This document shows positions 1 to 64,000 of a stretch of DNA of 64,000 nucleotides, piece after piece; within the stretch, counting starts at the first letter, position 1, and every line of letters begins with the position of its first letter. The stretch lies in IMG/VR virus record IMGVR_UViG_3300042350_004528, positions 186,001 to 250,000 of that record; one strand, given 5' to 3'. Below the pieces are notes generated by a model. That model ran no database searches. It saw only the letters and a program-made list of their open reading frames with translations, and had not been told where the DNA came from. Position numbers and translations under genes: made by a program. The DNA comes from a virus.

Positions 1-313
1 AGTACTCACACGATAGGTCGCTTTTCTTTGCTACGATAGAGCCGTTAAAGCCGTCATTTACGGGCGTAAACCAATTTTCTTTGGCTACGAAGTCAGCCTC
101 TTTACCCTCACGAATACGGGCGTTATTCACCATATTTTGATAGTTAGCGTTTAACAACATATTGTAGTCAACTAACTTGGTGATAACGGCACTACGCAAA
201 GGGTTGCCCGTCTTTAACATTTTTTGTTCAACCACTGCTAATACTTGGGCGAACTTTGCACTGCCTCCGTCATTGATAAGGCTTGCGATTACTTGTGATT
301 TTTTGTTTTGCAT
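1..313 (-). CDS. Unknown protein, N-terminal part (runs off left edge); paralog of the gene at 10169-10684
   Basis: Starts MQNKKSQVIASLINDGGSAK and continues past base 1, so about 104 residues are visible. It aligns without gaps to the start of the 10169-10684 product: both share NDGGSA, KTGNPLR, TKLV-Y and REGKEADF. No enzymatic motif is visible. The start follows a usual A-rich leader behind the 339-370 promoter. Function unknown; the two copies point to an old duplication. Confidence 0.8.
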   Translation of the reverse strand, partial: MQNKKSQVIASLINDGGSAKFAQVLAVVEQKMLKTGNPLRSAVITKLVDYNMLLNANYQNMVNNARIREGKEADFVAKENWFTPVNDGFNGSIVAKKSDLSCEY

Positions 314-338
314 ATCTGTTTGTTTTGATTTGATGATA

Positions 339-370
339 CAAATGTAGGTGTAATTTTTTTAACCCGCAAA
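339..370 (-). promoter_or_regulatory. Promoter for the gene at the left edge
   Basis: -33 TTTGCGGG, -7 TACATTTG; the spacer is an A-run variant rather than the common TTAAATTTATT form. Confidence 0.75.
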
Positions 371-371
371 T

Positions 372-499
372 TTTAACGCAAATTTTTTTATCTTTTTTTT
401 TGTTTAACTTTTCGGGCAAAACATTAAACACAAAAAGTATCGTGTAGGTTGGAGTATACTCTCCCGACTTGTTCAGCCCGCCCGTTGTCTTTAACAACA
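372..499 (-). ncRNA. Possible non-coding transcript
   Basis: Lies just downstream of a full promoter (503-534), yet the longest ATG frame is only a few codons. The minus-strand transcript starts with a CGGGC that can pair with a GCCCG about 60 nt later, and carries the self-complementary GAGTATACTC. No clear terminator, so the 3' end is uncertain. Confidence 0.35.
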
Positions 500-502
500 A
501 TA

Positions 503-534
503 CAAAGGTAAATGAAATAAATTTAACTTGCAAA
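503..534 (-). promoter_or_regulatory. Promoter without a following gene
   Basis: -33 TTTGCAAG, -7 TACCTTTG with the canonical spacer; no ORF follows on the minus strand before the next promoter. Confidence 0.75.
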
Positions 535-648
535 CTTTAACACAAATTTCTTTGTTTTTTTTTTGACTCATTTTAAGCCGTTTTAAGACACTCTAACAAC
601 TAAACCATACGAACATATACCTTTGTTCCTTTCGTTTAATCTGAGCAT
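535..648. other. Intergenic stretch, no gene seen
   Basis: AT-rich, no start followed by a useful frame on either strand. A TATACCTTTG at 616-625 (+) resembles a -7 box but has no -33 TTTG. Confidence 0.5.
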
Positions 649-676
649 AAAAAAAGGGGCGATTTGCCCCTTTCTT
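649..676 (-). terminator. Rho-independent terminator
   Basis: GGGGC / GCCCC stem with flanking A-run (U-tract for the minus strand); ends the 692-925 transcript. Confidence 0.8.
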
Positions 677-691
677 TGTTTCTTGTTTACC

Positions 692-925
692 TTACCAAAC
701 CAAAACCGCTGGGTCTTCCGTTTGGGCGATTTGTTCCGCCTTTGTTTTTAACTCGGTCATTTGAGCGATTAAAACCTCATAGGTCGGTCTTTGATTTGTT
801 TTGTAACCCAAAATTCGTTTGGCACAATCCCTCGCTGAAATTCGGCTCATTTTCATTCCTGTTTTTTTCTCGAACTCTAAGCCGCGAAGGCATACTACGA
901 TTTGAAAAAGTGATGTTGTTGTCAT
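692..925 (-). CDS. Small unknown protein (77 aa)
   Basis: Begins MTTTSLFQIVVCLRGLEFEK. The ATG at 925 is chosen because it lies 21 nt after the -7 box, behind the usual CAAAACAAACAAACA leader; an upstream in-frame start would lie inside the promoter. Mixed hydrophobic and charged, no membrane span. Family not recognised. Confidence 0.7.
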   Translation of the reverse strand: MTTTSLFQIVVCLRGLEFEKKTGMKMSRISARDCAKRILGYKTNQRPTYEVLIAQMTELKTKAEQIAQTEDPAVLVW

Positions 926-946
926 TGTTTGTTTGTTTTGATAGTT

Positions 947-978
947 CAAAGATAAACGAAATAAATTTAACTTGCAAA
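947..978 (-). promoter_or_regulatory. Promoter of the 692-925 gene
   Basis: -33 TTTGCAAG, -7 TATCTTTG, canonical spacer ending TTTCGT. Confidence 0.85.
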
Positions 979-987
979 TTTTAACAT

Positions 988-1018
988 AAAAAAAAGGGGA
1001 ATTTCTTCCCCTTTCTTT
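988..1018 (-). terminator. Rho-independent terminator
   Basis: GGGGAA / TTCCCC hairpin beside an A-run; ends the 1033-1173 gene. Confidence 0.85.
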
Positions 1019-1032
1019 GTTTCTTGTTTACC

Positions 1033-1173
1033 TTAAAAATTTCTTCCCGAAATTTTATATTTGTCTTCTTTTGGATTACCCCAAAACCAATTGTTAAGTT
1101 TACGAACTATAACTATTGATAGCCAAATGGTAAGAAAAAATATGGGCAATCCGATAATAAAGAAATCTTTCAT
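1033..1173 (-). CDS. Single-span membrane microprotein (46 aa)
   Basis: Starts MKDFFIIGLPIFFLTIWLSI; residues 5-24 form one strongly hydrophobic helix followed by a basic, aromatic tail (KLNNWFWGNPKEDK). The start is set by the leader after the 1196-1227 promoter. Probably an inner-membrane peptide; role unknown. Confidence 0.7.
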   Translation of the reverse strand: MKDFFIIGLPIFFLTIWLSIVIVRKLNNWFWGNPKEDKYKISGRNF

Positions 1174-1195
1174 AGGTTTGTTTGTTTTGTTGATA

Positions 1196-1227
1196 TAAAG
1201 ATAAGTTAAATTTATTTCATTTGCAAG
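1196..1227 (-). promoter_or_regulatory. Promoter with inverted spacer
   Basis: -33 CTTGCAAA, -7 TATCTTTA. Between the boxes the order is ATGAAATAAATTTAAC, the reverse complement of the usual GTTAAATTTATTTCAT. Confidence 0.8.
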
Positions 1228-1235
1228 TTTTAACA

Positions 1236-1264
1236 TAAAAAAAGGGGAATTTCTTCCCCTTTGT
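1236..1264 (-). terminator. Rho-independent terminator
   Basis: GGGGAA / TTCCCC stem with A-run on its low-coordinate side; ends the 1283-1348 microgene. Confidence 0.85.
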
Positions 1265-1282
1265 TTGCATTAGCACTTTTGT

Positions 1283-1348
1283 TTACATTAGCACAGCCAT
1301 GATTAACAAAGCACCGCAAAAAAGCGTTAAGACGAATAGAATACTCAT
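1283..1348 (-). CDS. Membrane microprotein (21 aa)
   Basis: Encodes MSILFVLTLFCGALLIMAVL plus M, a single hydrophobic helix with nothing else. It has its own promoter (1371-1402), leader and terminator, which is why I call so short a frame. Could be a small toxin-like or membrane-regulatory peptide; that is only a guess. Confidence 0.6.
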   Translation of the reverse strand: MSILFVLTLFCGALLIMAVLM

Positions 1349-1370
1349 TGTTTATTTTGATTTGTTGATA

Positions 1371-1402
1371 CAAAGATAAGTTAAATTTATTTCATTTGCA
1401 AG
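1371..1402 (-). promoter_or_regulatory. Promoter with inverted spacer
   Basis: -33 CTTGCAAA, -7 TATCTTTG; spacer inverted as at 1196-1227. Confidence 0.8.
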
Positions 1403-1411
1403 TTTTAACAT

Positions 1412-1446
1412 AAAAAAAAGGGAACTTTTTTTGTTCCCTCTCTTTT
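1412..1446 (-). terminator. Rho-independent terminator
   Basis: GGGAAC / GTTCCC stem; ends the secreted-protein gene 1466-2017. Confidence 0.8.
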
Positions 1447-1465
1447 GATCCACAACCCTATTCTT

Positions 1466-2017
1466 TTAATATGAACAACCTTTTGATTTAACAAAGGGAA
1501 TAAAAACCCCGAAGTTTGCACTAACTTGTTTTTGTGTGTTTATATCAACCCTAACCCAACCAACATAATAGTTAAGATACAAACCCCCAACCAAAGTGTT
1601 TATGTTTTTGCGACAACTTAAAACGCTGAACTCCCCGACACTTGTTTTTGTGTAGTTTGTGTATGTTTCTCTTTGATTAAAGTTTAACCCTGCGTGAACC
1701 CCAACCCGAACTGCGTTATCATTGTTCAACACTTTACCAACCAACAACTTTGTGTTTGTTTCTTTTGTTGATATGTTTCTAACCTCGTAATTGTTGTATT
1801 GTGGGTGTTGTTCGGGTGCAACATAATCATATTGAAACAAAGGTGCTTGTTCCCCTTGTTTAATACAACCATAAGAAACTGAACCATAGTAACCCCAATT
1901 GTTTGCGTCAACCCCCAGGGTTATATCGTTTAACTTTGTGTTTGTTCCTACCAACATTTGTCCGTTTGCAACCATTGAAGAAACTCCGAGTGCGATTGAG
2001 AAAATTAACTTTTTCAT
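1466..2017 (-). CDS. Secreted or outer-membrane beta-rich protein (183 aa)
   Basis: Starts MKKLIFSIALGVSSMVANGQ, a clear Sec signal peptide with likely cleavage after ANG or NGQ. The rest is rich in alternating Tyr/Thr/Asn segments (e.g. LVGGLYLNYYVGWVRVDINT) that could form beta strands, suggesting a small outer-membrane barrel or surface protein. The start is the first ATG after the leader of the 2041-2072 promoter. A phage-encoded envelope protein could act in superinfection exclusion; this is inference. Confidence 0.65.
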   Translation of the reverse strand: MKKLIFSIALGVSSMVANGQMLVGTNTKLNDITLGVDANNWGYYGSVSYGCIKQGEQAPLFQYDYVAPEQHPQYNNYEVRNISTKETNTKLLVGKVLNNDNAVRVGVHAGLNFNQRETYTNYTKTSVGEFSVLSCRKNINTLVGGLYLNYYVGWVRVDINTQKQVSANFGVFIPFVKSKGCSY

Positions 2018-2040
2018 TTGTTTTGTTTGATTTGATAACA

Positions 2041-2072
2041 CAAAGATATGTTAAATTTATTTCATTTGCAAA
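2041..2072 (-). promoter_or_regulatory. Promoter with inverted spacer
   Basis: -33 TTTGCAAA, -7 TATCTTTG, third example of the inverted spacer. Confidence 0.8.
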
Positions 2073-2081
2073 TTTTAACAT

Positions 2082-2114
2082 AAAAAAAGGGGACTTTTTT
2101 GTCCCCCTTTTTTG
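2082..2114 (-). terminator. Rho-independent terminator
   Basis: GGGGAC / GTCCCC hairpin downstream of the 2120-2185 microgene. Confidence 0.8.
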
Positions 2115-2119
2115 TTCGG

Positions 2120-2185
2120 TTAATCTAACTTGTTGCTGACAAACGAACCGATAGCAACAAGAATTAAAGCTATTAATAGTCCCAT
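2120..2185 (-). CDS. Membrane microprotein (21 aa)
   Basis: MGLLIALILVAIGSFVSNKL plus D: one hydrophobic helix and a short polar tail. It follows the 2192-2404 gene by 6 bp with no promoter of its own, so it is co-transcribed and lies just before that operon's terminator. Confidence 0.55.
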   Translation of the reverse strand: MGLLIALILVAIGSFVSNKLD

Positions 2186-2191
2186 AGTTTT

Positions 2192-2404
2192 TTATATGTT
2201 ATTTGTTTGACAAAACCTATCAAAATAGGCTTCTTCTTGGGCTTGAACATAACGAGATTCATCCGTTATTGTTTCACTTGGGGAATAACTTGGGTGGTAC
2301 GCTAATTTACGATTTACATCATAAACAATTGTGTCCCCCTTTTGTAGTCTTTTACCACTTGCGGCACATTTGCTACTGAATTTGGCTACGATTATTTTTA
2401 ACAT
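2192..2404 (-). CDS. Small zinc-finger-like protein (70 aa)
   Basis: Begins MLKIIVAKFSSKCAASGKRL and continues QKGDTIVYD; Cys13 followed by S/TGKxxxKGD is a pattern I associate with a small family found in phages and bacteria. A second Cys sits near the C-terminus. Nucleic-acid or metal binding is possible but unproven. Start set by the leader after 2426-2457. Confidence 0.7.
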   Translation of the reverse strand: MLKIIVAKFSSKCAASGKRLQKGDTIVYDVNRKLAYHPSYSPSETITDESRYVQAQEEAYFDRFCQTNNI

Positions 2405-2425
2405 TGTTTGTTTGTTTTGATAGTT

Positions 2426-2457
2426 CAAAGATAAACGAAATAAATTTAACTTGCAAA
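2426..2457 (-). promoter_or_regulatory. Promoter of the 2192-2404 / 2120-2185 operon
   Basis: -33 TTTGCAAG, -7 TATCTTTG, canonical orientation. Confidence 0.85.
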
Positions 2458-2465
2458 TTTTAACA

Positions 2466-2498
2466 TAAAAAAAGGGTAAATTTCTTTACCCCCTTTTC
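2466..2498 (-). terminator. Rho-independent terminator
   Basis: GGGTAAA / TTTACCC stem; ends the 2519-2746 gene. Confidence 0.8.
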
Positions 2499-2518
2499 AA
2501 ACATTATGAACAACAAAT

Positions 2519-2746
2519 TTATTTTATCTTTTCCGCGAAATAGTTTACAACATCGGGAATGTGTTTTTTGTAGTACGGCTGATTTTCCATGCACCACTTT
2601 TTAACCTCTTCTTTTGTTGTGAAACCTTTGTTACCCCAACTTGAAGCGTTTGATTGAATTTGATTGAATGTTGGCTCCAAGTCGTTGATGAAGTCGCGAA
2701 CTGTCCAACCCTCCCAAATGTGTTTGTCTAAATTTACTTTTGCCAT
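2519..2746 (-). CDS. Small unknown protein (75 aa)
   Basis: Starts MAKVNLDKHIWEGWTVRDFI. Soluble, aromatic-rich, ends in a lysine-rich helix (VVNYFAEKIK). Start after the usual leader. No recognised family. Confidence 0.7.
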   Translation of the reverse strand: MAKVNLDKHIWEGWTVRDFINDLEPTFNQIQSNASSWGNKGFTTKEEVKKWCMENQPYYKKHIPDVVNYFAEKIK

Positions 2747-2767
2747 TGTTTGTTTGATTTGTTGATG

Positions 2768-2799
2768 CAAAGATAAATGAAATAAATTTAACTTGCAAA
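2768..2799 (-). promoter_or_regulatory. Promoter of the 2519-2746 gene
   Basis: -33 TTTGCAAG, -7 TATCTTTG. Confidence 0.85.
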
Positions 2800-2830
2800 T
2801 AAAAAGGGGAATTTCTTCCCCTTTCTTTTT
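2800..2830 (-). terminator. Rho-independent terminator
   Basis: GGGGAA / TTCCCC hairpin touching the promoter on its left; ends the 2831-3019 gene. Confidence 0.85.
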
Positions 2831-3019
2831 TTAGTTATAAGCATCGCAAGTGTGGTGCTTGTGTCTTTCAGGTTTAATCGGTGCATAGTGTGTTTTGTAC
2901 GCATCGCACTGAACATACTTTGTGCGTTTTTTATGTTTCTTTAACTTGATACCATCGTTTGCAAAACTTGTTCCCGTTGCCATAACTGAAACCAACAATA
3001 AAATAAATAACTTTTTCAT
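2831..3019 (-). CDS. Small secreted His/Cys-rich protein (62 aa)
   Basis: Signal peptide MKKLFILLLVSVMATGTSFA, then a mature part of about 40 residues that is very basic and contains CDAY twice (QCDAYKTHYAP and HTCDAYN) with a cluster of histidines. Looks like a tiny periplasmic peptide with possible metal or disulfide chemistry. Own promoter and terminator. Confidence 0.7.
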   Translation of the reverse strand: MKKLFILLLVSVMATGTSFANDGIKLKKHKKRTKYVQCDAYKTHYAPIKPERHKHHTCDAYN

Positions 3020-3042
3020 AGGGTTTGTTTTTGATTATGATG

Positions 3043-3074
3043 TAAAAGTATATAGATTAAATTTAATGTGCAAA
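3043..3074 (-). promoter_or_regulatory. Promoter of the 2831-3019 gene
   Basis: -33 TTTGCACA, weak -7 TACTTTTA. Confidence 0.6.
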
Positions 3075-3082
3075 TTTTTTGC

Positions 3083-3111
3083 AAAAAAAAAGGAAGAAAT
3101 TTCTTTCTTCC
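3083..3111 (-). terminator. Rho-independent terminator
   Basis: GGAAGAAA / TTTCTTCC stem; ends the 3133-3510 gene. Confidence 0.75.
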
Positions 3112-3132
3112 AATTTTCGTATCAAATCAAAC

Positions 3133-3510
3133 TTAATCTTTCGTTACTTGCATTGTCTTTTCAAGCAACAATATTCGTGGTACAATGTACTCAACATATT
3201 CGGGTGTAAGTTGTTTGTTGTATATCTCCATAACAAAATCAACCGAAGGTGTTGCACCATAGAATGTTCCCAGCAAAACATTTGTTTCTTTGTGTCTTAT
3301 CTCGGTGTAACTTTCCTTTGTGGTTTTCGCCACTTTAATATCAAAGACACAACAAAATTCGGGGTCGGACTGCAAAGCGTTTAGTTTGGCTATATCCGTT
3401 TCGTTTGTGTAGTGAACCTCCAAAACAAGTTTGGGCTCTTTCGGGTTTGTACTCGCTTTAACTCCAACAAAGGTAGTTAAGCAAATGAGTGTTAAAAGTA
3501 TTTGTTTCAT
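3133..3510 (-). CDS. Secreted unknown protein (125 aa)
   Basis: N-terminus MKQILLTLICLTTFVGVKAS is a Sec signal peptide (cleavage near KAS). The mature domain has one cysteine pair (EFCCVFD) and no motif I know. Third exported product in this 2-kb stretch. Confidence 0.7.
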   Translation of the reverse strand: MKQILLTLICLTTFVGVKASTNPKEPKLVLEVHYTNETDIAKLNALQSDPEFCCVFDIKVAKTTKESYTEIRHKETNVLLGTFYGATPSVDFVMEIYNKQLTPEYVEYIVPRILLLEKTMQVTKD

Positions 3511-3514
3511 ACTA

Positions 3515-3546
3515 CAAATATAAACATTTTATTTTTAATATGCAAA
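3515..3546 (-). promoter_or_regulatory. Promoter of the 3133-3510 gene
   Basis: -33 TTTGCATA, -7 TATATTTG, spacer diverged. Confidence 0.7.
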
Positions 3547-3699
3547 TTAAACTCTCCCCTCAATGATTGCCGCGAACCAAAGTGATGCGTAAAGAAACGC
3601 AGACATAAAAATCATAAAGGCGACTGAACCATAAAACTCTTTCGGATCTTCCTTGCGAAAATCATTCAGCGTGATGAACATTTCTTTAATATCTTTCAT
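3547..3699 (-). CDS. Membrane microprotein (50 aa)
   Basis: Starts MKDIKEMFITLNDFRKEDPK, then one hydrophobic helix (FMIFMSAFLYASLWFAAII) and a short tail ending EGRV. Its stop codon sits right against the next promoter. Leader GTTT-free A-rich, start at 3699. Confidence 0.65.
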   Translation of the reverse strand: MKDIKEMFITLNDFRKEDPKEFYGSVAFMIFMSAFLYASLWFAAIIEGRV

Positions 3700-3721
3700 T
3701 GTTTGTTTGTTTTTGTTGATA

Positions 3722-3753
3722 CAAAGATAAGTGAAATAAATTTAACTTGCAAA
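3722..3753 (-). promoter_or_regulatory. Promoter of the 3547-3699 gene
   Basis: -33 TTTGCAAG, -7 TATCTTTG. Confidence 0.85.
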
Positions 3754-3762
3754 TTTTAATTC

Positions 3763-3790
3763 AAAAAAAGGGGAAATTTCTTTCCCCAAT
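3763..3790 (-). terminator. Rho-independent terminator
   Basis: GGGGAAA / TTTCCCC hairpin with A-run; ends the possible RNA at 3765-3923. Confidence 0.8.
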
Positions 3791-3923
3791 TAAATGCATT
3801 TTGCCTTTTTCTGTTTATTGACGGATTACAAAAGACAAACGTCATCCGTTCTCACCCACCTTATAAATCCTTCCCGTGCACGAAACAAGAAACTGGGGCG
3901 GGATTGTTTCTACTTGTTATTTA
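3765..3923 (-). ncRNA. Probable small non-coding RNA (about 160 nt)
   Basis: A complete promoter (3927-3958) and terminator (3763-3790) enclose a stretch with no convincing ORF; the only ATG frame (from 3845) runs through the terminator. Near the middle, ACGGAT and ATCCGT (between about 3829 and 3850) form a stem. The absence of the A-rich leader present before coding genes also argues for RNA. Confidence 0.5.
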
Positions 3924-3926
3924 ATA

Positions 3927-3958
3927 CAAAGATAAACGAAATAAATTTAATGTGCAAA
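3927..3958 (-). promoter_or_regulatory. Promoter of the possible RNA 3765-3923
   Basis: -33 TTTGCACA, -7 TATCTTTG. Confidence 0.8.
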
Positions 3959-3962
3959 TTTT

Positions 3963-4160
3963 TTACCAAGTGAAATCATTTTTATTCGCATTCAAAGAAA
4001 GGAATAAAATGAATAGAAACAATAAACCTGTTCCGAAGAAGAATGCAAACTCTTCGTTCTTGATGTAACCCTTTGATTGCAGGGCAAGTCCAACGCTTAC
4101 TCCAATGGTTATCAAACCAAGGATTGAAAGCACGAATGGGATAACTTTAACTTTTTTCAT
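3963..4160 (-). CDS. Two-span membrane protein (65 aa)
   Basis: Starts MKKVKVIPFVLSILGLITIG; two hydrophobic helices (about 6-27 and 40-56) separated by a short loop (SKGYIKNEE). Likely an inner-membrane hairpin with both ends in the cytoplasm by the positive-inside rule. Function unknown. Confidence 0.7.
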   Translation of the reverse strand: MKKVKVIPFVLSILGLITIGVSVGLALQSKGYIKNEEFAFFFGTGLLFLFILFLSLNANKNDFTW

Positions 4161-4180
4161 ATTTTTTTGTTTTGATAGTT

Positions 4181-4212
4181 CAAAGATAAACGAAATAAAT
4201 TTAACTTGCAAA
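4181..4212 (-). promoter_or_regulatory. Promoter of the 3963-4160 gene
   Basis: -33 TTTGCAAG, -7 TATCTTTG; overlaps the end of the 4201-4344 gene. Confidence 0.85.
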
Positions 4213-4344
4213 CTTTTGTTTAAGTTTTTTTCGGTTATATGTTTTACCCGAAGGTTTGCTCCTTGTTATCATATTCCTACGAATGATTTGAGCAATGTGT
4301 CTTTCTGACAAACCTTGTTTCCAATCTTGTGTTTCGTTTTTCAT
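4201..4344 (-). CDS. Basic small protein (47 aa) ending in the next promoter
   Basis: Starts MKNETQDWKQGLSERHIAQI and ends KLKQKFAS; strongly basic. The last codons TTT GCA AGT TAA are the -33 box of the 4181-4212 promoter. GLSERHIAQIIRRN could be a small helical nucleic-acid-binding segment; not recognised. Confidence 0.65.
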   Translation of the reverse strand: MKNETQDWKQGLSERHIAQIIRRNMITRSKPSGKTYNRKKLKQKFAS

Positions 4345-4348
4345 AACA

Positions 4349-4380
4349 CAAAGATAAATGAAATAAATTTAATGTGCAAA
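4349..4380 (-). promoter_or_regulatory. Promoter of the 4201-4344 gene
   Basis: -33 TTTGCACA, -7 TATCTTTG. Confidence 0.85.
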
Positions 4381-4382
4381 TT

Positions 4383-4724
4383 TTATTCTGCAAAATTATC
4401 TTTACCACATTCAGGACAAACTTTTTCCTCATACAAAGTATGGTCTTGTGGATTATGTTCGTTGTCAACCATTACCGATTTCAACTCATCCTTACCACCA
4501 ATCCAACCACAATTTTCGCAATAAAGGTCGTATTCAATTTCAATAACCTCATCAAAAATTTCCTTGTATTCAGTAACCAATTCTTTATCGGTGAAATTCG
4601 CATACCCTTTCATCCCGTATTCAAATATACTGGCAACATAACTATTGTCACCTCGTTCGTGTTCCGATATGATTGTGTTGATGTCGTTATCTACCAACTT
4701 GTCTATGATTTCCTGTCTTTTCAT
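4383..4724 (-). CDS. Acidic protein with C-terminal zinc ribbon (113 aa)
   Basis: Starts MKRQEIIDKLVDNDINTIIS. The C-terminal third has CENCGW and CPECGK, two CxxC knuckles 30 residues apart that should bind one zinc ion. The N-terminal part is acidic and helical. Probably binds nucleic acid or protein; co-transcribed behind the 4807-4917 microgene. Confidence 0.75.
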   Translation of the reverse strand: MKRQEIIDKLVDNDINTIISEHERGDNSYVASIFEYGMKGYANFTDKELVTEYKEIFDEVIEIEYDLYCENCGWIGGKDELKSVMVDNEHNPQDHTLYEEKVCPECGKDNFAE

Positions 4725-4806
4725 AACTTAAAAGTTTTTCTTATATTGTACTCATCGCCAACCTTGTTTAACTATTACGTTCTTTCTACCTTGCTTTCGC
4801 CATATT

Positions 4807-4917
4807 TTAGTTATATCGTTGTTTACAAATCACCCAAATGCTATAAAGAATAAGTGGTGAAAAAAGAATTAATTGCCCCAAACAAACCATTCTTTGTCTT
4901 GCTGTTAATCTTTTCAT
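4807..4917 (-). CDS. Membrane microprotein (36 aa)
   Basis: Starts MKRLTARQRMVCLGQLILFS with one span (LGQLILFSPLILYSIWVI) and a basic tail CKQRYN. It is the first gene after the 4922-4953 promoter; leader short but A-rich. Confidence 0.6.
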   Translation of the reverse strand: MKRLTARQRMVCLGQLILFSPLILYSIWVICKQRYN

Positions 4918-4921
4918 AGTT

Positions 4922-4953
4922 TAAAGATAAGTTAAATAAATTTAACTTGCAAA
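4922..4953 (-). promoter_or_regulatory. Promoter of the 4807-4917 / 4383-4724 operon
   Basis: -33 TTTGCAAG, -7 TATCTTTA; overlaps the last codons of the 4942-5106 gene. Confidence 0.8.
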
Positions 4954-5106
4954 CTTTGTTTCAATTTTTTTATCCCCAACAAAGTTATACCCAGAGTTAA
5001 ACCACCATAGGGCCAAACGGATTGACCAGTAAATGCTTCGTTTTTGTTTCCTTCCATTCAGATAGCATTCCCACGCTTTCCGAATTCTAAACTTGTTTAT
5101 TCGCAT
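4942..5106 (-). CDS. Basic small protein (54 aa) ending in the next promoter
   Basis: Starts MRINKFRIRKAWECYLNGRK and ends IETKFAS. Its ATG overlaps the end of the 5097-5315 gene by 10 bp, so the two are translationally linked. The C-terminal FAS plus stop is read from the -33 box of the next promoter. Very basic and aromatic; function unknown. Confidence 0.65.
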   Translation of the reverse strand: MRINKFRIRKAWECYLNGRKQKRSIYWSIRLALWWFNSGYNFVGDKKIETKFAS

Positions 5107-5315
5107 AATTCAACCTCAATGATTTCACAATAGTTTTCCAACTCGTCTAACGGAATTCTACCATAGTTCGTTGATGAATAGTAACCTTGAAACTCGTAAC
5201 GCTTCTTCCATTCAGTTAAGGCGTTCTTTGCTTCCTCAACACTATTGTAAGTGTCGCTGAAATGAATGCTAAACCCATCGGGACTTAACACATCGTATTG
5301 CTTGTTTGATTTCAT
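5097..5315 (-). CDS. Unknown protein (72 aa)
   Basis: Starts MKSNKQYDVLSPDGFSIHFS. The pattern YDVLSPDGFSI... EEAKNALTEWKKRYEFQGYYSS resembles a small family I have seen described as hypothetical in phages and Bacteroidota, but I cannot name it. Start lies only a few nt from the promoter's -7 box, so the leader is very short. Confidence 0.7.
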   Translation of the reverse strand: MKSNKQYDVLSPDGFSIHFSDTYNSVEEAKNALTEWKKRYEFQGYYSSTNYGRIPLDELENYCEIIEVELCE

Positions 5316-5319
5316 AGTT

Positions 5320-5351
5320 CAAAGATAAGTGAAATAAATTTAACTTGCAAA
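5320..5351 (-). promoter_or_regulatory. Promoter of the 5097-5315 / 4942-5106 operon
   Basis: -33 TTTGCAAG, -7 TATCTTTG placed so that the transcript would start at or next to the ATG. Confidence 0.8.
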
Positions 5352-5360
5352 TTTTAATAC

Positions 5361-5396
5361 AAAAAAAAGGGGCAGATTTCTCCGCCCACCTTTTTC
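5361..5396 (-). terminator. Rho-independent terminator
   Basis: GGGCaGA / TCcGCCC imperfect stem with A-run; ends the 5419-5793 gene. Confidence 0.65.
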
Positions 5397-5418
5397 AAAT
5401 ATGAAAACAAATCAAGTT

Positions 5419-5793
5419 CTATGAAAAGTAAGGTTGTATAACCTCTTTGTCGCTCAAATTAGCTCTCATCTTTGCATACGCTTCCGCTTCTTTATCATCT
5501 TTGTTATAGATGAAATCAACATTGCTTGAAGCGATTGCAAATTGTCCGTTCGCAATACCCCAAAAGTAATAACGAACATTGTCATTCACATCAACTGCAT
5601 TCAATGCCCTCTCGCAAACCTCGTTCAGTTCGGGGAATAACTTAACGCTTCCCGTGATACTTGAAACGATTGCAAGTTTCATACTGCCGTTGGCGAATTC
5701 ATCAGCTACCTTGTTCTCACCAATGTTTCTTAAACCCTCAATAAGGATTTGTTTGTAGCTACCCGAAGGTGCTTTTGGAAATGGATTGTTCAT
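5419..5793 (-). CDS. Unknown soluble protein (124 aa)
   Basis: Starts MNNPFPKAPSGSYKQILIEG; mixed alpha/beta composition, no motif recognised. Promoter at 5816-5847. Confidence 0.7.
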   Translation of the reverse strand: MNNPFPKAPSGSYKQILIEGLRNIGENKVADEFANGSMKLAIVSSITGSVKLFPELNEVCERALNAVDVNDNVRYYFWGIANGQFAIASSNVDFIYNKDDKEAEAYAKMRANLSDKEVIQPYFS

Positions 5794-5815
5794 ATCGTTT
5801 TGTTTTTTGATACAG

Positions 5816-5847
5816 CAAAGATAAGTGTAATAAATTTAACTCGCAAG
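5816..5847 (-). promoter_or_regulatory. Promoter of the 5419-5793 gene
   Basis: -33 CTTGCGAG, -7 TATCTTTG; its -33 half is coding for the end of the 5836-6006 gene. Confidence 0.8.
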
Positions 5848-6006
5848 TATTTTTTTAATTTCTTTTAATCGATCCAAAACTTTATCCATTTCTTTTGAAA
5901 TCTTTGTGTGGGTTCTATGTTTGCTATTAGGTTCCCACAACTCGGACAAAGTTTTATATCGTTCTTTGAGCCGTATCTCCTCAACAATCAATACCGAATG
6001 TTCCAT
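5836..6006 (-). CDS. Coiled-coil-like protein (56 aa) ending in the next promoter
   Basis: Starts MEHSVLIVEEIRLKERYKTL and ends EIKKILAS. Highly charged helical sequence. The ATG at 6006 is preferred over the upstream in-frame one because the preceding gene ends at 6009. Stop lies in the 5816-5847 promoter. Confidence 0.65.
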   Translation of the reverse strand: MEHSVLIVEEIRLKERYKTLSELWEPNSKHRTHTKISKEMDKVLDRLKEIKKILAS

Positions 6007-6008
6007 TG

Positions 6009-6212
6009 TTAATTCAGTATTGATTGGTAAGGGATTGGAAATTCCAAGAAAGGTGCGGACAACCATTTGTCAATTTTGATTGTCTTGTCGGTAATCTTTT
6101 CCTTTCGGTAAACCTTTACGCAAGTTTCCAAGTTTTCATCAGCGAATATGGTTTCGGTGCTTTCATCATCATTTGTGCGAAATACCTCGTACCAAGTTTT
6201 TGTGTTTTCCAT
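6009..6212 (-). CDS. Unknown protein (67 aa)
   Basis: Starts MENTKTWYEVFRTNDDESTE; short soluble protein, two bases from the next start, so an operon with 5836-6006. Confidence 0.65.
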   Translation of the reverse strand: MENTKTWYEVFRTNDDESTETIFADENLETCVKVYRKEKITDKTIKIDKWLSAPFLEFPIPYQSILN

Positions 6213-6239
6213 TTTTTCTTTTTCCTAATTTTGTGAGTG

Positions 6240-6271
6240 CAAAGGTATATATAATAAATTTAACTCACAAG
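6240..6271 (-). promoter_or_regulatory. Promoter of the 6009-6212 / 5836-6006 operon
   Basis: -33 CTTGTGAG, -7 TACCTTTG. Confidence 0.75.
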
Positions 6272-6285
6272 TTTTCAACACATTT

Positions 6286-6606
6286 TTACCAAGTTTTTGG
6301 ATATTTGTCCAATGTTTCTTGCGGATATAAAACTTCGTTTCCGTTGTTCAAAACATCTTCCCACCAACGAATACCAATCTGCAATCGTGGTACTGCGAAC
6401 TTCATAACATCTTCATCGTGGACACGAAAGAACAAATCGTTTCTTCCACCTGTTCCCTCTTCGCCAGGTGTTGGCAAAGTTAAAACTTCTTCGCAATAAA
6501 CTCCGCGAACATTAAACTCTTCTTTGAGCCAATTTTCAAAATCTTTGGCACAACTCTTTCCAACAATTGTTCCGTGCCAAACACATACTTGATTAAAATT
6601 TTCCAT
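6286..6606 (-). CDS. Unknown protein (106 aa)
   Basis: Starts MENFNQVCVWHGTIVGKSCA. Rich in Trp and Cys (IRWWEDVL). The pattern W-GT-V near the N-terminus then FENWLKEEFN suggests a compact alpha/beta fold; not recognised. Confidence 0.7.
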   Translation of the reverse strand: MENFNQVCVWHGTIVGKSCAKDFENWLKEEFNVRGVYCEEVLTLPTPGEEGTGGRNDLFFRVHDEDVMKFAVPRLQIGIRWWEDVLNNGNEVLYPQETLDKYPKTW

Positions 6607-6626
6607 TTGTTTTGTTTTTGATATAA

Positions 6627-6658
6627 CAAAAATAAATGAAATAAATTTAATGTGCAAA
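6627..6658 (-). promoter_or_regulatory. Promoter of the 6286-6606 gene
   Basis: -33 TTTGCACA, -7 TATTTTTG. Confidence 0.75.
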
Positions 6659-6686
6659 TAAAAAGGGGAATTTCTTCCCCTTTCTT
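6659..6686 (-). terminator. Rho-independent terminator
   Basis: GGGGAA / TTCCCC hairpin directly against the promoter; ends the 6695-7099 gene. Confidence 0.85.
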
Positions 6687-6694
6687 ATCCACAA

Positions 6695-7099
6695 TTAGCG
6701 GTCAAAATATGTTTCTTTGATACCTTGTTTCTTTTCCATTGACTGCGACATAAGGTACATTGTTTCCCCCATTGGTTTATCGTGGTGAGAAATAACAACT
6801 TCAATGATACCCTTGTTGTCGGTCGGGTGAAACAACATTGTAAACTCCCCAGTGTTCGGTGCAAGTTTACGGATTAAAGTTTCTGCACTATCCGTTTCAA
6901 ATTCGGTGTACCCTGCAACATTTCTCCAAGTCAAAGAAAGTCCGTAACAAAAGAATTTCTTTGTACGCATTTTCTTCATCATTGTTTTTACTTCGTACAC
7001 AAAATCTTCCCAATAGATTTGTGCTTCCATTTCATCTTCAACTTCGGGCATATCCCAACCCGCTAAAATTCTTTTTGTTTCTTTGATTAAAGTTTCCAT
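6695..7099 (-). CDS. Unknown protein (134 aa)
   Basis: Starts METLIKETKRILAGWDMPEV. Helical N-terminus and a beta-rich second half (FFCYGLSLTWRNVAGYTEF). No family named. Confidence 0.7.
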   Translation of the reverse strand: METLIKETKRILAGWDMPEVEDEMEAQIYWEDFVYEVKTMMKKMRTKKFFCYGLSLTWRNVAGYTEFETDSAETLIRKLAPNTGEFTMLFHPTDNKGIIEVVISHHDKPMGETMYLMSQSMEKKQGIKETYFDR

Positions 7100-7122
7100 T
7101 TGCTTGTTTGTTTTTGTTGATA

Positions 7123-7154
7123 CAAATATAAATGAAATAAATTTAACTTGCAAA
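7123..7154 (-). promoter_or_regulatory. Promoter of the 6695-7099 gene
   Basis: -33 TTTGCAAG, -7 TATATTTG. Confidence 0.85.
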
Positions 7155-7163
7155 TTTTAACAC

Positions 7164-7199
7164 AAAAAAAAAGGGCGGATTTCTCCACCCCTTTTTTCA
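7164..7199 (-). terminator. Rho-independent terminator
   Basis: GGGcGGA / TCCaCCC stem with A-run; ends the 7211-7567 gene. Confidence 0.75.
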
Positions 7200-7210
7200 A
7201 TCGGAAAGAA

Positions 7211-7567
7211 TTAAAGTTTATAGAATGTTATGACACACTTATTTTTTTTGTTGTCAATATCGGGTGCTGAACTATTATATTTACTACCCTTTGGTTGCCA
7301 CCTTTCATAATAATAGTTTATGTAGTTTTTAACCAACTCAATATCACTTTCTGCCAAATGCTTTGTGAATGTAGCAACTAATGTTCCGTTACTTGCGTTC
7401 CTTGAAATTGTCATTTCTTCGGAAATGTTTGTTGGCAAAGTAAGTTTGTTTTGTGCTAACTTTGAGCAAGTTTCAAGGGTGTCAACAACATCAACCTTGT
7501 TGGTTGTTTGTGCTTTTGCGGTTGTTACTCCGAACAACACAACTGCGATAAAGAATACTTTTTTCAT
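7211..7567 (-). CDS. Secreted unknown protein (118 aa)
   Basis: Signal peptide MKKVFFIAVVLFGVTTAKAQ, cut likely after AKA. Mature part has two cysteines (LETCSKL, KKCVITF-like NKCVITF) and a helix-beta pattern. Exported; function unknown. Confidence 0.7.
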   Translation of the reverse strand: MKKVFFIAVVLFGVTTAKAQTTNKVDVVDTLETCSKLAQNKLTLPTNISEEMTISRNASNGTLVATFTKHLAESDIELVKNYINYYYERWQPKGSKYNSSAPDIDNKKNKCVITFYKL

Positions 7568-7590
7568 CTTGTTTATTTTTGATTATGATA

Positions 7591-7622
7591 CAAAGATAAA
7601 TGAAATAAATTTAACTTGCAAA
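7591..7622 (-). promoter_or_regulatory. Promoter of the 7211-7567 gene
   Basis: -33 TTTGCAAG, -7 TATCTTTG. Confidence 0.85.
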
Positions 7623-7629
7623 TTTTACC

Positions 7630-7905
7630 TCAAAAATCTTCGGTTGAAAAATCAATGTTAAGTTCGCTAACCATTTGTATTGTTTCAAACTCCGTTTTAA
7701 GTTCATTAACTTCTTCGTTGATAAGACACATCTCAAAGTCCAGTGCGTGTACTTTCATAAGACAAAGAATAGGGTGTATGTGCCCGTTCTCCAACTTAAA
7801 CATCAATGTTGTTTTCTCACCCAAAATTTCTGTTGCTCGGTCATTAAACTTAACCAACTTACTCTTTAGCTCCATTAAACGAATGTCCGTTTGCTTGATT
7901 GCCAT
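7630..7905 (-). CDS. Helical unknown protein (91 aa)
   Basis: Starts MAIKQTDIRLMELKSKLVKF; long charged helices (NEEVNELKTEFETIQ) suggest a coiled coil. Confidence 0.7.
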   Translation of the reverse strand: MAIKQTDIRLMELKSKLVKFNDRATEILGEKTTLMFKLENGHIHPILCLMKVHALDFEMCLINEEVNELKTEFETIQMVSELNIDFSTEDF

Positions 7906-7925
7906 TTTGTTTGTTTTTGTTGATA

Positions 7926-7957
7926 CAAAGATAAATGAAATAAATTTAACTTGCAAA
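7926..7957 (-). promoter_or_regulatory. Promoter of the 7630-7905 gene
   Basis: -33 TTTGCAAG, -7 TATCTTTG. Confidence 0.85.
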
Positions 7958-7992
7958 TTTCAGGGATCTAAGTTATCCACATTGTTATAAAC

Positions 7993-8022
7993 AAAAAAGG
8001 GTGGGGATTTCCCCCACCCAAT
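7993..8022 (-). terminator. Rho-independent terminator
   Basis: GGGTGGGG / CCCCCACCC stem; ends the 8046-8285 gene. Confidence 0.8.
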
Positions 8023-8045
8023 CATCAAATAAACAAACAAGCAAT

Positions 8046-8285
8046 TTAACAAATCAATGATACTTCCATACTTTGAAGTTTTTTGATAAACTTCTCTTCA
8101 TCGGTATCAACCATAAGTTTAATTGTTGGATTGATACTTTGGGCATAACCCCATTTTTGTTTTACCGCCTCAAAGTAATTTCTTGCGGTTTTCAGTTGCA
8201 AAAAGTTGTTACAACTGCTCAACACTTTGAATGCCCTTTCTCGGTCATCGTGGTAATCTTTTGCGAAGTCGGTTACTTTTAACAT
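8046..8285 (-). CDS. Unknown protein (79 aa)
   Basis: Starts MLKVTDFAKDYHDDRERAFK. Basic helical N-terminal half; no family recognised. Confidence 0.7.
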   Translation of the reverse strand: MLKVTDFAKDYHDDRERAFKVLSSCNNFLQLKTARNYFEAVKQKWGYAQSINPTIKLMVDTDEEKFIKKLQSMEVSLIC

Positions 8286-8306
8286 ATTTGTTTGTTTTTG
8301 TTGATA

Positions 8307-8338
8307 CAAAGATATGTGTAATAAATTTAACTCGCAAG
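8307..8338 (-). promoter_or_regulatory. Promoter of the 8046-8285 gene
   Basis: -33 CTTGCGAG, -7 CATCTTTG (one mismatch to TAnnTTTG). Confidence 0.8.
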
Positions 8339-8342
8339 TTTT

Positions 8343-8693
8343 TTAGTTAAATTGTGCAGCCCATCGGTCGCAAGTGGCTTTGTCCACCCAAATAACCATT
8401 GCTTCCAATTCTTCTTTTGTTGTGATTGGCTCGGTGCTTTCGCCATCATCATCAGTACCTTGTAAGATAGCGTTTCCTACAATAGGGTATTGCCAGTCCG
8501 CCATCATAAACCCACCATCAAACGGATGATACAACCCCTCATCATCGGTGTAGATTGTGTCGTTGTTCTCGAATGTTACAGGACAAGCGAAGGTTTCGCA
8601 ACCATTACCAATAGCAGGTGCAATGTCTTTCCAATCGTTGATTTCAATTTCTTCGATTTTGCGGTCAGCGGTGTTAATCTTAAATGCTTTCAT
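8343..8693 (-). CDS. Unknown acidic protein, DUF3846-like (116 aa)
   Basis: Starts MKAFKINTADRKIEEIEIND. The core (TDDEGLYHP..., then YPIVGNAILQGTDDDGES) resembles DUF3846-type phage and plasmid proteins, which share a short beta region ending in a GNAI/VGDVL-like motif. Resemblance is by eye only. Confidence 0.65.
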   Translation of the reverse strand: MKAFKINTADRKIEEIEINDWKDIAPAIGNGCETFACPVTFENNDTIYTDDEGLYHPFDGGFMMADWQYPIVGNAILQGTDDDGESTEPITTKEELEAMVIWVDKATCDRWAAQFN

Positions 8694-8713
8694 ATCGTTT
8701 CGTTTTGTTGATA

Positions 8714-8745
8714 CAAAGATAAATGTAATTTATTTAACCTGCAAA
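8714..8745 (-). promoter_or_regulatory. Promoter of the 8343-8693 gene
   Basis: -33 TTTGCAGG, -7 TATCTTTG; overlaps the last codons of the 8730-8960 gene. Confidence 0.8.
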
Positions 8746-8960
8746 TTTTCATTCAATTTATTTGCAAAGTTTTCAGCACTTTGTTTATCGTGAAACCAAT
8801 AGTTAGCCAAGTCCTTACCTCTATAAGGTTTTAAGGTTTTGTGGCTTACCACTTGCCCTCGTTCGTTGGTAACATAATAGTATGTCGCACACATAGGCAT
8901 ACCACTCGGTGTGCTTTTACCCTTACGGGGTATGTATTGATTTGATTGTACTTGAAACAT
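8730..8960 (-). CDS. Unknown protein (76 aa) ending in the next promoter
   Basis: Starts MFQVQSNQYIPRKGKSTPSG and ends NENLQVK, the last four codons being read from the -33 region of the 8714-8745 promoter. Central WFHDKQSAENFANKL looks like a helix. Confidence 0.65.
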   Translation of the reverse strand: MFQVQSNQYIPRKGKSTPSGMPMCATYYYVTNERGQVVSHKTLKPYRGKDLANYWFHDKQSAENFANKLNENLQVK

Positions 8961-8964
8961 AATG

Positions 8965-8996
8965 CAAATATAAGTATAATAAATTTAACTCGCAAA
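8965..8996 (-). promoter_or_regulatory. Promoter of the 8730-8960 gene
   Basis: -33 TTTGCGAG, -7 TATATTTG, a few nt from the ATG. Confidence 0.8.
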
Positions 8997-9200
8997 TGGT
9001 TTCCAACTTAATGGTTCATCGGTTGAAAGGTCGCAAGCAATTTCAATGTTGTTTAAGTGTGTCCAACACTCGTCAGCCATTCCCGTTGGTTGCTCAAATT
9101 GTTTTGCCAACCCGTTCTCATAGATAAACTTTCGGATAACATCCAAGTCATCTTTAACCATTGCAAGGCGGTGCTTTAATTGATCGATTTCGTTTTCCAT
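8985..9200 (-). CDS. Helical protein (71 aa) ending in the next promoter
   Basis: Starts MENEIDQLKHRLAMVKDDLD and ends SWKPFAS; coiled-coil N-terminus. FAS plus stop is the -33 box of 8965-8996. Confidence 0.65.
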   Translation of the reverse strand: MENEIDQLKHRLAMVKDDLDVIRKFIYENGLAKQFEQPTGMADECWTHLNNIEIACDLSTDEPLSWKPFAS

Positions 9201-9204
9201 ATCA

Positions 9205-9236
9205 CAAAGATAAACGAAATAAATTTAATGTGCAAA
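9205..9236 (-). promoter_or_regulatory. Promoter of the 8985-9200 gene
   Basis: -33 TTTGCACA, -7 TATCTTTG, four nt from the ATG: likely leaderless. Confidence 0.8.
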
Positions 9237-9536
9237 TTAATCAACAACTCCGTTCCCGTAGTAAAGGTCAAACGATTTCTTTTTATAGTCATCGGACTTT
9301 AACCACGCTTGGTACTTTTGTTCCCACTCGTTGTCTTGAAACTTGTAATAACTCCCGTTGCAATATCTTAAACGATTATTCAGTTTATAGAATTGTTCAA
9401 ACAAACCTATCTCGGTTATGTCCGCAATTTCCTTTGTACTGGTGATAACCGATGTCTTATCAAGGTAACAAAAACCCGTTTCGGTTACAACCGTTTCGTT
9501 TCTTGGGTTCCAATAGTTCAATGTCGCTTTGTGCAT
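9237..9536 (-). CDS. Unknown protein (99 aa)
   Basis: Starts MHKATLNYWNPRNETVVTET. Tyr/Trp-rich, no motif known. Confidence 0.7.
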   Translation of the reverse strand: MHKATLNYWNPRNETVVTETGFCYLDKTSVITSTKEIADITEIGLFEQFYKLNNRLRYCNGSYYKFQDNEWEQKYQAWLKSDDYKKKSFDLYYGNGVVD

Positions 9537-9555
9537 ATCGTTTGATTTCTTGATA

Positions 9556-9587
9556 CAAAGATAAGTGTAGTTTTTTTAACTTGCAAA
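9556..9587 (-). promoter_or_regulatory. Promoter of the 9237-9536 gene
   Basis: -33 TTTGCAAG, -7 TATCTTTG; spacer has a T-run variant. Confidence 0.8.
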
Positions 9588-9589
9588 TT

Positions 9590-9907
9590 TTATTTCAAAA
9601 TAATACCATCAACAATCAACACTCGGTCATACTTTAAAATCTTAATATCAGCCAATAGTTTAGTTGTTTTACGAAGATACTCCGCTTCAGTCATATTAGA
9701 ATACTCCAATTCATTTTCAATCTTACTTAACTTATTTTGACTTCTTTCGGCTTTTTTAACCATTTCGTGGTAAAGTTCGGAAAGGGTTTCCTTTGTGTCG
9801 CTTGGACTACCTGCGATAATATCTGTTTGTTGGTGGCGAACGCTTGAATAGTCGGTGTCATAAACTCCAACGCAGGTGTAGTCTGTTTTTAATCCGATTA
9901 ATAACAT
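9590..9907 (-). CDS. Unknown helical protein (105 aa)
   Basis: Starts MLLIGLKTDYTCVGVYDTDY; the second half is a long charged helix (KKAERSQNKLSKIENELE). Confidence 0.7.
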   Translation of the reverse strand: MLLIGLKTDYTCVGVYDTDYSSVRHQQTDIIAGSPSDTKETLSELYHEMVKKAERSQNKLSKIENELEYSNMTEAEYLRKTTKLLADIKILKYDRVLIVDGIILK

Positions 9908-9930
9908 ATTGTTTGTTTGTTTTGTTGATA

Positions 9931-9962
9931 CAAAGATAAACAAAATAAATTTAACTTGCAAA
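9931..9962 (-). promoter_or_regulatory. Promoter of the 9590-9907 gene
   Basis: -33 TTTGCAAG, -7 TATCTTTG; spacer TTTTGTTT-type substitution. Confidence 0.8.
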
Positions 9963-10002
9963 CTTTATCACAAAAAAAAGATAAAAAAAACTTACATTAA
10001 AG

Positions 10003-10034
10003 TTTGCACATTAAAAAAAATACATTTACCTTTG
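10003..10034 (+). promoter_or_regulatory. Plus-strand promoter inside the minus-strand block
   Basis: -33 TTTGCACA, -7 TACCTTTG; faces the ncRNA at 10038-10150. Confidence 0.8.
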
Positions 10035-10037
10035 TAT

Positions 10038-10150
10038 TGTCCAATTAAGGAAGGGCGGGCACTCAAAAGGTGGCTGGGGTGTTCTAAGGGAACCTGCCCT
10101 TTACTCTCGTATTATGTTAAATAAAAAAAAAGGGGATTGCTCCCCTTTTC
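10038..10150 (+). ncRNA. Structured non-coding RNA candidate (about 110 nt)
   Basis: The only plus-strand transcription unit in the first 18.5 kb. It has a promoter and a strong terminator but no ORF. AGGGCGGG (about 10051) can pair with CCTGCCCT (about 10094) as an 8-bp stem with one G-U. Inside it GTTC-TAAGG-GAAC forms a small hairpin. A G-rich internal segment (GGTGGCTGGGGTG) gives the element higher GC than its surroundings. Function unknown; possibilities are a regulatory RNA, a decoy or a packaging-type RNA. Confidence 0.6.
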
Positions 10151-10151
10151 T
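10122..10151. terminator. Bidirectional terminator
   Basis: AAAAAGGGGA / TCCCCTTTT hairpin shared by the plus-strand RNA and the minus-strand 10169-10684 gene. Confidence 0.85.
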
Positions 10152-10168
10152 TGTTTCGGCTTTCTCGC

Positions 10169-10684
10169 TTACTTGAAAGCGATTACATTCTTGTTGGCTC
10201 TCACTTCCTTAATGCCCTCAATCTTGATTGTGCGGAAGATTACTTCATCTGCAACACCTTGATTTGCGGCACTTGAAACTCGCTTAAAGTTCTTGATGAT
10301 TTCCACTTCTTCTGCGGTGGCTTCTTTGCCATCAACAAAGTATTGCAACACTTCTGCACTTTCAACAATGCCCGACAAATACATTTTGTCTTGTGCTTTC
10401 TTGCTTCTTACGATTGCACCATTCTTGCTATCGTAAACTTTCTCGTGCCAATTACTTTTGGCTTGAAAATCGGCTTCTTTGCCCTCACGAACACGCTGAT
10501 TGTTTACTGCATTTTGGTACACAGCATTAAGCAAAAACTTGTAGTTTACAAGTTTGGTAACATTCGCCTTACGCAAAGGATTACCTGTTTTTACCATGTC
10601 TTGTTCAACATTGGCAATGATTGTTGCGAAGGTGGCACTTCCGCCATCGTTAATCGCATTGAAGATGATTTGTTCTTTGTTCAT
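10169..10684 (-). CDS. Unknown protein (171 aa), paralog of the gene at the left edge
   Basis: Starts MNKEQIIFNAINDGGSATFA. The first 100 residues match the <1-313 product closely. C-terminal half is lysine-rich and helical. No membrane span or enzyme motif. Duplicate in the same orientation, about 10 kb apart. Confidence 0.8.
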   Translation of the reverse strand: MNKEQIIFNAINDGGSATFATIIANVEQDMVKTGNPLRKANVTKLVNYKFLLNAVYQNAVNNQRVREGKEADFQAKSNWHEKVYDSKNGAIVRSKKAQDKMYLSGIVESAEVLQYFVDGKEATAEEVEIIKNFKRVSSAANQGVADEVIFRTIKIEGIKEVRANKNVIAFK

Positions 10685-10706
10685 ATTGTATCGTTTTTTG
10701 ATGATG

Positions 10707-10738
10707 CAAATATAAGTGCAATAAATTTAACTTGCAAA
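10707..10738 (-). promoter_or_regulatory. Promoter of the 10169-10684 gene
   Basis: -33 TTTGCAAG, -7 TATATTTG. Confidence 0.85.
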
Positions 10739-10760
10739 TTTTACTGCAAAAAAATTAAAA

Positions 10761-11078
10761 TTATTCTTCAAGCAATTCCGTAACCTCAAATTCCTTTTCC
10801 TCAATCATCTTCAACAAACAAATAAGTTGGTCGGTTGAAAGGTCTTGCAAAGAAATGGTGTCCATATCGTGTCCACTATCAATAAACACTCGTTCATCAA
10901 GTGTAACCCCACCAATAACCTCGTTCATTTGGTCATCAATGTAGTTAAAGATAATACCACCATGCAGGTTTATCTCTTGTGCGTTGTTGCATATCATTTC
11001 GGTCTTAATATCCTCAATGATTTCCTTTCGTTGCAATTCAATGCGAAGATTGTGTCGGTATGATTTATCTTTGTTCAT
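10761..11078 (-). CDS. Unknown acidic protein (105 aa)
   Basis: Starts MNKDKSYRHNLRIELQRKEI; the C-terminal part LSTDQLICLLKMIEEKEFEV resembles the tail of the 18576-18767 product (SLSQINQLMDV), and both carry a V-LDERVF / VCMDEQVF segment, so the two may be distant relatives on opposite sides of the switch point. Confidence 0.7.
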   Translation of the reverse strand: MNKDKSYRHNLRIELQRKEIIEDIKTEMICNNAQEINLHGGIIFNYIDDQMNEVIGGVTLDERVFIDSGHDMDTISLQDLSTDQLICLLKMIEEKEFEVTELLEE

Positions 11079-11097
11079 AGGTTTGTTTTTGATGATG

Positions 11098-11129
11098 CAA
11101 ATATAAGTGCAATAAATTTAACTCGCAAG
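11098..11129 (-). promoter_or_regulatory. Promoter of the 10761-11078 gene
   Basis: -33 CTTGCGAG, -7 TATATTTG. Confidence 0.85.
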
Positions 11130-11369
11130 TTAAACTTCGATTTCACCACTTTTTATTTTCTCGTCAATCAGTTGTTCATACTCGGTTTGTATTTCCTTTG
11201 AACACTGGCTAACTTGGATCGCGACAAACTCACCATGAGGTAAACCCTCAAGTGCGTCATCAACGCTTCCCGCAAAAAACAATTTGTTATCGGACTTCCA
11301 ACGCAAGGGTTGGTCTGTTCCTCTTTCAAACACCAAATAGGTGTTTTCCTTTTTGTATATGTTGTTCAT
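11130..11369 (-). CDS. Unknown protein (79 aa)
   Basis: Starts MNNIYKKENTYLVFERGTDQ. Overlaps the end of the upstream 11326-11547 gene by 44 bp in another frame; both frames show clean protein-like composition, so I keep both. Confidence 0.6.
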   Translation of the reverse strand: MNNIYKKENTYLVFERGTDQPLRWKSDNKLFFAGSVDDALEGLPHGEFVAIQVSQCSKEIQTEYEQLIDEKIKSGEIEV

Positions 11370-11547
11370 ACGCTTGGCGTTCTTCTTTGATTTTTATGAG
11401 AGTATTCAACTTGTTCTTTGCACATTCAATCGCTTCTTTCTTCGCACCCTTGTATTCAATAACCCACATTAAGTTTGCTTCTTCTTGGTGAAAGTTATTT
11501 GAACTCAAATTTCGCAACCAATAGTCATAGTTTGAATACATACTCAT
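11326..11547 (-). CDS. Unknown protein (73 aa)
   Basis: Starts MSMYSNYDYWLRNLSSNNFH; central charged helix with KKEAIECAKNKLNTLIKIKE. Begins 4 bp after the 11552-11668 microgene. Confidence 0.65.
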   Translation of the reverse strand: MSMYSNYDYWLRNLSSNNFHQEEANLMWVIEYKGAKKEAIECAKNKLNTLIKIKEERQAYEQHIQKGKHLFGV

Positions 11548-11551
11548 AGCG

Positions 11552-11668
11552 TTATAGTTTAGTTAATATACGAAAGATAAGGGCAATAAAATGTAGTGTT
11601 ATTACCAACACTCCAAATATCACAACAAAGTAATAAAAGTAATCGTGTGCTGTCCTTTTCAATTTCAT
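11552..11668 (-). CDS. Membrane microprotein (38 aa)
   Basis: Starts MKLKRTAHDYFYYFVVIFGV; basic N-terminus then one long hydrophobic helix. First gene of a three-gene operon driven by 11673-11704. Confidence 0.65.
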   Translation of the reverse strand: MKLKRTAHDYFYYFVVIFGVLVITLHFIALIFRILTKL

Positions 11669-11672
11669 AATA

Positions 11673-11704
11673 CAAAGATAAGTGAATTAAATTTAATGTG
11701 CAAA
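11673..11704 (-). promoter_or_regulatory. Promoter of the 11130-11668 operon
   Basis: -33 TTTGCACA, -7 TATCTTTG, four nt before the ATG (probably leaderless). Confidence 0.8.
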
Positions 11705-11705
11705 T

Positions 11706-11954
11706 TTACAAGTGAGTAACATGCCCACAATTTAAGCATTCAATATAAGGTTTTCCACCTTGTGCAACAATAACACTTTCTTTGGGAAACAACCACCATT
11801 CATTCTCGCCACATTGTTCACATTCTGCATTCTCACTCCCCATTCTCTCGGTCATTGTCATTTGTCCCTTTCCTTTCAAATGTGGGTACACCAGGTCAAG
11901 TACATTTCCATTCACTTCTTGAAGGACTGCTTGATAAAATTTCGGTTTGCTCAT
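11706..11954 (-). CDS. Zinc-ribbon protein (82 aa)
   Basis: Starts MSKPKFYQAVLQEVNGNVLD and has CEQCGE and CLNCGH, a two-knuckle zinc ribbon, in the second half. Its first residues resemble those of the 20406-20621 product (MAKPKFYECVI). Likely binds one zinc; partner unknown. Confidence 0.75.
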   Translation of the reverse strand: MSKPKFYQAVLQEVNGNVLDLVYPHLKGKGQMTMTERMGSENAECEQCGENEWWLFPKESVIVAQGGKPYIECLNCGHVTHL

Positions 11955-11976
11955 ACTCGTTTTGTTTTTGATAGTT

Positions 11977-12008
11977 CAAAGATAAGTGAATTAAATTTAA
12001 TATGCAAA
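11977..12008 (-). promoter_or_regulatory. Promoter of the 11706-11954 gene
   Basis: -33 TTTGCATA, -7 TATCTTTG. Confidence 0.85.
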
Positions 12009-12038
12009 TAAAAAGGGGACTTTCGCCCCCTTTTTTTA
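12009..12038 (-). terminator. Rho-independent terminator
   Basis: GGGG / CCCC stem with both A-run and T-run; ends the 12055-12711 gene. Confidence 0.8.
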
Positions 12039-12054
12039 CCCACAGTTTTATGGT

Positions 12055-12711
12055 TTAATCATCACTATCACTATACTCGTAAACCTCACAATCAACATAC
12101 AACTTCACATACAACTTGCCCTCTTGTTCAACAACCTCTAAACCATTCTCGCCCTCATCTTCTGCCGTATTGTAGTTTACGCTATCATCAGTAATTTCGC
12201 CCTTGTGTTCGGGTGTCCAATCGTTTGCACAATCTTGGAAACTTTCGTGCAACTGCTCAATCATTTGTTCGTTTTCTTCGGTAAGAATGAAATCCTTTTT
12301 GTAGTCAGTATTCTTTCCGTTCCAATTAGTGTGCGACATACCACCAATGTATTCAGTTAGAAAGTCGGCTTGTTCCTTTGTAACCTCACAAAGTACATTA
12401 CCACTATACCTTTCGCACCACTCCGATTGAGCCGATTTTGAGTAAGTGAAATCATCTTCTTCATCACTCAATTCAATACGGACAATACCACTTTCGCCCA
12501 TATAGTGTCCGTCAGACGCTTCATAAAACTGAACTTGGTTGTAAACCTCATTGTCAAAGTAGTCAGTTAAACCACTTTCATCATTCACAATCTCGCCCTT
12601 TTTATCGTGGAACAAAAGGTTTGTGTCATTCATACTATCGCCACCACAACTGAAATGAAATTCAGCGAAAGCGATTTTTTGGGCTTTCCATTTTTCAATA
12701 ATTTCTTGCAT
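12055..12711 (-). CDS. Large very acidic unknown protein (218 aa)
   Basis: Starts MQEIIEKWKAQKIAFAEFHF followed by SCGGDSMND; ends in an Asp/Glu/Tyr-rich tail (YEYSDSDD). Strong negative charge throughout could indicate a DNA-mimic or a binder of basic proteins, but acidic composition alone is weak evidence. Confidence 0.7.
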   Translation of the reverse strand: MQEIIEKWKAQKIAFAEFHFSCGGDSMNDTNLLFHDKKGEIVNDESGLTDYFDNEVYNQVQFYEASDGHYMGESGIVRIELSDEEDDFTYSKSAQSEWCERYSGNVLCEVTKEQADFLTEYIGGMSHTNWNGKNTDYKKDFILTEENEQMIEQLHESFQDCANDWTPEHKGEITDDSVNYNTAEDEGENGLEVVEQEGKLYVKLYVDCEVYEYSDSDD

Positions 12712-12734
12712 ATCGTTTTTGTTTTTGATTGGTA

Positions 12735-12766
12735 CAAAGATAAATGAAATAAATTTAACTTGCAAG
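12735..12766 (-). promoter_or_regulatory. Promoter of the 12055-12711 gene
   Basis: -33 CTTGCAAG, -7 TATCTTTG; -33 half encodes the end of the 12755-13171 gene. Confidence 0.85.
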
Positions 12767-13171
12767 TTCTTCGTTCTCTTTTCTTAATTTATCCAAGAAA
12801 ACATTTGCAGTTTCAATACTTTCGGGGTTGTCCACCAACTTAACCCCATTGTGTATCCAATCGGGCAAATCAAAGTGTTTAAGATAGTCCTGTGCAGTCG
12901 GCACAAACTTCATACGGAAATCTTCCAAGATATGCAACATAGCAATATCAATCGTGTCTACACTTCTACCACTTGAATTGGTTATATTGTAACCAAACAC
13001 CTTTGGAATGATTGTGTAAGCAAACCAAGTATTGTGTGTTAATACCCTTGCTGAATTGTTGTTCATAGTCGCTTTCGGACTATCAATAAGTTCGTGGATA
13101 GCCAAGTAATCTTCCACTTTACCACCCCAACGCTTAACGCTGGACTTTGAATGAATTAACGGATTAGCCAT
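12755..13171 (-). CDS. DUF6915-like protein (138 aa)
   Basis: Starts MANPLIHSKSSVKRWGGKVE and continues DYLAIHELID; the M-xPL-H-xSS-RxxGGxxEDYLxIH signature is typical of a widespread phage and bacterial family of unknown function (DUF6915, from memory). Followed by FGYNITNSSGR and an HILEDF helix. Ends ENEELAS, the last codons lying in the next promoter. Confidence 0.8.
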   Translation of the reverse strand: MANPLIHSKSSVKRWGGKVEDYLAIHELIDSPKATMNNNSARVLTHNTWFAYTIIPKVFGYNITNSSGRSVDTIDIAMLHILEDFRMKFVPTAQDYLKHFDLPDWIHNGVKLVDNPESIETANVFLDKLRKENEELAS

Positions 13172-13193
13172 ATTGTTTTGTTTTTTGATATTG

Positions 13194-13225
13194 CAAATGT
13201 AAGTGTAATAAATTTAACTCGCAAA
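13194..13225 (-). promoter_or_regulatory. Promoter of the 12755-13171 gene
   Basis: -33 TTTGCGAG, -7 TACATTTG. Confidence 0.8.
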
Positions 13226-13233
13226 TTTTAACA

Positions 13234-13263
13234 CAAAAAAAGGGGGAAATTTCTTTCCACCCT
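13234..13263 (-). terminator. Rho-independent terminator
   Basis: GGGGGAAA / TTTCCaCC stem; ends the 13295-13564 gene. Confidence 0.7.
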
Positions 13264-13294
13264 CTTTTCTTTATCAAATAAACAAACAAAATCC

Positions 13295-13564
13295 TCAATC
13301 CCAAATTCGTGTAACTTGTTGGCTGAATGGGTTGTACTCAACTTGTTTACCCATTTTCCAATCCCCTTTGTCCACTAACAAGGTTTTGTGTTCGTTACTC
13401 CACGCACCATTCGGTTTTTCGTGTTTCAGTTCACTATCCTCTTTGACAAGGACTTCGGGGAAATCGGTTTTCTCTTGCAAGTCCATAGCGAAATTGCCAT
13501 AGAGTGTGTGTTGGTTTGTTCCCTCGCCCACCAACAAAGTGTGCTTTGTTAAACTCTTTTTCAT
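13295..13564 (-). CDS. Unknown protein (89 aa)
   Basis: Starts MKKSLTKHTLLVGEGTNQHT; soluble, no motif recognised. Confidence 0.7.
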   Translation of the reverse strand: MKKSLTKHTLLVGEGTNQHTLYGNFAMDLQEKTDFPEVLVKEDSELKHEKPNGAWSNEHKTLLVDKGDWKMGKQVEYNPFSQQVTRIWD

Positions 13565-13587
13565 ATCATTTATGTTTTTGATTGGTA

Positions 13588-13619
13588 CAAAGATAAGTAT
13601 AATTTTTTTAATGTGCAAG
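13588..13619 (-). promoter_or_regulatory. Promoter of the 13295-13564 gene
   Basis: -33 CTTGCACA, -7 TATCTTTG, T-run spacer variant. Confidence 0.8.
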
Positions 13620-13626
13620 TATTTTT

Positions 13627-14304
13627 TTAACTTTCTGCAACAAGTAATGTTTTGTACTCTTTCTCGGTCAAGTGTCTTGCACTACCCAAAGATTGGTATT
13701 TACCCTTTGGTTTAATCATAATACAATCCCCTTGTCGGATAATCTTCTCAATCTTACCCATTGGAATATCGGTTTGGATAGTCCACGCAATACATTGTAT
13801 AGCGTTTACTTTCTTTTTGTCAAACTTCCACATATCCCCCAAATCGTTTGTGCGATATACGGACTGCAAATCAACCCAAATAAGATATTCTCTATCGGTG
13901 CTTGTATCTTTGCAACGGACATAATGACAACTTTCCATACCCCTACCATTCAACCCCTCGTTAAAATAACTACCCTCAACCTCGTACAATTCATAAGTAT
14001 CGTTAAACTTGTGTTCAACCAATTTACCATTGGTATCAACCCAAGTGGTTGATTTTTTGAGTGTTTTTTTGGATAACAATTTTGGGTTTACATCAGCGAC
14101 AATTTTGTCCAAACCCAAATGTAAAACACCAATTCGCCTTTGTTCAAGGTTGTTTAATCGTGCAATCTCATTGAAAGACAAGGGAACAATATCGTTCCAA
14201 AAATCTTCAAGTTGTTCCATTGGACAATCCTCTTTGTGTTTCAGTTTTAGAACACGACACCCCAAGTCAAAGGGGAACTCTACATTGTTGATTACTAATT
14301 TCAT
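13627..14304 (-). CDS. Unknown protein (225 aa)
   Basis: Starts MKLVINNVEFPFDLGCRVLK. Contains PMEQLEDFWNDIVPLSFNEI, and a conserved-looking ERRIGV-type segment (NLEQRRIGVLHLG). I recall similar hypothetical proteins in Bacteroidota phages but cannot name a family. C-terminus basic (IMIKPKGKYQSL). Confidence 0.7.
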   Translation of the reverse strand: MKLVINNVEFPFDLGCRVLKLKHKEDCPMEQLEDFWNDIVPLSFNEIARLNNLEQRRIGVLHLGLDKIVADVNPKLLSKKTLKKSTTWVDTNGKLVEHKFNDTYELYEVEGSYFNEGLNGRGMESCHYVRCKDTSTDREYLIWVDLQSVYRTNDLGDMWKFDKKKVNAIQCIAWTIQTDIPMGKIEKIIRQGDCIMIKPKGKYQSLGSARHLTEKEYKTLLVAES

Positions 14305-14325
14305 ATTGTTTCGTTTTTGATAGTG

Positions 14326-14357
14326 CAAATGTAAGTGTAATAAATTTAACTTGCAAG
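14326..14357 (-). promoter_or_regulatory. Promoter of the 13627-14304 gene
   Basis: -33 CTTGCAAG, -7 TACATTTG. Confidence 0.85.
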
Positions 14358-14407
14358 TATTCACAAAAAATAATTTGAAATACTTTTCTTTTCTCTGGCA
14401 ATCAAGT

Positions 14408-14437
14408 TAAAAAGAAAAAGGGGACTTTCGCCCCCTT
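14408..14437 (-). terminator. Rho-independent terminator
   Basis: AAGGGG / CCCCCTT hairpin; ends the ParB-like gene. Confidence 0.75.
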
Positions 14438-14452
14438 ATCTTGTTCATACTT

Positions 14453-15280
14453 TTAGTTATTCCAACAAGCGTTGAAAAATTCAAGGTAATCTTCTTTGCG
14501 ACCATAGGTTTTTCCGTTAAAGTCGCGTTTCTTCATACCCCTTTTAATACATTCAATAAACTTGTTTTGGCTCTTGTAGTATTTCTCAACTCCCAAGTTA
14601 CCCATAAAGTTAATCAACCCCGTTGTCGCATATTGACTGCGAACAAACCCCGTTGCATTGTAGAAGAAATCAATCGCATTGATACGCTTAATTGCTTCTT
14701 GCATATCAACAACTTTGAAACTCCCGTTTATGATTTGCTTCTTTGCCAAAGCGGTGGTTGAATTTGTGAGCAAAGCGGCAATCGTTGTGTGGGTGAGAGA
14801 GAAATCCTCCGTTAATTGACTAATAACTTTTACATCTTTGTTGAAATCCGACCAACCACAAATAAAGTCGGATATACCCCAATTACGAGAACTGCTATTT
14901 AATTTCGTTACAACAATCAACGCTTCCTTTTCGTCTTTCACCTCAATAAGTTTGCAACGAATAGGTAATTCAACACCCTTTAAGGCGGTGGTTAAATGTT
15001 GTCCATCAGCCACATTGTAAGACATACCGATTTTAACAACAACCACATCACGAAGAACTGCACCTAATTGTGTAACGCTTGAAGCCATTTTTTGGACATG
15101 AGAAGGTGATACTTTTCGGTTAAACTTTAATAGTTTTAACAACTCATAATTAGTTGTTTCAACAATCGCAGGGTAACAAATTACATTACCATTCACATCA
15201 TACTCAATCGTTTCTTTGAGTAAGGTTTTGAACGCAAAATTCCTTGAATTTTTACGCCCGATTTTCTCTGTTTTTTTCAT
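14453..15280 (-). CDS. ParB/sulfiredoxin-fold protein (275 aa)
   Basis: Starts MKKTEKIGRKNSRNFAFKTL. Residues about 50-130 show the ParB-like nucleotide-binding core: a helix after VSPSHVQKMASSV and the loop NVADGQHLTTAL (Asp92-Gly-Gln-His95), then a LNSSSRNWGISDFICGWS helix often seen in phage ParB-domain proteins. The family covers DNA-partition CTPases, nucleases and modification-related enzymes; phage members are mostly uncharacterised. A 15278-15280 ATG follows the 15310-15341 promoter. Confidence 0.8.
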   Translation of the reverse strand: MKKTEKIGRKNSRNFAFKTLLKETIEYDVNGNVICYPAIVETTNYELLKLLKFNRKVSPSHVQKMASSVTQLGAVLRDVVVVKIGMSYNVADGQHLTTALKGVELPIRCKLIEVKDEKEALIVVTKLNSSSRNWGISDFICGWSDFNKDVKVISQLTEDFSLTHTTIAALLTNSTTALAKKQIINGSFKVVDMQEAIKRINAIDFFYNATGFVRSQYATTGLINFMGNLGVEKYYKSQNKFIECIKRGMKKRDFNGKTYGRKEDYLEFFNACWNN

Positions 15281-15309
15281 AAAGAATTATTTTTTGTTTT
15301 TGATTGGTG

Positions 15310-15341
15310 CAAATATGAGTGTAATTTTTTTAACTCGCAAA
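15310..15341 (-). promoter_or_regulatory. Promoter of the ParB-like gene
   Basis: -33 TTTGCGAG, -7 CATATTTG (one mismatch), T-run spacer. Confidence 0.75.
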
Positions 15342-15388
15342 TTTTATCACAAAAAAATTTAAAAAACTTTTCAAACCTGGTGGATCCA

Positions 15389-15422
15389 TAAAAAGAAAGG
15401 GGCAATGTTTCCACCGCCCCCT
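15389..15422 (-). terminator. Probable terminator
   Basis: GGGGC / GCCCC stem with TCCACC/GGTGGA flanking pairing; A-run is interrupted. Confidence 0.6.
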
Positions 15423-15452
15423 ATTGTTGTAATCAAAAAACGCAACAATATA

Positions 15453-16058
15453 TTATTCTGTAAGGTCAAAAATGAACTCTGTATATCCTTTCGGTATTCT
15501 ATTTCCAACCGAAATTGAATGACGAGCCCAAACTCCAACCTGCCCTCTTTCATCCCCTCTAAAATCTCCACCGCCTCGCCCGTTGCCCTCGCAAGTTAGC
15601 AAAGGTAAAGGGTGAATTGTGAACGGCCACTTTTTCCCGTTCTTATCTTCCCAATAATCGCTAACGGGTACTTTTGTTTTATCAACATACTGCTTTTTGG
15701 TATGGTTGATAATGTACTGATACCTTGAACGATTAACACGGGTAGGTGCGAGCTCGTTATCATCATCGCAAAGGTCGTAAAGATTAACCTCTCTAACTTT
15801 CCCCTCTTCGTCTTGGTGAGTTAAACCTTTTTCCCCGTCTGCATAATCACCAGCCCAAACTACACGGGCTTTGTTAAACTTTCCTCTCGGTGATAACAAC
15901 TTTTCAAAAGTGTTCACAAAATCGTTACGCATCCACGAGTGCTCCATAAGTTTGAGCCCGTTGTTGTACTTGTGTGAATACATCCACCCTAAGACCGTTT
16001 CTTTTTCATCATCGCCCGTCTTTTCAGCGAGAATACAAGGTTTGTAATACTGTCCCAT
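15453..16058 (-). CDS. Unknown phage protein (201 aa)
   Basis: Starts MGQYYKPCILAEKTGDDEKE, an N-terminus (MGQYYKPxIL) I recognise from hypothetical proteins of several large phages. Central part has YSHKYNNGLKLMEHSW and VVWAGDYADGEKG; no catalytic motif is clear. Confidence 0.7.
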   Translation of the reverse strand: MGQYYKPCILAEKTGDDEKETVLGWMYSHKYNNGLKLMEHSWMRNDFVNTFEKLLSPRGKFNKARVVWAGDYADGEKGLTHQDEEGKVREVNLYDLCDDDNELAPTRVNRSRYQYIINHTKKQYVDKTKVPVSDYWEDKNGKKWPFTIHPLPLLTCEGNGRGGGDFRGDERGQVGVWARHSISVGNRIPKGYTEFIFDLTE

Positions 16059-16079
16059 ATCTGTTTTGATTTATGAATA

Positions 16080-16111
16080 CAAAGGTAAGTGTAATTTTTT
16101 TAATGTGCAAA
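16080..16111 (-). promoter_or_regulatory. Promoter of the 15453-16058 gene
   Basis: -33 TTTGCACA, -7 TACCTTTG. Confidence 0.8.
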
Positions 16112-16113
16112 TT

Positions 16114-16275
16114 TTAATTCAATAATTTTATCCAACCTTGTGAGTGTGCTTCATTTATAAGATACTCATCACTAACACTATTATAGTTCTCATCACCTTG
16201 GGAACGCAAAAACTCTACCATTGCTTCATCACCTTTATAGGTAATCCCTGTGTTATTGTCTATCCAAATGTTCAT
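16114..16275 (-). CDS. Unknown protein (53 aa)
   Basis: Starts MNIWIDNNTGITYKGDEAMV, ends GWIKLLN. Its ATG shares a base with the stop of the 16275-16508 gene (TGATG), a translational-coupling arrangement. Confidence 0.7.
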   Translation of the reverse strand: MNIWIDNNTGITYKGDEAMVEFLRSQGDENYNSVSDEYLINEAHSQGWIKLLN

Positions 16276-16508
16276 CATTGCCACCCTTGTTTTATTATTA
16301 CATTTTTTTTACCCTGTTTAATCCAGTGTTCAAACCATTCGCCCCATTCACCTCTCCTGTGTCGGTAAACGCAAATGTATTCATCAAAACTATCGTTCAT
16401 AAATGCATTCATACGCTTCTTAACTTCTGCGTATGTATTCACCCTCAAAGAAACATCTTTTCCTTGTTGGTTTCTATAACTCACCGAAGGTTTAAATGCT
16501 TTTGCCAT
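16275..16508 (-). CDS. Unknown basic protein (77 aa)
   Basis: Starts MAKAFKPSVSYRNQQGKDVS; Arg/Trp-rich second half (YRHRRGEWGEWFEHW). One base from the end of the 16510-16848 gene; middle gene of a three-gene operon. Confidence 0.7.
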   Translation of the reverse strand: MAKAFKPSVSYRNQQGKDVSLRVNTYAEVKKRMNAFMNDSFDEYICVYRHRRGEWGEWFEHWIKQGKKNVIIKQGWQ

Positions 16509-16509
16509 A

Positions 16510-16848
16510 TTACTTCCACAAATTTTCGTAAGACATCAATGAAGCGGTAATCCTTTCAATAAACAAATCACCCCACTCAACATCACTCATCGTTCCGATA
16601 CCCTTTTGGTTTTTGTAATCTTTCAAATCATTGTTCATTTCAAACAAAATAGTTTTACAAGCAATTAACCTTTCGGGTATTTCAAAATCGGTGCTTTCGT
16701 TACTCTCTCTGCGATAATACTCCGCAATGTTGATAACCTCATCAACCAATTGTTCATCGGACATCTTCGCATACTTAACCATATCTTGCGGTGTTTCGAT
16801 TTCATCCCCCGCCATATCCACAATGGCGTCTATTAGTTTTTCTCTCAT
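16510..16848 (-). CDS. Unknown acidic protein (112 aa)
   Basis: Starts MREKLIDAIVDMAGDEIETP. I use the ATG at 16848 rather than 16860 because the latter sits 4 nt from the -7 box, while 16848 follows the normal AAACAAACA leader. Helical throughout. Confidence 0.75.
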   Translation of the reverse strand: MREKLIDAIVDMAGDEIETPQDMVKYAKMSDEQLVDEVINIAEYYRRESNESTDFEIPERLIACKTILFEMNNDLKDYKNQKGIGTMSDVEWGDLFIERITASLMSYENLWK

Positions 16849-16864
16849 TGTTTGTTTCATAGTA

Positions 16865-16896
16865 CAAAGATAAGTGTAATAAATTTAATGTGCAAA
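16865..16896 (-). promoter_or_regulatory. Promoter of the 16114-16848 operon
   Basis: -33 TTTGCACA, -7 TATCTTTG. Confidence 0.85.
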
Positions 16897-16904
16897 TTTT
16901 TTTA

Positions 16905-16936
16905 CAAAAAAAAGGGATAATTTCTTATCCCCTTTG
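16905..16936 (-). terminator. Rho-independent terminator
   Basis: GGGATAA / TTATCCC hairpin; ends the 16954-17469 gene. Confidence 0.85.
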
Positions 16937-16953
16937 TATTCAATCGTTACGGA

Positions 16954-17469
16954 TTAATAAGCGTATTCAACTTCCCAACCCGCATTTGTTTTCTTCTTCT
17001 GCAAGAAAGGTTTAAGGTCTTTAATGAACTTCTTTTCCGCCTCGCTATCAAAGAATGAACCCAAAGCACTCTTAACCACTTCAAGTATCGGTGTGTTGGT
17101 TGTTGTATCAGCGAATGTGCAATACAAATCAGCACTCCAATCTTTTGGTATTGAGCCGTGTTCTTGGTGTGATACCTTTGCTTTCTTCAAACCTCTCTCA
17201 ATACGAACAATCGGTGTTTCGTAAATGTCGGTCATATCATCGTACCAATCAATTTCGCTGAATGATACTGACATTGACAACAACTTTTTGGTCTTGATTG
17301 ACTTCCAAAAGTTTTCAACTTCCTCAGCAATTCGTTTCTCGTTCACATACAACTGCGACTTGCGTGATGAACCCGAATAGTCCGAACTGATACATAAACG
17401 GATTTTGTTTTCATTCAATCGGTTCACGCTAACCGAAAGCGACTCCTTGGTGAAAAGATTTTTTATCAT
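16954..17469 (-). CDS. Unknown protein (171 aa)
   Basis: Starts MIKNLFTKESLSVSVNRLNE. Alternating beta strands (KIRLCISSDYSGSSRKSQLY) in the N-terminal half, a lysine-rich C-terminus. No family recognised. Confidence 0.7.
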   Translation of the reverse strand: MIKNLFTKESLSVSVNRLNENKIRLCISSDYSGSSRKSQLYVNEKRIAEEVENFWKSIKTKKLLSMSVSFSEIDWYDDMTDIYETPIVRIERGLKKAKVSHQEHGSIPKDWSADLYCTFADTTTNTPILEVVKSALGSFFDSEAEKKFIKDLKPFLQKKKTNAGWEVEYAY

Positions 17470-17492
17470 ATCTTGTTTTGTTTTTGTTGATG

Positions 17493-17524
17493 CAAAGATA
17501 AGTACAATAAATTTAATGTGCAAA
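17493..17524 (-). promoter_or_regulatory. Promoter of the 16954-17469 gene
   Basis: -33 TTTGCACA, -7 TATCTTTG. Confidence 0.85.
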
Positions 17525-17533
17525 TTTTAAGAT

Positions 17534-17564
17534 AAAAAAAAGGGGAATTTCTTCCCCTTTCTTT
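17534..17564 (-). terminator. Rho-independent terminator
   Basis: GGGGAA / TTCCCC hairpin; ends the 17576-17908 gene. Confidence 0.85.
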
Positions 17565-17575
17565 TCAATGTTTTA

Positions 17576-17908
17576 TTACTCAACCACTTCTTCTTCTTTT
17601 GTTTCAATGTTGCTGAACAACTCTCCGATGTCGTGTGTGATTGCATTCACATAATGTGATGCATCAAAATCGGCATCATCAATCTCAATCTCGTTTCCGT
17701 TGGTAATTCGGAATGTAGTGCGGTATCCACTGATTTCAATATCACTTGGATCCGCTTCCTCAACGATCGCGATAACTCTTTCGCGTAACTCGTTAAGGTC
17801 TACCGAACTTTCACCCTCAACCTTGTTAATAAGATTGATGACATCTTCCTTTGTGAACAATGAACCTGCGGACTCGTTCACTAACTTAATAACTTCATTT
17901 TTTTTCAT
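17576..17908 (-). CDS. Unknown acidic protein (110 aa)
   Basis: Starts MKKNEVIKLVNESAGSLFTK, ends ETKEEEVVE. N-terminal helix pattern EDVINLINKVEGE recurs in phage proteins with a KEDVINLI-type segment; function unknown. Confidence 0.7.
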   Translation of the reverse strand: MKKNEVIKLVNESAGSLFTKEDVINLINKVEGESSVDLNELRERVIAIVEEADPSDIEISGYRTTFRITNGNEIEIDDADFDASHYVNAITHDIGELFSNIETKEEEVVE

Positions 17909-17935
17909 AGGTATTATATGTTTTTGATTATGATA

Positions 17936-17967
17936 CAAATATAAGTGCAATAAATTTAATGTGCAAA
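17936..17967 (-). promoter_or_regulatory. Promoter of the 17576-17908 gene
   Basis: -33 TTTGCACA, -7 TATATTTG. Confidence 0.85.
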
Positions 17968-17969
17968 TT

Positions 17970-18440
17970 TTAACCCAAAAACTTTGGGTTTAATTTGAAC
18001 TCCAATTTGTATGTAGGGTTATAGCGACCACCCGAACAAAAACCGCAAGAAGATGTATTGCGTGTTGCTCTATGTTTCTTATGAGTATGACCACAACCCG
18101 AACAAACTGCAATATAGCGTGATTCGGGCGTTGTAACACTCTTACCACTATAACATCTATCGCCTGAGCAACCAATTTCTTGTGCTTTGGCTTTCCATAC
18201 TCTATCGTGGTGATGACCTGGTGTGAGGGCGTGTGCAATCTCGTGTAGGATTGTATTTCTAACTTCTTTTTCATCGTTCAAATGTGTTAAATACTTTGAT
18301 AATGTAATTACCTTTGCTCGGTACTTGCAACAACCAAATCTGCGTCTTGCGTTGTCAAAGGTGAAACGCCAACCTTGTTGTTTGATACCATGCTTTTGCA
18401 TGAGTTCGTTTGCGAGTGTTTGTGCTTTGTATAAGTCCAT
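17970..18440 (-). CDS. SprT-like zinc metalloprotease (156 aa)
   Basis: Starts MDLYKAQTLANELMQKHGIK. Has the SprT-family active site HEIAH at residues 66-70 followed by a histidine cluster (HHH, 76-78) that can give the third zinc ligand, and a C-terminal zinc-ribbon region (CSGCGHTHKKH and CGFCSGG). SprT/Spartan proteins cleave DNA-crosslinked proteins or act near DNA; the phage role is unknown. First minus-strand gene at the 18.5 kb divergence. Confidence 0.85.
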   Translation of the reverse strand: MDLYKAQTLANELMQKHGIKQQGWRFTFDNARRRFGCCKYRAKVITLSKYLTHLNDEKEVRNTILHEIAHALTPGHHHDRVWKAKAQEIGCSGDRCYSGKSVTTPESRYIAVCSGCGHTHKKHRATRNTSSCGFCSGGRYNPTYKLEFKLNPKFLG

Positions 18441-18460
18441 TGCTTTGTTTTTTGATGATG

Positions 18461-18492
18461 CAAATATAAGTGTGATAAATTTAACTTGCAAA
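18461..18492 (-). promoter_or_regulatory. Promoter of the SprT-like gene
   Basis: -33 TTTGCAAG, -7 TATATTTG; back-to-back with the plus promoter at 18526. Confidence 0.85.
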
Positions 18493-18515
18493 TTTTACTG
18501 TAAAAAAAATTTTTT

Positions 18516-18555
18516 TGTAAAAAAGTTTGCGGGTTAAAAATATTGTATGTACATT
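18516..18555 (+). repeat. 40-bp direct repeat, copy 1
   Basis: Identical by eye to 18746-18785 and containing all but the last bases of a promoter. The first bases would encode the same KKFAG-stop tail that ends the 18576-18767 gene, but no gene precedes this copy. Confidence 0.85.
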
Positions 18556-18557
18556 TG
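18526..18557 (+). promoter_or_regulatory. Promoter of the 18576-18767 gene
   Basis: -33 TTTGCGGG, -7 TACATTTG. Confidence 0.8.
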
Positions 18558-18575
18558 TATTACAAAACAATTAAA

Positions 18576-18767
18576 ATGGATTTAAATCAAAAATCATCAG
18601 CAGACCACATTATCGAACATCTATTAGCTATTGATGTGGATGGGGAAACAATGGAATATATCATCAATGGGGTTTGTATGGATGAACAGGTATTCAGACA
18701 ATTATTTCTTAAAGCATCGCTCTCGCAAATTAATCAGTTGATGGATGTAAAAAAGTTTGCGGGTTAA
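18576..18767 (+). CDS. Unknown acidic protein (63 aa) ending in the next promoter
   Basis: Starts MDLNQKSSADHIIEHLLAID and ends MDVKKFAG, the last codons being the -33 box of the following promoter. First plus-strand gene of the divergent pair. May be related to the 10761-11078 product (shared DEQVF/DERVF and LSxxQ segments). Confidence 0.7.
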   Translation: MDLNQKSSADHIIEHLLAIDVDGETMEYIINGVCMDEQVFRQLFLKASLSQINQLMDVKKFAG

Positions 18768-18785
18768 AAATATTGTATGTACATT
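18746..18785 (+). repeat. 40-bp direct repeat, copy 2
   Basis: Second copy, 230 bp from the first; here its left end is the true C-terminus of the 18576-18767 gene. Confidence 0.85.
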
Positions 18786-18787
18786 CG
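18756..18787 (+). promoter_or_regulatory. Promoter of the 18792-19091 gene
   Basis: -33 TTTGCGGG, -7 TACATTCG (one mismatch); only 4 nt to the ATG. Confidence 0.7.
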
Positions 18788-18791
18788 CAAC

Positions 18792-19091
18792 ATGAAAACA
18801 AAAGACATAAACACGAGTATCGGTCTGTCAATCTATAAAGGTGATTGGGACGGGGCTGAATGGACGATAACGGGCTTTCCCAAAGCCGAGGTCATCGGAC
18901 ATAAATATGAAAGTGCATACGATTTCGAAGAAGCCGTTAAACGCAATGTGAATTGTAGCGGTATTAAGTTTGATAGTGAGATGTGCCAGTTCTTTGCATA
19001 CGCCAAAACCAAAGCAAGGTTGGTTAGTTTCGCGAAGCAAATTGAGAAGCACTACGCTAAAGCGAATGAGTTGAAAGAAAAAATGTTTTAA
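18792..19091 (+). CDS. Unknown protein (99 aa)
   Basis: Starts MKTKDINTSIGLSIYKGDWD. ATG lies 4 nt after the -7 box, so the mRNA is probably leaderless. C-terminal basic helix (AKQIEKHYAKANELKEKMF). No family known. Confidence 0.7.
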   Translation: MKTKDINTSIGLSIYKGDWDGAEWTITGFPKAEVIGHKYESAYDFEEAVKRNVNCSGIKFDSEMCQFFAYAKTKARLVSFAKQIEKHYAKANELKEKMF

Positions 19092-19093
19092 TA

Positions 19094-19125
19094 CTTGCAC
19101 ATTAAATTTATTTCATTTACATTTG
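19094..19125 (+). promoter_or_regulatory. Promoter of the 19145-19551 operon
   Basis: -33 CTTGCACA, -7 TACATTTG, canonical spacer. Confidence 0.85.
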
Positions 19126-19144
19126 CCTCCAAATCAAAAACGCA

Positions 19145-19360
19145 ATGGAAGATATTATTAAAATCAACAAGTTGGAACTCGCAAGTGAGTTAGCCAACGA
19201 AGCCACAAAGGATGAGATGTTCTCAAAGGGTCTTATCGTGGATGAGGATGAAATGTATCGTGAGGACAATGGTTGCTCAATCTATACAGAGGAAGCACAA
19301 GACATCTTCAACGATTACTACGATTATTTCTTAACCAAGATTGAGGAGGTTGCGATATGA
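19145..19360 (+). CDS. Unknown acidic protein (71 aa)
   Basis: Starts MEDIIKINKLELASELANEA; overlaps the next start by ATGA. Confidence 0.7.
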   Translation: MEDIIKINKLELASELANEATKDEMFSKGLIVDEDEMYREDNGCSIYTEEAQDIFNDYYDYFLTKIEEVAI

Positions 19361-19551
19361 GTAAGGTAGCAAAACTGGTTACAATATCCCTGATGACAAG
19401 AGTCATCGTGGATGAGAATGCAAGTGAGGAAGAGATTTTGAATTCTGCCAGACCTAAATTCATTCAGAAGGTTCAGGAAGAACTGAATGAAAACATCGAG
19501 GAAATTTGGTACGACAATGAATGTCCCTACGACCCTGAATTCGACAATTAA
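19357..19551 (+). CDS. Unknown protein (64 aa)
   Basis: Starts MSKVAKLVTISLMTRVIVDE, with ATGA coupling to the previous gene. The VTISLMTRVIVDENASEEEI pattern recurs in small phage proteins with an N-terminal beta strand; function unknown. Confidence 0.7.
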   Translation: MSKVAKLVTISLMTRVIVDENASEEEILNSARPKFIQKVQEELNENIEEIWYDNECPYDPEFDN

Positions 19552-19569
19552 AATCTTTTTGTATTCAAA

Positions 19570-19601
19570 TTTGCACATTAAAAAAATTATACTTATCTTT
19601 G
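19570..19601 (+). promoter_or_regulatory. Promoter of the 19618-19926 gene
   Basis: -33 TTTGCACA, -7 TATCTTTG, A-run spacer. Confidence 0.85.
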
Positions 19602-19617
19602 CTGTATGGAAAAATCA

Positions 19618-19926
19618 ATGAGAACAGCGGCTGTATGTTCAAACTACGCCCTGAAAATAAAAGAAGCCCTTGTTCAAATGGCTGTTGAGGATAAACTCCC
19701 AATGGATATGACCACTTTGAATACGGATGAATTCGAAAACATTCTCGAACCGCTTGTTCGCAAGGTTGTCCGTGACGAGGACGAGAATGCAATCCCTGAG
19801 AGCATTCAGGTTGGTGTTTACTACTATGAGGATGATGAAACAGGGAAGCCTGTGTTTGATACTGATAGTATGATGGATGAATTCGAAAATGAGTTGAAAA
19901 AACTTGAAGACAAGTTTGCGAGTTAA
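19618..19926 (+). CDS. Unknown acidic protein (102 aa) ending in the next promoter
   Basis: Starts MRTAAVCSNYALKIKEALVQ. An upstream ATG at 19606 lies at the predicted transcription start; 19618 follows AAAAATCA, the usual leader, so I prefer it. Ends LEDKFAS inside the 19915-19946 promoter. Confidence 0.7.
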   Translation: MRTAAVCSNYALKIKEALVQMAVEDKLPMDMTTLNTDEFENILEPLVRKVVRDEDENAIPESIQVGVYYYEDDETGKPVFDTDSMMDEFENELKKLEDKFAS

Positions 19927-19946
19927 ATTAAATTCACTTATATTTG
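19915..19946 (+). promoter_or_regulatory. Promoter of the 19956-20258 gene
   Basis: -33 TTTGCGAG, -7 TATATTTG. Confidence 0.8.
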
Positions 19947-19955
19947 CATAACACA

Positions 19956-20258
19956 ATGACAAACTATACTGATTTCAATGAAGAGGTTGGCAAGATTCGG
20001 GTGAGGCTAGCCCAACAAACCGAAGCTTTACTTAAGCCCGCGATTCCGCCAGCCATTTACAACTGCAAGAACGAAGGCATTGCCATATCGACAGCAGAAG
20101 GTACGATGAAAGTTGAAACCATTGGTTACGACAACGGCGGAGTATTCGTTAAAACCGAAACAGGTGAGGTATGGGATTACATGGATTTGGACACTGATGA
20201 TATGGTCGCGATTTACGAGCATGTTTGGTACCAAATTAATTCCGCACCTATGAGGTGA
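19956..20258 (+). CDS. Unknown protein (100 aa)
   Basis: Starts MTNYTDFNEEVGKIRVRLAQ; short leader of 9 nt. Middle is beta-rich (GTMKVETIGYDNGGVFVKTE). No family named. Confidence 0.7.
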   Translation: MTNYTDFNEEVGKIRVRLAQQTEALLKPAIPPAIYNCKNEGIAISTAEGTMKVETIGYDNGGVFVKTETGEVWDYMDLDTDDMVAIYEHVWYQINSAPMR

Positions 20259-20290
20259 GTCTTTGTGTGATGTTTTGTTTTGATGATGAA

Positions 20291-20314
20291 GAGGAGACCT
20301 AGTGTCTCCTTTTC
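20291..20314 (+). terminator. Rho-independent terminator
   Basis: AGGAGAC / GTCTCCT stem then TTTTC. Confidence 0.8.
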
Positions 20315-20355
20315 TGATTATACCAGGATCAACAGCAAAAAAAGTTGATTTCAGA

Positions 20356-20387
20356 TTTGCACATTAAATTTAATTCATTTATATTTG
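20356..20387 (+). promoter_or_regulatory. Promoter of the 20406-20820 pair
   Basis: -33 TTTGCACA, -7 TATATTTG. Confidence 0.85.
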
Positions 20388-20405
20388 CATTCAAAACAAA
20401 ACGAA

Positions 20406-20621
20406 ATGGCTAAACCAAAATTTTACGAGTGTGTGATTTCATTTACATACGAAGCGGAGAACCCAACAGACGCCGCGAGGCAGTTTATCGCAAACATTCA
20501 GAACAATCCAAACTGGAATGTACTGGTGAAAGATTGTGAGAACTTTGAGAACACCTTTAATGTTGATACGGAAACAGGTGAGTGTGAAACCAATTCAATC
20601 GAGGATTATGACGACCTGTAA
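20406..20621 (+). CDS. Unknown protein (71 aa)
   Basis: Starts MAKPKFYECVISFTYEAENP, similar at its N-terminus to the zinc-ribbon protein at 11706 but without cysteines. Start after the canonical leader. Confidence 0.7.
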   Translation: MAKPKFYECVISFTYEAENPTDAARQFIANIQNNPNWNVLVKDCENFENTFNVDTETGECETNSIEDYDDL

Positions 20622-20820
20622 AGCCCTGACAGCACATATTGTTGAAGAAGGAAACCTGATCGACAGGTGGCCCTGTGATGTTAACGAAGAGAATGAGATG
20701 CAATCAAACGGGTCTCAGGAATTTCTTTATGAATATAACGGGAACAAGTACTGTGTCTGGATGGACTGGAACGACAATCCAATCCTACCTGGTGAAATTT
20801 TATCACCAATTCCTGAATAA
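20608..20820 (+). CDS. Unknown protein (70 aa)
   Basis: Starts MTTCKALTAHIVEEGNLIDR, overlapping the previous gene by 14 bp. FLYEYNGNKYCVWMDWND suggests a small beta fold. Confidence 0.65.
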   Translation: MTTCKALTAHIVEEGNLIDRWPCDVNEENEMQSNGSQEFLYEYNGNKYCVWMDWNDNPILPGEILSPIPE

Positions 20821-20822
20821 AA

Positions 20823-20854
20823 TTTGCAGGTTAAAAAAATTATACTTATATTTG
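20823..20854 (+). promoter_or_regulatory. Promoter of the 20876-21160 gene
   Basis: -33 TTTGCAGG, -7 TATATTTG. Confidence 0.85.
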
Positions 20855-20875
20855 CATCATTAAATCAAAACAAAT

Positions 20876-21160
20876 ATGTCAAAGCCCACAGCAAAAGAAA
20901 CGGTAGAAACCGTAACCAATTACCTGAACAGTTTCTCGAGCAAAGAGAAGGAATTCATTGAGGAAATGAACAGGGAACATCGCACACTTCAACAGTCATT
21001 CACAAAACTATGTCTGGCATGGCTTGAGAACTGCGCCAATGAAGAATATCGTTTTGATGGAAGGAATGAAGCGAGTCACACTGTATCGAAGGAACTCGTT
21101 GAGAACTTCAAGTGGAACAAGGATGGTTTCAAACCATCTGAATTCTTACCCTGTATATAA
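20876..21160 (+). CDS. Helical unknown phage protein (94 aa)
   Basis: Starts MSKPTAKETVETVTNYLNSF. Pattern KEFIEEMNREHRTLQQSFTK then LAWLENCA resembles a helical family of hypothetical proteins I have seen in many phages. Confidence 0.7.
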   Translation: MSKPTAKETVETVTNYLNSFSSKEKEFIEEMNREHRTLQQSFTKLCLAWLENCANEEYRFDGRNEASHTVSKELVENFKWNKDGFKPSEFLPCI

Positions 21161-21197
21161 AAAAAAGAGGGGACTTTTACATCCCCTCATTTTTTAT
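21159..21197. terminator. Bidirectional terminator between convergent genes
   Basis: GAGGGGA / TCCCCTC stem with A- and T-runs. Confidence 0.85.
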
Positions 21198-21364
21198 TGT
21201 ACCGAGTCTGTGGTTGTGGAAACATTCGTAGTGTCTACGCTTGTGGTATCGGTAACAACAGCGGTTGAGTCCGTAGCTGTTGTTGACTCGGTGGATTCCG
21301 ATCCGCAAGATACAACTGTCAACATTGAAGCGACAATTGCAAGTGTCATGAGAATTCTTTTCAT
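21194..21364 (-). CDS. Small Thr/Ser-rich lipoprotein (56 aa), opposite strand
   Basis: Starts MKRILMTLAIVASMLTVVSC, a lipoprotein signal with VVSC lipobox; the mature part is almost only Ser, Thr, Asp and Val (STTATDSTAVV...). The only minus-strand gene between 18.5 and 27.4 kb. Upstream only a weak -7-like TATCTATTTTTTG is seen. Possible surface-exposed spacer or superinfection factor (inference). Confidence 0.7.
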   Translation of the reverse strand: MKRILMTLAIVASMLTVVSCGSESTESTTATDSTAVVTDTTSVDTTNVSTTTDSVQ

Positions 21365-21420
21365 GTCCACAATATTAAACAAAAAATAGATAAATGTCAA
21401 GCAAATTAGACAAAAAAAAA

Positions 21421-21452
21421 TTTGCAGGTTAAAAAAATTACATTTACATTTG
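21421..21452 (+). promoter_or_regulatory. Promoter of the 21471-21815 gene
   Basis: -33 TTTGCAGG, -7 TACATTTG. Confidence 0.85.
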
Positions 21453-21470
21453 TATTCAAAATCAAAAGCA

Positions 21471-21815
21471 ATGAAATATAAACAGCAAGCTCCAATTGAT
21501 GATTGGTCAGACATCGACAAGTGCATCAAGAATTCTGAAATCAACCTGAAACATTTACAGGACATTGACAAAGCTCAGGAAGCCAAAGGTGAACCCTTAC
21601 TTTACCGTTACTTTTACAGGCCTGTCGCTGACGGTCGAGCTTGGTATCAGGTGACGAAGGTTACATCTAGAACAGCTACCGTCACATGGTGCGCAGGGAT
21701 TTGTCTTGACGACTATGTTGATATGATGTTGGGTGAGGAAGCTACGATATCTCGCGGCATGATTGAGAACATGGTGAATGGAAGAATTGCACTTGAAAAA
21801 TTATTTGCACATTAA
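21471..21815 (+). CDS. Unknown protein (114 aa) ending in the next promoter
   Basis: Starts MKYKQQAPIDDWSDIDKCIK and ends LEKLFAH, with FAH-stop read from the next -33 box. Central segment WYQVTKVTSRTATVTWCAGI looks like a small beta barrel. Confidence 0.7.
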   Translation: MKYKQQAPIDDWSDIDKCIKNSEINLKHLQDIDKAQEAKGEPLLYRYFYRPVADGRAWYQVTKVTSRTATVTWCAGICLDDYVDMMLGEEATISRGMIENMVNGRIALEKLFAH

Positions 21816-21835
21816 ATTTTTTCCATTTATATTTG
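21804..21835 (+). promoter_or_regulatory. Promoter of the 21861-22484 gene
   Basis: -33 TTTGCACA, -7 TATATTTG. Confidence 0.85.
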
Positions 21836-21860
21836 TATTCATAAATCAAAAACAAAATAT

Positions 21861-22484
21861 ATGCACAAAGGAGTAATCTTATTAGTAAAAGCGGATGACC
21901 GCGATGACGCCATTGGCCAAGCCAACGAGTTTCTTGACCACTATGGGGATGGCGATGTATGGGATTGGTTCGTAATCGGTGGCCGTTGGAGCGGTAACCT
22001 GAACACCCTATCGAAAACTTTCTACGAGAAAGCAAAGGTTCTTTTCGAACAAGCATATCCAAATGAGGATAGCCCATTCTTGTCAACCAAAATGGTTGAG
22101 GAGCAAGCACAGGGTTTGCAAGAGATTTGGGAAAGCATTGGCGGGAAAGGTCAGAACCCATATTCTCGCAGCAGTTATATCAGTGACGGATTTGAGGATG
22201 ATTGTCTCCCGTTGACTGATTGCATTCCCGTCATTCAGGATTGGAAGAAAGATATGGTGGCGGAGGCTGAAACCATTTGGAATAAAATGATTGAGGCCAA
22301 GAAAGATAGTGCGGACAAGTACGATATGTCAGGGTACTACGCAGGTATCTATCGTGACTTAAAGTATGATAATTTCTCTTTCGAGAGTAATGTCTACGAT
22401 GTCGTCAATCACACGAACGACCCCTCGCAGGCTTTGGAGAACCCCGAGCAGTGGTGGGCGGTTCAAATTGATATGCACAATTAA
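21861..22484 (+). CDS. Unknown phage protein (207 aa)
   Basis: Starts MHKGVILLVKADDRDDAIGQ. Contains VWDWFVIGGRWSG, a segment I recognise from conserved hypothetical proteins of large phages, where it sits in a presumed ferredoxin-like fold. No catalytic residues evident. Confidence 0.75.
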   Translation: MHKGVILLVKADDRDDAIGQANEFLDHYGDGDVWDWFVIGGRWSGNLNTLSKTFYEKAKVLFEQAYPNEDSPFLSTKMVEEQAQGLQEIWESIGGKGQNPYSRSSYISDGFEDDCLPLTDCIPVIQDWKKDMVAEAETIWNKMIEAKKDSADKYDMSGYYAGIYRDLKYDNFSFESNVYDVVNHTNDPSQALENPEQWWAVQIDMHN

Positions 22485-22506
22485 TATTCCTCTTATCATT
22501 CCACAA

Positions 22507-22539
22507 AGGGGAGGTTTTTAAAATCTCCCTTTTTTTTTA
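22507..22539 (+). terminator. Rho-independent terminator
   Basis: AGGGGAG / CTCCCT stem and T9. Confidence 0.8.
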
Positions 22540-22572
22540 TCACATTTGTAAAATCAATTAATAACAGAGCAT

Positions 22573-22680
22573 ATGTCTAAGTCAGTAAAAGTAAAAATCA
22601 CGAAGAGTACATTCAAGTATGTAAGCAAACCAACAACTAAACAGGGCCGTGTGCCAAAACCCTCATCCAAAAAAAGATAG
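22573..22680 (+). CDS. Very basic microprotein (35 aa)
   Basis: Starts MSKSVKVKITKSTFKYVSKP and ends PSSKKR: about one third Lys/Arg, no hydrophobic segment. No canonical promoter directly upstream (only a CACATTTG). Could bind nucleic acid; also could be a chance ORF, hence modest confidence. Confidence 0.5.
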   Translation: MSKSVKVKITKSTFKYVSKPTTKQGRVPKPSSKKR

Positions 22681-22687
22681 ATTCACA

Positions 22688-22719
22688 TTTGCAAGTTAAA
22701 AAAATTATACTTATCTTTG
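22688..22719 (+). promoter_or_regulatory. Promoter of the 22741-22995 gene
   Basis: -33 TTTGCAAG, -7 TATCTTTG. Confidence 0.85.
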
Positions 22720-22740
22720 TCCCAATCAAAACAAAATAAT

Positions 22741-22995
22741 ATGGAACTTTTAGTTGGAACCAACCTTGAGGTTATGAGTAGGACAATTTACATCGCCGTT
22801 GATGTACAATTTGACAAGAACGGTGAAACCTACGAGGCTAATCTCACCTGTTGTTTATCGGAAGATATAAACATTGGATTTGATTCCTGGGATATCACAA
22901 TTGCAAACGAGGAAGAACTTCCTGAGTTAACGGCGGAAGAAACTGAGCAACTTAAAGAATTTGCAAAAAAATATGCCCAAGTACTTGCAAATTAA
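22741..22995 (+). CDS. Unknown acidic protein (84 aa) ending in the next promoter
   Basis: Starts MELLVGTNLEVMSRTIYIAV, ends YAQVLAN, with the LAN-stop codons in the 22984-23015 promoter. Confidence 0.7.
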   Translation: MELLVGTNLEVMSRTIYIAVDVQFDKNGETYEANLTCCLSEDINIGFDSWDITIANEEELPELTAEETEQLKEFAKKYAQVLAN

Positions 22996-23015
22996 ATTTA
23001 TTACACTTATATTTG
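22984..23015 (+). promoter_or_regulatory. Promoter of the 23035-23649 gene
   Basis: -33 CTTGCAAA, -7 TATATTTG. Confidence 0.85.
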
Positions 23016-23034
23016 TAACCTAAATCAAAACAAT

Positions 23035-23649
23035 ATGTCAAAAGTATTCAAAGTAACTTCAGGTACAATGGTGTGTTCCGACCCTTGTTACGAAATCCCG
23101 ACTTGGTGTCAGGGTATCGTGAGTAATGTGAAAAACGGAAATTGGGAAGCGGGTATTGAAACTTCCGATGAAGGCTCTTGGGGTGAGCGTATCGCTCGTC
23201 TTTGGGTTTACAACTTGGAAGCGGCTATCAAAGACCCAAGTATAGTTAAAGCCATTGAGAATGGTGGTGGACACGAAATGCCTTTCAGTGCGGGTGTTGA
23301 TAGTGGTCAGTTCGGTTTCTTCGACCACGCCAACTATCGCAAAGATGATAGTGCGAAAGATTTACCACAATACGACTTCGGTGGTGACTTTGGAATGGGT
23401 ACTAACGAGGGTGATGCTTGGTATGGTGCTTGTTGTCATTTAACACTTGGTGAAGAAAATTGGGGTGTCCTACCAAATGGTGTTGTTTCTTCTTCAGGAT
23501 ATGGTGATGGCTCTTATGCAGTCACAGGTATCAAGAACGATGAGGGTGAGTATGTTGCGTTCTGCATTGTCTTTATCGGTAACGATGATGAGGAGGATAA
23601 CGATGATTTGGATTGGGGTGATTGGAACGAAACTACCGATGAGGATTAA
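23035..23649 (+). CDS. Unknown phage protein (204 aa)
   Basis: Starts MSKVFKVTSGTMVCSDPCYE. The SDPCYE motif near residue 15 followed by GxWxA and DSGQFGFFD segments marks a family of hypothetical proteins with a predicted beta fold found in phages and plasmids. Asp-rich tail. Role unknown. Confidence 0.75.
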   Translation: MSKVFKVTSGTMVCSDPCYEIPTWCQGIVSNVKNGNWEAGIETSDEGSWGERIARLWVYNLEAAIKDPSIVKAIENGGGHEMPFSAGVDSGQFGFFDHANYRKDDSAKDLPQYDFGGDFGMGTNEGDAWYGACCHLTLGEENWGVLPNGVVSSSGYGDGSYAVTGIKNDEGEYVAFCIVFIGNDDEEDNDDLDWGDWNETTDED

Positions 23650-23667
23650 ATTGGGTTTTTAGGTTGG

Positions 23668-23700
23668 AGCCTCCTGATCAATTCAGGGGGCTTTTTTTTT
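23668..23700 (+). terminator. Strong rho-independent terminator
   Basis: GCCTCCTGA / TCAGGGGGC stem followed by T9. Confidence 0.9.
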
Positions 23701-23709
23701 CTTAAAAAA

Positions 23710-23741
23710 TTTGCATATTAAATTTATTTCATTTATCTTTG
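23710..23741 (+). promoter_or_regulatory. Promoter of the 23764-24342 gene
   Basis: -33 TTTGCATA, -7 TATCTTTG. Confidence 0.85.
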
Positions 23742-23763
23742 CATTCATAAAATCAAAAACAAA

Positions 23764-24342
23764 ATGAATATTTTACCAAAATCAATTACTGACCGAGTGT
23801 CAATCAAGAATGTGAAAGAAAACTTCGGACACGACTTGGGTGGTTTCTTCTGCGACATCTACTTCGACAACAAGAAAGTAGGTTACCTGAACAATGATGG
23901 TTGGGGTGGTTGCCCTGACATTCGTACCTATGGTTTCGATGCAAAGCACAAAGCGATGATGAAATCATTTGAGGACTTCCTGACCGAGCAGAACTTCGCC
24001 CAGTTTGTTGCTGATGATTACAACAAACCGCACCCGCAAATGCCCAATGGTAAGAATGATTGGGTTGCTGATGATTTCAGGTTTGACAGCCAAGTTGAAT
24101 TCCTTTGTGAACGCCTGAACTTTATGAAAAGTATTGAACGCCAAACAAAGAAAGCAATCCTTTATGGTAACCCTCGTTCAACCAATTACAAGATAGTATC
24201 TTGGAAAGGTGCAAAGACACTTGAAGATGTTGTGAAGAGTATCGGTAATGCTCGTTTCAAGGTTGTTGTTGATGGTATCAAAGCCAAACTTGTTGAGGGG
24301 GAAATGATTTACAACACAAACCTCGAAAAGTTTTTGCAATAA
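23764..24342 (+). CDS. Unknown protein (192 aa)
   Basis: Starts MNILPKSITDRVSIKNVKEN. Segment FCDIYFDNKKVGYLNNDGWG is beta-rich and followed by a helical middle. Family not named; similar in style to other hypothetical phage proteins here. Confidence 0.7.
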   Translation: MNILPKSITDRVSIKNVKENFGHDLGGFFCDIYFDNKKVGYLNNDGWGGCPDIRTYGFDAKHKAMMKSFEDFLTEQNFAQFVADDYNKPHPQMPNGKNDWVADDFRFDSQVEFLCERLNFMKSIERQTKKAILYGNPRSTNYKIVSWKGAKTLEDVVKSIGNARFKVVVDGIKAKLVEGEMIYNTNLEKFLQ

Positions 24343-24344
24343 AA

Positions 24345-24376
24345 TTTGCACATTAAATTTATTTCACTTATCTTTG
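24345..24376 (+). promoter_or_regulatory. Promoter of the 24399-25016 gene
   Basis: -33 TTTGCACA, -7 TATCTTTG. Confidence 0.85.
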
Positions 24377-24398
24377 TACCAACAAAATCAAAAAACAT

Positions 24399-25016
24399 AT
24401 GGGATATTCAACCGATTTCTTTGGCTCATTGTCTTTGAGCCGACCAGCGACCATCGTAGAGAAGAACTACTTGGATAAACTCGCTGACACTCGCAGAATG
24501 AAACGCGATGTTAACAAACTCATGGAACTCTACAAAGGGGAACATGGCAATCCATTTGCTAAAGACAAGAACAACCCTGACGATATCTATGGTTTCAAAG
24601 GGGAATACTTTGTTGGGGCAGATGGTTTCAAGGGTCAGAATGGCGATGATAGTGTTATCGACCACAACAGCGCCAGTGGCGAGATTGGATGGGGAGAATA
24701 CAAAGGCGATTGGGTTTTGCGTGATAAATTACAAACCGAACTCAACGCTGATAAAATCAAACAGCCAGGTCTTTGGTTGCAATGGGTGCTTAACGAGGAT
24801 GGTACTGAACTATCATGGGATGGTAACGAAAAGTTTTACCACTACACCGAATGGTTGCAGTATCTTATCGCCCATTTCTTTGAGCCATGGGGTATCAAAC
24901 TCAATGGCGAGATTGAATGGGTTGGCGAGGACAGCAATGACCGAGGAAAGATTGTTGTGTCCGACAACCATGTTGAAATTCTTGACGCTGTTATAGGATA
25001 TCAGAAGAGGGGTTAA
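24399..25016 (+). CDS. Unknown phage protein (205 aa)
   Basis: Starts MGYSTDFFGSLSLSRPATIV. The opening GYSTDFxGxLxLSRPLT is a recognisable signature of a family of conserved hypothetical phage proteins; later GLWLQWVLNEDGTELSWDGN and FYHYTEWLQYLI fit it. No activity known. Confidence 0.75.
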   Translation: MGYSTDFFGSLSLSRPATIVEKNYLDKLADTRRMKRDVNKLMELYKGEHGNPFAKDKNNPDDIYGFKGEYFVGADGFKGQNGDDSVIDHNSASGEIGWGEYKGDWVLRDKLQTELNADKIKQPGLWLQWVLNEDGTELSWDGNEKFYHYTEWLQYLIAHFFEPWGIKLNGEIEWVGEDSNDRGKIVVSDNHVEILDAVIGYQKRG

Positions 25017-25028
25017 TCCCCTCTTTTC
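25008..25028 (+). terminator. Rho-independent terminator
   Basis: AGAGGGG / CCCCTCT stem then TTTTCC, overlapping the stop codon. Confidence 0.8.
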
Positions 25029-25066
25029 CTGAATTCTGGATCGGATCAAAAAAAAATGTAAAAAAG

Positions 25067-25098
25067 TTTGCGTATTAAATTTATTCCACTTATCTTTG
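25067..25098 (+). promoter_or_regulatory. Promoter of the DUF932 gene
   Basis: -33 TTTGCGTA, -7 TATCTTTG. Confidence 0.85.
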
Positions 25099-25123
25099 TA
25101 TCATAATTAAAAACCAAAATAAA

Positions 25124-25936
25124 ATGTACGAACTCGAAAAAATCAAAGAACTTGCACCTGCGGCTTTCCGTATGCCTGAAGACGGTGCTCAGGACGGTGT
25201 GTCAAAGCACTACCAATTCATGACCACCGCTGAAATCATTGACGGTCTTGGTGGAATGGGTTGGGATGTTCACTCGGCTATGCAACAAAAGTCGAAGAAG
25301 AACCCTGAAACCACAAAGCACATGTTGCGCTTCCGTAATGACAACTACGGTTCACTGGGTGTTAAGGGGAATGTTCCTGAAATCCTGTTAGTGAATTCTC
25401 ACGACCGCACAACCTCATTGAACTTTCATGTGGGTATCTTCCGCATCATCTGTTCGAACGGCTTGGTGGTTGCTGATGAAACATTCAACAAGTTCCGTAT
25501 TCGTCACATGGGTACAACATTCGATGAGGTTAAGGGATTAATCAACAACATCACTGAGAACCTACCAACTGTGTTCAATACAATCAACCGCTTCGAGGGT
25601 GTGATTATGAGTGAGGAGGCACAAACCGAGTTCGCTATGCGAGCATTCGCTATCCGCTTCCCTGAGTACATCAACCCAAAGACAAACGCTTTGGACACCA
25701 AGAAAGTAATGAAGAATGTATCAGTTGATGAAATCCTGAAAGCAGTTCGTCCTGAGGACAATGGCCCTGACTTGTGGAGAGTTTACAACCGAGTTCAGGA
25801 GAAACTCATCAAGGGTGGCTTCCAACATCAAGGCGAGGGGCAGAAGCCTCGTGCTTCACGCCCTATCAGCAACATTCGTATGAATGTCCTGATTAACAAA
25901 GGCCTGTGGAACTTGGCGGAGGAGTTCGCTAACTAA
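25124..25936 (+). CDS. DUF932 family protein (270 aa)
   Basis: Starts MYELEKIKELAPAAFRMPED. The segment EILLVNSHDRTTSLNFHVGI followed by FRIICSNGLVVAD is the core DUF932 signature of phage and plasmid proteins (usually 250-350 aa). Function not known; often found among early replication-region genes. Confidence 0.85.
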   Translation: MYELEKIKELAPAAFRMPEDGAQDGVSKHYQFMTTAEIIDGLGGMGWDVHSAMQQKSKKNPETTKHMLRFRNDNYGSLGVKGNVPEILLVNSHDRTTSLNFHVGIFRIICSNGLVVADETFNKFRIRHMGTTFDEVKGLINNITENLPTVFNTINRFEGVIMSEEAQTEFAMRAFAIRFPEYINPKTNALDTKKVMKNVSVDEILKAVRPEDNGPDLWRVYNRVQEKLIKGGFQHQGEGQKPRASRPISNIRMNVLINKGLWNLAEEFAN

Positions 25937-25955
25937 CTCACAATACACTTGAAAG

Positions 25956-25986
25956 AAAGGGGGAAGAAATTCCCTCTTTTTTTTTG
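25956..25986 (+). terminator. Rho-independent terminator
   Basis: GGGGGAA / TTCCCTC stem and T-run merging with the next promoter. Confidence 0.75.
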
Positions 25987-26014
25987 CACATTAAATTTAA
26001 TTTACTTATCTTTG
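25983..26014 (+). promoter_or_regulatory. Promoter of the 26038-26839 pair
   Basis: -33 TTTGCACA, -7 TATCTTTG. Confidence 0.85.
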
Positions 26015-26037
26015 TTATCGAAATCAAAAACAATAAT

Positions 26038-26607
26038 ATGAAGTTACTTAATTTTGTGATGGTCGCCAAACACCTGACAGGTGACAGCGAAGTTTATTTC
26101 TTTCCTACAAAGGAGGAAGCAAGAACATTCTACAACAACAGAGTTAAACCGCTGTTGGATATTTGTATGAAGAACGAATTGGAGGAAGATGAGGCGTACT
26201 CATTCGGACAAACCAAAGATTGTGTTCGTTTCGATTGTGGTTACGATGAGGAACTTGATGCGATGCTTAACGAGTGTAATCATTACTATCGTGTGGACAG
26301 CGTTGAAGTTCCTGAAAATGTTACACACTATGTGGCTGACTTTTCCGAGTGGGTTGATGAGAGTGTTATCGAGTTCCACACCGAACAACAGGCAAAGGAA
26401 GTTTGGAACGATAAGATTGATGAGGAAATCAGGTTGGCTTCCGAGTATCATGGGATTGAGATTAGCAGACATCACCAAGAAACTTGGGAAGATAAATCAG
26501 GTATGACCTTGTTTCAGGAAACACATTACAGCGATATGTATTCCGATGCTTACTTTGGTCATTCAATGGATATGACTTGGACATTCAGGATTGGACAAAT
26601 AAATTAA
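26038..26607 (+). CDS. Unknown acidic protein (189 aa)
   Basis: Starts MKLLNFVMVAKHLTGDSEVY. N-terminal FFPTKEEARTFYNNRVKPLL suggests an alpha/beta domain; the rest is Glu/Asp-rich with many His. Not recognised. Confidence 0.7.
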   Translation: MKLLNFVMVAKHLTGDSEVYFFPTKEEARTFYNNRVKPLLDICMKNELEEDEAYSFGQTKDCVRFDCGYDEELDAMLNECNHYYRVDSVEVPENVTHYVADFSEWVDESVIEFHTEQQAKEVWNDKIDEEIRLASEYHGIEISRHHQETWEDKSGMTLFQETHYSDMYSDAYFGHSMDMTWTFRIGQIN

Positions 26608-26611
26608 TCTT

Positions 26612-26839
26612 ATGGCGATAAAAATCATTTACTACTCGGAGGTTATAGATAACTGGGGTAGAACAGAAAGTTCAATGAAAGGTGATATCATCTTCGCGGC
26701 CCTGAACAATGTTGAGGACTGGACTGACGATATGATGTTCGAGGGTGATGACGGTCGCAAGTATTCAATAGATGAGCTTGCAGGTAAAGAAGTTTGTGTA
26801 CCAGACATCGGGATATTCACCGTACCAGAAGAAGAATAA
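26612..26839 (+). CDS. Unknown acidic protein (75 aa)
   Basis: Starts MAIKIIYYSEVIDNWGRTES, 4 bp after the preceding stop, ends VPEEE before the 26843 terminator. Confidence 0.7.
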   Translation: MAIKIIYYSEVIDNWGRTESSMKGDIIFAALNNVEDWTDDMMFEGDDGRKYSIDELAGKEVCVPDIGIFTVPEEE

Positions 26840-26842
26840 TTA

Positions 26843-26870
26843 ACGGGGCTTAAAAGCCCCTTTATTTTTT
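26843..26870 (+). terminator. Rho-independent terminator
   Basis: GGGGCT / AGCCCC stem followed by a T-rich run. Confidence 0.85.
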
Positions 26871-26896
26871 TATCTGGGACGTTATATTTATCATGG

Positions 26897-27379
26897 ATGG
26901 TGAAGTCCCAGATTTTAAATGAGAGATCTTTTGATATAACAGACGGTGAACGATATTTAATTGTCGTGATCACCCCAGATAGATCGTACTCAGTTTTCAC
27001 CAGAAAGTACCAGAGCAAACCAGTTGTCTCTGTGGAATTCAAAGAAGCAAAACTTTATAAGGAGCTGAAGACAGCTCAGAATGTTGTGAAGGAAATCTTC
27101 CAGAACAATGAACACTACCAGGAATCTGTAATAAAGATATTCCAGGTGAAGGATCTATTCGAACCCAGATATTTTGTACAGTATATTAAAAAAGCTTACA
27201 TGAATTCTCCTGAGCTTAAGTGTTACATCGACTGGTACGTGATCGGCGAGAACCAGGTTGATACTTATCTGGATTACAGCGAAGCTCAAAAACATCTGGA
27301 CAAATACAAACGCGATCTACTTGAATTCTATTACAGCCAGATCATGAACATCAGGAGCTTCGACTTAAAAAAAATATAA
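26897..27379 (+). CDS. Unknown protein (160 aa)
   Basis: Starts MVKSQILNERSFDITDGERY. Codon use here shifts (AGA/AGG, CTG, GATC-containing codons) relative to the genes on the left, and no canonical promoter precedes it. Lys/Tyr-rich helices in the C-terminal half. Confidence 0.7.
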   Translation: MVKSQILNERSFDITDGERYLIVVITPDRSYSVFTRKYQSKPVVSVEFKEAKLYKELKTAQNVVKEIFQNNEHYQESVIKIFQVKDLFEPRYFVQYIKKAYMNSPELKCYIDWYVIGENQVDTYLDYSEAQKHLDKYKRDLLEFYYSQIMNIRSFDLKKI

Positions 27380-27412
27380 AAAAAAACGGCTCCATTTCTG
27401 GAACCGTCTCTT
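27376..27412. terminator. Terminator between convergent genes
   Basis: ACGGcTCC / GGAaCCGT stem with A-run on the left, serving mainly the minus-strand 27436-27687 gene. Confidence 0.75.
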
Positions 27413-27435
27413 CACCACTAAATCAAAAACAAAAA

Positions 27436-27687
27436 TCAATACTGGTAGTATGTGTATTCAATTGTGTCCCCCACCCTGTAACGGGCATGTTGAGGATCAA
27501 CTGTAACTGGAGCTGTGCTGTCCCAGAATTCATATCGGTAGCGCTTCTTGTAATTCAGTGTTGTTGGATCGTACTGTTCGATCGTGTCAACTTTCTTAAT
27601 CACATGTGGCACCACATGAATTGACTTCGGTGGTCTCTGGACACACCCTGTCACCAGGACAGTGAATACAAATATTAGTTTACGCAC
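27436..27687 (-). CDS. Small lipoprotein (83 aa)
   Basis: With GTG as start it reads (M)RKLIFVFTVLVTGCVQRPPK, an ideal lipoprotein signal with lipobox VTGC; an ATG 15 bp upstream (MYLPKV...) is possible. Overlaps the stop of 27680-27913 by 8 bp with the GTG. The mature part is beta-like and Tyr-rich. Envelope-anchored, function unknown. Confidence 0.7.
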   Translation of the reverse strand: MRKLIFVFTVLVTGCVQRPPKSIHVVPHVIKKVDTIEQYDPTTLNYKKRYRYEFWDSTAPVTVDPQHARYRVGDTIEYTYYQY

Positions 27688-27913
27688 CTTTGGTAAATAC
27701 ATCTGGGTTTTCAAAATCAGTTTCAGTATCCAGAAACATGAATGAATCCTCCAACTCCTCATCGGTGAGTTTAACATCTTCCGACAAAGAATTCAGAAAG
27801 TCCATTGCTTCCCGTTTGCTGTTGAAATACTTGTAGTCTGTGTTGTCCTCATTCATAAGGTACTCCAAACCATTTAACGATATGCCCTCAATGGGTCTTC
27901 CAATTATTATCAT
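27680..27913 (-). CDS. Unknown acidic protein (77 aa)
   Basis: Starts MIIIGRPIEGISLNGLEYLM with later YFNSKREAMDFLNSL, a pattern seen in small phage proteins. First gene of the pair driven by 27918-27949, with 4 nt between -7 box and ATG. Confidence 0.7.
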   Translation of the reverse strand: MIIIGRPIEGISLNGLEYLMNEDNTDYKYFNSKREAMDFLNSLSEDVKLTDEELEDSFMFLDTETDFENPDVFTKGA

Positions 27914-27917
27914 ATGA

Positions 27918-27949
27918 CAAAGGTAATTTAAATTTATTTAATATGCAAG
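27918..27949 (-). promoter_or_regulatory. Promoter of the 27436-27913 pair
   Basis: -33 CTTGCATA, -7 TACCTTTG. Confidence 0.8.
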
Positions 27950-27950
27950 A

Positions 27951-27983
27951 AACTGGGGAAGTTTTTTTCTCCCCCAGTTAATT
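27951..27983 (-). terminator. Rho-independent terminator
   Basis: AACTGGGG / CCCCCAGTT stem; ends the Api92-like gene. Confidence 0.75.
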
Positions 27984-27991
27984 TTATTACA

Positions 27992-28837
27992 TTATTCCCA
28001 AGGTGTATCAAAGTTATCGAATGGGTTTTCTGGGAAGCAAGAGTTCTCATCATTCCATTCTTCTTCCGAAATTACATTTCCGTCCTCACCAACATAAACT
28101 CTTTGTTCAACATTGTAGTTATATACAACGCCATCCAAAACATATTCTGGTTCACCCTCCGCTAACATAAGTTCACCATCCTCGCTGTAAGCACAACCCG
28201 CGAACCAGTTTCCAGTTTCCATAAACACCAGTTTGAAGTTCAAGTTCGGAAACATTTTGATAACTTTTCCCAACCAGTTGATTGGTGGCGACCAGGCGGA
28301 GTTGAAGTTAATTGTAATATAGTTTTCGTTATCTGTATCGAAACCCATTTCCTCTGACGAGCAATCCCACTTTGTTCCCCAGTTCATAACATTCCAGTCG
28401 TACCAGTTGTCAGTCCCATACTCTTCAATAAGAGCCTCTCGCTTCTCTTCTGTACCATTGGCACATTCAATTAGTTCTGGAATTTCAATTGGTATCTTTG
28501 CTTCATTCAATTGGTTGTTGATGAAGTCCCTGTCGGTTTTGTCTGTGGTCTCCAGAAGTTTTTTCTCCAGATCAGCGATCAACTCTTGTTGTTTCTCGAT
28601 ACGATTTTTTGCGTGGTTCACATCCCACTCGTTCACCCATTCACAATCACGAGGTGGTGATATGGTTCTGGAAAGTGGTTCTGGTGTCGGTAAGTAGTTC
28701 GACATTCTCCAGACAAGTTCTGTTTCACCTGTTTTGCTGTAACGCACAGGTTCTTCGGTAATTCCCATTGCAAGGAATTGTTTGAATTCTTTGGTATCAC
28801 CCGATACCTCTAAACGATTTTCGCACCAGTTTGGCAT
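27992..28837 (-). CDS. Api92-like ferredoxin-fold protein (281 aa)
   Basis: Starts MPNWCENRLEVSGDTKEFKQ, the MPNWCxNxLxVxG opening of the Api92/DUF1281 family, and shows the later INFNSAWSPPINWLGKVIKM segment typical of it. The family is common in phages and plasmids and of unknown function. ATG at 28837 chosen over an upstream in-frame one that would lie in the promoter. It contains an inserted charged coiled coil (about residues 75-115). Confidence 0.85.
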   Translation of the reverse strand: MPNWCENRLEVSGDTKEFKQFLAMGITEEPVRYSKTGETELVWRMSNYLPTPEPLSRTISPPRDCEWVNEWDVNHAKNRIEKQQELIADLEKKLLETTDKTDRDFINNQLNEAKIPIEIPELIECANGTEEKREALIEEYGTDNWYDWNVMNWGTKWDCSSEEMGFDTDNENYITINFNSAWSPPINWLGKVIKMFPNLNFKLVFMETGNWFAGCAYSEDGELMLAEGEPEYVLDGVVYNYNVEQRVYVGEDGNVISEEEWNDENSCFPENPFDNFDTPWE

Positions 28838-28862
28838 AGTATATTGTTTTTGATTTCGAGAG

Positions 28863-28894
28863 CAAATATACACCATATATTTTTAACTCGCAAA
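28863..28894 (-). promoter_or_regulatory. Promoter of the Api92-like gene
   Basis: -33 TTTGCGAG, -7 TATATTTG; divergent from 28925. Confidence 0.8.
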
Positions 28895-28924
28895 CTTTAT
28901 CACAAAAAACTTTTTTCATTTTTA

Positions 28925-28956
28925 TTTGCACATTAAATTTATTGCACTTATCTTTG
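28925..28956 (+). promoter_or_regulatory. Promoter of the GP88 gene
   Basis: -33 TTTGCACA, -7 TATCTTTG. Confidence 0.85.
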
Positions 28957-28979
28957 TGTCGAAATCAAAAATAAAAATC

Positions 28980-29723
28980 ATGTTTAATCTAGGGTACACG
29001 TACAAGAAGCCTACCACACTGTTTGGTACGCAGAATGCAAAGACAAAGAAAGGTGAAAAACTGGGGTATACAACCTATATCCTGTATATGTCACCAGAAA
29101 AACAAAACACGCTTGGCAAGAACATTTGCCCGAAAGCCACAGCAGGCTGTTCGAAGTCATGTCTCTTCACAGCGGGTCGTGGCAAGTTTAGCAATGTCAT
29201 GAAAGGTCGTCTGAATAAGACTGAATACTTTCTTCGTGACAAGGTGAACTTCATGGACGATGTTGTTAAGGAAATTAAAAAGGGTATTAAAAAACATGGT
29301 GCGGGTGCAATGTGCGTTCGTCTCAATGGTACCTCTGATATTCCTTACGAGAACATTCCAGTGGGTGGTTTTAAAAATGTCATGGAAATGTTTCCTGATG
29401 TGCAATTTTACGATTACACAAAGATCTATTCAAGGTTGACAAAGCAATTGCCTGCGAACTATCACCTTACCTTTTCCAGGGCGGAGACAGAGGACAACCA
29501 ACGCGAAGCGGACAAAGCACTCGCACTTGGTTTCAATGTCGCTGTTGTTTTCGCTGTTAAGGACGAGACAGAACTTCCCGCTGAATACAACAATGCAAAG
29601 GTTATCAATGGTGACGAGCACGATCTTACTTTCTTACATGGCAATGGTGTTGTCGTGGGGTTGAAAGCAAAGGGTGAAGCAAAGAAAGATGATACAGGTT
29701 TCGTAGTAAGGGGTTGTAACTAA
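28980..29723 (+). CDS. GP88 family phage protein (247 aa)
   Basis: Starts MFNLGYTYKKPTTLFGTQNA. Carries the family's cysteine motif CPKATAGCSKSCLFTAGRG and the later RLNGTSDIPYE and DYTKIYSR segments, all typical of 'gene product 88' proteins of phages. The conserved cysteines suggest a metal or Fe-S site; activity unproven. Start set by leader AAATCAAAAATAAAAATC. Confidence 0.9.
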   Translation: MFNLGYTYKKPTTLFGTQNAKTKKGEKLGYTTYILYMSPEKQNTLGKNICPKATAGCSKSCLFTAGRGKFSNVMKGRLNKTEYFLRDKVNFMDDVVKEIKKGIKKHGAGAMCVRLNGTSDIPYENIPVGGFKNVMEMFPDVQFYDYTKIYSRLTKQLPANYHLTFSRAETEDNQREADKALALGFNVAVVFAVKDETELPAEYNNAKVINGDEHDLTFLHGNGVVVGLKAKGEAKKDDTGFVVRGCN

Positions 29724-29739
29724 CCCCTTATTTTTTTTT
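29709..29739 (+). terminator. Rho-independent terminator
   Basis: AAGGGGTT / AACCCCTT stem then T9, overlapping the GP88 stop. Confidence 0.85.
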
Positions 29740-29748
29740 GCATTCAGA

Positions 29749-29780
29749 CTTGCAAGTTAAATTAAATTCATATACCTTTG
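29749..29780 (+). promoter_or_regulatory. Promoter of the 29785-31324 operon
   Basis: -33 CTTGCAAG, -7 TACCTTTG; ATG follows after 4 nt. Confidence 0.8.
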
Positions 29781-29784
29781 TCAT

Positions 29785-30102
29785 ATGAAAGCAAAACAAA
29801 ACAATTATCCAAAGTTTATCATCCGTTGGAACGGTCGATTCCATAAGGGTCTGATAACCGAAGACTTCGTCTTCTACTGTAACTACCAGGAAGGAGATGA
29901 TAACGGCAATGTTGAGATGTATCGCAGGGTTGAATCTAACCCGCATGACAGGGACAACAGCGGGCTAGAATTGGTATCGAACAATTACTTTGCTAGCGTT
30001 GGTCTCTTCGAAGCGCTCGAGGCGGGCGTCTGGGAATACATCTCACCAACCATGAAACTGAATTATAAACTAGCAAAAGAAGCGGGACAATTCGATGAGT
30101 AA
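29785..30102 (+). CDS. Unknown protein (105 aa)
   Basis: Starts MKAKQNNYPKFIIRWNGRFH; probable leaderless mRNA. First gene of a four-gene operon linked by overlaps. Confidence 0.7.
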   Translation: MKAKQNNYPKFIIRWNGRFHKGLITEDFVFYCNYQEGDDNGNVEMYRRVESNPHDRDNSGLELVSNNYFASVGLFEALEAGVWEYISPTMKLNYKLAKEAGQFDE

Positions 30103-30406
30103 GAAAGAAAGAAAAATATACGAGACCTCTGTAATATACAGAGGGTACCAGACATTTAAACTGTGCTGGGCCACCTCATATGCTGAAGCTGCCAGGATCT
30201 TGGATGTGGCCCCTAGTTACCTTAAGAATTACGGCCTGTCTTATAAACGCGATCGGGATTTTGACTTCGAGGGTTGTTATGGGTATATCGATTCAGGTGA
30301 GATCATCTTTGGTGAACCAGGACGACCTGATCTGATGAGAAAACTTATGCCATGGGCGGAGTTGACGGAGATCGTTGATACTTATATTAAAGAGAAATAC
30401 GAATGA
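30095..30406 (+). CDS. Unknown protein (103 aa)
   Basis: Starts MSKKERKIYETSVIYRGYQT; overlaps the previous gene by 8 bp. YAEAARILDVAPSYLKNYGL looks like a helix-turn-helix, so a DNA-binding role is possible. Confidence 0.7.
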   Translation: MSKKERKIYETSVIYRGYQTFKLCWATSYAEAARILDVAPSYLKNYGLSYKRDRDFDFEGCYGYIDSGEIIFGEPGRPDLMRKLMPWAELTEIVDTYIKEKYE

Positions 30407-30768
30407 GACCAGAATTCAAGATATACAGGAATCTACACAGAGACTGTTTCAGTGTGATGAGATGGAACCAGGAGAAGAGAGGGTACCGTCTGTATCAGCA
30501 TGTCAAGGATCTAGAAGCTTACGGCGTAACGTTCAGGGTATCTCAGGCTGGACGGGCCAGGGTTCTGGAGACGAAGCAAAAGAATGTACATGCATTCGTA
30601 TGCTGCCAAGAATTCAAGCTTGCTTCTGGGGCCGCGAACCTGGGTGAGGAGATCTACTACAATCCATACAAGATGGAAACGTTCAGGATCAAGAGCTCGG
30701 ACGAATCGATTCTGAATGCAGATTCGGTTATCATGACGAATAATAAATGTTATTTAAATGTGATCTGA
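30403..30768 (+). CDS. Unknown basic protein (121 aa)
   Basis: Starts MRPEFKIYRNLHRDCFSVMR with ATGA coupling. FRVSQAGRARVLETKQKNVH then AFVCC resembles small conserved phage proteins with a beta fold. Confidence 0.7.
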   Translation: MRPEFKIYRNLHRDCFSVMRWNQEKRGYRLYQHVKDLEAYGVTFRVSQAGRARVLETKQKNVHAFVCCQEFKLASGAANLGEEIYYNPYKMETFRIKSSDESILNADSVIMTNNKCYLNVI

Positions 30769-30772
30769 ATTC

Positions 30773-31324
30773 ATGGGCGGAGATGAGAGAAGCGCGATAG
30801 AAGTGATCGCTGAATTCACGTCACCATTTGAGGATTCACTTAACGTGTTAATCCTAGGTGATCATATAGATGATCTTGAGGCTGCTGAAGTAAAGGCGGC
30901 GTTCGATCGAACCAGGAATGAATTCCTGAGTCTGCCATCGGTGGACGAGGAGAAGATGGCCCCGATCAAATATATTAAAATTAATACATCCGAATTTTTC
31001 AGGGGGAAGATCAGTAATAAAATTAAGAAGGAACCCTGTGTTGTATATCTGGATCACGAGCTCAGCAAAAATGCTTTGAACATCCTCACCAATAATAACA
31101 GTGAGGTGGATGATCTGGAGGAAATGCTTCTGGAGAAATATCTTTTCGGGATCAACCAGGAAAAATTTATTCTGGATCTCACCAGCTGTCTGGATGAAAG
31201 GATCGAACTTCTCATGAGTGCCATGGACGCCAGAGCTGGGGAATTCAATTATGTTCTGGTGGAAAAGTATCTGGCGATCTGGATATATGCGCTTGACGAA
31301 TTCGCCCCATTTCAGTTCGATTAA
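30773..31324 (+). CDS. Unknown protein (183 aa)
   Basis: Starts MGGDERSAIEVIAEFTSPFE; Ile/Leu/Asp-rich and mostly helical, last gene of the operon, 4 bp after the previous stop. No motif recognised. Confidence 0.7.
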   Translation: MGGDERSAIEVIAEFTSPFEDSLNVLILGDHIDDLEAAEVKAAFDRTRNEFLSLPSVDEEKMAPIKYIKINTSEFFRGKISNKIKKEPCVVYLDHELSKNALNILTNNNSEVDDLEEMLLEKYLFGINQEKFILDLTSCLDERIELLMSAMDARAGEFNYVLVEKYLAIWIYALDEFAPFQFD

Positions 31325-31352
31325 AAAAAAGATAAAAAAAGTTTCAAAAAAA

Positions 31353-31384
31353 CTTGCATAATAAAAAAAGTTGTATTACATTTG
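31353..31384 (+). promoter_or_regulatory. Promoter of the repeat-containing RNA
   Basis: -33 CTTGCATA, -7 TACATTTG. Confidence 0.8.
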
Positions 31385-31470
31385 TAGTCCTTAAGAGTTC
31401 AGGCCTGGGAGGCAACCCTTTCTCTCTGTTTTGTTTTTGATTTCAAAAAGTCCTCCCAGGTTCTGTTCTC

Positions 31471-31608
31471 GAATTCAAGTTTAAGTTTCTACTAGAATTC
31501 AACCCCGTATAATTTTTAGAATTCATATTGCTGGATCTTCCAGAATTCATATCCGTAACTTTTTTAGAATTCATATATAAATAAAAAAGGTGAACCCTTT
31601 TAGAATTC
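31471..31608 (+). repeat. GAATTC array with 24-bp period
   Basis: GAATTC at 31471, 31495, 31519, 31543 and 31567 (steps of 24), then 31603 (36) inside the terminator. Flanks are similar (A before, A after); the remaining 16 or so bases of each unit differ. Confidence 0.9.
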
Positions 31609-31622
31609 ACCTTTCAGTTTTT
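31583..31622. terminator. Bidirectional terminator
   Basis: AAAGGTGAA / TTCACCTTT stem with A- and T-runs; also contains the sixth GAATTC. Confidence 0.85.
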
Positions 31623-31634
31623 TTATGTATTCAC

Positions 31635-31886
31635 TTATTCGTCATCCGCTTCTTTCTTGCGTCTGGTCTTTCTGGTTGGTAAACCTCTTTTCTCACGTAT
31701 CCTGTCCCTGAGTTCCATCACCTTCAGGATGGCTGTGATCACCGCGATGAAAAGACCGAGGATCACACCGATCAATTGTAGGAGATCTGTTGCACTCATG
31801 GTGATTGATAACATTGATGATAATATTCCGTATTCAGGTTTTTTAGTTAGTGTATCCGTTAATTGGGTGATGAGTGTGTCCTTCAT
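31635..31886 (-). CDS. Holin-like single-span membrane protein (83 aa)
   Basis: Starts MKDTLITQLTDTLTKKPEYG; polar N-terminus, one hydrophobic helix (LLQLIGVILGLFIAVITAIL) and a strongly basic tail (RDRIREKRGLPTRKTRRKK). This layout fits small phage holins or spanin-like helpers, but no lysin is nearby, so the call is tentative. Start is the first ATG; a TTG two codons upstream is possible. Confidence 0.55.
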   Translation of the reverse strand: MKDTLITQLTDTLTKKPEYGILSSMLSITMSATDLLQLIGVILGLFIAVITAILKVMELRDRIREKRGLPTRKTRRKKEADDE

Positions 31887-31989
31887 TTTCAATACTGTTT
31901 TTGTTTATTTTTTTGTATACAAATAAATAGTATGAATGAATAGAAAACGCCCGTTGTTAACTCGAATACATTATTTTTTTTTAAAAAAA

Positions 31990-32021
31990 TTTGCACATTA
32001 AATTTTAATGTGTTATCTTTG
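31990..32021 (+). promoter_or_regulatory. Promoter of the 32038-32331 gene
   Basis: -33 TTTGCACA, -7 TATCTTTG. Confidence 0.8.
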
Positions 32022-32037
32022 ATTAAATTAAAATAAT

Positions 32038-32331
32038 ATGAATGCAATAAATACAGCCTATACATTGGGTTTGGTCGCCATGTATTTTATCATGGGCGGA
32101 GAATTCACATTCTGGGTGTTCATGACCTCGGTCTTGATCGCACTGATTCCACTGACAACTTCGAACCTGTTATTCGCGACCCCGATCGTGGTTCTGATCT
32201 GGTGTTTCTTTTTCACCAGCAGTACAGTTTACGATTCCGACTTCGCGTGGTTATGCATCCTGTATGCACCCTTCCATTACACCTCATTCATATCCCATGT
32301 CATAGACGCCATCGAGGGCATTTTCGATTAA
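32038..32331 (+). CDS. Multi-span membrane protein (97 aa)
   Basis: Starts MNAINTAYTLGLVAMYFIMG; about three hydrophobic segments covering most of the protein. Isolated plus-strand gene at the border of the minus-strand block. Function unknown. Confidence 0.7.
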   Translation: MNAINTAYTLGLVAMYFIMGGEFTFWVFMTSVLIALIPLTTSNLLFATPIVVLIWCFFFTSSTVYDSDFAWLCILYAPFHYTSFISHVIDAIEGIFD

Positions 32332-32608
32332 ATTTACGCCGTTTTTTTAATAATTTAAAAAAAATATATCGAAAACTGTCGAGGGGCTCAAATTTTTTTC
32401 ACTTGTTCCTGGGTGGGAAATGGGATTTTGTGGGGGTAAGTGGGGGATTGTGGGAAATAGTGTAAGTAACTGATTATCAGGTAATTCAGTGACTGTCAGT
32501 GAGTTATCTGAATGCACTCATTTTCAGTCAGTTGCGGGTATGTGTGTTTCTCGGCAGAATTCACATGGGATCCTGGGCAATATAATGTAAAATGAATGCA
32601 TTTTAAGG
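32332..32608. other. G-rich non-coding stretch
   Basis: No gene. At 32411-32454 the plus strand has seven runs of three or more G in 44 bases (GGGTGGGAAATGGG... GGGGG... GGGGG... TGGG), fitting a G-quadruplex pattern. Then 32466-32530 has repeated CAGTGA/CAGTCAG words and AACTGA/TCAGTT inverted pairs. Lies between convergent genes. Confidence 0.7.
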
Positions 32609-32881
32609 CTATTTAAGCGCACTTCGTGCTGCTGTGGTAGCCTCTATCATTTTATTGTATTCAATCCACTGAAGGTATGTTTTCTCCTCGAATACTCTGG
32701 TGTATTTATTACAGTTTTTCACTCCGTACTTCCATACAACCTTCATGATATTTTCATCCTCAGCCAGAGAGCTGTACCATGTGAGTATTCTTTTTTTACC
32801 CTTCATGTATACAAACTCATCTCCTTCTTTCAGACTGTGAATTCCATTCTCAAGCTCCTGAAGAATGAATACACCTTTCAT
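32609..32881 (-). CDS. Unknown protein (90 aa)
   Basis: Starts MKGVFILQELENGIHSLKEG. ATG at 32881 preferred; an upstream GTG would overlap the previous gene. Pattern KEGDEFVYMKGKKRILTWYS looks like a small SH3-like fold and recurs in similar short genes at 39040-39300 and 39330-39578. Confidence 0.65.
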   Translation of the reverse strand: MKGVFILQELENGIHSLKEGDEFVYMKGKKRILTWYSSLAEDENIMKVVWKYGVKNCNKYTRVFEEKTYLQWIEYNKMIEATTAARSALK

Positions 32882-32901
32882 ATGATTCACTCTTATTGTA
32901 T

Positions 32902-33132
32902 TCACTTCTTCTGTACGATATCAATATATTCTTTTAATCTATTCGCAGCCCTCTGACTCGGTTTTCCATTCTCAACCGTGAACAAATACTTCTCAAAGAA
33001 ATACCTCAGCGCTTCCACGTCCGATAGTTTTGCATCTGGCAATGTTTCCTTGTTCGATTCCTTACATTCTCCTGTGCAAGATTCCCCACAACTGTAAAGA
33101 CATCCTTGCGTTCCTGAATAACCTATACCCAT
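32902..33132 (-). CDS. Small protein with Cys-rich N-terminus (76 aa)
   Basis: Starts MGIGYSGTQGCLYSCGESCT with four cysteines spaced four apart (11, 15, 19, 23), then a normal helical tail. Metal-binding or disulfide-rich head; not a known family to me. Confidence 0.65.
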   Translation of the reverse strand: MGIGYSGTQGCLYSCGESCTGECKESNKETLPDAKLSDVEALRYFFEKYLFTVENGKPSQRAANRLKEYIDIVQKK

Positions 33133-33143
33133 ATCTTATTATT

Positions 33144-33266
33144 TTACATTGGATGTATTTCATTTATTATAGCTTTAACAAGTAATCCATAAGTTATAAT
33201 TAATGATATAACTATAATTATCTCAAATAGATTTTGCCACTTTTTTGGTGTTTTTCTTACCCACAT
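33144..33266 (-). CDS. Membrane microprotein (40 aa)
   Basis: Starts MWVRKTPKKWQNLFEIIIVI; basic N-terminus then one span and a short tail. Sits between 32902-33132 and 33273-33551 in the same run. Confidence 0.65.
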   Translation of the reverse strand: MWVRKTPKKWQNLFEIIIVISLIITYGLLVKAIINEIHPM

Positions 33267-33272
33267 AATTTT

Positions 33273-33551
33273 TTAATATTCGGTTATTGTATAATTGTTG
33301 CAGACGATGCGTTTAATTCCAAATCCATCCTTAAAGGTAATGCACCCGCTCTTTTCATCCCTGGTATATTCTCTGGTGAAATATGTCTCCATGGTTTGAA
33401 AATTGTTCACGCTTACCTGATACAAGGTTTCGTTTGACTTGACCCCCTTGTAAATAAAATATGCTCTGGAGCCCACCAAAGCAATCACGGCGATGATCGT
33501 GAATACCATAATCATCTTAATCAACGAATGTGTTCTGTCGTATGTTCTCAT
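33273..33551 (-). CDS. Single-span membrane protein (92 aa)
   Basis: Starts MRTYDRTHSLIKMIMVFTII; N-terminal anchor (12-32) and an extracytoplasmic domain with two cysteines (GCITF, IVCNN) that may form a disulfide. Confidence 0.7.
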   Translation of the reverse strand: MRTYDRTHSLIKMIMVFTIIAVIALVGSRAYFIYKGVKSNETLYQVSVNNFQTMETYFTREYTRDEKSGCITFKDGFGIKRIVCNNYTITEY

Positions 33552-33568
33552 TGTTTTTATTTATTTTT

Positions 33569-33865
33569 TTAATCCATTGGAATCTCAAGAACTCTCCCCC
33601 CAGAAATATCAACCCAGGTTTTGCATACAATCAGATCCAATCCAATCATATAACCCCTGACATGATTATCTTTGCTGAACACCTTCTTCGCCACCCATGG
33701 GCCAGTTGGTTTTCCAACCGCAAGATATGGTTTTACCCAGATACCCAGTTCATATTCCTTTCTGAGTTTCCATACGGTGTAATTATCCATACCCTTGTTC
33801 TTCTCCCACCTGTGTCTCAACACAAAGGTCATTCTAAACCACTTTGTTCTTATTCTTCCAATCAT
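33569..33865 (-). CDS. Unknown basic protein (98 aa)
   Basis: Starts MIGRIRTKWFRMTFVLRHRW; rich in Arg, Lys, Trp. Located 3 bp downstream of 33869-34117. Confidence 0.65.
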   Translation of the reverse strand: MIGRIRTKWFRMTFVLRHRWEKNKGMDNYTVWKLRKEYELGIWVKPYLAVGKPTGPWVAKKVFSKDNHVRGYMIGLDLIVCKTWVDISGGRVLEIPMD

Positions 33866-33868
33866 CCT

Positions 33869-34117
33869 TTATTGTTTCATTCCATACACACCCATCACCA
33901 ACAACATCAAGATCAACCCAGCCGTCACCAACATTGATAATACGGATATCTTCTCGCTATCCTCAACTTGTTGTGGTGTTCTTCCTTGGTACTCCACGGT
34001 GTTATCCTTTGGTTTATTATTGTCAACCAGACTGCGAACCTTTTCACCCAATTCGGAATCATTTGGTGTCTCCCACACCATCTCCGTTAATTTCTTCATT
34101 AATTCTTGATTATCCAT
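33869..34117 (-). CDS. C-terminally anchored membrane protein (82 aa)
   Basis: Starts MDNQELMKKLTEMVWETPND; acidic cytoplasmic part with a C-terminal hydrophobic helix (VLSMLVTAGLILMLLVMGVY). Confidence 0.7.
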   Translation of the reverse strand: MDNQELMKKLTEMVWETPNDSELGEKVRSLVDNNKPKDNTVEYQGRTPQQVEDSEKISVLSMLVTAGLILMLLVMGVYGMKQ

Positions 34118-34123
34118 GTGTTT

Positions 34124-34348
34124 TTATTTTTTATCTATTTTAATATTTTGACTGAAATAATATTTTCCGCAAGTATCAATAAACTCATCTCTGTATGGCA
34201 AACCAACCTTAACCCATTGAACCACCATGTATTCGCATTGGTTGTCACCAATATCTTTGATTCCAACAACCTCCCACGGTTTATTCGGGTCTGGTTGCGA
34301 ACAGGAAACCAAGAACAAAATTAATAACGATGCAAATTTTTTTGTCAT
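34124..34348 (-). CDS. Small lipoprotein (74 aa)
   Basis: Starts MTKKFASLLILFLVSCSQPD: lipobox LVSC. Mature part of about 58 residues with two cysteines. One of several phage lipoproteins in this block. Confidence 0.75.
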   Translation of the reverse strand: MTKKFASLLILFLVSCSQPDPNKPWEVVGIKDIGDNQCEYMVVQWVKVGLPYRDEFIDTCGKYYFSQNIKIDKK

Positions 34349-34358
34349 AACCAAATTT

Positions 34359-34628
34359 TTATTGTTTTACTTTTACCATATGATCGTTGAAACTATCCAC
34401 ATCCACAAACTCCCGCTCAAGATATTCAATCACCTCACGCATTGCCTTGGCATCATTGTCAGAACTCTTTATTGTCAGAGCGACTGCACCAGCCAGAATC
34501 ATTCTTATCTCATGAAGAGTTAATTCATCCTGTTCTTTGGGTTGTACAATATTAAAATAAGACATCCCATCCCTTCGTGTCATCTGAACAACAACCGTCC
34601 GTGTCGTTTCATCGAATTTACTGTCCAT
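34359..34628 (-). CDS. Unknown protein (89 aa)
   Basis: Starts MDSKFDETTRTVVVQMTRRD; beta strands then helices (EVIEYLEREFVDVDSFN). Unrecognised. Confidence 0.65.
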   Translation of the reverse strand: MDSKFDETTRTVVVQMTRRDGMSYFNIVQPKEQDELTLHEIRMILAGAVALTIKSSDNDAKAMREVIEYLEREFVDVDSFNDHMVKVKQ

Positions 34629-34631
34629 GTT

Positions 34632-34802
34632 TTATTTATTGTTCAAACGTTTTTGCTTCTCGTAATAAATCGAATCGTGCTTTCCTTTCCAAGCCACCCA
34701 TTGCACATCACCCCTCTTTATATCCCTGTGCGTTTTCCTCGCACCAAGATAACTCAACCCCACGATGAAACCAATTCCAATTTTAAACCATAGCGCTGCC
34801 AT
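34632..34802 (-). CDS. Small membrane protein (56 aa)
   Basis: Starts MAALWFKIGIGFIVGLSYLG; one N-terminal span, basic tail (RKTHRDIKRG). ATG at 34802 just after the next lipoprotein's end. Confidence 0.65.
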   Translation of the reverse strand: MAALWFKIGIGFIVGLSYLGARKTHRDIKRGDVQWVAWKGKHDSIYYEKQKRLNNK

Positions 34803-34804
34803 AA

Positions 34805-35032
34805 TTATTTCCTTAAATGTTCTGGGTGAATGGGATTCTTGCAATTACCCTTATGTTCAAAGATCGCCCCCCTATCATAATCAGCAAAGAAATATTCACA
34901 ACCCTCAATCTCAACAATGTTTAATTTGGAATGTCCGTTGTTGATCACAATGTTTGTTTGTCTCTTCTCAACCGTTGATTGTGTGCAAGAAACCAATCCG
35001 ATTAAAATCACCGCAATTAATATCTTTCTCAT
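34805..35032 (-). CDS. Small lipoprotein (75 aa)
   Basis: Starts MRKILIAVILIGLVSCTQST: lipobox LVSC. Mature part has EGCEYFF and HKGNCKN, a likely disulfide pair. ATGA overlap with the 35029-35889 gene. Confidence 0.75.
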   Translation of the reverse strand: MRKILIAVILIGLVSCTQSTVEKRQTNIVINNGHSKLNIVEIEGCEYFFADYDRGAIFEHKGNCKNPIHPEHLRK

Positions 35033-35889
35033 GCTGTTTCCCTTTCCGCATTAAGAGACTTCAATTTCAATCCTGGTGTGGACAACCATTTGATGATTTC
35101 CTCAGCGGTGTACCAACCAAAGTTATCATCATCGTCAGAGTAGTTCACCCAAAACATAATATCATACTCCGTGTTCGCTTTTCTCTTCTTCTCTTCCCTC
35201 GCAACAGCATCCTTATAATCAATCCACCTCGGTGAACAAGCCATAAAATACTTATTACCTTTGTAACCACTGTTACGTCTTGTCTCCTCCTTCAACTTGG
35301 TGACGCCAATCTCTTTCTCATACTCAATGAGATCATATGCTTCCTTATCCACGTTGTACATCTCATCCAATACGTCTTGTGGCAACTTATCCAGAATGAG
35401 AACGGACAATGATGAATTTGAGAACGCTGGCACCTCAGACTTTAGAAATGTGATGGCGATGTTCTTATTCTTGAACGCCTCATACAACTCCCTCATCTTA
35501 GGGAAATCTTCCTTGTTCTTGCTAGCGATACAAAAGTCACCCTCGTCCCAAGCGCACTCAAGGTCGTTGTAAACATTCTTAATGTCATAGCCCAAAAGAT
35601 CCTTGGCCTTATACTTCTCCTTCAACCCATATGGTCTTTCAGATGTCAACACACAAAGGTCTTTATCTTCTTTGAACAGAACCTCACCGATTGTCATTCT
35701 TCGGTTATCAATCCCAAGCAATGGTTTCTTAATCCCCAAGATGTTTGTCTTGTCGGACTTCAATCCAAACTTGTTTTTGATTCCCCTGATTCCCCATTCG
35801 TGTTCCGATGTGAAATCCCAACCGAGTGATACCCCATAAAAGTTATCACCCTCAACGATGAACGATACGTTTTGATATGCTCTTCTCAT
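35029..35889 (-). CDS. Unknown protein (286 aa)
   Basis: Starts MRRAYQNVSFIVEGDNFYGV. Central LILDKLPQDVLDEMYNVDKE and the ending FGWYTAEEIIKWLSTPG look like conserved phage domains, but no family is clear. Large, soluble, charged. Confidence 0.7.
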   Translation of the reverse strand: MRRAYQNVSFIVEGDNFYGVSLGWDFTSEHEWGIRGIKNKFGLKSDKTNILGIKKPLLGIDNRRMTIGEVLFKEDKDLCVLTSERPYGLKEKYKAKDLLGYDIKNVYNDLECAWDEGDFCIASKNKEDFPKMRELYEAFKNKNIAITFLKSEVPAFSNSSLSVLILDKLPQDVLDEMYNVDKEAYDLIEYEKEIGVTKLKEETRRNSGYKGNKYFMACSPRWIDYKDAVAREEKKRKANTEYDIMFWVNYSDDDDNFGWYTAEEIIKWLSTPGLKLKSLNAERETA

Positions 35890-35895
35890 GATATA

Positions 35896-36069
35896 TTATT
35901 TTTTTGTGTATTTTTTTAAATCCTTTGCTGAAATATTCAACTCACAATTTCCGTGTGCTTTCAATGAAACGAAAATTTCGCCACGCTCGGTTATCCAGAC
36001 ATTGGTTGCCTTGGTTTTCACACCATCGATGTAAAAATCCTTATCCTTTATGTTTGTTGCGTCTCGCAT
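35896..36069 (-). CDS. Unknown basic protein (57 aa)
   Basis: Starts MRDATNIKDKDFYIDGVKTK, ends KYTKK; beta-rich. Own promoter at 36074-36105, no leader to speak of (4 nt). Confidence 0.65.
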   Translation of the reverse strand: MRDATNIKDKDFYIDGVKTKATNVWITERGEIFVSLKAHGNCELNISAKDLKKYTKK

Positions 36070-36073
36070 GTCG

Positions 36074-36105
36074 CAAATATATAACAGGAATTTTTAATAC
36101 GCAAA
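36074..36105 (-). promoter_or_regulatory. Promoter of the 35896-36069 gene
   Basis: -33 TTTGCGTA, -7 TATATTTG, non-canonical spacer. Confidence 0.75.
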
Positions 36106-36106
36106 T

Positions 36107-36343
36107 TTATTTCGTTAATTTTATAAAGATTCCAGCTGGCCCATGTGATACATGATAACCACAACATCTATTGTCCAAAGTCATACCATACGATTTAAGA
36201 CGAAATATTATCGCGGACTCAGCCTCACCATAAAAAATAGCGTGAACCGTGCTATCAGCGTAATCAATTGAAACGCCAATTATTTTATTTATTGCCCAAG
36301 ATGGGTTTATGTCCAACTCTTCAACTGGTATGTGTACTAACAT
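36107..36343 (-). CDS. Unknown protein (78 aa)
   Basis: Starts MLVHIPVEELDINPSWAINK; small alpha/beta protein with a CC pair. Overlaps the ABC-transporter-like gene by 7 bp. Confidence 0.65.
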   Translation of the reverse strand: MLVHIPVEELDINPSWAINKIIGVSIDYADSTVHAIFYGEAESAIIFRLKSYGMTLDNRCCGYHVSHGPAGIFIKLTK

Positions 36344-37167
36344 TGTATTCTTTTTAATACGTCTAATATTCTTGAGTATGCTTCAACACCAACTGGTATC
36401 GACATTAATGAGACCAAAAAGTTACTGATGTATGAGTACATTGCGATGATATCCCCTTGAGATAACTTGTCAGATGTCTTGATGAAGACAATCAAAGCTG
36501 TCACAAGAAATGTATATTTAACCGCATTCACCCAGAACCAATTCTTTCCTTGTAATGTTGAACCGTATATCCATAACTTTCTTCTTCTGTTAAAGAAACT
36601 TGTTATCTCATCCTTATTGGAACGATTGATAACATCAACTTTTTTCTCATATTGATTGTTCCCAACAACAGTTGCTTGTTTTATCTTCTTGTAAAACTTA
36701 AACACAATAAACATAATTGGGAACACACAACCCAACACAATGAAACCTGTTATCAAACTTCCCCTCATCACAAAAACCAAACTACCCAGAACCGTGACAA
36801 TAACGGAAATGTAATAATGAACGTAACTCTCGAGAACATCCACAATCTGGTGAGCCATATCTGTCCTGGCTACCTTAGATGAGTTATCAACATCGGTCTT
36901 ATGTATAAACTCCATCACGATGTTGTTATATATCTTTGTGTATACCTTTGTGTCATAAACCATTCTCTTGTATATGAACATGGTTGATCCAGCGTAAACC
37001 AGAACCAAACCAATCAACCAATTCCAGTTACCAACCAACAAACCATCAATCGTCTTTCCAAGAAAATAGGGTTGCAATAAAAGCAAACCCTCGGCAATTA
37101 ACATGTAAGTGTATATTAATAATAACTCATACTTATATTGCTTAAATATATTAATCAGATGTTTCAT
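36337..37167 (-). CDS. ABC-exporter transmembrane domain without an ATPase domain (276 aa)
   Basis: Starts MKHLINIFKQYKYELLLIYT. Six hydrophobic segments in the spacing of an ABC exporter half-transporter; LLLQPYFLGKTIDGLL near the start and the end ...SIPVGVEAYSRILDVLKRIQ match the border where the nucleotide-binding domain normally begins. The protein stops there and neighbouring genes show no Walker A. It may use a host ATPase, or act as a membrane inhibitor (inference). Confidence 0.75.
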   Translation of the reverse strand: MKHLINIFKQYKYELLLIYTYMLIAEGLLLLQPYFLGKTIDGLLVGNWNWLIGLVLVYAGSTMFIYKRMVYDTKVYTKIYNNIVMEFIHKTDVDNSSKVARTDMAHQIVDVLESYVHYYISVIVTVLGSLVFVMRGSLITGFIVLGCVFPIMFIVFKFYKKIKQATVVGNNQYEKKVDVINRSNKDEITSFFNRRRKLWIYGSTLQGKNWFWVNAVKYTFLVTALIVFIKTSDKLSQGDIIAMYSYISNFLVSLMSIPVGVEAYSRILDVLKRIQC

Positions 37168-37717
37168 CGTTTTCAGTTTCCCCTTTCAGTTTTTCATAAT
37201 AATCTTTTAGTTCACATAAGCTATACCAGTCCTTATCGAATGTCGGTTCCATTTCCTTTATGTTCTCAACCAGCTCGGCTTTGTAGCCTCTGTGATATAC
37301 ATAATGTTCTATCGCATCAGCCAAATCCTGAAGATGCTTCGGTGCCCCTATGCTTATTCTCAAATCGTAATCAGACCATTTAGTTTTATAATCCCACATT
37401 CGAATCCCCTTGGTTATTTTTCTCTCAATATTATGTAAGAACCTGTTCCTTACTCTAACGATTGAGTTATCCGATCCAAATAAATGCAAGAACCTTAGGA
37501 ACCACCTTGGGCACCACCAGGGTTTGGCTTCAGCATCCATTGCCATTACCAATGCGTGAATCATTCCACGCTTCTCGTAAGCATCCTCGAAAGGAACATA
37601 GCCTAGGTAGCCATACTTTTCATGGAAATTCTTTGGAAAGAAAACCGCTCGCAGGTCATCCAACCTTATATCCATTGTGTGGATCATCCCTTTATTTTTA
37701 CCCTTGAATATTTTCAT
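37151..37717 (-). CDS. Unknown phage protein (188 aa)
   Basis: Starts MKIFKGKNKGMIHTMDIRLD. The run WWCPRWFLRFLHLFG and a following helix resemble conserved hypothetical proteins in phages. Overlaps both neighbours slightly. Confidence 0.7.
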   Translation of the reverse strand: MKIFKGKNKGMIHTMDIRLDDLRAVFFPKNFHEKYGYLGYVPFEDAYEKRGMIHALVMAMDAEAKPWWCPRWFLRFLHLFGSDNSIVRVRNRFLHNIERKITKGIRMWDYKTKWSDYDLRISIGAPKHLQDLADAIEHYVYHRGYKAELVENIKEMEPTFDKDWYSLCELKDYYEKLKGETENDETSD

Positions 37718-38054
37718 TTCGAATGTTGTTAAATTCTTCTCTTATTCTTCTGATTATTTCAGCATCGATATTTCTCATTAGTTCTTCTGTCAATGCTCTG
37801 GTCAATTCTTTCTCAACATCTTCATCACATCTAACACGAGTTATTAATTTATCTTTCTCATAAAACCAAATAACCTTGAATCTTTCATATGAAAAGTTCG
37901 ATTTGATTTTTGGATATCTAAACTCTTCGGTTTTGGGAAATGGTTCTTCAAGTTCATTGTTGAATAAAATAACATAATGGTCACCAACATCAATGATATC
38001 ATCACACAATAGGTAGGTTCCATACTCATCATTTAATAACCATTCTTTAGACAT
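37698..38054 (-). CDS. Unknown protein (118 aa)
   Basis: Starts MSKEWLLNDEYGTYLLCDDI; beta-rich first half, then a long charged helix (ELMRNIDAEIIRRIREEF). Confidence 0.7.
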   Translation of the reverse strand: MSKEWLLNDEYGTYLLCDDIIDVGDHYVILFNNELEEPFPKTEEFRYPKIKSNFSYERFKVIWFYEKDKLITRVRCDEDVEKELTRALTEELMRNIDAEIIRRIREEFNNIRNENIQG

Positions 38055-38057
38055 AAA

Positions 38058-38423
38058 TTACTTCTTAGTGTCATCCTTTATGACAATACTGTAATCCAAT
38101 TTATTTAGTTCATCAGATAATCTTTTCAAGAAAGTTTCTTCACCATCATCACCAGACAATAACCAATCAACACGCTGTGCGTATATCTCAGCAATTCTCA
38201 AAATCTTTACAGCATCCCTGAATTTTTTGATGACCTCATCGGGATATTTGTGGTGGGTTCTCTCATCTGGGTATCTTTCAAAATACTCAACGCCATACCA
38301 TCTAACCTTTTCTCTGAACTCCTCATCGGTTAAAGGTCTGCCACTTCGTTCTATTTCACTTTCAATGCTATCAGCAATGTTGCGAATCTTATATTGGTCG
38401 TAATCAAATGCTCCTCCACTCAT
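38058..38423 (-). CDS. Conserved phage protein, MSGGAFDY family (121 aa)
   Basis: Starts MSGGAFDYDQYKIRNIADSI. The opening MSGGAFDYxQYxIxxIA with a following IExxI helix is a recognisable family of hypothetical phage proteins. Overlaps the next gene by ATGA. Confidence 0.75.
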   Translation of the reverse strand: MSGGAFDYDQYKIRNIADSIESEIERSGRPLTDEEFREKVRWYGVEYFERYPDERTHHKYPDEVIKKFRDAVKILRIAEIYAQRVDWLLSGDDGEETFLKRLSDELNKLDYSIVIKDDTKK

Positions 38424-38974
38424 ATTTTATTTGTATAAATTTCTTTTATTGTACCATCTTTATAAAAAATTCTGCAATCAGGTTTTGTCCACCCATAGAG
38501 GTTAGCCATAACTTGCGCATACTGCTCAATGCTATCCAATTTAAGTCTACCAACAACTCTTGTTGAACTATATTTATTTTCAACAATTGGTTCAACCAAC
38601 CAAGTGGCGCCAGGATATTGGCTCTTCAAGTTTTTAATAGCGACATCTTTCTGAATGGTTCCTTTTTTACCATCGGTCAGCCATTGAGAAACCTCGTAAC
38701 CATTCCATTTTGTGTTCATCTCCTCGATGTTGGTGGCATAAGATGCTGGGTACCAACGATCGCCACAGCAAGGGCAATCCATACCCTCATCACAACCATT
38801 CCAATAACAACCCAAGTCCTCGGCAATTCTTAGAGCCTCATCCTCCGAAACGGCCTCAATGTACAATCTGTGGCATAGTTTATCATCGGTGATGAATGAA
38901 CCACCACTGTTGTTCTGTGTAATTTCGTAAAATTCGGTTGATTTTGCCTTAATCGCTGATTTTTCGCTGACCAT
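38420..38974 (-). CDS. Unknown protein with zinc-like CPCCG (184 aa)
   Basis: Starts MVSEKSAIKAKSTEFYEITQ. MDCPCCGDRWYPA plus an upstream YWNGCDEG give three or four cysteines near residue 70, a possible metal site; the pattern is a recurrent phage family. Promoter at 38993. Confidence 0.7.
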   Translation of the reverse strand: MVSEKSAIKAKSTEFYEITQNNSGGSFITDDKLCHRLYIEAVSEDEALRIAEDLGCYWNGCDEGMDCPCCGDRWYPASYATNIEEMNTKWNGYEVSQWLTDGKKGTIQKDVAIKNLKSQYPGATWLVEPIVENKYSSTRVVGRLKLDSIEQYAQVMANLYGWTKPDCRIFYKDGTIKEIYTNKI

Positions 38975-38992
38975 AATTTTTATTTTAGGTCA

Positions 38993-39024
38993 CAAATATA
39001 AAGAAATATTTTTAAATATCCAAA
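38993..39024 (-). promoter_or_regulatory. Promoter of the run 36107-38974
   Basis: -33 TTTGGATA, -7 TATATTTG; spacer not canonical. Confidence 0.65.
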
Positions 39025-39039
39025 TCTTATTGAAACATT

Positions 39040-39300
39040 TTAATCAAAATTATATTTGACTGTAACCAGATAATTTTTTTTGATATCTTCTGGTATAAAA
39101 CACCAGACAATATTAATCATCTTGTGGCGCGAAAAAAATGTTGATGGTTTCTCATCTATTTGTTTCAACGCATCGGAATTTTCTATAATATGTTTCTCAT
39201 CGTTTGATATCCAAACGTATTGATCACCGATTCTATTTGGTTTTTTATCATCAACCAAAAGAACCATCTTGTCAAGCATTATAAATCTCTCATTCAGCAT
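39040..39300 (-). CDS. Unknown protein (86 aa)
   Basis: Starts MLNERFIMLDKMVLLVDDKK; RIGDQYVWISNDEKH part resembles the small beta proteins at 32609 and 39330. Confidence 0.65.
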   Translation of the reverse strand: MLNERFIMLDKMVLLVDDKKPNRIGDQYVWISNDEKHIIENSDALKQIDEKPSTFFSRHKMINIVWCFIPEDIKKNYLVTVKYNFD

Positions 39301-39329
39301 AATCGTATTGAAAATCTAAGTAAAACAAT

Positions 39330-39578
39330 TCACCCCCTTGGGCTGTCCATTGGTTGGACAGCCACTAAATCTTGTGAAATAAATGTATGCGTAACACCAG
39401 TCGCATAAGGCATAAAGATCATGTCATAGTAAACGGAAACGTGTGTACCGAATGTTTCGTAATACCAAACTACTTTGTGGTTTACACCATCGATTGTGAT
39501 GTACTCATCACCATCTTTTAATTGATCATCCGTAACAATATAATGATTGCCCTGGTACTTTATGAACTCACCAATCAT
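39330..39578 (-). CDS. Unknown protein (82 aa)
   Basis: Starts MIGEFIKYQGNHYIVTDDQL; KDGDEYITIDGVNHKVVWYY suggests a SH3-like beta barrel; ATGA coupling with 39575-39829. Confidence 0.65.
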   Translation of the reverse strand: MIGEFIKYQGNHYIVTDDQLKDGDEYITIDGVNHKVVWYYETFGTHVSVYYDMIFMPYATGVTHTFISQDLVAVQPMDSPRG

Positions 39579-39829
39579 ATTGAAATGTCATCATTCTTTG
39601 GGGATGCGAAAGTATAATTAGCTGCCATAGCAACTTCAAACTTAGTTAAAAGTTCTTTTATATCAGTCGCACCCCAACCCGTACCAACCGTTCTGTTTTT
39701 TGCGGTGTGTTCGATTGTGTATCGCACAACTCTATCGTGTGTTACACTAACGGACACTCGGAAGTCAGACCTATCAGTGTATTTCCTTTCAATCTCAGCA
39801 ACTTTATCCGCTAGTTCAAGTAATGTCAT
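39575..39829 (-). CDS. Unknown protein (84 aa)
   Basis: Starts MTLLELADKVAEIERKYTDR; alpha/beta with helix-strand pattern. Coupled to its neighbours. Confidence 0.65.
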   Translation of the reverse strand: MTLLELADKVAEIERKYTDRSDFRVSVSVTHDRVVRYTIEHTAKNRTVGTGWGATDIKELLTKFEVAMAANYTFASPKNDDISI

Positions 39830-39830
39830 A

Positions 39831-40070
39831 TCAGTCCCACTCTGTTATGTCCATATCTCTGTCGTTGATCACACAATCTAATGCTCTTTCAATGTCCCAA
39901 AAATATGTAACGAAATTACCATCAATCATTGTAATTGTGTTCACACCAAGTGCAGTGTAAAACTTGTCTGGGTCAATATCGTTATCGACTAACATTGTGA
40001 CGATCTCATCACTAGTGAAACCGACCTCATATTTTCTTTTGCTATTTTTAATTATTTCTTCTGCCGTCAT
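39831..40070 (-). CDS. Unknown acidic protein (79 aa)
   Basis: Starts MTAEEIIKNSKRKYEVGFTS. ATG at 40070 fits because the microgene 40072-40149 ends just before it; the longer frame from 40094 would overlap that gene. Confidence 0.7.
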   Translation of the reverse strand: MTAEEIIKNSKRKYEVGFTSDEIVTMLVDNDIDPDKFYTALGVNTITMIDGNFVTYFWDIERALDCVINDRDMDITEWD

Positions 40071-40071
40071 A

Positions 40072-40149
40072 TTATTTCTTATTTTTACGAGCATTCGGTA
40101 GCACCAGGAAAAAATACCATAGTATTACCAGTATCGTTAATGTATGCAT
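40072..40149 (-). CDS. Membrane microprotein (25 aa)
   Basis: MHTLTILVILWYFFLVLPNA plus RKNKK: one span and a basic tail. Its ATG overlaps the stop of 40149-40754 as TAATG. Confidence 0.6.
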   Translation of the reverse strand: MHTLTILVILWYFFLVLPNARKNKK

Positions 40150-40754
40150 TAATTAATTTTTTCTATGTAACTTAAAACCTCTTCTTTAGTATTAACCCAA
40201 TCCAATAGTTCGTAGTGTTCGCCTTTGGCGTTTATAAACTCGGCGTTGATTATTTGCAAACTATCTTCAACATTGTGAATGTTTCCGATGTATCGCTCAC
40301 GTGCTTCATCGTCATATTCAAAAAGACAACCATCGGAATCTTCCTCAACTCTGATCGTGCTTCCCCATTTAACAATGTTCCAGAAAGCGCCACCCTCGGA
40401 TATTGATGTTGCAAAATCATCCACATCGAATGATTCAGCATCTTCTTTGATTGGCATGTCCCAAGTTTCTTTCAACATTGGTAGCAACTCGTTCCACCAT
40501 TTAACATCACCATCAAAATTATCCTCAACGGTAACAACAACCTCGGCAATACCATGCTCTTCTTCATCATCCCAGTATAATTCATCACCCTCGGTGGATA
40601 TCCATTTCTTGGTGAAATCCTCTGAGAATCTGATTGAATCGAGTAGTTCTGTTAAAAATCTAACCCACGCTGACTCATCCGATTCTAACTCCTCAAACAA
40701 ATCGTAATCAGTAATTTTGTAAGTTAATGTGTAGGATACTTTAAACTTTTTCAT
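40149..40754 (-). CDS. Very acidic unknown protein (201 aa)
   Basis: Starts MKKFKVSYTLTYKITDYDLF. Many Asp/Glu and Trp; N-terminal beta strands. 4 bp downstream of the tyrosinase gene. Confidence 0.7.
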   Translation of the reverse strand: MKKFKVSYTLTYKITDYDLFEELESDESAWVRFLTELLDSIRFSEDFTKKWISTEGDELYWDDEEEHGIAEVVVTVEDNFDGDVKWWNELLPMLKETWDMPIKEDAESFDVDDFATSISEGGAFWNIVKWGSTIRVEEDSDGCLFEYDDEARERYIGNIHNVEDSLQIINAEFINAKGEHYELLDWVNTKEEVLSYIEKIN

Positions 40755-40758
40755 TGTA

Positions 40759-42210
40759 TTAAATTTTAATCTTTATGTTTTCGATAATTAAATCACCAGT
40801 GTGAATACCGTTATGTTTATAAATTTCAACATGGTATCTGTTAGATGAGTTGACCTCAAATTCAAATTGCATTGTTGGTCTACCGTCAGCGTTGAGTGTT
40901 CTACAACAACCCTTTTCACAAGACTCACCAGGCATTTTATGATCGGCTCCGAAGAAAGACATATAACCCGCGAAGCTCTCAACCATATTCGGGTGTGCTG
41001 TTGTTAATTTATTTCGATTAACGTAAACCTCATAGACACCTTTAGGTATCTTCGTGAATGAAACGGTTAATACTAATTTAACTCTATTTGGCGCACCTAG
41101 CTGGCCACTTGTTGGCGTAACCTGTGTGACAGCATCTGTGATTTGACCATTAATTGGTATGCTGAAATTATTGCTATGTAAAACATTGTTGTATGCTCTA
41201 GCCATCATCGGTTGATCAGCTTTTTCATATACCTCAACATCATCATAATCATAATCAAGTTTGTATATTATCTTTATCACATCTTCCATTGTATAGGTAA
41301 CTTTCTTACCATTCTCATCGAAGAAAACATAAGACCAGTCAGCTGATTTTAACATCTCCAATGTAACTTTCTCCCCATTCGGAGAATTAGTCCATTGCTG
41401 CCATAGTCTATCAATGTTTGAGTGATGTGTCCAGAAAACTGGATCAAACCCAGCTGTCGGAACCCAACCCATCAACCCTGTCTCACTAATTTTACCAGTG
41501 ATTGGGTTGTTGAACAACTTACCAGTTTGTACATTACCAGCGCCGATGTAATCGTGCATCGCACCATGTGGGGCATTGTTAATCTGCGAGTTAAACATTT
41601 CGTATGAGGTGTAACTCATTAATTTATCTGTCTCCAAAGCTCTTTGGATTTCACCTGCAATAGGATAACCATAGTTCAAGCTATCAAATCTACAACGTTC
41701 ATATAGGGATGATTTCGGATCTCTGAATTTTTCTTGTAAAAATTTGTCGTAGTCAAAATTATTTGTGTAGCCCCAATAAGGTAATGCGAAATCTTTATAT
41801 CCAGACAATTTTCTAACTATCTTTTCTAAATGGTGAATGTATAATCTATGCCAAACCAAGAAATGAATTTTTTCTTTACCACTTGGTGTATGTGTACAAT
41901 TATCCCAAGCTTCTTTTAAATCGGCTGGGGTCTTATAGCTTGGGCACAGTGGGTTATATAAGATTGTGTCGGGAACCCAATGAATTGCACCTTGATAATA
42001 CCAACTCAATGGGTTATCACAAGGCATATTACGCATAATTTTAAAGGCTTTGTCCATGGCTTCAACGTCCATTTGTGCCTCTGGTGTGTGAATTTCTTTT
42101 CGGAGATATCGTTTTCCAACAACATCTCCAACGCTTTCGGTTCTGTCTTTACATGATATTAGCCATAATAGGCCAAACATCAAAATGAATAGTATTAATA
42201 TTTTTTTCAT
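40759..42210 (-). CDS. Lipoprotein tyrosinase (483 aa)
   Basis: A type-3 copper oxidase of the tyrosinase/hemocyanin superfamily, which oxidises phenols or catechols with O2. Signal MKKILILFILMFGLLWLISC with lipobox (Cys20), so likely anchored outside the inner membrane or on the outer membrane. CuA: His77, CTH (Cys105-His107, the thioether-type Cys-x-His of fungal enzymes) and HFLVWHR (His121), then ALPYW. CuB: PHGAMH (His215, His219) and DPVFWTHHSNIDRLW (His262/263). A C-terminal beta domain follows (from about 340). All copper ligands look intact. Sits among phage genes and is not flanked by transposon sequence. Confidence 0.9.
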   Translation of the reverse strand: MKKILILFILMFGLLWLISCKDRTESVGDVVGKRYLRKEIHTPEAQMDVEAMDKAFKIMRNMPCDNPLSWYYQGAIHWVPDTILYNPLCPSYKTPADLKEAWDNCTHTPSGKEKIHFLVWHRLYIHHLEKIVRKLSGYKDFALPYWGYTNNFDYDKFLQEKFRDPKSSLYERCRFDSLNYGYPIAGEIQRALETDKLMSYTSYEMFNSQINNAPHGAMHDYIGAGNVQTGKLFNNPITGKISETGLMGWVPTAGFDPVFWTHHSNIDRLWQQWTNSPNGEKVTLEMLKSADWSYVFFDENGKKVTYTMEDVIKIIYKLDYDYDDVEVYEKADQPMMARAYNNVLHSNNFSIPINGQITDAVTQVTPTSGQLGAPNRVKLVLTVSFTKIPKGVYEVYVNRNKLTTAHPNMVESFAGYMSFFGADHKMPGESCEKGCCRTLNADGRPTMQFEFEVNSSNRYHVEIYKHNGIHTGDLIIENIKIKI

Positions 42211-42220
42211 AATTTTTAAT

Positions 42221-42397
42221 TTATTTTACAACATTAAGTAAAAAAAGTGTGATGTAAACCATAGATACAACTGTCATAAATTTAATTGTCATGGCGATGA
42301 TGGGTTTAGTACCGTTAACTTTAGCAACAAGCATGAAGGATCCTGTTGCATAGAACCAAATGATGGTTATGATCTTAGCAATGTCTAATATGTTCAT
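42221..42397 (-). CDS. Two-span membrane protein (58 aa)
   Basis: Starts MNILDIAKIITIIWFYATGS; two helices. Lies between the tyrosinase and the alarmone hydrolase and is probably co-transcribed with both. Confidence 0.65.
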   Translation of the reverse strand: MNILDIAKIITIIWFYATGSFMLVAKVNGTKPIIAMTIKFMTVVSMVYITLFLLNVVK

Positions 42398-42401
42398 AGT
42401 T

Positions 42402-42965
42402 TTAATTTTTAAATAAATCACTCAGGTATTGAAACATTTCAAAGTAAGGTTCGGTGGCATACCAAGTAAACCCCAACTTAGTCATGAATTCCTCATTTTC
42501 TTTTTTATACATCTCAAACATACGACTACCAGTCATCTTAGAGTATTGTACATTAGCGATACGATCACATAATTTAACAAATACAGCGCCTTTGGTATTA
42601 CGAATACCCTCATAGTATTTGTCATTGGCACGTTCCTTACGGTTCTTACCCTTTTCATTGGTTACAGCATAAATAATCTCAGCCGCTTCCTGACCCAAAA
42701 TATCTTTAACATCGTTATATGACACACGACAATCTTCGATCAAATCGTGGCCCCAACAAGCAAGCATACATGCGTGTTTAGTCGAAACCTGTGTGGTTGG
42801 ATTAACAACCACATCACCAGTAAAGTATTCTTTATCGTCTAAAAGATGGTTGTACTTCTCACCGACATGGGCCACCATTCTCAAGTGGAACTCATACGGT
42901 AAGTATGTGTCGTACATGTGGTTTGTTTCATTGTGCTTCTCAATGCACCATTTTTTCTTATCCAT
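42402..42965 (-). CDS. MESH1/SpoT-like HD hydrolase (187 aa)
   Basis: Starts MDKKKWCIEKHNETNHMYDT. HDLIED (His73-Asp74...Glu77-Asp78), IIYAVTNEKG and VKLCDRIANVQ are the metal and alarmone-binding motifs of small (p)ppGpp pyrophosphohydrolases (about 180 aa, no synthetase domain). Phage-encoded small alarmone hydrolases have been reported to neutralise toxic alarmone synthetases; that is the likely role here (inference). Promoter at 42983. Not a DatZ-type enzyme by motif. Confidence 0.85.
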   Translation of the reverse strand: MDKKKWCIEKHNETNHMYDTYLPYEFHLRMVAHVGEKYNHLLDDKEYFTGDVVVNPTTQVSTKHACMLACWGHDLIEDCRVSYNDVKDILGQEAAEIIYAVTNEKGKNRKERANDKYYEGIRNTKGAVFVKLCDRIANVQYSKMTGSRMFEMYKKENEEFMTKLGFTWYATEPYFEMFQYLSDLFKN

Positions 42966-42982
42966 AATTTCTCTTGTTGTTA

Positions 42983-43014
42983 CAAAGGTAAGAAAGAAAA
43001 ATTTAATAACCAAA
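42983..43014 (-). promoter_or_regulatory. Promoter of the HD hydrolase / tyrosinase run
   Basis: -33 TTTGGTTA, -7 TACCTTTG. Confidence 0.7.
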
Positions 43015-43046
43015 AAAAGGGGATAATTATTTCTAATTACCCCCCA
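43011..43046 (-). terminator. Rho-independent terminator
   Basis: GGGG-TAATTA / TAATTA-CCCC stem with A-run; ends the DHFR-side run. Confidence 0.75.
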
Positions 43047-43064
43047 GCACTTGACATGGCATGC

Positions 43065-43421
43065 TTAAGATTTTTTGTAATAGATCGTATCAGGTAAAGA
43101 CCCAAACACGAACTTGGTTACGTCACATAACCACATTTTAATATCAAATGGTATACCCATGTAAGACTCAACCTTATATGTGGCACCAGAACCATTCCCC
43201 TCATCATACAACCAACCATCCGAAATTTTTTTGAGCTCCTCAGCACCCTCAAATGGTTTATCGGACAATGCTATCCAAATATACCACTCACCTTCACATA
43301 GCAAATCAAGCCAGGTGTCAGCACCAAGAACCATTTGTAGATCGGCTTTAGATCCTTCCCATTCTGGAAGATCAACAAACCAACCATTAAATTCTTTATC
43401 AAATCTTAATCTTTGTTTCAT
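43065..43421 (-). CDS. DUF6717-like protein (118 aa)
   Basis: Starts MKQRLRFDKEFNGWFVDLPE and continues with WxGxKxDLQMVLGADTWLD, a pattern I associate with DUF6717. ATGA overlap with the DHFR gene. Confidence 0.65.
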   Translation of the reverse strand: MKQRLRFDKEFNGWFVDLPEWEGSKADLQMVLGADTWLDLLCEGEWYIWIALSDKPFEGAEELKKISDGWLYDEGNGSGATYKVESYMGIPFDIKMWLCDVTKFVFGSLPDTIYYKKS

Positions 43422-43804
43422 AAACTACATTTAAACATATAGTTAAATATCTCACAATTTGAATTTAGTTTAGATAAATCTGGAAAGGTCACATCACCTA
43501 TATAGTTATTATCTATATGTGATATGTGTAACTCGGTGAACATGTGTGCATATTTTTCATATGTTTTTTTGCCACCAATGCACCAATCAATAACTTCGAT
43601 ATCTGGATTCCAAAGTCCCCTGGTATCGATTACAACTTCACGACCCTTCAATGGTGGTAACTCTAGTGATGTGTTGTAGCCAACGAGTAATCTACCACCC
43701 ATGGTTTTTTCTTTGAAATGTTTGAAATCTTCGGAACTACGCCATAGCATTTTATTACCGATTCCTATGAACCCGAGATTATTTACAGCAATTATAGCTT
43801 TCAT
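43418..43804 (-). CDS. folA: Dihydrofolate reductase, short (128 aa)
   Basis: Reduces dihydrofolate to tetrahydrofolate with NADPH. Starts MKAIIAVNNLGFIGIGNKML; W-SSEDFKHFK supplies the acidic active-site residue, then GGRLLVGYNT, and CIGGKKTYE the NADPH loop, and GDVTFPDL the end. About 30 residues shorter than bacterial enzymes (about 160), with the C-terminal strand shortened. No thymidylate synthase is in the window, so its partner lies elsewhere or is host-encoded. Confidence 0.85.
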   Translation of the reverse strand: MKAIIAVNNLGFIGIGNKMLWRSSEDFKHFKEKTMGGRLLVGYNTSLELPPLKGREVVIDTRGLWNPDIEVIDWCIGGKKTYEKYAHMFTELHISHIDNNYIGDVTFPDLSKLNSNCEIFNYMFKCSL

Positions 43805-44115
43805 TTTGATAATAAATCAATTAGTATGTAAGACAATTTATAACCAGCGAATGCACCTAAAGCTGATGGTATTGGAAACACAATTAACTTACCAAGTGAT
43901 GTAACATACTTCGGTCGGTTAACAATTCTACCCATATAAAAGTAGTAGGTTATATAACCAAGAAGAACCGCTAGATCTGTTTTGGTTGCGATAAACACAA
44001 CCAACATAGCACCGATAAAACCAAACGTAAAATTGTCTCTGGACTCGGTAAAAACCTCACCAGGAGTTGCATCTTTATATTCTTTAACTATTTGTTTTAT
44101 CGTTGTCTTGCCCAT
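43801..44115 (-). CDS. Multi-span membrane protein (104 aa)
   Basis: Starts MGKTTIKQIVKEYKDATPGE; polar N-terminus then three hydrophobic segments. ATGA coupling to DHFR. Confidence 0.7.
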   Translation of the reverse strand: MGKTTIKQIVKEYKDATPGEVFTESRDNFTFGFIGAMLVVFIATKTDLAVLLGYITYYFYMGRIVNRPKYVTSLGKLIVFPIPSALGAFAGYKLSYILIDLLSK

Positions 44116-44371
44116 TTTGTTTTATTTTCTCAAGATATTCAATCATAGTTTCGGCGTCTTTTGGGTTAATGATTATTTCATCAAATGCGCCGTAATTTGA
44201 CTGTCTACCGAATATATAATCAATAGCATATAAAATCCTATCACGCAATGATTTACGTTTCAAGTGTGGCTCGATGTATAGCGTATTATCTTCATCATCA
44301 TACCAAATGGCAAATTGATGTTCGAGCGATTCACATTCACACACCAAGATTTCTCTATTAATCTTTTCCAT
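44084..44371 (-). CDS. Conserved phage protein (95 aa)
   Basis: Starts MEKINREILVCECESLEHQF. CECESLEHQF...WYDDED... then SLRDRILYAIDYIFGRQSNY-GAFDE is a conserved family in phages of Bacteroidota and others; unknown role. Overlaps its neighbour by 32 bp. Confidence 0.75.
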   Translation of the reverse strand: MEKINREILVCECESLEHQFAIWYDDEDNTLYIEPHLKRKSLRDRILYAIDYIFGRQSNYGAFDEIIINPKDAETMIEYLEKIKQNGQDNDKTNS

Positions 44372-44588
44372 CTTCTTTTTTAATATCCTCTCGAGTTAAT
44401 TCTTTTTCAGCTTGGTGCATGAAGATAATCTCTTTTGTTTGTTCATCAACTGTGCAAGCGGCAATTGGTTTATCAACTCGGTAATGATATTCTTCTCCTA
44501 GCATACCAACTTCTCCGTTGACAACTTCAAAGGCATCAAACTCCTCTGGTAGGGTGTTGAGCCACGTTTTTAATTCTCCTAAATTCAT
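44358..44588 (-). CDS. Conserved phage protein (76 aa)
   Basis: Starts MNLGELKTWLNTLPEEFDAF; the LKxWLxxLPEEFDxFxVVxG signature is a small family of phage hypotheticals, often near the preceding one. ATGA overlap with the PurA-like gene. Confidence 0.75.
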   Translation of the reverse strand: MNLGELKTWLNTLPEEFDAFEVVNGEVGMLGEEYHYRVDKPIAACTVDEQTKEIIFMHQAEKELTREDIKKEDGKD

Positions 44589-45592
44589 ATATCGTAAGGT
44601 GTTGTACTGAATGTTATCTTCTCGATACTCAAACAGTTTGTGTTTATTATTTTTTCGATAAACATAATAAAATCAGAAACAATATCAAATGATTTTATTT
44701 GTTTGTTCAGGTATAGGTTGTAAACCCCAATTTCTTGAAGAACATCTGATTTATTGATTATTAAATCAGTCACACCGTTGATGTTAATTGCTTTGATCAT
44801 ATCGTCCAAGTCCAACCAATCAACTTGCCTCGGTCTACCAGTTGTTGCACCAAACTCATTACCAACTTCTCTTATCTTCACAAACAATGGGTCTGCACCT
44901 TCAAAGTTTTTGGCACCAACATATGTGCGATAAGCTTTTGCAACGCCGTACACTCTGTCAATTTTTTGTGCTGGTATTCCATTAAGGATGGCCCCACCAA
45001 TTGTGCAATGTGATGATGTAACATATGGGTAATCACCCCAATCAATATCCAACTCAAAACCCTGAGCCCCTTCGCAAAGTATACTACAACCGTCTTGCCC
45101 ATTAAATAATCCGTATGTATCAACAACCATGTCGGCTAACATAGGAACATCAACAGCTCTAAGACCTTTTCGATAATACTTATCTCGGTAAGCTGGGCCA
45201 TTCCCAGTTTTAGTCGTACCGATTTTACTATCCAAACTATCTTCGTGTAGATGTTGCTCGGTGATGATGTGAACACGTTTATCAATCAATAAGTTCTCAC
45301 GAACTTTAAATCCAGCTAATTCGAGTTCATCAATTTCTTGAATAAGTTTGTCTGGGTTGACCACACAACCAAGTCCAATAATTGATTTGATTCCATACAA
45401 TACACCAACTGGTATGAAATGTGTTACATATTTTTCACCATTGTGATATATCGTGTGACCAGCATTACCACCACCATTGTAGCGCATAACATAATCATAC
45501 TCATCTGGCTTCTTAGCCAGAGCGTGGGCAACCTTGCCCTTTCCAGTGTCACCCGCTTGCAGGTCAACAATTACATCAGCTTTGCGTATCAT
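44585..45592 (-). CDS. Short adenylosuccinate synthetase, PurA or PurZ0-like (335 aa)
   Basis: Joins aspartate to IMP (PurA) or to dGMP (PurZ) using nucleotide triphosphate. Motifs: QAGDTGKGK (Asp15 retained), NAGHT (His46), TTKTGNGPAYRDK, GATTGRPRQVDW aspartate loop, NKSD. At 335 aa it is as short as archaeal PurA and phage enzymes, and about 90 residues shorter than bacterial PurA. Canonical PurZ lacks the active-site Asp, so this is either a PurA or a PurZ0-type enzyme. ATG at 45592 (ATGA overlap) preferred. Confidence 0.85.
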   Translation of the reverse strand: MIRKADVIVDLQAGDTGKGKVAHALAKKPDEYDYVMRYNGGGNAGHTIYHNGEKYVTHFIPVGVLYGIKSIIGLGCVVNPDKLIQEIDELELAGFKVRENLLIDKRVHIITEQHLHEDSLDSKIGTTKTGNGPAYRDKYYRKGLRAVDVPMLADMVVDTYGLFNGQDGCSILCEGAQGFELDIDWGDYPYVTSSHCTIGGAILNGIPAQKIDRVYGVAKAYRTYVGAKNFEGADPLFVKIREVGNEFGATTGRPRQVDWLDLDDMIKAININGVTDLIINKSDVLQEIGVYNLYLNKQIKSFDIVSDFIMFIEKIINTNCLSIEKITFSTTPYDI

Positions 45593-46047
45593 AGTGCGTG
45601 GTTTTCCCAATAACCGTTAGGGTAATCAATATTAACATAAAGCATATAAGTTGTGTAACCTTTGCGCTCATCTTTTTTATAGTGATTCCAGGTAGCATCT
45701 TCATCCATAAATGGTCGCAAACCAATAGCTTTGAATTTCTCAACAAACCACTTACAAAGTTCATGGTGAATGACCATATCTTTTGTCTCGAGTTCAAAAC
45801 GAACACAAACCCATGGTGTTGTCATATAACCATCGGATCCCCCACCATAACTCAAAAGTTCTGGATATAAAACGATACCGATTTTTGGTTTCCATTCGTC
45901 ATTTTTAGAGTCTGGGTTAATCAAAAAAGGTGTTTTAACTTCCAAGTAATGTTCATCAACCTGTTTAAAATTTGGGTCGTGTAATTGTAATCGATCAATA
46001 ATTTGGTCGATTTCTTTGTCGATTTGTTCTCTTATATTTACTAACAT
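45589..46047 (-). CDS. Unknown protein (152 aa)
   Basis: Starts MLVNIREQIDKEIDQIIDRL; helical start then beta-rich part with GGGSDGYMTTPWVCVRF. Coupled to the PurA-like gene by ATGA. No family recognised. Confidence 0.7.
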   Translation of the reverse strand: MLVNIREQIDKEIDQIIDRLQLHDPNFKQVDEHYLEVKTPFLINPDSKNDEWKPKIGIVLYPELLSYGGGSDGYMTTPWVCVRFELETKDMVIHHELCKWFVEKFKAIGLRPFMDEDATWNHYKKDERKGYTTYMLYVNIDYPNGYWENHAL

Positions 46048-46063
46048 AATTTTATTTAAAATA

Positions 46064-46089
46064 GGATTGGGTTGTTTCCAACCCAATCC
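46064..46089 (-). terminator. Strong terminator
   Basis: GGATTGGGTTG / CAACCCAATCC 11-bp perfect stem; ends the SPFH/NadV run. Confidence 0.85.
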
Positions 46090-46099
46090 ATTGTTTTAA

Positions 46100-47962
46100 T
46101 TATTTTACCTCGGTTACAGTACCCTGTTCAGATTCTTTTTTCTCTTGGATTTGCTTTAACAATTCCATTCCAAGTAAGCCATTGATTGGGCTACTATCAC
46201 CACTACCTGTGATAAGAATCTCAGGGATGATTTTGATACCATTTGTACCAATCATTTCGGTAACTTTAAGTTTACCAAAGTTTTCAACACCCATAGCTTT
46301 AACTTGCTTTTCGTAAGCCTCAGCAGTTGATTTACCAATCGCGGAAATCTTAGATGCTTCAGCATCACCAGTCAATTTAATCTGCGTAGCATCAGCTTCA
46401 GCGTTCAATTTCTTAGCTTCAGCTTGAGCGGCAGCTTTTAATTTCAAGGCTTGTGCTTCACCCTCAGATTTCTTAACAGCGGCCTCAGCTTCACGTTGAG
46501 AAATCTCAACCGATTGTTGTGCTGACACCATTTGTCCTTGCATATCGGCAAGTGCTTTAGCCGATTCAAGCGTCTTACGTTTATCTTGAGCTTTGCGTTG
46601 AGTGTCAAATGTTACCTCTTCTTCTTGTGCAATCTTACGGTCAGTAAGAGTTTTCATCAGAGAGTCTGGTGGTGTGATGTCACCAATAAGCGTATCAACC
46701 GCATGCACGTTGTATTCTTCAAGAACCGTGCTGATCTTATCTTTAGCAGCATTCTGTCTTTGTTGACGAGTTGATAAGAACGCAATCACATCAGAATCTT
46801 GTGCCGAGTTACGGAAATAGTTACCGATGGTTGGTTCAAGAACTTGTGACACAAGGTTCTGCATTGAGCCGAAACGAGCAATTACTTTAGGCGCTTCGGT
46901 TGATGGGATGTGGATAATCTGTGAAACATCCAAATTGAATGGGAAACCGTCTTGTGAACGTACTGTGATGGTACTCAAGTTCTTATCAAGATTGTGTGAT
47001 TCATTACGAGCATTTGCCCAGTTAAGAACCAAGTTTGTTGTTGGTACTATCTCAATCTTCTGTGTATAAGGATTGATTGCGTATTTACCTGGATCCAATG
47101 GGGTTGCCCACACACCTTTCTGACCTTTTTTAACGATGTTACCGTGTTTAAAATCACTTCCAGTGGTGTCTTCACCATCTTCACCAACATAAGAGATAAC
47201 AACACCAACATGACCGATAGGAATGGATGTCATTTCTTTCTTCTCAACTTCGATTGCCCATGGGTTCAATGAATAAGAACCAGCTTGAATAACTTGGATT
47301 TGTAAACCCCTTTGTCCACCATTAGCCAAAAACTTATCAAAGTCTTGGAAATTATTGTGACCGCTAACCACAGAACCAGCGATTGAACCAATCTCAAGTG
47401 GTGTACCATCAAGTGCTGTAACAACGCCAACCATACCATCTTCAATGTATGTGATGTCAGCGAGGAATATCTCGAATAAATGGGTATTAACACGATACAC
47501 ACCGTTGTTTAAATAACCAACTTGTTTACCACGTTGTCCACCTGTTGATAAAAACGCTCTAGCATCTTGGTAATCATCACAATCAACGTGTCGAGCCAAG
47601 ATAGCACCCTTTGGTAACTGTGCGCCATCTTTAGCTGATAACAAGCCGATCTTACCTTTAGGTATTGTTGTTAAAGGGGCTTGTTCGATTTCGAATTGCC
47701 ATATCCAGTAAGCCCAATATAAACCTGGGGCTAATGTGTCGGCCTGAAAGCCTGGTTCATTGTTTAAGGCGATAATCTTACCATCGGGTAATTGTTTATT
47801 GGGGCCAAAAAGTACAAATTTTTTGGTCACCAAACCAATTTTGTCTTCAGGTATGATAACCATACCAAAGAACACTCGTAGTACGAACTTGTAGAATACT
47901 ACCATGAGGATCGGGATTAAAACCCATGCGTAACCCAATACGCTAGTTAATTGTTCTGTCAT
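46100..47962 (-). CDS. SPFH/band-7 (flotillin-like) protein with repeated modules (620 aa)
   Basis: Starts MTEQLTSVLGYAWVLIPILM: N-terminal membrane helix (about 10-35). Residues 80-310 hold three copies of a roughly 70-residue unit, each with GGQRG (141, 215) or GQKG (280) then G-Y-x-N-P/T. Then an SPFH domain (about 310-430) and an Ala/Glu/Lys-rich coiled coil (440-560). SPFH proteins form ring or cage scaffolds on membranes. The repeats recall vault-like modules. Located next to NadV and Prs. A phage flotillin-like protein is uncommon; role unknown. Confidence 0.85.
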   Translation of the reverse strand: MTEQLTSVLGYAWVLIPILMVVFYKFVLRVFFGMVIIPEDKIGLVTKKFVLFGPNKQLPDGKIIALNNEPGFQADTLAPGLYWAYWIWQFEIEQAPLTTIPKGKIGLLSAKDGAQLPKGAILARHVDCDDYQDARAFLSTGGQRGKQVGYLNNGVYRVNTHLFEIFLADITYIEDGMVGVVTALDGTPLEIGSIAGSVVSGHNNFQDFDKFLANGGQRGLQIQVIQAGSYSLNPWAIEVEKKEMTSIPIGHVGVVISYVGEDGEDTTGSDFKHGNIVKKGQKGVWATPLDPGKYAINPYTQKIEIVPTTNLVLNWANARNESHNLDKNLSTITVRSQDGFPFNLDVSQIIHIPSTEAPKVIARFGSMQNLVSQVLEPTIGNYFRNSAQDSDVIAFLSTRQQRQNAAKDKISTVLEEYNVHAVDTLIGDITPPDSLMKTLTDRKIAQEEEVTFDTQRKAQDKRKTLESAKALADMQGQMVSAQQSVEISQREAEAAVKKSEGEAQALKLKAAAQAEAKKLNAEADATQIKLTGDAEASKISAIGKSTAEAYEKQVKAMGVENFGKLKVTEMIGTNGIKIIPEILITGSGDSSPINGLLGMELLKQIQEKKESEQGTVTEVK

Positions 47963-47986
47963 TTTTTTATTTTTTTAAATGTTGTA

Positions 47987-48018
47987 CAAAGGTAAGTTAA
48001 AATTTTTAAATCACCAAA
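47987..48018 (-). promoter_or_regulatory. Promoter of the SPFH gene
   Basis: -33 TTTGGTGA, -7 TACCTTTG; shares its AAAATTTTAACTTA spacer with 50834-50865, a second spacer class. Confidence 0.75.
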
Positions 48019-48031
48019 TTTTTTTATAAAA

Positions 48032-48286
48032 TTATTTAATGGTTTTGTTGAGTGAATCAATCATATGCATCGCATCATTCCAAGTAACTTCTTTTGAAAG
48101 CTGGATTGTGTAATCAGCGGCATTTTCAACATTTACGTTGATGGCTGGTACTCCGTGTGAGTACCTACCATCAAGTTCGTATGCTACAACTTTTTTTGGT
48201 GATAGAATAAAATAAATCCCAACCGATAGGACTGATGCTACAACTAGCATCAAAAAGTATAACCAAGATTTTTCCATTGTGCTCAT
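48032..48286 (-). CDS. Single-span membrane protein (84 aa)
   Basis: Starts MSTMEKSWLYFLMLVVASVL; one N-terminal span, then a short extracytoplasmic domain. Just after NadV. Confidence 0.65.
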   Translation of the reverse strand: MSTMEKSWLYFLMLVVASVLSVGIYFILSPKKVVAYELDGRYSHGVPAINVNVENAADYTIQLSKEVTWNDAMHMIDSLNKTIK

Positions 48287-48287
48287 C

Positions 48288-49817
48288 TTATAATTTATTT
48301 AAACGTTCACGAATTTCAGTTAATGTTGTTTGGTTGTGGAACTTACCATCTTCATAAATGGTTTGTAAGATTCCAGTTCCCTCTTGCTCCCAAGTACATT
48401 GAGTTAATACCTCATGGTCTTCAGTTACACAGATCAAACCTTTCAAAGATTTCTTGGTACCATCATCAGTTACTGGATCTTTGTAGATGTTGTAACCAAC
48501 CTTTCCTTTTGGAATTAAAGCACTTCCCAAAAGTCCATCGGCTGAAGGTATAGTATCAAACTCCTCAACTTCAAACCAAGCACCTTTGGCTGCGAAACCT
48601 AAAGTGTCACGGGTATTCATTTGGTAAGTAAATGAACCAACACCCAATACAATGTTTGTTGCCGCAAATCCTTTTGCTTCCAATCTCTTGTAGATTTCAA
48701 TTTGACGGTCTAATGTGATTGAATCTCCGTAGATTGCTCCGATGTGTGGGTCAAGAACCTTGTAACCTTGTTCATTGATTGTTCCACCAAAGATGTCCCA
48801 AAGTAATTCTATTACCCCGACTTCAGCAGGTGTTTTATACTCACCAGGCGCATCGGATAATTGTTCTTCTCTACCACAAATAATATCAACTGGATCACCA
48901 GAGTCAGGACGAATTACTAACTTACCGTCACGAGCCATGATAGCTTCTTTGTTTGCTGGTAAGTATTCAGTAATCAACTTCCACAAATCAAATGTGTCAG
49001 ATACAATTGATAGGATTCCATTCGGAAAATCTACCAACCAATCGGCAATCATTTGTTGTTCACCAACAGTAAAGATTTTTGTTGTTGATACAGAGTGTTC
49101 AGATGCGTTAACCGAGTTAATGCACACTTCGTCTTTTGGTTCATTATAGAAATAACGAGCCCCTGGAATACAGATGATTGTATCTGAACCACGGAACGAT
49201 GTTGCATGTCCCATTCCACTAGTCAACATATCCCATGGTGATAAACCACGTGCTGAAAAGTCATGACACATAAAAGGAATTAACCAAGCTGTTGATGGGT
49301 CGGTTTTCATAACCCACTCAACAACATTACGTTTGTATTGCAATGCTATTGTTGCTGATGTGGATGGTTTCCAAGCCAACGAACTGATAATTGTTTCCAA
49401 ATACAATGTCAACCACGCAAACCCATCGACAGTATTGATGAAAGTCATGTGTGGAACATTTGGGTTTGTTTCAATACCTTCAGGTAGTGCTTTAACACGA
49501 ATAGGTAAGTAACCTAATCTGTGTAGTGCAACGAAGTGTGATGCATCGTAATCCATTCCAAGATACAATGACATATCTTTTCCAAAGTTAACCGCAACTT
49601 CCTCGGGTAAACTGAAAAAGTTCTCTTGAAATTCATCATGTAACCATTTAACAACCAATTGTTGTCCGAATGAAACGATTTTTGACACGCCTTTAGGTGC
49701 ATACTTAACACTACGTGGAATCCATGTGCCGTACAAACGGGTGGTTCCAGGAGCTAACATTTTCTTGTGACCGATCTTATATCCGTCAGTGTAAAATAAA
49801 CTTGTTGGTTTGAACAT
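48288..49817 (-). CDS. nadV: Nicotinamide phosphoribosyltransferase (509 aa)
   Basis: Converts nicotinamide plus PRPP to NMN, the first step of NAD salvage. Starts MFKPTSLFYTDGYKIGHKKM. NASEHS (catalytic His region), VIRPDSGDP (PRPP phosphate loop), YGDSITLDRQ and GVGSFTYQ match the NAMPT/NadV family; length is normal (about 480-500). Its co-substrate PRPP is supplied by the prs gene directly upstream in the same run. NadV is known in several large phages and is linked to NAD repletion against host defences. Confidence 0.95.
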   Translation of the reverse strand: MFKPTSLFYTDGYKIGHKKMLAPGTTRLYGTWIPRSVKYAPKGVSKIVSFGQQLVVKWLHDEFQENFFSLPEEVAVNFGKDMSLYLGMDYDASHFVALHRLGYLPIRVKALPEGIETNPNVPHMTFINTVDGFAWLTLYLETIISSLAWKPSTSATIALQYKRNVVEWVMKTDPSTAWLIPFMCHDFSARGLSPWDMLTSGMGHATSFRGSDTIICIPGARYFYNEPKDEVCINSVNASEHSVSTTKIFTVGEQQMIADWLVDFPNGILSIVSDTFDLWKLITEYLPANKEAIMARDGKLVIRPDSGDPVDIICGREEQLSDAPGEYKTPAEVGVIELLWDIFGGTINEQGYKVLDPHIGAIYGDSITLDRQIEIYKRLEAKGFAATNIVLGVGSFTYQMNTRDTLGFAAKGAWFEVEEFDTIPSADGLLGSALIPKGKVGYNIYKDPVTDDGTKKSLKGLICVTEDHEVLTQCTWEQEGTGILQTIYEDGKFHNQTTLTEIRERLNKL

Positions 49818-49836
49818 AATAATTATTATTTTGGGG

Positions 49837-50808
49837 TTAAAATACGTTTAATTGTTTAACTAATGAGTGAATTGTTTTGTGCCTTGAAAGCGTGTCAACG
49901 ATAGTTCCGTCTTGAACATCCTTCACACTATTTGTTGTGTAGATACCATCAAAATATTCACTTAGGAAATCAAACCCAGCGCTGAAGATGCCATGAGTAA
50001 CTATCAAATAGTTTTTACCGTGGTGTTTTGGGTGAACAGTACTTGATATTTTTCTGGCATCATTGACAGCTTTAGCGATTTCAATGAATGTTCTACCACC
50101 ATCGCAGATGTCATCAATAATGAAAATATCTTTGTCGGCATCGTTTACTGAAATTGGTACGTTAGTGTAATCAATCTTACCAGTTTCAATATTACGATGT
50201 TTTGATGCGATGATAACTTCATGTCTATATTTGAGTTGTTCAGCACAATGAAACACTTTTTTCAAAGCACCAGCATCGGGTGATACTAAACGTACACCAT
50301 CGAAATTCATGGAGTCCCAAATTTCAAATCCTTTTGATAAAAAGTAATCTTTAAATGCGAAATAAAGTAAAACGGTATTGTCCCGTTTCTCAAAGTTATT
50401 GATGCATGCCTCAAGAACATCTGAGTGTGGGTCAAGGACTGTTACCTTTTCGTAACCCTGTGAGTTAATGATTGGTGCGATTACGTTCTTAACATAATTG
50501 ATACCACCTTCCGTAAACTTACGGTCGCTTCTAGCACCCATACAATAAGGAATGTAAAGACGAATACGATTAACACCAACCTCTTTTAACGCTTGTGTTG
50601 CACAGATAATAATTTCCAAATCCTGGAATGTATTTAAACGAGATTTGATTGTTATACCTTGCGAATTATCTTTAAGTGAACAAAAGGTATTGTATCCATT
50701 TTCAACCAATCTCAATGATTGTTGTCCATCGGGAAAACGACTAATCTCATATTTGAATGATAGCTTATCGTTATCGTTATGGTTAACTAAATTTAAAAGT
50801 TCCGCCAT
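49837..50808 (-). CDS. prs: Ribose-phosphate pyrophosphokinase (323 aa)
   Basis: Makes PRPP from ribose-5-phosphate and ATP. Starts MAELLNLVNHNDNDKLSFKY. RFPDGQ, YIPYCMGARSDRKFTEG, VLDPHSD and the PRPP loop FIIDDICDGGRTF are clear. Slightly shorter start than bacterial Prs and less similar in the flexible region, typical of phage Prs. Promoter at 50834. Directly upstream of nadV. Confidence 0.93.
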   Translation of the reverse strand: MAELLNLVNHNDNDKLSFKYEISRFPDGQQSLRLVENGYNTFCSLKDNSQGITIKSRLNTFQDLEIIICATQALKEVGVNRIRLYIPYCMGARSDRKFTEGGINYVKNVIAPIINSQGYEKVTVLDPHSDVLEACINNFEKRDNTVLLYFAFKDYFLSKGFEIWDSMNFDGVRLVSPDAGALKKVFHCAEQLKYRHEVIIASKHRNIETGKIDYTNVPISVNDADKDIFIIDDICDGGRTFIEIAKAVNDARKISSTVHPKHHGKNYLIVTHGIFSAGFDFLSEYFDGIYTTNSVKDVQDGTIVDTLSRHKTIHSLVKQLNVF

Positions 50809-50833
50809 TTTTTTATTTTCTTTAAATGTTGTA

Positions 50834-50865
50834 CAAAGATAAGTTAAAATTTTTAAACCACCAAA
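50834..50865 (-). promoter_or_regulatory. Promoter of prs-nadV
   Basis: -33 TTTGGTGG, -7 TATCTTTG, spacer of the second class. Confidence 0.8.
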
Positions 50866-51375
50866 TTATTTAATTTTTCCAATGATATCCAACATTCTTT
50901 CGAGTTGTGGATTCTTGTGGGCTGTGGACTCATTTAAATTTGAAGTGCCCTTGGAGATGTTAACTGGTGCTATGTTCGCACCGCTACTGAGTAAGTCTTG
51001 TAATTCACTATCCGATAATTTTTCAGCATCTATTTCTACAAATGTACGTGGGTCATACCTTCTACCACGAAAAGATATTGGTCTATCGTAAGACTGTTGA
51101 TATGCTGTACTTGCGAATGGCATCATGGACGTCCCATTATTACCAATAGTTTCAGATCTAACCATGGTTGTTGCCCCAGTTAAAATATCACCACTAGTGC
51201 CAGTTTTTTTACTTATGAACTCCTGTGACGCAGCGCTAGTTTGCTTTGGGTTATTGTTCTTTATTTTTATCGCAGATACAGTTTCGTGATTTATAGTTGC
51301 ACTCGAACTCTTGGGTTCGCCAGTTTGATTTATCAACTTGATAAATTTTGCAAGTAATCTAAAAAGAATATTCAT
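50866..51375 (-). CDS. Unknown low-complexity protein (169 aa)
   Basis: Starts MNILFRLLAKFIKLINQTGE; Ser/Thr/Asn-rich linker-like middle, then SFRGRRYDPRTFVEID. Could be a virion-associated or scaffold-like protein; unclear. Confidence 0.65.
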   Translation of the reverse strand: MNILFRLLAKFIKLINQTGEPKSSSATINHETVSAIKIKNNNPKQTSAASQEFISKKTGTSGDILTGATTMVRSETIGNNGTSMMPFASTAYQQSYDRPISFRGRRYDPRTFVEIDAEKLSDSELQDLLSSGANIAPVNISKGTSNLNESTAHKNPQLERMLDIIGKIK

Positions 51376-51483
51376 TTAATCTCTATCAAAAAATGTTGTA
51401 AATACCGATAAAATAAAAATACAAACGACAATACCAATAACTATTATCGCTGTGACTTGAGCTGCTGGGTGTAAACTTTCCAT
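51376..51483 (-). CDS. Membrane microprotein (35 aa)
   Basis: Starts MESLHPAAQVTAIIVIGIVV with one span, ends FFDRD; directly upstream of 50866-51375. Confidence 0.65.
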   Translation of the reverse strand: MESLHPAAQVTAIIVIGIVVCIFILSVFTTFFDRD

Positions 51484-51495
51484 ATTATTAATTTT

Positions 51496-52050
51496 TTAAT
51501 TATCAAACCAAACTATCATTCTAGAAACATAACCATTTTCCTCAAAGGTTTTCATGGCCGATAGCAAAACCACATACTCAATAGGTGCACCAAAATCATA
51601 CTCAGATGATGAGCAATATTTAGTGTAGCGATTGATTGCGGTTTCAAATTCTTTTGTGGTTAACCAAGTGTGTGAGTGCCAATCAGGATGTTCGACCCAA
51701 CAAGGTTTATCATTTCTGTCCTTGATTATTTTAAGACGACCACTCTCAGCCCATCTCATCGCAGTTTCTAATGTAACGCTATTCTCAGATGGCGAATCAC
51801 TTATGTAACAAACAGAATCGTTCCTCGAATAGTAACCAAGTTCCTCAAATGGTGGTAATCCTTTAGGTAATAATCCATTTTTATGATTGGATCTAACACC
51901 CTGTGAGATAAAGCCAAACATATCATAGTTTCTACCTGGATTAATGGCACCAGCAAAATCACGCCAATATGCTGGTTTACCAGTTTTTTTAGCTTCTTTT
52001 AATTCTTCTTTTGTGGTGTACTCAAGGTACATATGAATATCACATCCCAT
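51496..52050 (-). CDS. Conserved phage protein, MGCDIHMYLE family (184 aa)
   Basis: Starts MGCDIHMYLEYTTKEELKEA. The MGCDIHxxxE opening with WRD and RNYDMFGFISQGVRS is a recognisable family of phage and bacterial hypotheticals; the invariant Cys/Asp/His suggest a metal site. Follows the tRNA on the same transcript. Confidence 0.8.
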   Translation of the reverse strand: MGCDIHMYLEYTTKEELKEAKKTGKPAYWRDFAGAINPGRNYDMFGFISQGVRSNHKNGLLPKGLPPFEELGYYSRNDSVCYISDSPSENSVTLETAMRWAESGRLKIIKDRNDKPCWVEHPDWHSHTWLTTKEFETAINRYTKYCSSSEYDFGAPIEYVVLLSAMKTFEENGYVSRMIVWFDN

Positions 52051-52065
52051 ATTATTTTCTATTAG

Positions 52066-52139
52066 TGGGCCCTGCTGGGTTCGAACCAGCGACCACCTGA
52101 TTATGAGTCAGACGCTCTAACCGACTGAGCTAAGGGCCC
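52066..52139 (-). tRNA. tRNA with CAU anticodon (probably tRNA-Ile2, possibly Met)
   Basis: 74 nt, all arms fold: acceptor GGGCCCT/AGGGCCC, D-arm GCTC/GAGC, anticodon loop CTCATAA, T-arm GCTGG-TTCGAAC-CCAGC. CCA is not encoded. The 5' half (CCCTTAGCTCAGT) and GGTCGCTGG resemble bacterial tRNA-Ile2, which needs lysidine on the C to read AUA; elongator Met cannot be excluded. Confidence 0.9.
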
Positions 52140-52149
52140 TAATTTTATA

Positions 52150-52181
52150 CAAAGATAGTAATTAATTTTTTATTTTCCAAA
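52150..52181 (-). promoter_or_regulatory. Promoter of the tRNA
   Basis: -33 TTTGGAAA, -7 TATCTTTG; overlaps the end of 52170-52673. Confidence 0.7.
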
Positions 52182-52673
52182 TCCAGTATCGGTAAAAAAT
52201 CTGAGCGTCTCGGCCATAAATGTATTTGTATCAAAATTTGGGTCGAATGTTAAATTATCATCCACAATAATATTATCATCCTCATCAACTTTATATTGGT
52301 ACATTTCAAAACTGTTTGGGGTAGTTTTTATAGGATCAACTTTAATAATATCACCCTCAAATTGAACCCCACATAGTTCACAAAAATGTACAACTTTATA
52401 ACTATTCGTATCAGGCATTGGGATTAGAATGTCTTTATGTGTTAAACTCATCGCCTTTGAACCATCTTCATTTGTGTGATTGCAACTCAATTTTATCTCA
52501 TAAATTTGTTTTTCATACGAAGTTATGTGATTATTTTTCGATTCGATTAAAATATCAACTTTTTTCTTGAGCTCTCGTTCAATGGAGTTTAGATCTCGAG
52601 TAACCTTTTCTTTATTAATCTCAAGTTCGATTATTTTTTTACGGCCCTCTATAAACGGATTCTTTGATTCCAT
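52170..52673 (-). CDS. Unknown protein with coiled coil and CELCG (167 aa)
   Basis: Starts MESKNPFIEGRKKIIELEIN; N-terminal charged coiled coil, then CNHT and FCELCGV, possibly a zinc site, and an acidic tail. Confidence 0.7.
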   Translation of the reverse strand: MESKNPFIEGRKKIIELEINKEKVTRDLNSIERELKKKVDILIESKNNHITSYEKQIYEIKLSCNHTNEDGSKAMSLTHKDILIPMPDTNSYKVVHFCELCGVQFEGDIIKVDPIKTTPNSFEMYQYKVDEDDNIIVDDNLTFDPNFDTNTFMAETLRFFTDTGFGK

Positions 52674-52678
52674 AAAGA

Positions 52679-53113
52679 TTAACCATTTGTATTTTTTAAT
52701 TCTAATTCATAATATTTTACCATCAGAGATGCGCTGGCATAATTGGTGGCAAGTGGTATGTTATGTACATTACATATCCTCAAAAGCATGCTCACATCCA
52801 CCTGATGTGGGTGGGCTTCAAGTGGGTCGATGAAAAAAACAACACCGTCAATTTTACCGTTAACAATCATAGATGCTATCTCCGCATCACCACCGTAAGG
52901 CCCAGAGTTTAACTTGGTTACATTCGTCAAACCAGCGTGTTCAACGTGTTTACCTGTGGTTCCAGTAGCATATATGTTTACGTTGTTTTTAAAGAAATCG
53001 AGACGTTTCATAATGAATGAGACCATATCCGCTTTCTTACCATCATGTGCGATAATAGCAACATTAAGTTTTTTCCGATTCTCTTTGTCAGCTAAAAATT
53101 TATTCAACAACAT
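52679..53113 (-). CDS. mgsA: Methylglyoxal synthase (144 aa)
   Basis: Converts dihydroxyacetone phosphate to methylglyoxal and phosphate. AIIAHDGKKADM, GTTGKHVE, SGPYGGDAEIAS and FFIDPLEAHPHQVDVSMLLR are the family motifs with the key Asp and His residues. Normal length (about 150). Seen in some phages; possibly a bypass of glycolysis when phosphate is low (inference). Confidence 0.9.
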   Translation of the reverse strand: MLLNKFLADKENRKKLNVAIIAHDGKKADMVSFIMKRLDFFKNNVNIYATGTTGKHVEHAGLTNVTKLNSGPYGGDAEIASMIVNGKIDGVVFFIDPLEAHPHQVDVSMLLRICNVHNIPLATNYASASLMVKYYELELKNTNG

Positions 53114-53115
53114 AA

Positions 53116-53637
53116 TTAAAATTTAATTCTAAGACCCATTTTTTGCATAGCCAATAATGCCTCGGCGTTACCCATAGCATCATCAACGGGATTGTGAGTA
53201 TGTTTTGTTTTTCTATACAAACGTTTCCACTCCTGGTTCTTACTAGCATCCTTAACCAAACCACAATACAAATCACCGATACGTCTGCCAGAAAACCCGA
53301 ATGGGTTTCTACCGCAGTACTTATGCATGTACCAGTTAATCCACTGCCAATCAAAGGCTAAGTTATCGCTGATAAAGGTTGGTTTACCTTCGGAATTTTT
53401 AACTAACCATTTTTCGAACTCGCTCATAACCTCATATGGTTCCCCAAACTGTTCATGCTCAGACCTTGAAAACCCACTGACAGCTAACGCATCTGGTTTG
53501 TATTGATCAGTTAATGGTCTGATCTTACCATAAAACGTTTTTGATGTGTCGGACACTTTAACAACACCGAAACATACAATTGAATGTGTACCAACTAATT
53601 CACCATCAGCCTCAACATCCACTACAAAATAACTCAT
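53116..53637 (-). CDS. DEDD-type 3'-5' exonuclease (173 aa)
   Basis: Starts MSYFVVDVEADGELVGTHSI: VDVEAD holds the first two acidic residues, DNLAFDWQW the third, HNPVDDA the His and last Asp. RNase T/DnaQ-like fold. It may trim RNA or DNA; overlaps smpB by ATGA, hinting at RNA work. Confidence 0.85.
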   Translation of the reverse strand: MSYFVVDVEADGELVGTHSIVCFGVVKVSDTSKTFYGKIRPLTDQYKPDALAVSGFSRSEHEQFGEPYEVMSEFEKWLVKNSEGKPTFISDNLAFDWQWINWYMHKYCGRNPFGFSGRRIGDLYCGLVKDASKNQEWKRLYRKTKHTHNPVDDAMGNAEALLAMQKMGLRIKF

Positions 53638-54068
53638 ATCTTTACTAATTTTTTAATTTCTCTGTCAATATCGCGCTTTTTAATTGTCTCGCGTTTATCG
53701 TAATTCTTTTTACCCCTAGCAATAGCGATTCTACATTTTATCTTACCAGAACCATTCAAGTAAAACCAAAACGGAACGATTGTTAAACCTTTTGTCAAAC
53801 TGTTCTGAATCTTTCGGATTTCTGTTCTGTGTAAAAGTAATTTTTTATCACGATTCTCATCATGACCAAAAAATTCGCTATTTGTGGTTATTTTAAAATT
53901 TTTGATGAACATTTCGTCATCCTTGATATAGCAAAACGCATCAACTATGCTAATTTTACCATCCTTAATTGCTTTAACTTCAGAGCCAAAAAGAATAATA
54001 CCAGCCTCATACTCTTGAAGGTATTCATAATCAAATTTTGCTTTTCTATTTGTAACTAAAGTTTTCAC
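53634..54068 (-). CDS. smpB: SsrA-binding protein SmpB (144 aa)
   Basis: Binds tmRNA and delivers it to stalled ribosomes. Starts MKTLVTNRKAKFDYEYLQEY; AGIILFGSEVKAIKDGKISI, LLLHRTEIRKI, GLTIVPFWFYLNG and the basic C-terminal tail KKNYDKRE are conserved. Length usual (about 150). Phage-encoded SmpB is rare and no tmRNA is visible here, so it may use host tmRNA. Promoter at 54073. Confidence 0.93.
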   Translation of the reverse strand: MKTLVTNRKAKFDYEYLQEYEAGIILFGSEVKAIKDGKISIVDAFCYIKDDEMFIKNFKITTNSEFFGHDENRDKKLLLHRTEIRKIQNSLTKGLTIVPFWFYLNGSGKIKCRIAIARGKKNYDKRETIKKRDIDREIKKLVKI

Positions 54069-54072
54069 AATA

Positions 54073-54104
54073 CAAATATAGTAAATGATTTGAATAAAAA
54101 CAAA
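54073..54104 (-). promoter_or_regulatory. Promoter of smpB
   Basis: -33 TTTGTTTT, -7 TATATTTG, spacer not canonical. Confidence 0.65.
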
Positions 54105-54106
54105 AA

Positions 54107-54131
54107 AACCCCGTAATTTTTTACGGGGTTT
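54107..54131 (-). terminator. Rho-independent terminator
   Basis: AACCCCGTAA / TTACGGGGTT 10-bp stem with A-run; ends the ferritin-like gene. Confidence 0.9.
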
Positions 54132-54154
54132 AGTTTATTCGATGATACGCTCGA

Positions 54155-54790
54155 TTAAAAGTAAGTTTGTTCGAAATACAATACTTCAAATTTGTTCTCT
54201 TCGTTAATTAATTCAATTGCATTAATTAAATCATTATATTCAACGACAGATTCTTTTTGACCAGTTCTATAAGTTTGTAAGAAATCAAATGTAGTTAAGT
54301 CATTCCCGAATAGTTTTGAAGATGTTGTGTTGTACTTCATCATCAAACCTAACTCTAACTTATAAGCTTCTCTAACTATCTCACATAATCCAGAGAAAGT
54401 TCTCTTAGTATCAACTGATGGTATAGTTGGGATAATATTAAATCCAACCATATACTCTTGTAACCCTTTAGCGTGTACTAATTCGGTATCAGCCTCAGCG
54501 TCAAAGAAAGCGCCAGCTTTTTTATAGTTTCTATCGTGACACCAGTTAGCGGCGTTTCTATAAAAATAATGGGCTTCATATTCATCGGCAATTCTACTAG
54601 TCAATTCAGCGACAGTTTCGCCAGGTAAGTTATACAACATTTGGCCCTCATCTTCCATCGGTTCAACGGAAACAGCAACGGGGGTGACATCTTCAGCATC
54701 TGGTGTCATTGTAACCTCAGCCTCAGGTAATTTATTATCCCTTGCAATGTTCATAATCTTACTTTTCATTTCTTCTTTTGTAACATTCAT
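54155..54790 (-). CDS. Ferritin-like domain protein (211 aa)
   Basis: Starts MNVTKEEMKSKIMNIARDNK. Helix 1 RIADEYEAHYFYRNAANWCH and helix 2 FFDAEADTELVHAKGLQEYM place E...EAHY and E..L.HAK, a ferritin-like diiron pattern; the last two helices follow. The N-terminal 60 residues form an acidic extra segment. Could store iron or be a redox enzyme. Confidence 0.75.
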   Translation of the reverse strand: MNVTKEEMKSKIMNIARDNKLPEAEVTMTPDAEDVTPVAVSVEPMEDEGQMLYNLPGETVAELTSRIADEYEAHYFYRNAANWCHDRNYKKAGAFFDAEADTELVHAKGLQEYMVGFNIIPTIPSVDTKRTFSGLCEIVREAYKLELGLMMKYNTTSSKLFGNDLTTFDFLQTYRTGQKESVVEYNDLINAIELINEENKFEVLYFEQTYF

Positions 54791-54835
54791 GATTAAATCT
54801 TTTACATAAATAGTTTGATTTTATAATAAATCCCC

Positions 54836-55603
54836 TTACAAATCATTAAATAACTTGATCATATCCGAGATATCAACAACACCCTTTTTCTGAATCACAT
54901 GAGTTGCACATTCGTTTGCAAAGAAAATGCTAGTCTCAACATGCCTTGTTTTAATTAACGCAGCGGTGAACGCGGCGATAAAAGTATCACCAGCCCCAGC
55001 CACATCCCTAACATCAACCTTTTTTGTTGGATAGTTATTGCCATTAAGGTCACAACCATCACCACCTTTAGTGATTAATAATTTATTACTTATCTTATTG
55101 ATAACGTTATTATTATGCGCTGGGTTCTTACTTTCTGAATGATTAACTTTGATATATGTTGCATTAGTTATCCACGACCCGAAAGGTTTCTTAGTGTCAA
55201 CTGTCGATATGTTGCTATTCGCTATGATATACTCAATCATCTCTGTCGTTAAAAATCCCTTGTCGTAATCGGATATAATAACAGCATCATAGTTAGCAAA
55301 CTCAACGCTTGATATTTTACTGAAAACCAGCGGTTCAACAACATCACCATCATCAACTCTCAATAAAATGTAATTGGATTTCTCATCTACATAACGAGTC
55401 TTAACCATGTTTGTTTCTTGGTAAATAAAATCAACATCAATACCCAATGATTTTAAATTAGCAACAACATTACCAGCCATACCTGGATTAGTTTTGGTAT
55501 CGATTGGTTTAAATACTGGTGTGGGGGCTTCTGGGTTTAACCTGGAACACTCTCCATAGATAAATTTATCTATACAAATTTCACCGATAACTAAAATTTT
55601 CAT
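54836..55603 (-). CDS. PfkB-family sugar kinase, HldE-like (255 aa)
   Basis: Starts MKILVIGEICIDKFIYGECS followed by RLNPEAPTPVFKP and NPGMAGNVVANLKSLG, the opening of the HldE kinase domain (heptose-7-phosphate kinase); DVRDVAGAGDTFIAAF supplies the PfkB catalytic Asp. About 60 residues shorter than HldE domain I, and without the cytidylyltransferase domain. Suggests sugar-nucleotide work on heptose-like glycans (inference). ATGA overlap decides the start. Confidence 0.85.
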   Translation of the reverse strand: MKILVIGEICIDKFIYGECSRLNPEAPTPVFKPIDTKTNPGMAGNVVANLKSLGIDVDFIYQETNMVKTRYVDEKSNYILLRVDDGDVVEPLVFSKISSVEFANYDAVIISDYDKGFLTTEMIEYIIANSNISTVDTKKPFGSWITNATYIKVNHSESKNPAHNNNVINKISNKLLITKGGDGCDLNGNNYPTKKVDVRDVAGAGDTFIAAFTAALIKTRHVETSIFFANECATHVIQKKGVVDISDMIKLFNDL

Positions 55604-55785
55604 ATTAAATAACAAAATTGCGATTCTTTTTCTGAAGACCTAACCTGATGAATTATACCTCGGTCTGTCCTCACAACTAATTTATTTTCTTTTGGTAGCA
55701 CTTCTAAAACTACACCTGTTTTATGTTCACCGAGGAACGAGAAATTAACTGGATCCCCAACTTTATAGTCCGAAATCTTTTTCAT
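55600..55785 (-). CDS. Small beta-barrel-like protein (61 aa)
   Basis: Starts MKKISDYKVGDPVNFSFLGE; KVGDPVNFSFLGEHKTGVVL resembles KOW/SH3-like folds that bind nucleic acid or protein. Shares ATGA with the kinase gene. Confidence 0.7.
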   Translation of the reverse strand: MKKISDYKVGDPVNFSFLGEHKTGVVLEVLPKENKLVVRTDRGIIHQVRSSEKESQFCYLI

Positions 55786-56430
55786 TTAATCCCACCAACC
55801 TCTAATGTCTCTGTTTAATAACTTGAACAAAATATCCTGAGCCCTTTTTTCGTTGTAGTGACTAAGATTCATCGCCAATCTTCTTTTATATTCATCTTTG
55901 GTTAATTCAAAAATTTGATGTTTTTTATTGGCCAAAACTTTCCTAACAGCAGCTTTATGTTGATTAAAATACTCGTCATATCTCTCAGAGACCTCAACAA
56001 TTTCTAGTTCCTTGTAATCAGGTTTATCATCCATATCCAACCAATTGTAATTTGATTCGTGATAATCCATGTATTCCATTGAATAATATTCTTCTTGAAT
56101 TTTATCAATAAGCCTAACACATAACATCATTCTTTGAGCATCGTATTTGGCTGATGTATGGATATCCCTATCACCAATATATTTGGATTGATTTTTAAGT
56201 TTAAACTTTAATATCTCCCAGATAAAATGATCATCCCAATCCCTATCTTTCCAGATAACTGGGAACCATCTGACTAAATTTTTAATGTTACGCGAAAATT
56301 CCCTGAATCTCCACCCCAGGTTTTTCCAATAATAATCGTAAGTTTTATCCCATAAAACTTTTAATTTATTGGGTTCCTTAACATTTTCATCAGTATCAAA
56401 ATCAATATTTAGTTTATGGCTATTTCTCAT
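55786..56430 (-). CDS. Conserved phage protein (214 aa)
   Basis: Starts MRNSHKLNIDFDTDENVKEP. NLGWRFREFSRNIKNLVRWFPVIWKDRDWDDH region (in parts) and KYDAQRMMLCVRLID are typical of a hypothetical family in large phages. Helical, basic. Confidence 0.75.
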   Translation of the reverse strand: MRNSHKLNIDFDTDENVKEPNKLKVLWDKTYDYYWKNLGWRFREFSRNIKNLVRWFPVIWKDRDWDDHFIWEILKFKLKNQSKYIGDRDIHTSAKYDAQRMMLCVRLIDKIQEEYYSMEYMDYHESNYNWLDMDDKPDYKELEIVEVSERYDEYFNQHKAAVRKVLANKKHQIFELTKDEYKRRLAMNLSHYNEKRAQDILFKLLNRDIRGWWD

Positions 56431-56811
56431 TCAGTTAAATAATTTAAGTTTTGTGTGTTTAAATGTTTTCTTTGTGTAAATACTTACTCGGCGTTTAAAA
56501 CAACGGAATCTAATTTTCAACTCATCAATACCATCAACACCAGCACAAACTGTTTTGTGAAACTTTAGTAGTTCTCTGATCATTTGTGGCCTCTTCTTAG
56601 CTGACTTTAAAAAGACATCGTTAAACTTACCAAAGTGCTTAATTTCGTACTTGCAACCATCAAAGTCAGCCACATTGTATGTGATGGAAAATTGATGGTC
56701 TGTGACCATAATTGATGTGGTGTCAGGTACATTTGACGTAATCCAAACGGTTAACCCATCTTCCGTATGAAAGATAGATTTGGAAACTTTTTGATTTACA
56801 TTACTTTCCAT
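56431..56811 (-). CDS. Unknown protein (126 aa)
   Basis: Starts MESNVNQKVSKSIFHTEDGL; beta-rich N-terminus, very basic tail (FKRRVSIYTKKTFKHTKLK). Confidence 0.65.
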   Translation of the reverse strand: MESNVNQKVSKSIFHTEDGLTVWITSNVPDTTSIMVTDHQFSITYNVADFDGCKYEIKHFGKFNDVFLKSAKKRPQMIRELLKFHKTVCAGVDGIDELKIRFRCFKRRVSIYTKKTFKHTKLKLFN

Positions 56812-56819
56812 TTTTATAT

Positions 56820-57428
56820 TTATATTAGATGTTTCAATATTTTTTCTTTAATACCAGATTGTTTTATACCCTCGAAATCTCTAGGCGTCCAGACAAAATT
56901 TTCTAAACCCCAATCGCGATCAAATGGGCCATATGAACTATTCTCAACATGTATACCCATGTGTAAATCATCAACAGCGACCCAATGAGTAACTTCTGGA
57001 TGATCTCTTAACCAACGAAGGATTTCAAAATGTCTTTCTTGCTCCCTATCAGAGGTTCGAGTCCACGGAAAATCGTTATGGTCAGGGACAAACCCTTCCT
57101 CTAACCAATTTGTAAAATGAAACACCTCTGTTCCATCAATTGGTCTTTTAATAATACCTTTAGATTCATAGTAGTCACCTAATTCTTCAATTGTCGCGTG
57201 TAATCGCCAATCGGAACTAACAACAATTTCAGCGCCAGTTTCTTCAAGTATTTCATTGAGCACTTTAACAGCTTTATCGTCAAAATTATCGAACCTATAT
57301 TCAACAGGAATCTCTTTCGAGGTCATGGACAACTTTCTACCACCCCACTTTTCTTGTTTTTTGTATCGACTACCCCAATTGTTTGACAAACAAATGACCC
57401 CGTCATTATCTAAAAATATAACTTTCAT
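56820..57428 (-). CDS. HAD-like phosphatase (202 aa), copy 1
   Basis: Starts MKVIFLDNDGVICLSNNWGS: DNDGV is the HAD motif 1 (here D-x-D with an N between). ETGAEIVVSSDWRLHATIEE is motif 2 (SS-W), then WVAVDDLHMGIHV motif 4. This matches the HAD domain of RNA-repair-type proteins. Adjacent to a paralog with 1 bp between them. Confidence 0.8.
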   Translation of the reverse strand: MKVIFLDNDGVICLSNNWGSRYKKQEKWGGRKLSMTSKEIPVEYRFDNFDDKAVKVLNEILEETGAEIVVSSDWRLHATIEELGDYYESKGIIKRPIDGTEVFHFTNWLEEGFVPDHNDFPWTRTSDREQERHFEILRWLRDHPEVTHWVAVDDLHMGIHVENSSYGPFDRDWGLENFVWTPRDFEGIKQSGIKEKILKHLI

Positions 57429-57429
57429 C

Positions 57430-58002
57430 TTAATAATTTAAATCAATGATATCTTTTTCCAACATTGCTTTTGCAATTTCATAGTAATGTTGGTTAAACC
57501 CATCTTTATTTCTTGGTGATGGTAATACATGCACAAAATGATTACGTTGCCCGTAAAGCATATCAGAATCATCATCTATGATGATATAGTTTTCAACACC
57601 AGACTTATCCATGTACTCTTGCTGTACAACTTCATCCCAATTAATATGGTGGAATTGTAGATCGTTATTTAGGTAATACTCTATCTCCATTCCTCGCGGA
57701 ATTGAATAACCTTTGGCTCTCATACTAGGCGTGATGCCAATGATTTTACCTGCCATCTCTTCCATCTCCCAAACCTTTCTCATAAAGTCTATACCACCGT
57801 GTCTCCAGGTTGAACTAACGACAATTTCGGCGCCAGTTTCAAGAATTAATTTGTTCATTAACTCTTTACTCCAAGAGCAAAATGTTTGATAATGATCTTT
57901 GCGGCCATCTTCCCAAACCCATTCTTTGTATTGACACTCACCACTTCGATAAGCATTCTCGCAGTTCAACACACCGTCTATGTCAAGGAATATTACTTTC
58001 AT
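57430..58002 (-). CDS. HAD-like phosphatase (190 aa), copy 2
   Basis: Starts MKVIFLDIDGVLNCENAYRS: canonical DIDGVL, ETGAEIVVSSTWRHGGIDFM and IDDDSDML. Same family as the previous gene; the pair is a tandem duplication that has diverged. May dephosphorylate RNA ends (inference), which would fit the RNA ligase nearby. Confidence 0.85.
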   Translation of the reverse strand: MKVIFLDIDGVLNCENAYRSGECQYKEWVWEDGRKDHYQTFCSWSKELMNKLILETGAEIVVSSTWRHGGIDFMRKVWEMEEMAGKIIGITPSMRAKGYSIPRGMEIEYYLNNDLQFHHINWDEVVQQEYMDKSGVENYIIIDDDSDMLYGQRNHFVHVLPSPRNKDGFNQHYYEIAKAMLEKDIIDLNY

Positions 58003-58211
58003 TTTTTATCATTTGATGAGAGTGAAGAATAACCGAGCAAACCAATTAATACTTTGATACCAAGAGCTTGCCAAAACCCAATCTTTACTAAGATAGTGGG
58101 CATAGCTGGAACCAAACAAAAGTTCCATAACCACATTATAGGTAACGCCAAGATAACCGCTAAAAGAAGCAGTAATCCGATCACAATCAAGAACGCTAAT
58201 AATTTTTCCAT
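57999..58211 (-). CDS. Membrane protein (70 aa)
   Basis: Starts MEKLLAFLIVIGLLLLLAVI with two hydrophobic stretches; ATGA overlap with the HAD gene. Confidence 0.7.
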   Translation of the reverse strand: MEKLLAFLIVIGLLLLLAVILALPIMWLWNFCLVPAMPTILVKIGFWQALGIKVLIGLLGYSSLSSNDKK

Positions 58212-58215
58212 GTTA

Positions 58216-58247
58216 CAAATATAATATTTTTTTATTTAACAACAAAA
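58216..58247 (-). promoter_or_regulatory. Promoter of the 57999-58211 / HAD run
   Basis: -33 TTTTGTTG, -7 TATATTTG. Confidence 0.6.
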
Positions 58248-58254
58248 TTTATTT

Positions 58255-58584
58255 TTATTTTATAGTTACTTTTATGCTAACACCAATCGTATCTATTTGA
58301 TAATCCGAATATATCTTGATTGTTTTTTCATTATCTTCGTAGGTACCAGCATCACCATTAAAAAACAAAATAAACTTTTCACCAAAATAAACCTCGTTAG
58401 ATTTATAATTTGTATCTTTATTGATTATCTCGTACTTATATTCTAGTTTGTCTTTTTTATGATGGTTGTATAATAAAAAAGAAAATCCTATCAATATATG
58501 CACTGATAGGAACACACTTAAAATGAGTTTAAAATTTTCTTTGAAAAATTCTAAGATTCGATTAGTTTTCGTCTCCTGGTTCAT
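58255..58584 (-). CDS. Single-span membrane protein (109 aa)
   Basis: Starts MNQETKTNRILEFFKENFKL; one span (LILSVFLSVHILIGFSFLLY) and an extracytoplasmic beta domain. Overlaps the next gene by 23 bp. Confidence 0.65.
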   Translation of the reverse strand: MNQETKTNRILEFFKENFKLILSVFLSVHILIGFSFLLYNHHKKDKLEYKYEIINKDTNYKSNEVYFGEKFILFFNGDAGTYEDNEKTIKIYSDYQIDTIGVSIKVTIK

Positions 58585-59107
58585 AATTCAATTGTTTAAG
58601 TATTATATAGTCGTTCGTTTGAATGTATAAGTTGTTTTTACGCATCAGGGTAATAAATGAGTCTAACGGACTTGTTAATGGGAAATATTCGATGACATCG
58701 GATGGTATCCCATAATTTATATAATTAAACCCAGATAATCTGCGATATTTCTTCTCTCTACCCATTTGTTTATAAGGTCGACCAGAATCATCAATAAAAT
58801 TAAACTCTTCCCAGCCATCTGGATCGCGTTTAGGTATATCCCAAGTTTCCTCGTATTTTGGTAACTTTTCAATAACCTCATTCAATAATTCTGGGTTTTC
58901 ACCACATTGTGTGACAGTACCCATTAGTTTGTAATTTTTCGATTCCCCTGGATTAAATTCAAACAAGATGTTACCATCGCTGGTGATTTTGCCCCATGCG
59001 TGATCCATTGTGATGTTTTCTCTAGGTGAATCAATCTCTATCAACAATAATTTGTTCTTTATTGTGTATACTTCAATTGGATTCCATATCGCTTTTAAGT
59101 CTTGCAT
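58562..59107 (-). CDS. Unknown protein (181 aa)
   Basis: Starts MQDLKAIWNPIEVYTIKNKL; beta-rich N-terminus with GKITSDGNILFEFNPGESKN. Not recognised. Confidence 0.65.
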   Translation of the reverse strand: MQDLKAIWNPIEVYTIKNKLLLIEIDSPRENITMDHAWGKITSDGNILFEFNPGESKNYKLMGTVTQCGENPELLNEVIEKLPKYEETWDIPKRDPDGWEEFNFIDDSGRPYKQMGREKKYRRLSGFNYINYGIPSDVIEYFPLTSPLDSFITLMRKNNLYIQTNDYIILKQLNYEPGDEN

Positions 59108-59108
59108 A

Positions 59109-59570
59109 TTAACTATTCTTTAATGTACTATCCCAAGCTACATAACAAACTAGATCGTAATTAACTTTACTGGCATCATTGTTCAATATATATGGTTCAC
59201 TTGGTTTAAATTTAACGTATTCGAGTATATCCTCAGCGGGTAATAACTCACTAAGTTGTACTAATTGTTTTAAACTTAATGACTTAAAAACCAATTTACT
59301 CAACATCAAATTCTCTGGATGGAGTCTACTTGAGAAGTGATAAAAGATATTGTCTTTAGTTACTAAGTGTTCGTTTAAACAATAGTCAACCAAATACATG
59401 AACCTCAGATCTTTGAACCATTTCGGTATTGCCTGATCATTCACATCAATACCATGGACAATCTTAAATTGAATCTGGTCAATATAAACACCACGCTCAA
59501 ATTTACCAGCAGTCAAGCCGTTAAATGATGGGTTTTTGGGATTCGTGGTTATGTAATTGTTTAAATCCAT
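59109..59570 (-). CDS. Unknown protein (153 aa)
   Basis: Starts MDLNNYITTNPKNPSFNGLT; mostly helical second half (LVQLSELLPAEDILEYVKF). Confidence 0.65.
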   Translation of the reverse strand: MDLNNYITTNPKNPSFNGLTAGKFERGVYIDQIQFKIVHGIDVNDQAIPKWFKDLRFMYLVDYCLNEHLVTKDNIFYHFSSRLHPENLMLSKLVFKSLSLKQLVQLSELLPAEDILEYVKFKPSEPYILNNDASKVNYDLVCYVAWDSTLKNS

Positions 59571-59573
59571 ACC

Positions 59574-59605
59574 ACAAATATAATCAAAATTTTTTAATTA
59601 CAAAA
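59574..59605 (-). promoter_or_regulatory. Promoter of the 58255-59570 run
   Basis: -33 TTTTGTAA, -7 TATATTTG, weaker match. Confidence 0.55.
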
Positions 59606-60221
59606 CTTTAATGACATTTTCTGGACTAATTGCATGATAATTAGTGCCAACCGTTATTATCTTAATCCCATCAATCTCCATAATAATAGGTTTTGGGGCA
59701 TCGTTTGATAAAATCATTAACTCGGAATCATGGGTGTAGCCACACTCAACCAAAGCGGTTGTTAGCCTATGAATAATATAAACGCTGAGGTAATAATCTA
59801 AAACTTTCATATGGTAATTATAATCAAGCTCCTTTTTACCCGTCATACTACCCTGTCCGCTACCATCACATTCTTTACAATCAACAATACTCTCGCAACA
59901 TTCGCACTCAATCTTACCATCACCATCACATGCATAACAATCATCGTATTCATCAATCATTGGAACCGTGTTCAACTTAGTAATTAAATCACCTAATTTT
60001 ACTGGTACATTATTATCCAGTTTCTGGTTCTTTAATACAAATGAAAAATCTGGCATACCATCGGTTTTAATTGTGATCTCATCATCTGGTATTTGCTCTT
60101 TTGGTACCATAATTAAAAGTCGAGAGTCTGTTGCGCAATAATAATCTTCGTACTCAAAATACGCATTTAGTTTGTCCGCTGCAAACATTTTAGCTGCATC
60201 TAGTAATTTAATCTTACTCAT
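59598..60221 (-). CDS. Protein with DnaJ-type zinc finger (207 aa)
   Basis: Starts MSKIKLLDAAKMFAADKLNA. Residues about 95-125 carry CYACDGDGKIECECCESIV then CKECDGSGQGS: three of the CxxCxGxG knuckles of DnaJ (one is CECCES). No J domain is present. The rest is beta/alpha and resembles no known enzyme. Could act as an RNA or protein adaptor. Confidence 0.75.
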   Translation of the reverse strand: MSKIKLLDAAKMFAADKLNAYFEYEDYYCATDSRLLIMVPKEQIPDDEITIKTDGMPDFSFVLKNQKLDNNVPVKLGDLITKLNTVPMIDEYDDCYACDGDGKIECECCESIVDCKECDGSGQGSMTGKKELDYNYHMKVLDYYLSVYIIHRLTTALVECGYTHDSELMILSNDAPKPIIMEIDGIKIITVGTNYHAISPENVIKVL

Positions 60222-60504
60222 GTTGTCTTTTATTTTTAAATTCTTCAAGTTGTTTTTCCACAATTCTATTCCAATCCATTTCATCGTACTTTGAGCCAAT
60301 GGTTCCAAAATCTTTCTTATACTCGAATATTTCTTTAACCATTAAATCTTTATCAATTGGTGTAAACTTGTCCCAGTTTGTTAATATCATATCAACCGTT
60401 CGGCTAACAATAGGGGTTCTTCTCCCTAATGCATATCTAAAAGCTGATATCATTATAACAGAGTCGACTCTAAATATTTTTCTAAATCTCGGATCTTTCG
60501 TCAT
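60214..60504 (-). CDS. Unknown protein (96 aa)
   Basis: Starts MTKDPRFRKIFRVDSVIMIS; Arg-rich helical start (FRYALGRRTPIVSRTVDMIL), a pattern seen in small phage proteins of unknown role. Confidence 0.7.
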   Translation of the reverse strand: MTKDPRFRKIFRVDSVIMISAFRYALGRRTPIVSRTVDMILTNWDKFTPIDKDLMVKEIFEYKKDFGTIGSKYDEMDWNRIVEKQLEEFKNKRQHE

Positions 60505-60505
60505 G

Positions 60506-60907
60506 TTATTCTCTATAATAATCGTTTTTTATATGAATATGGCCATTATATATTGGTGAAAACCCATCGAAAGATTCAGCAGGTTCTTCCAATGCAAATC
60601 CCAGTAAAACCAATTTGACATCAAATTTATCGTTCACCGATGAGTAAACCAATTCTTTACCACAAAAAAATAAACAATTTTCTAAAAAATCTGGTATTAT
60701 TTTTTTAAAATCGTAAGAAGCATCAAATGCTTCAATCACATCAATACCCACCCTATCAACAATATAATCAATTTTAACACCGAAATAATTTTTTCTAATC
60801 GATGTTAATGACTTAAGTGATAAAACATAAGCACCCAGTTTACCTGTGAGTTTGTTTAATGGATCGTCTATATTAAAATTAGTATCAAGATAATGAAAAA
60901 TATTCAT
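60506..60907 (-). CDS. Unknown protein (133 aa)
   Basis: Starts MNIFHYLDTNFNIDDPLNKL; no motif. Overlaps its neighbour by 23 bp. Confidence 0.65.
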   Translation of the reverse strand: MNIFHYLDTNFNIDDPLNKLTGKLGAYVLSLKSLTSIRKNYFGVKIDYIVDRVGIDVIEAFDASYDFKKIIPDFLENCLFFCGKELVYSSVNDKFDVKLVLLGFALEEPAESFDGFSPIYNGHIHIKNDYYRE

Positions 60908-61205
60908 GGTTTTTTATTACAATGTAATTTATAATCTTATGTTTCAACACCAAATCGACAATATTTTTTTTCAAAACAAGTTTTTTAACTTTAGATTTGG
61001 ATCCATCATATATGTGAAAATAAAAATCAAAGATTTCTTTATCATAGTAATGGTAGGGCCCGATTAAATCCACCAACCCAGCTTTTTTTAGCGCCAGATA
61101 GTATTCCTCGATTTTTTCATAGTCACTTTCAGATAACGGATTCTTTATGTTATCTAACAAAATTTTGTTGACAGAAACTTCTCTTTCTATTTCTAATACA
61201 TCCAT
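60885..61205 (-). CDS. Unknown protein (106 aa)
   Basis: Starts MDVLEIEREVSVNKILLDNI; Lys/Ile-rich, helical. Confidence 0.65.
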   Translation of the reverse strand: MDVLEIEREVSVNKILLDNIKNPLSESDYEKIEEYYLALKKAGLVDLIGPYHYYDKEIFDFYFHIYDGSKSKVKKLVLKKNIVDLVLKHKIINYIVIKNHEYFSLS

Positions 61206-61206
61206 A

Positions 61207-61803
61207 TTAAATTATTTGATCGATAACACCATTTTTCAAAGCTTCTTCTGCCGAAAAATACCAATCTTTTTTAAGATTTTTGATTTGGTCAAGTTGTTTC
61301 TGTTTCAGACGAGTACAATCAATTAAATGTGCGTCATAAACCATCATAATCCTTTTGGTTTCTTCAAGATTTTCCTTCAATATACTAAGTTTATCGTATG
61401 GCATTTGATCCAAACACTCATGATACATGTATGTCGATAACTTGTGTCCGTATCTTTTATCCCCAGATACTAATACAAGTAGAGCCATCGACATAGCAGA
61501 ACCAAAACAATAAGTATAGACCTCGGTATTCGAACTCTCTATTGCCGCGATTAAAGCAAAGCCATCATATACCGATCCCCCAAAGCTATTCACAATCAAT
61601 TTTATTGGCTTACGTTCATAATCAACCAAATTCTCTTGGTTCTCGTCATCATACTCATTAATCTCAGCAATATATTGGATTATATCGCCTACGGAAGATT
61701 CATCTATCTCGCTACTTAGTGTGATCGTCCTTGATGGATTTTCCCTATCAAAAGAAAAATACCTATTCTTCTTTTTGTTCTGGTTTTTTAATTTCATATT
61801 CAT
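61207..61803 (-). CDS. clpP: ClpP-like protease (198 aa)
   Basis: Serine protease core of Clp complexes. Catalytic triad visible: Ser105 (GSAMSMALL), His128 (TYMYHECLD), Asp180 (KKDWYFSAEEAL). NSFGGSVYDGFALIAAI is the ClpP strand region. N-terminus has a 25-residue basic extension. No Clp ATPase is in the window, so it may pair with host ClpX/ClpA or act alone, as do prohead-type ClpP proteins. Overlaps 61763-62101 by 41 bp. Confidence 0.9.
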   Translation of the reverse strand: MNMKLKNQNKKKNRYFSFDRENPSRTITLSSEIDESSVGDIIQYIAEINEYDDENQENLVDYERKPIKLIVNSFGGSVYDGFALIAAIESSNTEVYTYCFGSAMSMALLVLVSGDKRYGHKLSTYMYHECLDQMPYDKLSILKENLEETKRIMMVYDAHLIDCTRLKQKQLDQIKNLKKDWYFSAEEALKNGVIDQII

Positions 61804-62101
61804 ATGTCAACCATGGTTTTTTTTGTTGGGTGTTTAGTGCCTCAACTATCTTATTATAATTTTCTTCATAAAATCTTTCACCGTCTTCCGAATTTGCCCA
61901 AAATAGAAATCCTGGTTCAGTCTGCGTCCTCCCCAGGATTTCTTTTGTTGCTCTTCTATCTTTTTTAAGAAATGAAATACTAACATAGTTCAGTATAAAC
62001 TTCCCATCAGTCTTTGACCAATACGCCAGTTGGCCAAATTTTTGTTTGTTCTTTACTCTGGCATTTTCAATAATCTCTATTAAAAATTTAACATTTCCCA
62101 T
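61763..62101 (-). CDS. Unknown protein (112 aa)
   Basis: Starts MGNVKFLIEIIENARVKNKQ; basic. Its ATG shares a base with the RNA ligase stop (TAATG). Confidence 0.65.
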   Translation of the reverse strand: MGNVKFLIEIIENARVKNKQKFGQLAYWSKTDGKFILNYVSISFLKKDRRATKEILGRTQTEPGFLFWANSEDGERFYEENYNKIVEALNTQQKKPWLTYEYEIKKPEQKEE

Positions 62102-63432
62102 TAACTAGATTCTTCCATATCAACCACACCCGAGTCTTTAACTATACCCTCAAGAACCTTAAACTCAAAAGATTTGTGTTTGTAAATTCTAGGTACCAGA
62201 CCAGATTCTAATCTGACACATACACCCTCACGGATATGGGTATCATCGAGCATTGATTTACCTTTAGAATAAATATCAACAAGTTCAGTAATCTTGTCAT
62301 TAAAATCCCTATCACCGTTTATACTTGGATAGGTTAATTCCATTTCAATTCTTCTGAAACGTGTTATCTCTGGAACATGTTTTACACCTATCTCATTACA
62401 TCTTTTAACAACATCATCCCAAGTGTAATCAACTGATTGGCCATCTGGGTTGGTCATTGTCATACGGTACACATAAAAGTCTTGTTGGGCTGTCGAACAA
62501 CCATATGAGTAAACCATGTGCTTTTTATCGCCCATGTTGGAATACTGTTTCGTGAATTCCTTATCACCCATTTTACTTGTATCAACAGATGGCATGATTG
62601 GCGTATTCTCATTCTCATAACCAACAATCTCAAGATAAACAGTCTCACCTTTTCTTAGATTACCTTTGAAAAGAGCGAAAGCTTTATCTCTTATGGTTGG
62701 ATCATGGAATTGGGTTGCATTTGATTTAGCCTCCTCCAAAACAACTCTGCGTGTACCAGTTAAATAAGCCCATTCAGTCTCGTTTATCTTGATACCAAGC
62801 TTAATCAATAATCTTTCAAACCAATTTAAATCACGGTCAACCAACACATGCCCAACTCTATGAGAAGTTCCGTGTAGTTTTTCTGTGATGACAACCAAAT
62901 CCTCACGATTTATTTGATGTACATTCTTACCAAAATGTTCGGTATCAATATGTTCCTTGAACATAACCGAAGTTTTTGCCACTCTGGTTTTTTTACCTTG
63001 GTTTTGTTGAGCGGCTTTTATTGTGTTCGGGTTGATGTACTTATTACAAATTGGTACACCACCCCATTCATCAATCTCAAGACCCTCATCAACCAGACCA
63101 GTCACATAAATGAAACCAAAACTGTGTAATGGTGTCCAGAAACCATCTGAGATTTCCCCACGAAATCTCTGGGCCCTAACCCTACGGTTATCATCAAACA
63201 TACCAGCTTTATCATCTGGGAATTTGTTCTTTGTTTTATCTCGATATAAGTTATTCGCATGGCAAAACTCATGAGATAACTGACCATCACATGGGAAGTA
63301 TACCCCCCAATGATCTTCTTTGCAATCTAAACCAACCACCACTTGATTACCGTGGCATGTCGCTAATTGCACCTTATCCGCATTAGGATGCGGTCTAACG
63401 TTTTTAAGTTTTGTTACTATTCCTTTATACAT
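62101..63432 (-). CDS. RNA ligase, DRB0094/Rnl-like (443 aa)
   Basis: Joins RNA ends through lysine adenylation. Start MYKGIVTKLKNVRPHPNADK chosen at 63432 over a longer in-frame frame that overlaps the upstream gene. N-terminal OB-like domain (HPNADKVQLA...VVVGLD, as in tRNA-binding modules), motif I TEKLHGTS with Lys185, later VYLEIVG (motif IIIa-like) and EGVCVRLE...KHKSFEFK (motifs IV/V). Ligases of this family repair nicked RNA. Useful against host anticodon nucleases (inference). Confidence 0.9.
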   Translation of the reverse strand: MYKGIVTKLKNVRPHPNADKVQLATCHGNQVVVGLDCKEDHWGVYFPCDGQLSHEFCHANNLYRDKTKNKFPDDKAGMFDDNRRVRAQRFRGEISDGFWTPLHSFGFIYVTGLVDEGLEIDEWGGVPICNKYINPNTIKAAQQNQGKKTRVAKTSVMFKEHIDTEHFGKNVHQINREDLVVITEKLHGTSHRVGHVLVDRDLNWFERLLIKLGIKINETEWAYLTGTRRVVLEEAKSNATQFHDPTIRDKAFALFKGNLRKGETVYLEIVGYENENTPIMPSVDTSKMGDKEFTKQYSNMGDKKHMVYSYGCSTAQQDFYVYRMTMTNPDGQSVDYTWDDVVKRCNEIGVKHVPEITRFRRIEMELTYPSINGDRDFNDKITELVDIYSKGKSMLDDTHIREGVCVRLESGLVPRIYKHKSFEFKVLEGIVKDSGVVDMEESS

Positions 63433-63437
63433 ATTTT

Positions 63438-63719
63438 TTACTTTGATTCTACCATTACGTAAGTACCCTCTACCATACCCCATGAAGATTCTTCATGAAA
63501 GTAATATGTTTCTGGTACGTCTTTGTCTGTCATAGGTCTTGTCAGATACCATAATTGTGACCCTTTCCAAGTGACATTTAACAATTTTTGACCTTTTGGT
63601 AAATGCAATGTGGCCTCACCGCCCCAGTTTTTAACCCGAGAGTTATCAGTACAGGATGTAAATAAACAAACTGAAATAATGGCCGCCCAAATAGATGCGA
63701 TGATAATAATTTTTCTCAT
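63438..63719 (-). CDS. Lipoprotein of a conserved phage family (93 aa)
   Basis: Starts MRKIIIIASIWAAIISVCLF with FTSC lipobox. Mature part LKLPKGQKLLNVTWKGSQLW-type (here LHLPKGQKLLNVTWKGSQLW) then YLTRPMTDKDVPETYYFHEE matches a family seen in many phages, usually without a known role. Own promoter at 63738. Confidence 0.8.
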   Translation of the reverse strand: MRKIIIIASIWAAIISVCLFTSCTDNSRVKNWGGEATLHLPKGQKLLNVTWKGSQLWYLTRPMTDKDVPETYYFHEESSWGMVEGTYVMVESK

Positions 63720-63737
63720 ATTATTTTTATTAAGGTA

Positions 63738-63769
63738 CAAAGATAGTGATTATTTTTTTAATTCGCAAA
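63738..63769 (-). promoter_or_regulatory. Promoter of the 63438-63719 / RNA ligase run
   Basis: -33 TTTGCGAA, -7 TATCTTTG, T-run spacer. Confidence 0.8.
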
Positions 63770-63797
63770 TAAAAAAACCCCACAGAGGGGGTTTTTT
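63770..63797 (-). terminator. Bidirectional-looking terminator
   Basis: AAAAAACCCC-acagag-GGGGTTTTTT stem; ends the thioredoxin gene on the minus strand. Confidence 0.85.
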
Positions 63798-63818
63798 AAA
63801 AAAAAATTCATATTAAAT

Positions 63819-64000
63819 TTAAATAGAGAATATTTCTGCGAGTTGATCTATGAATTTATTCTTTGGTACATAACCGCTTTTAGTAGCGATTTTTGCCCCA
63901 TTCTTGTAATATAAAAGGGTTGGAATTCCTCTTACATTATTTTTTGCAGCTAACTCTGGACAATTATCCACGTTAACTTTGCATATTTTAACGATACCAA
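63819..64000 (-). CDS. Thioredoxin, C-terminal part (runs off right edge)
   Basis: About 59 C-terminal residues visible; the WCGPC-type site would lie outside. KVNVDNCPELAAKNNVRGIP then TLLYYKNGAK is the thioredoxin cis-proline loop (GIPT) and following strand, ending QLAEIFSI. Reductant for ribonucleotide reductase or other enzymes (family knowledge). Confidence 0.85.
   Translation of the reverse strand, partial: GIVKICKVNVDNCPELAAKNNVRGIPTLLYYKNGAKIATKSGYVPKNKFIDQLAEIFSI

Follow-up and report, generated by a model that had tools for sequence, protein, structure and literature searches.

The window analysed here, 64,000 nucleotides of a huge-phage record, carries dozens of near-identical copies of a 31-bp putative promoter, and nine of its genes stop inside the next copy. 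In the reading we favour, to which we give a probability of roughly 0.7, these promoters would recombine with one another and thereby exchange genes, and the promoter's own stop codon would close the upstream gene. What can be seen at the sequence level is a promoter array, the tails that it gives to proteins, a bias in reading frame, changes between orthologues, hybrid promoters and a deletion fused to a promoter.

The element is rigid and of the Bacteroidota housekeeping type, with TTG at -33 and TAnnTTTG at -7. Bacteroidota sigma-A promoters have a TTG or TTTG at -33, about 20 bp upstream of the -7 box, and the phage element has both this box and this spacing. A PWM scan finds 69 sites in the window vs 0 in a reversed-sequence control. 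TTG stands at fixed spacing in 69/69 of these sites, and the -7 box occupies index 23-30 in column counts over all 69, both being part of the seed. In a bacterial genome collection, the full pattern is found in only two stretches, both from Bacteroidota MAGs, and megablast of the region against annotated phages gives no DNA match. Judging from sequence, the 31-bp sites are predicted to act as promoters, and the host is probably a member of the Bacteroidota. TAA lies at index 8-10 in 63 of the 69 window promoters, with or without a gene end at the site, so that the stop comes as a by-product with the promoter; it is also present in 105 of the 108 distinct promoters of A (the window) and the related contigs B, C and E with no gene end within 8 nt. 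Directly before the promoter there is often a TAAAAT, which is a stop in a second frame. The island and the relevant genes, promoters and repeats are as follows.

339-32021, no strand: promoter island; holds 63 of the 298.8-kb record's 77 pattern matches
4181-4211, minus: promoter, PWM 44.0; stop of 4201-4344 inside at index 8-10
4201-4344, minus: gene, KFAS-stop in promoter; homologues in B (KFAH) and C (KFVG) keep the overlap
4922-4952, minus: promoter, PWM 38.7; stop of 4942-5106 inside
4942-5106, minus: gene, KFAS-stop; contig C has one FAS copy and a paralogue stopping 23 nt before a promoter
5816-5846, minus: promoter, PWM 45.3; stop of 5836-6006 inside
5836-6006, minus: gene, LAS-stop; E homologue likewise stops in its own promoter
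8714-8744, minus: promoter variant TTAAATAA from the PWM scan, stop in second frame
8730-8960, minus: tenth overlapping gene, other frame, stop at index 12-14
8965-8995, minus: promoter, PWM 41.4; stop of 8985-9200 inside
8985-9200, minus: gene, PFAS-stop; orthologues without overlap end FS-stop
12735-12765, minus: promoter, PWM 45.9; stop of 12755-13171 inside
12755-13171, minus: DUF6915 gene (PF21866, E 9.6e-30), LAS-stop
16275-16508, minus: gene cut by a deletion in L028, where it ends KFAH-stop within the promoter found at 16080-16110 in the window
18516-18555, plus: 40-bp exact direct repeat, left copy, holding most of a promoter
18576-18767, plus: gene between two promoter copies; missing in B and C, where the site has a single promoter
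18746-18785, plus: 40-bp repeat, right copy, coding VKKFAG-stop
18757-18787, plus: promoter, PWM 27.0; stop of 18576-18767 inside
19618-19926, plus: gene, KFAS-stop; B and C keep the tail despite a different next gene
19916-19946, plus: promoter, PWM 40.9; stop of 19618-19926 inside
21471-21815, plus: gene, LFAH-stop; B orthologue ends LFSR-stop 3 nt before its own promoter
21805-21835, plus: promoter, PWM 37.8; stop of 21471-21815 inside
22741-22995, plus: gene, LAN-stop; LAD in B
22985-23015, plus: promoter, PWM 43.7; stop of 22741-22995 inside

All nine genes that an earlier note had named as ending in the next promoter do so (9/9), always at the same TAA of index 8-10, and their tails read, in gene order, FAS, FAS, LAS, FAS, LAS, FAG, FAS, FAH and LAN. 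Beyond these nine, 8730-8960 overlaps in another frame (its orthologues end in FAS in C and before a terminator in B), and many further genes stop 1-8 nt upstream of a promoter. The tail [FL]A[SGHN] closes 13 of the 286 window ATG ORFs of at least 40 aa, 12 of which sit on a promoter; three of these twelve (45, 41 and 42 aa) are probably spurious, leaving the nine. Diverged homologues exist for eight of the nine, which are therefore real genes, while 18576-18767 is found only in a 98%-identical strain. Pfam and PHROGs give nothing useful on the tailed proteins except DUF6915, and no homologue of 21471-21815 is found in annotated phages. Counted against chance, the overlap stands above expectation: across the window, B, C and E, 17 of the 21 ORFs of at least 45 codons that reach a promoter stop inside it vs 8.7 expected from the stop-carrying frames, and distant huge phages likewise pack stops into promoters (39 of 45 ORFs vs 20.7 expected), the rows being partly non-independent. 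Sites near contig ends and exact duplicates were removed from the distant-phage and frame-bias counts. The third, stop-free reading frame of the promoter is used by no called gene. In the distant huge phages, overlapping genes use stops at several other promoter positions and TAA is at index 8-10 in only 109/396 sites, which weakens the idea of a promoter built around a stop at a single set position.

The tail goes with the promoter rather than with the protein. Where the promoter of an orthologue is spelled differently, the tail differs too (FAS, FAH or FVG); orthologues without a promoter at that place have none, and tails are kept among orthologues of 49-90% identity. Between B and C, a terminator and a stop are lost, and INKGE-stop in the one corresponds to INKEFAS-stop in the other. 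Homologues lacking the tail are plentiful for DUF6915: among 46 distinct ends (76 of 79 loci, three window-identical contigs being omitted) only three are tailed, 3/3 with an overlapping promoter, and 0/43 of the others end in [F/L]A[S/G/H/N]. These comparisons uphold the earlier claims that one sequence serves as coding end, stop codon and -33 region and that C-terminal residues are dictated by the promoter. As a caution, eight distinct DUF6915 ends read YAN or HAN without a promoter. Nine unrelated proteins with the same short hydrophobic-Ala-x end could suggest that the tail itself is selected, for example to direct the degradation or localisation of early proteins. This is scarcely credible, since the residues track promoter spelling (FAS, FAH, FVG, LAN, LAD), the tail is gone where the promoter is absent and the rest of the protein conserved, and other huge phages overlap with stops at other places; a protein signal was rejected on the orthologue comparison. 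Annotators should be warned that such C-termini are promoter code and no signal of the protein.

A home-made gene caller with rough starts, which omitted 4942-5106 and 5836-6006, divides the island's 48 promoter junctions into 8 overlapping, 15 abutting and 25 spaced. A hairpin with a T run is present at 19/25 spaced junctions vs 35/500 in the control, a coupling that does not hold for the 23 abutting or overlapping junctions. At the majority of junctions the gene has a stop of its own, frequently accompanied by a terminator hairpin. Under plain compaction, stops would drift into the next promoter at no cost, the promoters would not be exchange sites and the tails would be neutral. This would suit the clustering of stops at every short distance from the promoter, with a peak at 1-3 nt before TTG, and the stability of the 12755-13171 tail in A, B, C and E beside the same neighbour. 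We consider it rather unlikely, because it is at odds with the promoter hybrids and absent cassettes that distinguish near-identical contigs, with the 40-bp promoter repeat around gene 18576-18767, and with the link between a changed junction and a changed neighbour.

Comparison of related contigs shows individual genes appearing, disappearing or changing order at promoters. In two near-identical contig pairs, the promoter that remains is a hybrid of the two flanking the missing genes, which places the crossover inside the promoter. Contig C combines the left half of B promoter 16411 with the right half of B promoter 16714, the intervening gene being missing, and in contig E6, E promoter 3285 runs into the right flank of E promoter 3843. 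One of the two readable crossovers lies in the shared core TTAAATTTATTTC, the other in the -7 box. The 40-bp promoter repeats flank gene 18576-18767, and B and C have the empty site. In L028, a 98.9% strain, a deletion joins the middle of a gene to a promoter and creates KFAH-stop, with no shared bases at the break. Junction class has changed in 0/8 A-E pairs with the same next gene vs 9/18 with a different one. Other comparisons are less tidy. Between L020 and the window a cassette is missing, and the promoter has a third spelling that makes no clean hybrid. Collinear genes number 16/26 in the island vs 17/20 in the flank, a difference that points the expected way but is not significant (Fisher p = 0.11); the flank of the same two phages replaced distant promoter-poor contigs, which shared only 2-5 orthologues each. 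A and B are collinear over 20.9-30.4 kb of the window despite the promoters there, the overlap at 21471-21815 changes without a change of neighbour, and an internal deletion in gene 16510-16848 is a change away from promoters.

Since the contigs come from metagenomes and the promoter copies hardly differ from one another, misjoins at 31-40 bp repeats might mimic reordering. The fused junctions of L028 and C are found in one contig each, and an assembly error is therefore possible at both. As an account of the reordering, such an artefact is improbable: the E order recurs in five other contigs (local gains and losses aside) and the B order in three, the L028 break lacks shared bases, and the tails are conserved among the 49-90% identical orthologues. 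The earlier proposal that tails let genes be swapped as promoter-bounded cassettes holds in part. Genes do come and go as such units; the tail does not enable the swapping, because most promoter junctions have none. Rather than being a device for exchange, the overlap is more plausibly the result of promoter-anchored exchange, terminator loss and compaction. Homologous recombination is the presumed route, and the direction of each event is likewise presumptive.

With recombining promoters, the island would consist of small units in a row, most of them one gene long; a 31-bp promoter copy would open each unit, and in many a terminator hairpin would end it directly ahead of the following copy. 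Because the copies are near-identical, recombination between them could delete, insert or swap the intervening genes. A gene end may then reach a promoter through loss of its terminator and native stop, through deletion or through cassette exchange, and the promoter's own stop would close it: one frame gives [F/L]A[x]-stop, another a stop 3 nt ahead of TTG, and the third has none. Crossovers would lie at the TAA or beyond it, so that the downstream neighbour of a tailed gene could be exchanged and the gene's own end left intact. Only tentatively, and with more doubt than belief, can the 31-bp element be seen as portable punctuation that has been selected to combine a two-frame stop, a transcription start and a recombination site with crossovers at or after the stop. 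If so, an incoming or truncated gene would be capped and any gene might follow undamaged, and huge-phage genomes would be assembled modularly, gene by gene.

Phage mosaicism is known, but its joints are rarely caught in the act. In this island a single defined element of 31 bp, present in dozens of copies, would form the joints; hybrids mark crossover positions, and the joint can be read off the three C-terminal residues of some upstream proteins. How often huge phages exchange single genes, and by which route, could then be counted in ordinary metagenome data.

Several known systems can be compared with the island. In Flavobacterium psychrophilum, the sigma-A promoter has the same -7 box, TAnnTTTG, as described in PMC9723704; the phage copies carry, in addition, a long fixed -33 element, TTGCANRTTAAA. 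In archaeal viruses such as SIRV2, one conserved promoter drives many small early genes and is linked, in the account of PMC11065993, to a predicted repressor (Aca8) and anti-defence genes. In the haloarchaeal tailed virus HGTV-1, most ORFs of one genome arm are preceded by a conserved motif that resembles a promoter and includes an inverted repeat; PMC3950731 likens it to PeSLs (promoter-early stem-loop cassettes). The phage island shares such a repeated motif before many ORFs, but the HGTV-1 signals are archaeal and are described there without a stop-codon role. A literature search, with the original PeSL papers outside its reach, found no paper on stop codons inside repeated phage promoters. 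In T4-like phages, PeSLs (Arbiol et al., 2010; Comeau et al., 2014) are many copies of an early promoter and stem-loop between small genes, and are reported to mediate gene shuffling (both as cited in PMC4503421). As with PeSLs, a promoter and a terminator stem-loop stand between genes here (at the 19 of 25 spaced junctions), and gene content is shuffled at the element, as seen in the hybrids, the 40-bp repeat and the reordered neighbours. Unlike PeSLs as PMC4503421 describes them, the promoter is of the Bacteroidota type, in a huge phage without a DNA match in the phage collection, many copies are hairpin-less, the promoter supplies the upstream stop, and crossovers are visible inside it. The island is a new variant on the PeSL promoter-terminator shuffling of T4-like phages.

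The promoters considered here, rigid 31-bp elements with a -33 TTG and a -7 TAnnTTTG, form an island. At two mismatches or fewer, their pattern has 77 matches in the whole virus record (298,833 bases, of which the window covers 186,001-250,000), against one in the backward control; 63 of the 77 fall at about 186.3-218.0 kb (window 0.3-32 kb), and in the related contig E (71.7 kb) all 25 matches lie within the first 13.8 kb. With a position weight matrix, the window yields 69 of these 31-base sites and its reversed sequence yields none. According to PMC9723704, the housekeeping sigma factor of Bacteroidota uses TAnnTTTG as its -7 box. The window gene 46,100-47,962 encodes a protein 64% identical to one from the uncultured 642-kb phage LR756502, presumably, to judge by its size, one of the five huge-phage genomes above 634 kb whose predicted hosts are given as Bacteroidetes in PMC7162821. 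Other features of the window, all on the minus strand, are the following:

40759-42210, minus: phage-encoded ORF that combines a tyrosinase domain (PF00264, E = 1.5e-26) with a polyphenol oxidase middle domain
44585-45610, minus: adenylosuccinate synthetase (PF00709, E = 3.9e-82), which could be either an ordinary enzyme or the PurZ type of base-modified phages
46100-47962, minus: the LR756502-like gene, an SPFH/Band 7 protein present in 29 viral loci
48017 and 50864, minus: second promoter spelling, TTGGTGRTTTAAA, spacing unchanged, located beyond the island and perhaps marking a different expression class
48288-50808, minus: nicotinate phosphoribosyltransferase (PF04095) adjoining an ORF that weakly matches a phosphoribosyltransferase; the two may form an NAD salvage pair

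Genes do stop inside the next promoter, as an earlier note had claimed. All nine that it named (4201-4344, 4942-5106, 5836-6006, 8985-9200, 12755-13171, 18576-18767, 19618-19926, 21471-21815 and 22741-22995) end on a TAA at promoter positions 8-10, and a tenth (8730-8960) stops at positions 12-14, in a different frame, because its promoter is spelled TTAAATAA. Diverged homologues of eight of the nine occur in related contigs. Thirteen of 286 ATG ORFs of at least 40 residues end in the tail [F/L]A[S/G/H/N]-stop, 12 of them on a promoter. The stop is a property of the promoter: TAA occupies positions 8-10 at 63 of the 69 window sites, and at 105 of 108 distinct promoters (window and related contigs B, C and E) with no gene end within 8 nt. 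Stops in at least two frames between -8 and +15 are found in 73 of these 108, versus 41% of shuffled copies, most of the second-frame stops being supplied by the TAAAAT flank. Window genes make use of both frames: nine end at +11 and seven at -3.

Only one frame of the consensus promoter contains a stop and the other two are open, so many genes entering in a random frame would run through it. Across the window, B, C and E, 17 of 21 entering ORFs of at least 45 codons end inside the promoter (8.7 expected), as do 15 of 16 of at least 60 codons (7.0 expected). Each of the four run-through ORFs overlaps a called gene that lies in a different frame and ends 3 nt before the promoter; these four are thus probably not genes. 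Distant huge phages gave 391 distinct promoter-like sites; of the 45 ORFs of at least 50 codons that enter them, 39 end inside the site, with 20.7 expected (z of about 6, inflated by related contigs). Stop positions there are varied: the commonest inside ends are +11, +12 and +18, and overall the stop falls most often 1-2 nt ahead of TTG (26 and 25 of 204). Stops packed up to or inside the following promoter are thus general in these phages, and the FAS spelling is a property of this subgroup, whose promoters carry TTAA.

Across homologous ends, the tail tracks the promoter. Gene 4201-4344 ends in FAS in the window, FAH in B and FVG in C, and each of the three copies has a promoter of its own. 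Gene 8985-9200 ends in PFAS in the window and FS-stop in E, 6 nt ahead of the promoter; in B and C, where the promoter is absent, it also ends in FS-stop. For gene 19618-19926, the window, B and C share the FAS end and E has neither promoter nor tail, while 21471-21815 ends in LFAH in the window and LFSR in B, 3 nt ahead of the promoter. The earlier note had tied the tail to the promoter, and among 76 loci homologous to the DUF6915 gene (12755-13171), with 46 distinct ends, that tie holds: the tail is present in three of the 46, all overlapped by a promoter, and in none of the other 43. Eleven distinct ends have their stop 1-8 nt ahead of a promoter-like site. DUF6915 homologues also occur in Streptomyces, Gordonia and Sinorhizobium phages (109 records). 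Eight distinct ends read YAN or HAN, and their stops lack a promoter (contigs L105, L109, L111, L117, L120, L124 and others).

Individual cases illustrate how such joints arise. In strain L028 (98.9% identical), a deletion joins promoter 16110 onto the middle of gene 16275-16508, and the fused gene ends in AEVKKLKFAH-stop after 36 residues versus 77. One gene shared by B and C ends in B as INKGE-stop, followed by a hairpin with a T run and then the promoter; in C it ends as INKEFAS-stop, the 30 bases of this stop/hairpin stretch are missing, and the next genes differ. A 40-base exact direct repeat holding most of the promoter (window 18516-18555 and 18746-18785) flanks gene 18576-18767, and at this site B and C have a single promoter and no gene. 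A gene between B promoters 16411 and 16714 is absent from C, whose single promoter matches the first on its left side (TTGCACA) and the second on its right side (CACTTACC and flank); this hybrid places the crossover within the shared TTAAATTTATTTC. In contig E6, the complete E promoter 3285 runs straight into the right flank of E promoter 3843, which indicates a crossover in or near the -7 box. In both hybrids the crossover lies at or after TAA, which fits with tails outlasting a change of neighbour (4201-4344, 19618-19926). Elsewhere, 16510-16848 has an internal deletion away from any promoter in two close strains, L028 and L037, and L028 carries at 3400-3770 an extra small gene without a promoter, between window genes 19145-19360 and 19393-19551.

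Comparison of the window with E shows island genes reordered one by one, the longest collinear set holding 16 of 26, whereas in the flank most of the order is retained (17 of 20); since Fisher's p is 0.11, this contrast is suggestive only. Misassembly could produce apparent reordering, but five further contigs repeat the E order, apart from local gains and losses, and three repeat the B order, which speaks against it. The window and B are collinear over 20.9-30.4 kb, where promoters are also present, so their presence does not by itself compel reordering. Changes of junction class were counted by whether the next gene is the same.

Junction class changes between pairs (A, the window): same next gene; different next gene
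A-E: 0/8; 9/18
C-E: 0/7; 11/18
B-E: 1/8; 8/14
A-B: 4/30; 6/16
A-C: 3/19; 6/17
B-C: 0/30; 1/4

The proposal that one sequence serves as coding end, stop and promoter, and so lets genes be swapped as cassettes, is partly right: promoter-anchored gene exchange stands, and the tail as its cause does not. The tail is better read as a mark left by this exchange together with compaction. The 48 called joints of the island comprise 25 spaced, 15 abutting and 8 overlapping. A hairpin with a T run is found at 19 of the 25 spaced joints, versus 35 of 500 controls; abutting and overlapping joints have no space for a terminator. Spaced joints with a hairpin resemble the promoter-early stem-loop cassettes (PeSLs) of T4-like phages, as outlined in PMC4503421, and the abutting and overlapping joints, in which the promoter also ends the gene, are the variant reported here.

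Follow-up and report, generated by a model that had tools for sequence, protein, structure and literature searches.

A gene encoding a type-3 copper oxidase of the tyrosinase family is present in the genome of a giant phage, recovered as a 298,833-bp virus record in IMG/VR. The stretch of this record analysed here (bases 186001-250000; 64,000 nucleotides, hereafter the window) contains the complete gene (Table 1). Type-3 copper oxidases (tyrosinases, catechol oxidases, and hemocyanins) are known from cellular life, and the selected, mobile phage lineage described below brings them to the viruses of bacteria. We consider it probable that the protein is a functional, exported oxidase, that it was acquired once from Bacteroidota and then transferred between phages, and that it oxidizes diphenols in the cell envelope. 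The existence of this lineage suggests that phenol oxidation by infected cells may occur.

Table 1 Features of the oxidase gene and its surroundings, in window coordinates
Feature	Position	Strand	Basis
Tyrosinase-family type-3 copper oxidase, ATG ORF, 483 aa (stop included in coordinates)	40759..42210	-	PF00264 (E 1.5e-26); AlphaFold2; Foldseek
Lipoprotein signal, residues 1-20; lipobox LISC, Cys20	42151..42210	-	Read from sequence
CuA site: H77, C105-T-H107 (likely thioether), H121	41848..41982	-	Invariant in 27 sequences
CuB site: H215, H219, H263; HisB1+1 Gly216, gate Val250	41422..41568	-	Alignment; residue roles from PMC8049008
C-terminal beta-sandwich, putative shielding domain, residues about 343-483	40762..41184	-	AlphaFold2 strands; Foldseek alignments
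C431-x3-C435-C436 motif, specific to the phage clade	40903..40920	-	Alignment; opposite His/Met-rich loop of bacterial relatives
201-aa ORF directly downstream of oxidase, probably co-transcribed	40149..40754	-	ORF call
Membrane ORF, 58 aa (ATG), co-directional, 10 bp upstream of oxidase gene	42221..42397	-	No family
HD phosphohydrolase resembling small alarmone hydrolases/MESH1	42402..42965	-	PHROG 990 (E 2.2e-25); PDB 3nqw (E 1.4e-6), 6yvc (E 1.9e-5)
Bacteroidota-type promoter, 17 nt upstream of HD gene	42983..43013	-	TTG 43013-43011, 20-nt spacer, TACCTTTG 42990-42983

Family assignment and active site

The protein matches the Pfam tyrosinase profile PF00264 with 94.5 bits (curated cut-off, 22.6) and, more weakly, the middle domain of polyphenol oxidases (PPO1_DWL; 22.7 bits, cut-off 20.8). 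A PF00264 scan of the whole record recovered it in two pieces (57.4 and 45.3 bits). The six histidine ligands and the thioether cysteine C105 are invariant among 27 aligned relatives, and the original prediction of a complete tyrosinase with intact copper ligands therefore withstands close alignment. Profile, ligands, and core fold agree in placing the protein among the type-3 copper proteins of the tyrosinase family. Molluscan hemocyanins obtain the top phmmer scores because of their repeats. The Cys-Thr-His motif, which had been likened to fungal enzymes, is present and is not confined to fungi, since Cys-X-His occurs in all Bacteroidota relatives found and in the tyrosinase of Verrucomicrobium spinosum (PMC10526336).

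The residues that tune activity point to a diphenol oxidase. A glutamate at the waterkeeper position (HisB1-4) together with Asn or Asp at HisB1+1 favours monophenolase activity, and classing such enzymes from sequence alone stays unsafe (PMC8049008). The window oxidase has neither: its waterkeeper position is Asn, and Asn or Asp is found there across the phage clade and in the nearest bacterial relatives, with Glu appearing in more distant ones. HisB1+1 is Gly, and HisB2+1 is mostly Asp, including in the window oxidase, so that some monophenolase activity is conceivable (PMC8049008). The gate residue, assigned by spacing, is a small Val250 located 13 residues before HisB3. This pattern is compatible with a catechol oxidase, which oxidizes o-diphenols without monophenolase activity. 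Because the waterkeeper Glu and HisB1+1 Asn are both absent, such an enzyme is likelier than a true tyrosinase, and we predict, with moderate confidence, that the activity is mainly that of a catechol oxidase. The name tyrosinase thus stands for the family but not for a monophenolase-type active site, and catechol oxidase is the safer term. In certain plant enzymes, Asn or Asp in place of the waterkeeper Glu weakens or eliminates activity (PMC8049008), so the phage enzyme may be weak or directed at unusual substrates.

Fold, C-terminal domain, and comparison with known enzymes

An AlphaFold2 model of the oxidase (27 sequences) has a mean pLDDT of 85.5 and a pTM of 0.87. Foldseek matched it to polyphenol oxidase (PPO) and tyrosinase structures with probability 1.00, and the top solved folds are latent two-domain enzymes, namely Hahella tyrosinase (8b74), tomato PPO (6hqj), latent aurone synthase (4z14), and the apple enzyme (6els). 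The alignments to latent PPOs span both domains (E 1e-17 to 1e-19), and by homology to these enzymes the C-terminal domain would shield the active site.

A loop in this domain is rich in metal ligands in nearly all relatives, with cysteines in the phages and His/Met in the bacteria. Of 16 full-length phage proteins included in the tree, 14 have the C-x3-C-C motif, whereas bacterial relatives carry Met/His-rich stretches at the same place (for example, HHSGMEDMKMEGM and HHAKEHGHHDGHQHGD), as does one phage copy (L041). In the model the loop has low confidence (residues 432-434 are below 50). It is probably a loop for loading metal (copper), the ligands of which were switched to cysteine in the phages, and the two versions at one position offer a direct test of caddie-free copper loading by C-terminal domains. 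Across seven phage records, no HMA copper chaperone was found, which counts against a functional oxidase.

The closest bacterial proteins, from Mucilaginibacter (L013 and L015) and Flavobacterium cerinum (L014), have about 47% identity to the window oxidase over the full length and share its lipobox, C-X-H motif, waterkeeper Asn/Asp, HisB1+1 Gly, and C-terminal domain. They differ in being encoded on bacterial chromosomes, in their His/Met-rich loop, and in forming a separate sister clade. The V. spinosum tyrosinase (PDB 8bbq) is likewise exported, with a type-3 copper core, a C-X-H thioether, and a C-terminal jelly-roll pro-domain, but has only about 20% identity, a TAT signal without a lipobox, waterkeeper Glu254 four residues before HisB1, and Asn at both activity controllers (PMC10526336). 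The plant PPOs and Hahella tyrosinase share the latent two-domain architecture along the whole chain; however, they have 18-20% identity and are chloroplast or secreted proteins rather than lipoproteins, and the plant enzymes have a Phe gate and another thioether topology. Streptomyces MelC2 and the o-aminophenol oxidases BagH-FevF, which depend on a separate caddie protein, have the type-3 copper core alone in common with the window oxidase (scores of 36 bits with a cut-off of 450, and 23 bits with a cut-off of 630).

Export

The N-terminus (MKKILILFILMFGLLWLISC) consists of a hydrophobic signal that ends, by inspection, in a lipobox at residues 17-20, as expected for a bacterial lipoprotein. 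By eye, a lipobox is also present in most phage relatives (L034 and L036-L042) and in the bacterial proteins L013-L017 and L019. The N-terminus of L005-L011 and L033 is hydrophobic but shows no clear lipobox, and in several phage copies an uncleaved or signal-anchor-like N-terminus takes the place of the lipoprotein signal. An envelope-located lipoprotein, as first proposed, thus fits the window protein with its Cys20, but the anchor is not universal among phage copies; the predicted extracytoplasmic or envelope location is common to the group, and lipid anchoring is not. The incomplete conservation of the anchor among copies counts against an anchored oxidase.

Phage origin, spread, and selection

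The record carries genes for a Gp23-type capsid protein (E 1.2e-74) and a terminase (E 9.6e-11), both distantly T4-like, and a sub-threshold match to a sheath protein. With these hallmarks in the same record, the oxidase gene is phage-encoded and does sit within phage genes, as had been claimed. The nearest reference terminases are those of Flavobacterium phages (30% identity). The promoter motif well established for the phylum Bacteroidota (TTG, 17-22 nt, TAnnTTTG) is enriched in the record (167 observed versus 66 +/- 8 expected from shuffles), and many copies are located about 20 nt before an ORF, which suggests a host within the Bacteroidota.

Three scans of IMG/VR identified 23 contigs with an oxidase relative, including contigs of 476, 281, 253, 154, and 134 kb. 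Two other contigs are 100% identical to the region over 11.7 and 18.9 kb, and one of them spans both flanks, which makes a chimera unlikely; we rejected an assembly in which a host contig contributes this segment. Besides these and the window's own contig, relatives are present on about 20 contigs. At least six gene contexts are represented, and these vary between lineages and are kept within them (window and L033, L005 and L034, L011 and L036, L010 and L012). No partner gene within 10 kb is common to all phage contexts, as would be expected of a self-sufficient cargo gene.

In the phylogenetic tree, the phage oxidases form one clade (support 99/98; 90/85 in a tree with fewer bacterial sequences and two long outgroup rows), and the Mucilaginibacter and F. 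cerinum lipoproteins are its sister. One member retained in the tree, L037, is of doubtful phage status, with a thioesterase neighbour, no hallmark gene found, and no Cys loop. The window oxidase has 64% identity to that of L034 and 57% to that of L011, whereas the major capsid and terminase proteins of the window phage have only 23-26% identity to those of these two phages. Over all phages compared in this way, oxidases with 57-64% identity go with capsid and terminase proteins at 22-28%, which implies that the gene has been transferred between giant phages that are only deeply related. For close pairs of phage oxidases, dN/dS is 0.015-0.05, indicating strong purifying selection. The group is rare in Bacteroidota (7 of 398 sampled genomes in the order of F. 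cerinum and 5 of 395 in the class of Pseudarcicella; E < 1e-40). No homologue closer than those known was found in these two sets or in samples of 297 Bacteroidota genomes and 60 Mucilaginibacter relatives.

The phage records derive from metagenomes and may not be complete. An ordinary gene of the host, placed among phage genes by misassembly or misclassification of a contig, would account for homologues that are otherwise bacterial and for the lack of this gene in reference phages. However, the identical locus with its flanks in other contigs, the capsid and terminase genes on the same record, the neighbours shared by divergent phage relatives, and the separation of the phage clade refute this reading as far as metagenomic data go, and we regard its probability as close to negligible.

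No match to the oxidase was found by tblastn among 50,697 reference phage records (INPHARED), PHROGs has no family for it, and the viral structures in BFVD gave weak matches only (TM-score < 0.2 to the query, none named tyrosinase). The open papers searched describe no phage tyrosinase; subscription papers and unpublished annotation tables lie outside this search, and priority is unproven. A study of the Vogt-Koyanagi-Harada virome deals with epitopes of the human tyrosinase and not with enzymes of phages (PMC12147045). The statement that no phage tyrosinase has been described agrees with these sources, and of the phage databases searched for tyrosinase domains, IMG/VR alone yielded relatives. 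The family is known, and its occurrence in phages appears to be new relative to the collections and open papers searched.

Gene neighbourhood

The HD gene, membrane ORF, oxidase gene, and 201-aa ORF follow one another in this order with gaps of 4-10 bases. Given these gaps and one Bacteroidota-type promoter before the HD gene, a single transcript is likely, in line with the proposal that the oxidase adjoins, and is transcribed with, a membrane protein and an alarmone hydrolase. The first of these neighbours is a short membrane ORF and the second a MESH1-like HD protein; the 201-aa ORF has no Pfam or PHROG match.

Proposed role and alternatives

In the scenario that we consider probable, giant phages of Bacteroidota would have obtained the oxidase in a single event, from a lipoprotein of the Bacteroidota, and would later have exchanged the gene among themselves. 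The infected cell would produce it along with the alarmone-hydrolase-like protein and export it to the envelope, where it would be lipid-anchored and loaded with host (periplasmic) copper, aided by the C-x3-C-C loop. The C-terminal domain would keep the enzyme latent until displaced or cleaved, after which it would turn o-diphenols into o-quinones, either on the cell surface or within the periplasm. As the likeliest gain for the phage, which is speculative and which we hold tentatively, the infected cell would be protected or remodelled as phenolics are removed or polymerised and envelope proteins cross-linked. The roles first proposed for the enzyme, namely modification of the surface, production of quinones against competitors, and a change in host susceptibility, are likewise speculative. 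If active, the oxidase would tie giant phages to phenolic and humic carbon chemistry and would offer a testable mechanism of envelope modification. A bolder version, in which a dedicated envelope phenol/catechol oxidase with a cysteine copper-loading loop is common to Bacteroidota giant phages and chemically rewrites the surface of the infected cell with quinones, is rather doubtful; if true, this might serve, for example, to keep out rival phages or to protect the cell, and would constitute a phage weapon or armour of an undescribed kind.

The oxidase may instead be an ordinary auxiliary metabolic gene that clears toxic catechols or humic and algal polyphenols from around the infected cell, or uses up O2, a role that its homologues in bacteria may also have. 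This is a reasonable possibility, though short of an even chance: its closest relatives come from free-living Bacteroidota, where they are stand-alone lipoproteins, and the active site favours diphenols, but no other gene for phenol metabolism was noted near the oxidase. Superinfection exclusion, in which an anchored oxidase modifies tyrosines or catechols of outer-membrane proteins or cross-links the surface and so blocks adsorption or injection by competitors, would suit the lipid anchor and the behaviour of a cargo gene that has no fixed partners and has spread among unrelated giant phages. Tyrosine modification, however, requires monophenolase activity, for which the characteristic residues are lacking, and we find this role unlikely. 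It is less likely still that the fold serves as a non-catalytic, hemocyanin-like binder of copper or oxygen used for copper sequestration. The hemocyanin scores (due to repeats), the metal-ligand-rich loop, and the altered waterkeeper would fit such a protein, but the small Val at the gate leaves the site open, and over the whole chain the fold matches latent oxidases rather than hemocyanins.

Other genes of the window and related phages

An ABC-transporter membrane region without an ATPase domain (36337-37167; PF13748, E 9.9e-21) belongs to the same gene run as the oxidase. A putative NAD salvage pair (48288-50808) comprises nicotinamide phosphoribosyltransferase and ribose-phosphate pyrophosphokinase; downstream are a Band_7/SPFH protein (46100-47962) and a PurZ (2-aminoadenylosuccinate-synthetase-like) protein (44585-45592), the latter of which may hint at modified purines. 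The ribosome-rescue protein SmpB is also encoded (53634-54068; Pfam, 162.8 bits), with a relative close to the oxidase gene of L042; a search of the window with ARAGORN gave no tmRNA. Arrays of small genes (18500-30000 on the plus strand and 300-18500 on the minus strand), almost every one with a Bacteroidota-type promoter about 20 nt upstream, look like an early-gene region. In L036, L038, L042, and L035, many proteins start with a motif resembling MK(Y/H)(L/I)K(L/T)(F/Y)E (for example, MKYLKLFEDF and MKHIKTYRLFES), and this recurrent N-terminus of giant phages may be a targeting or processing signal.
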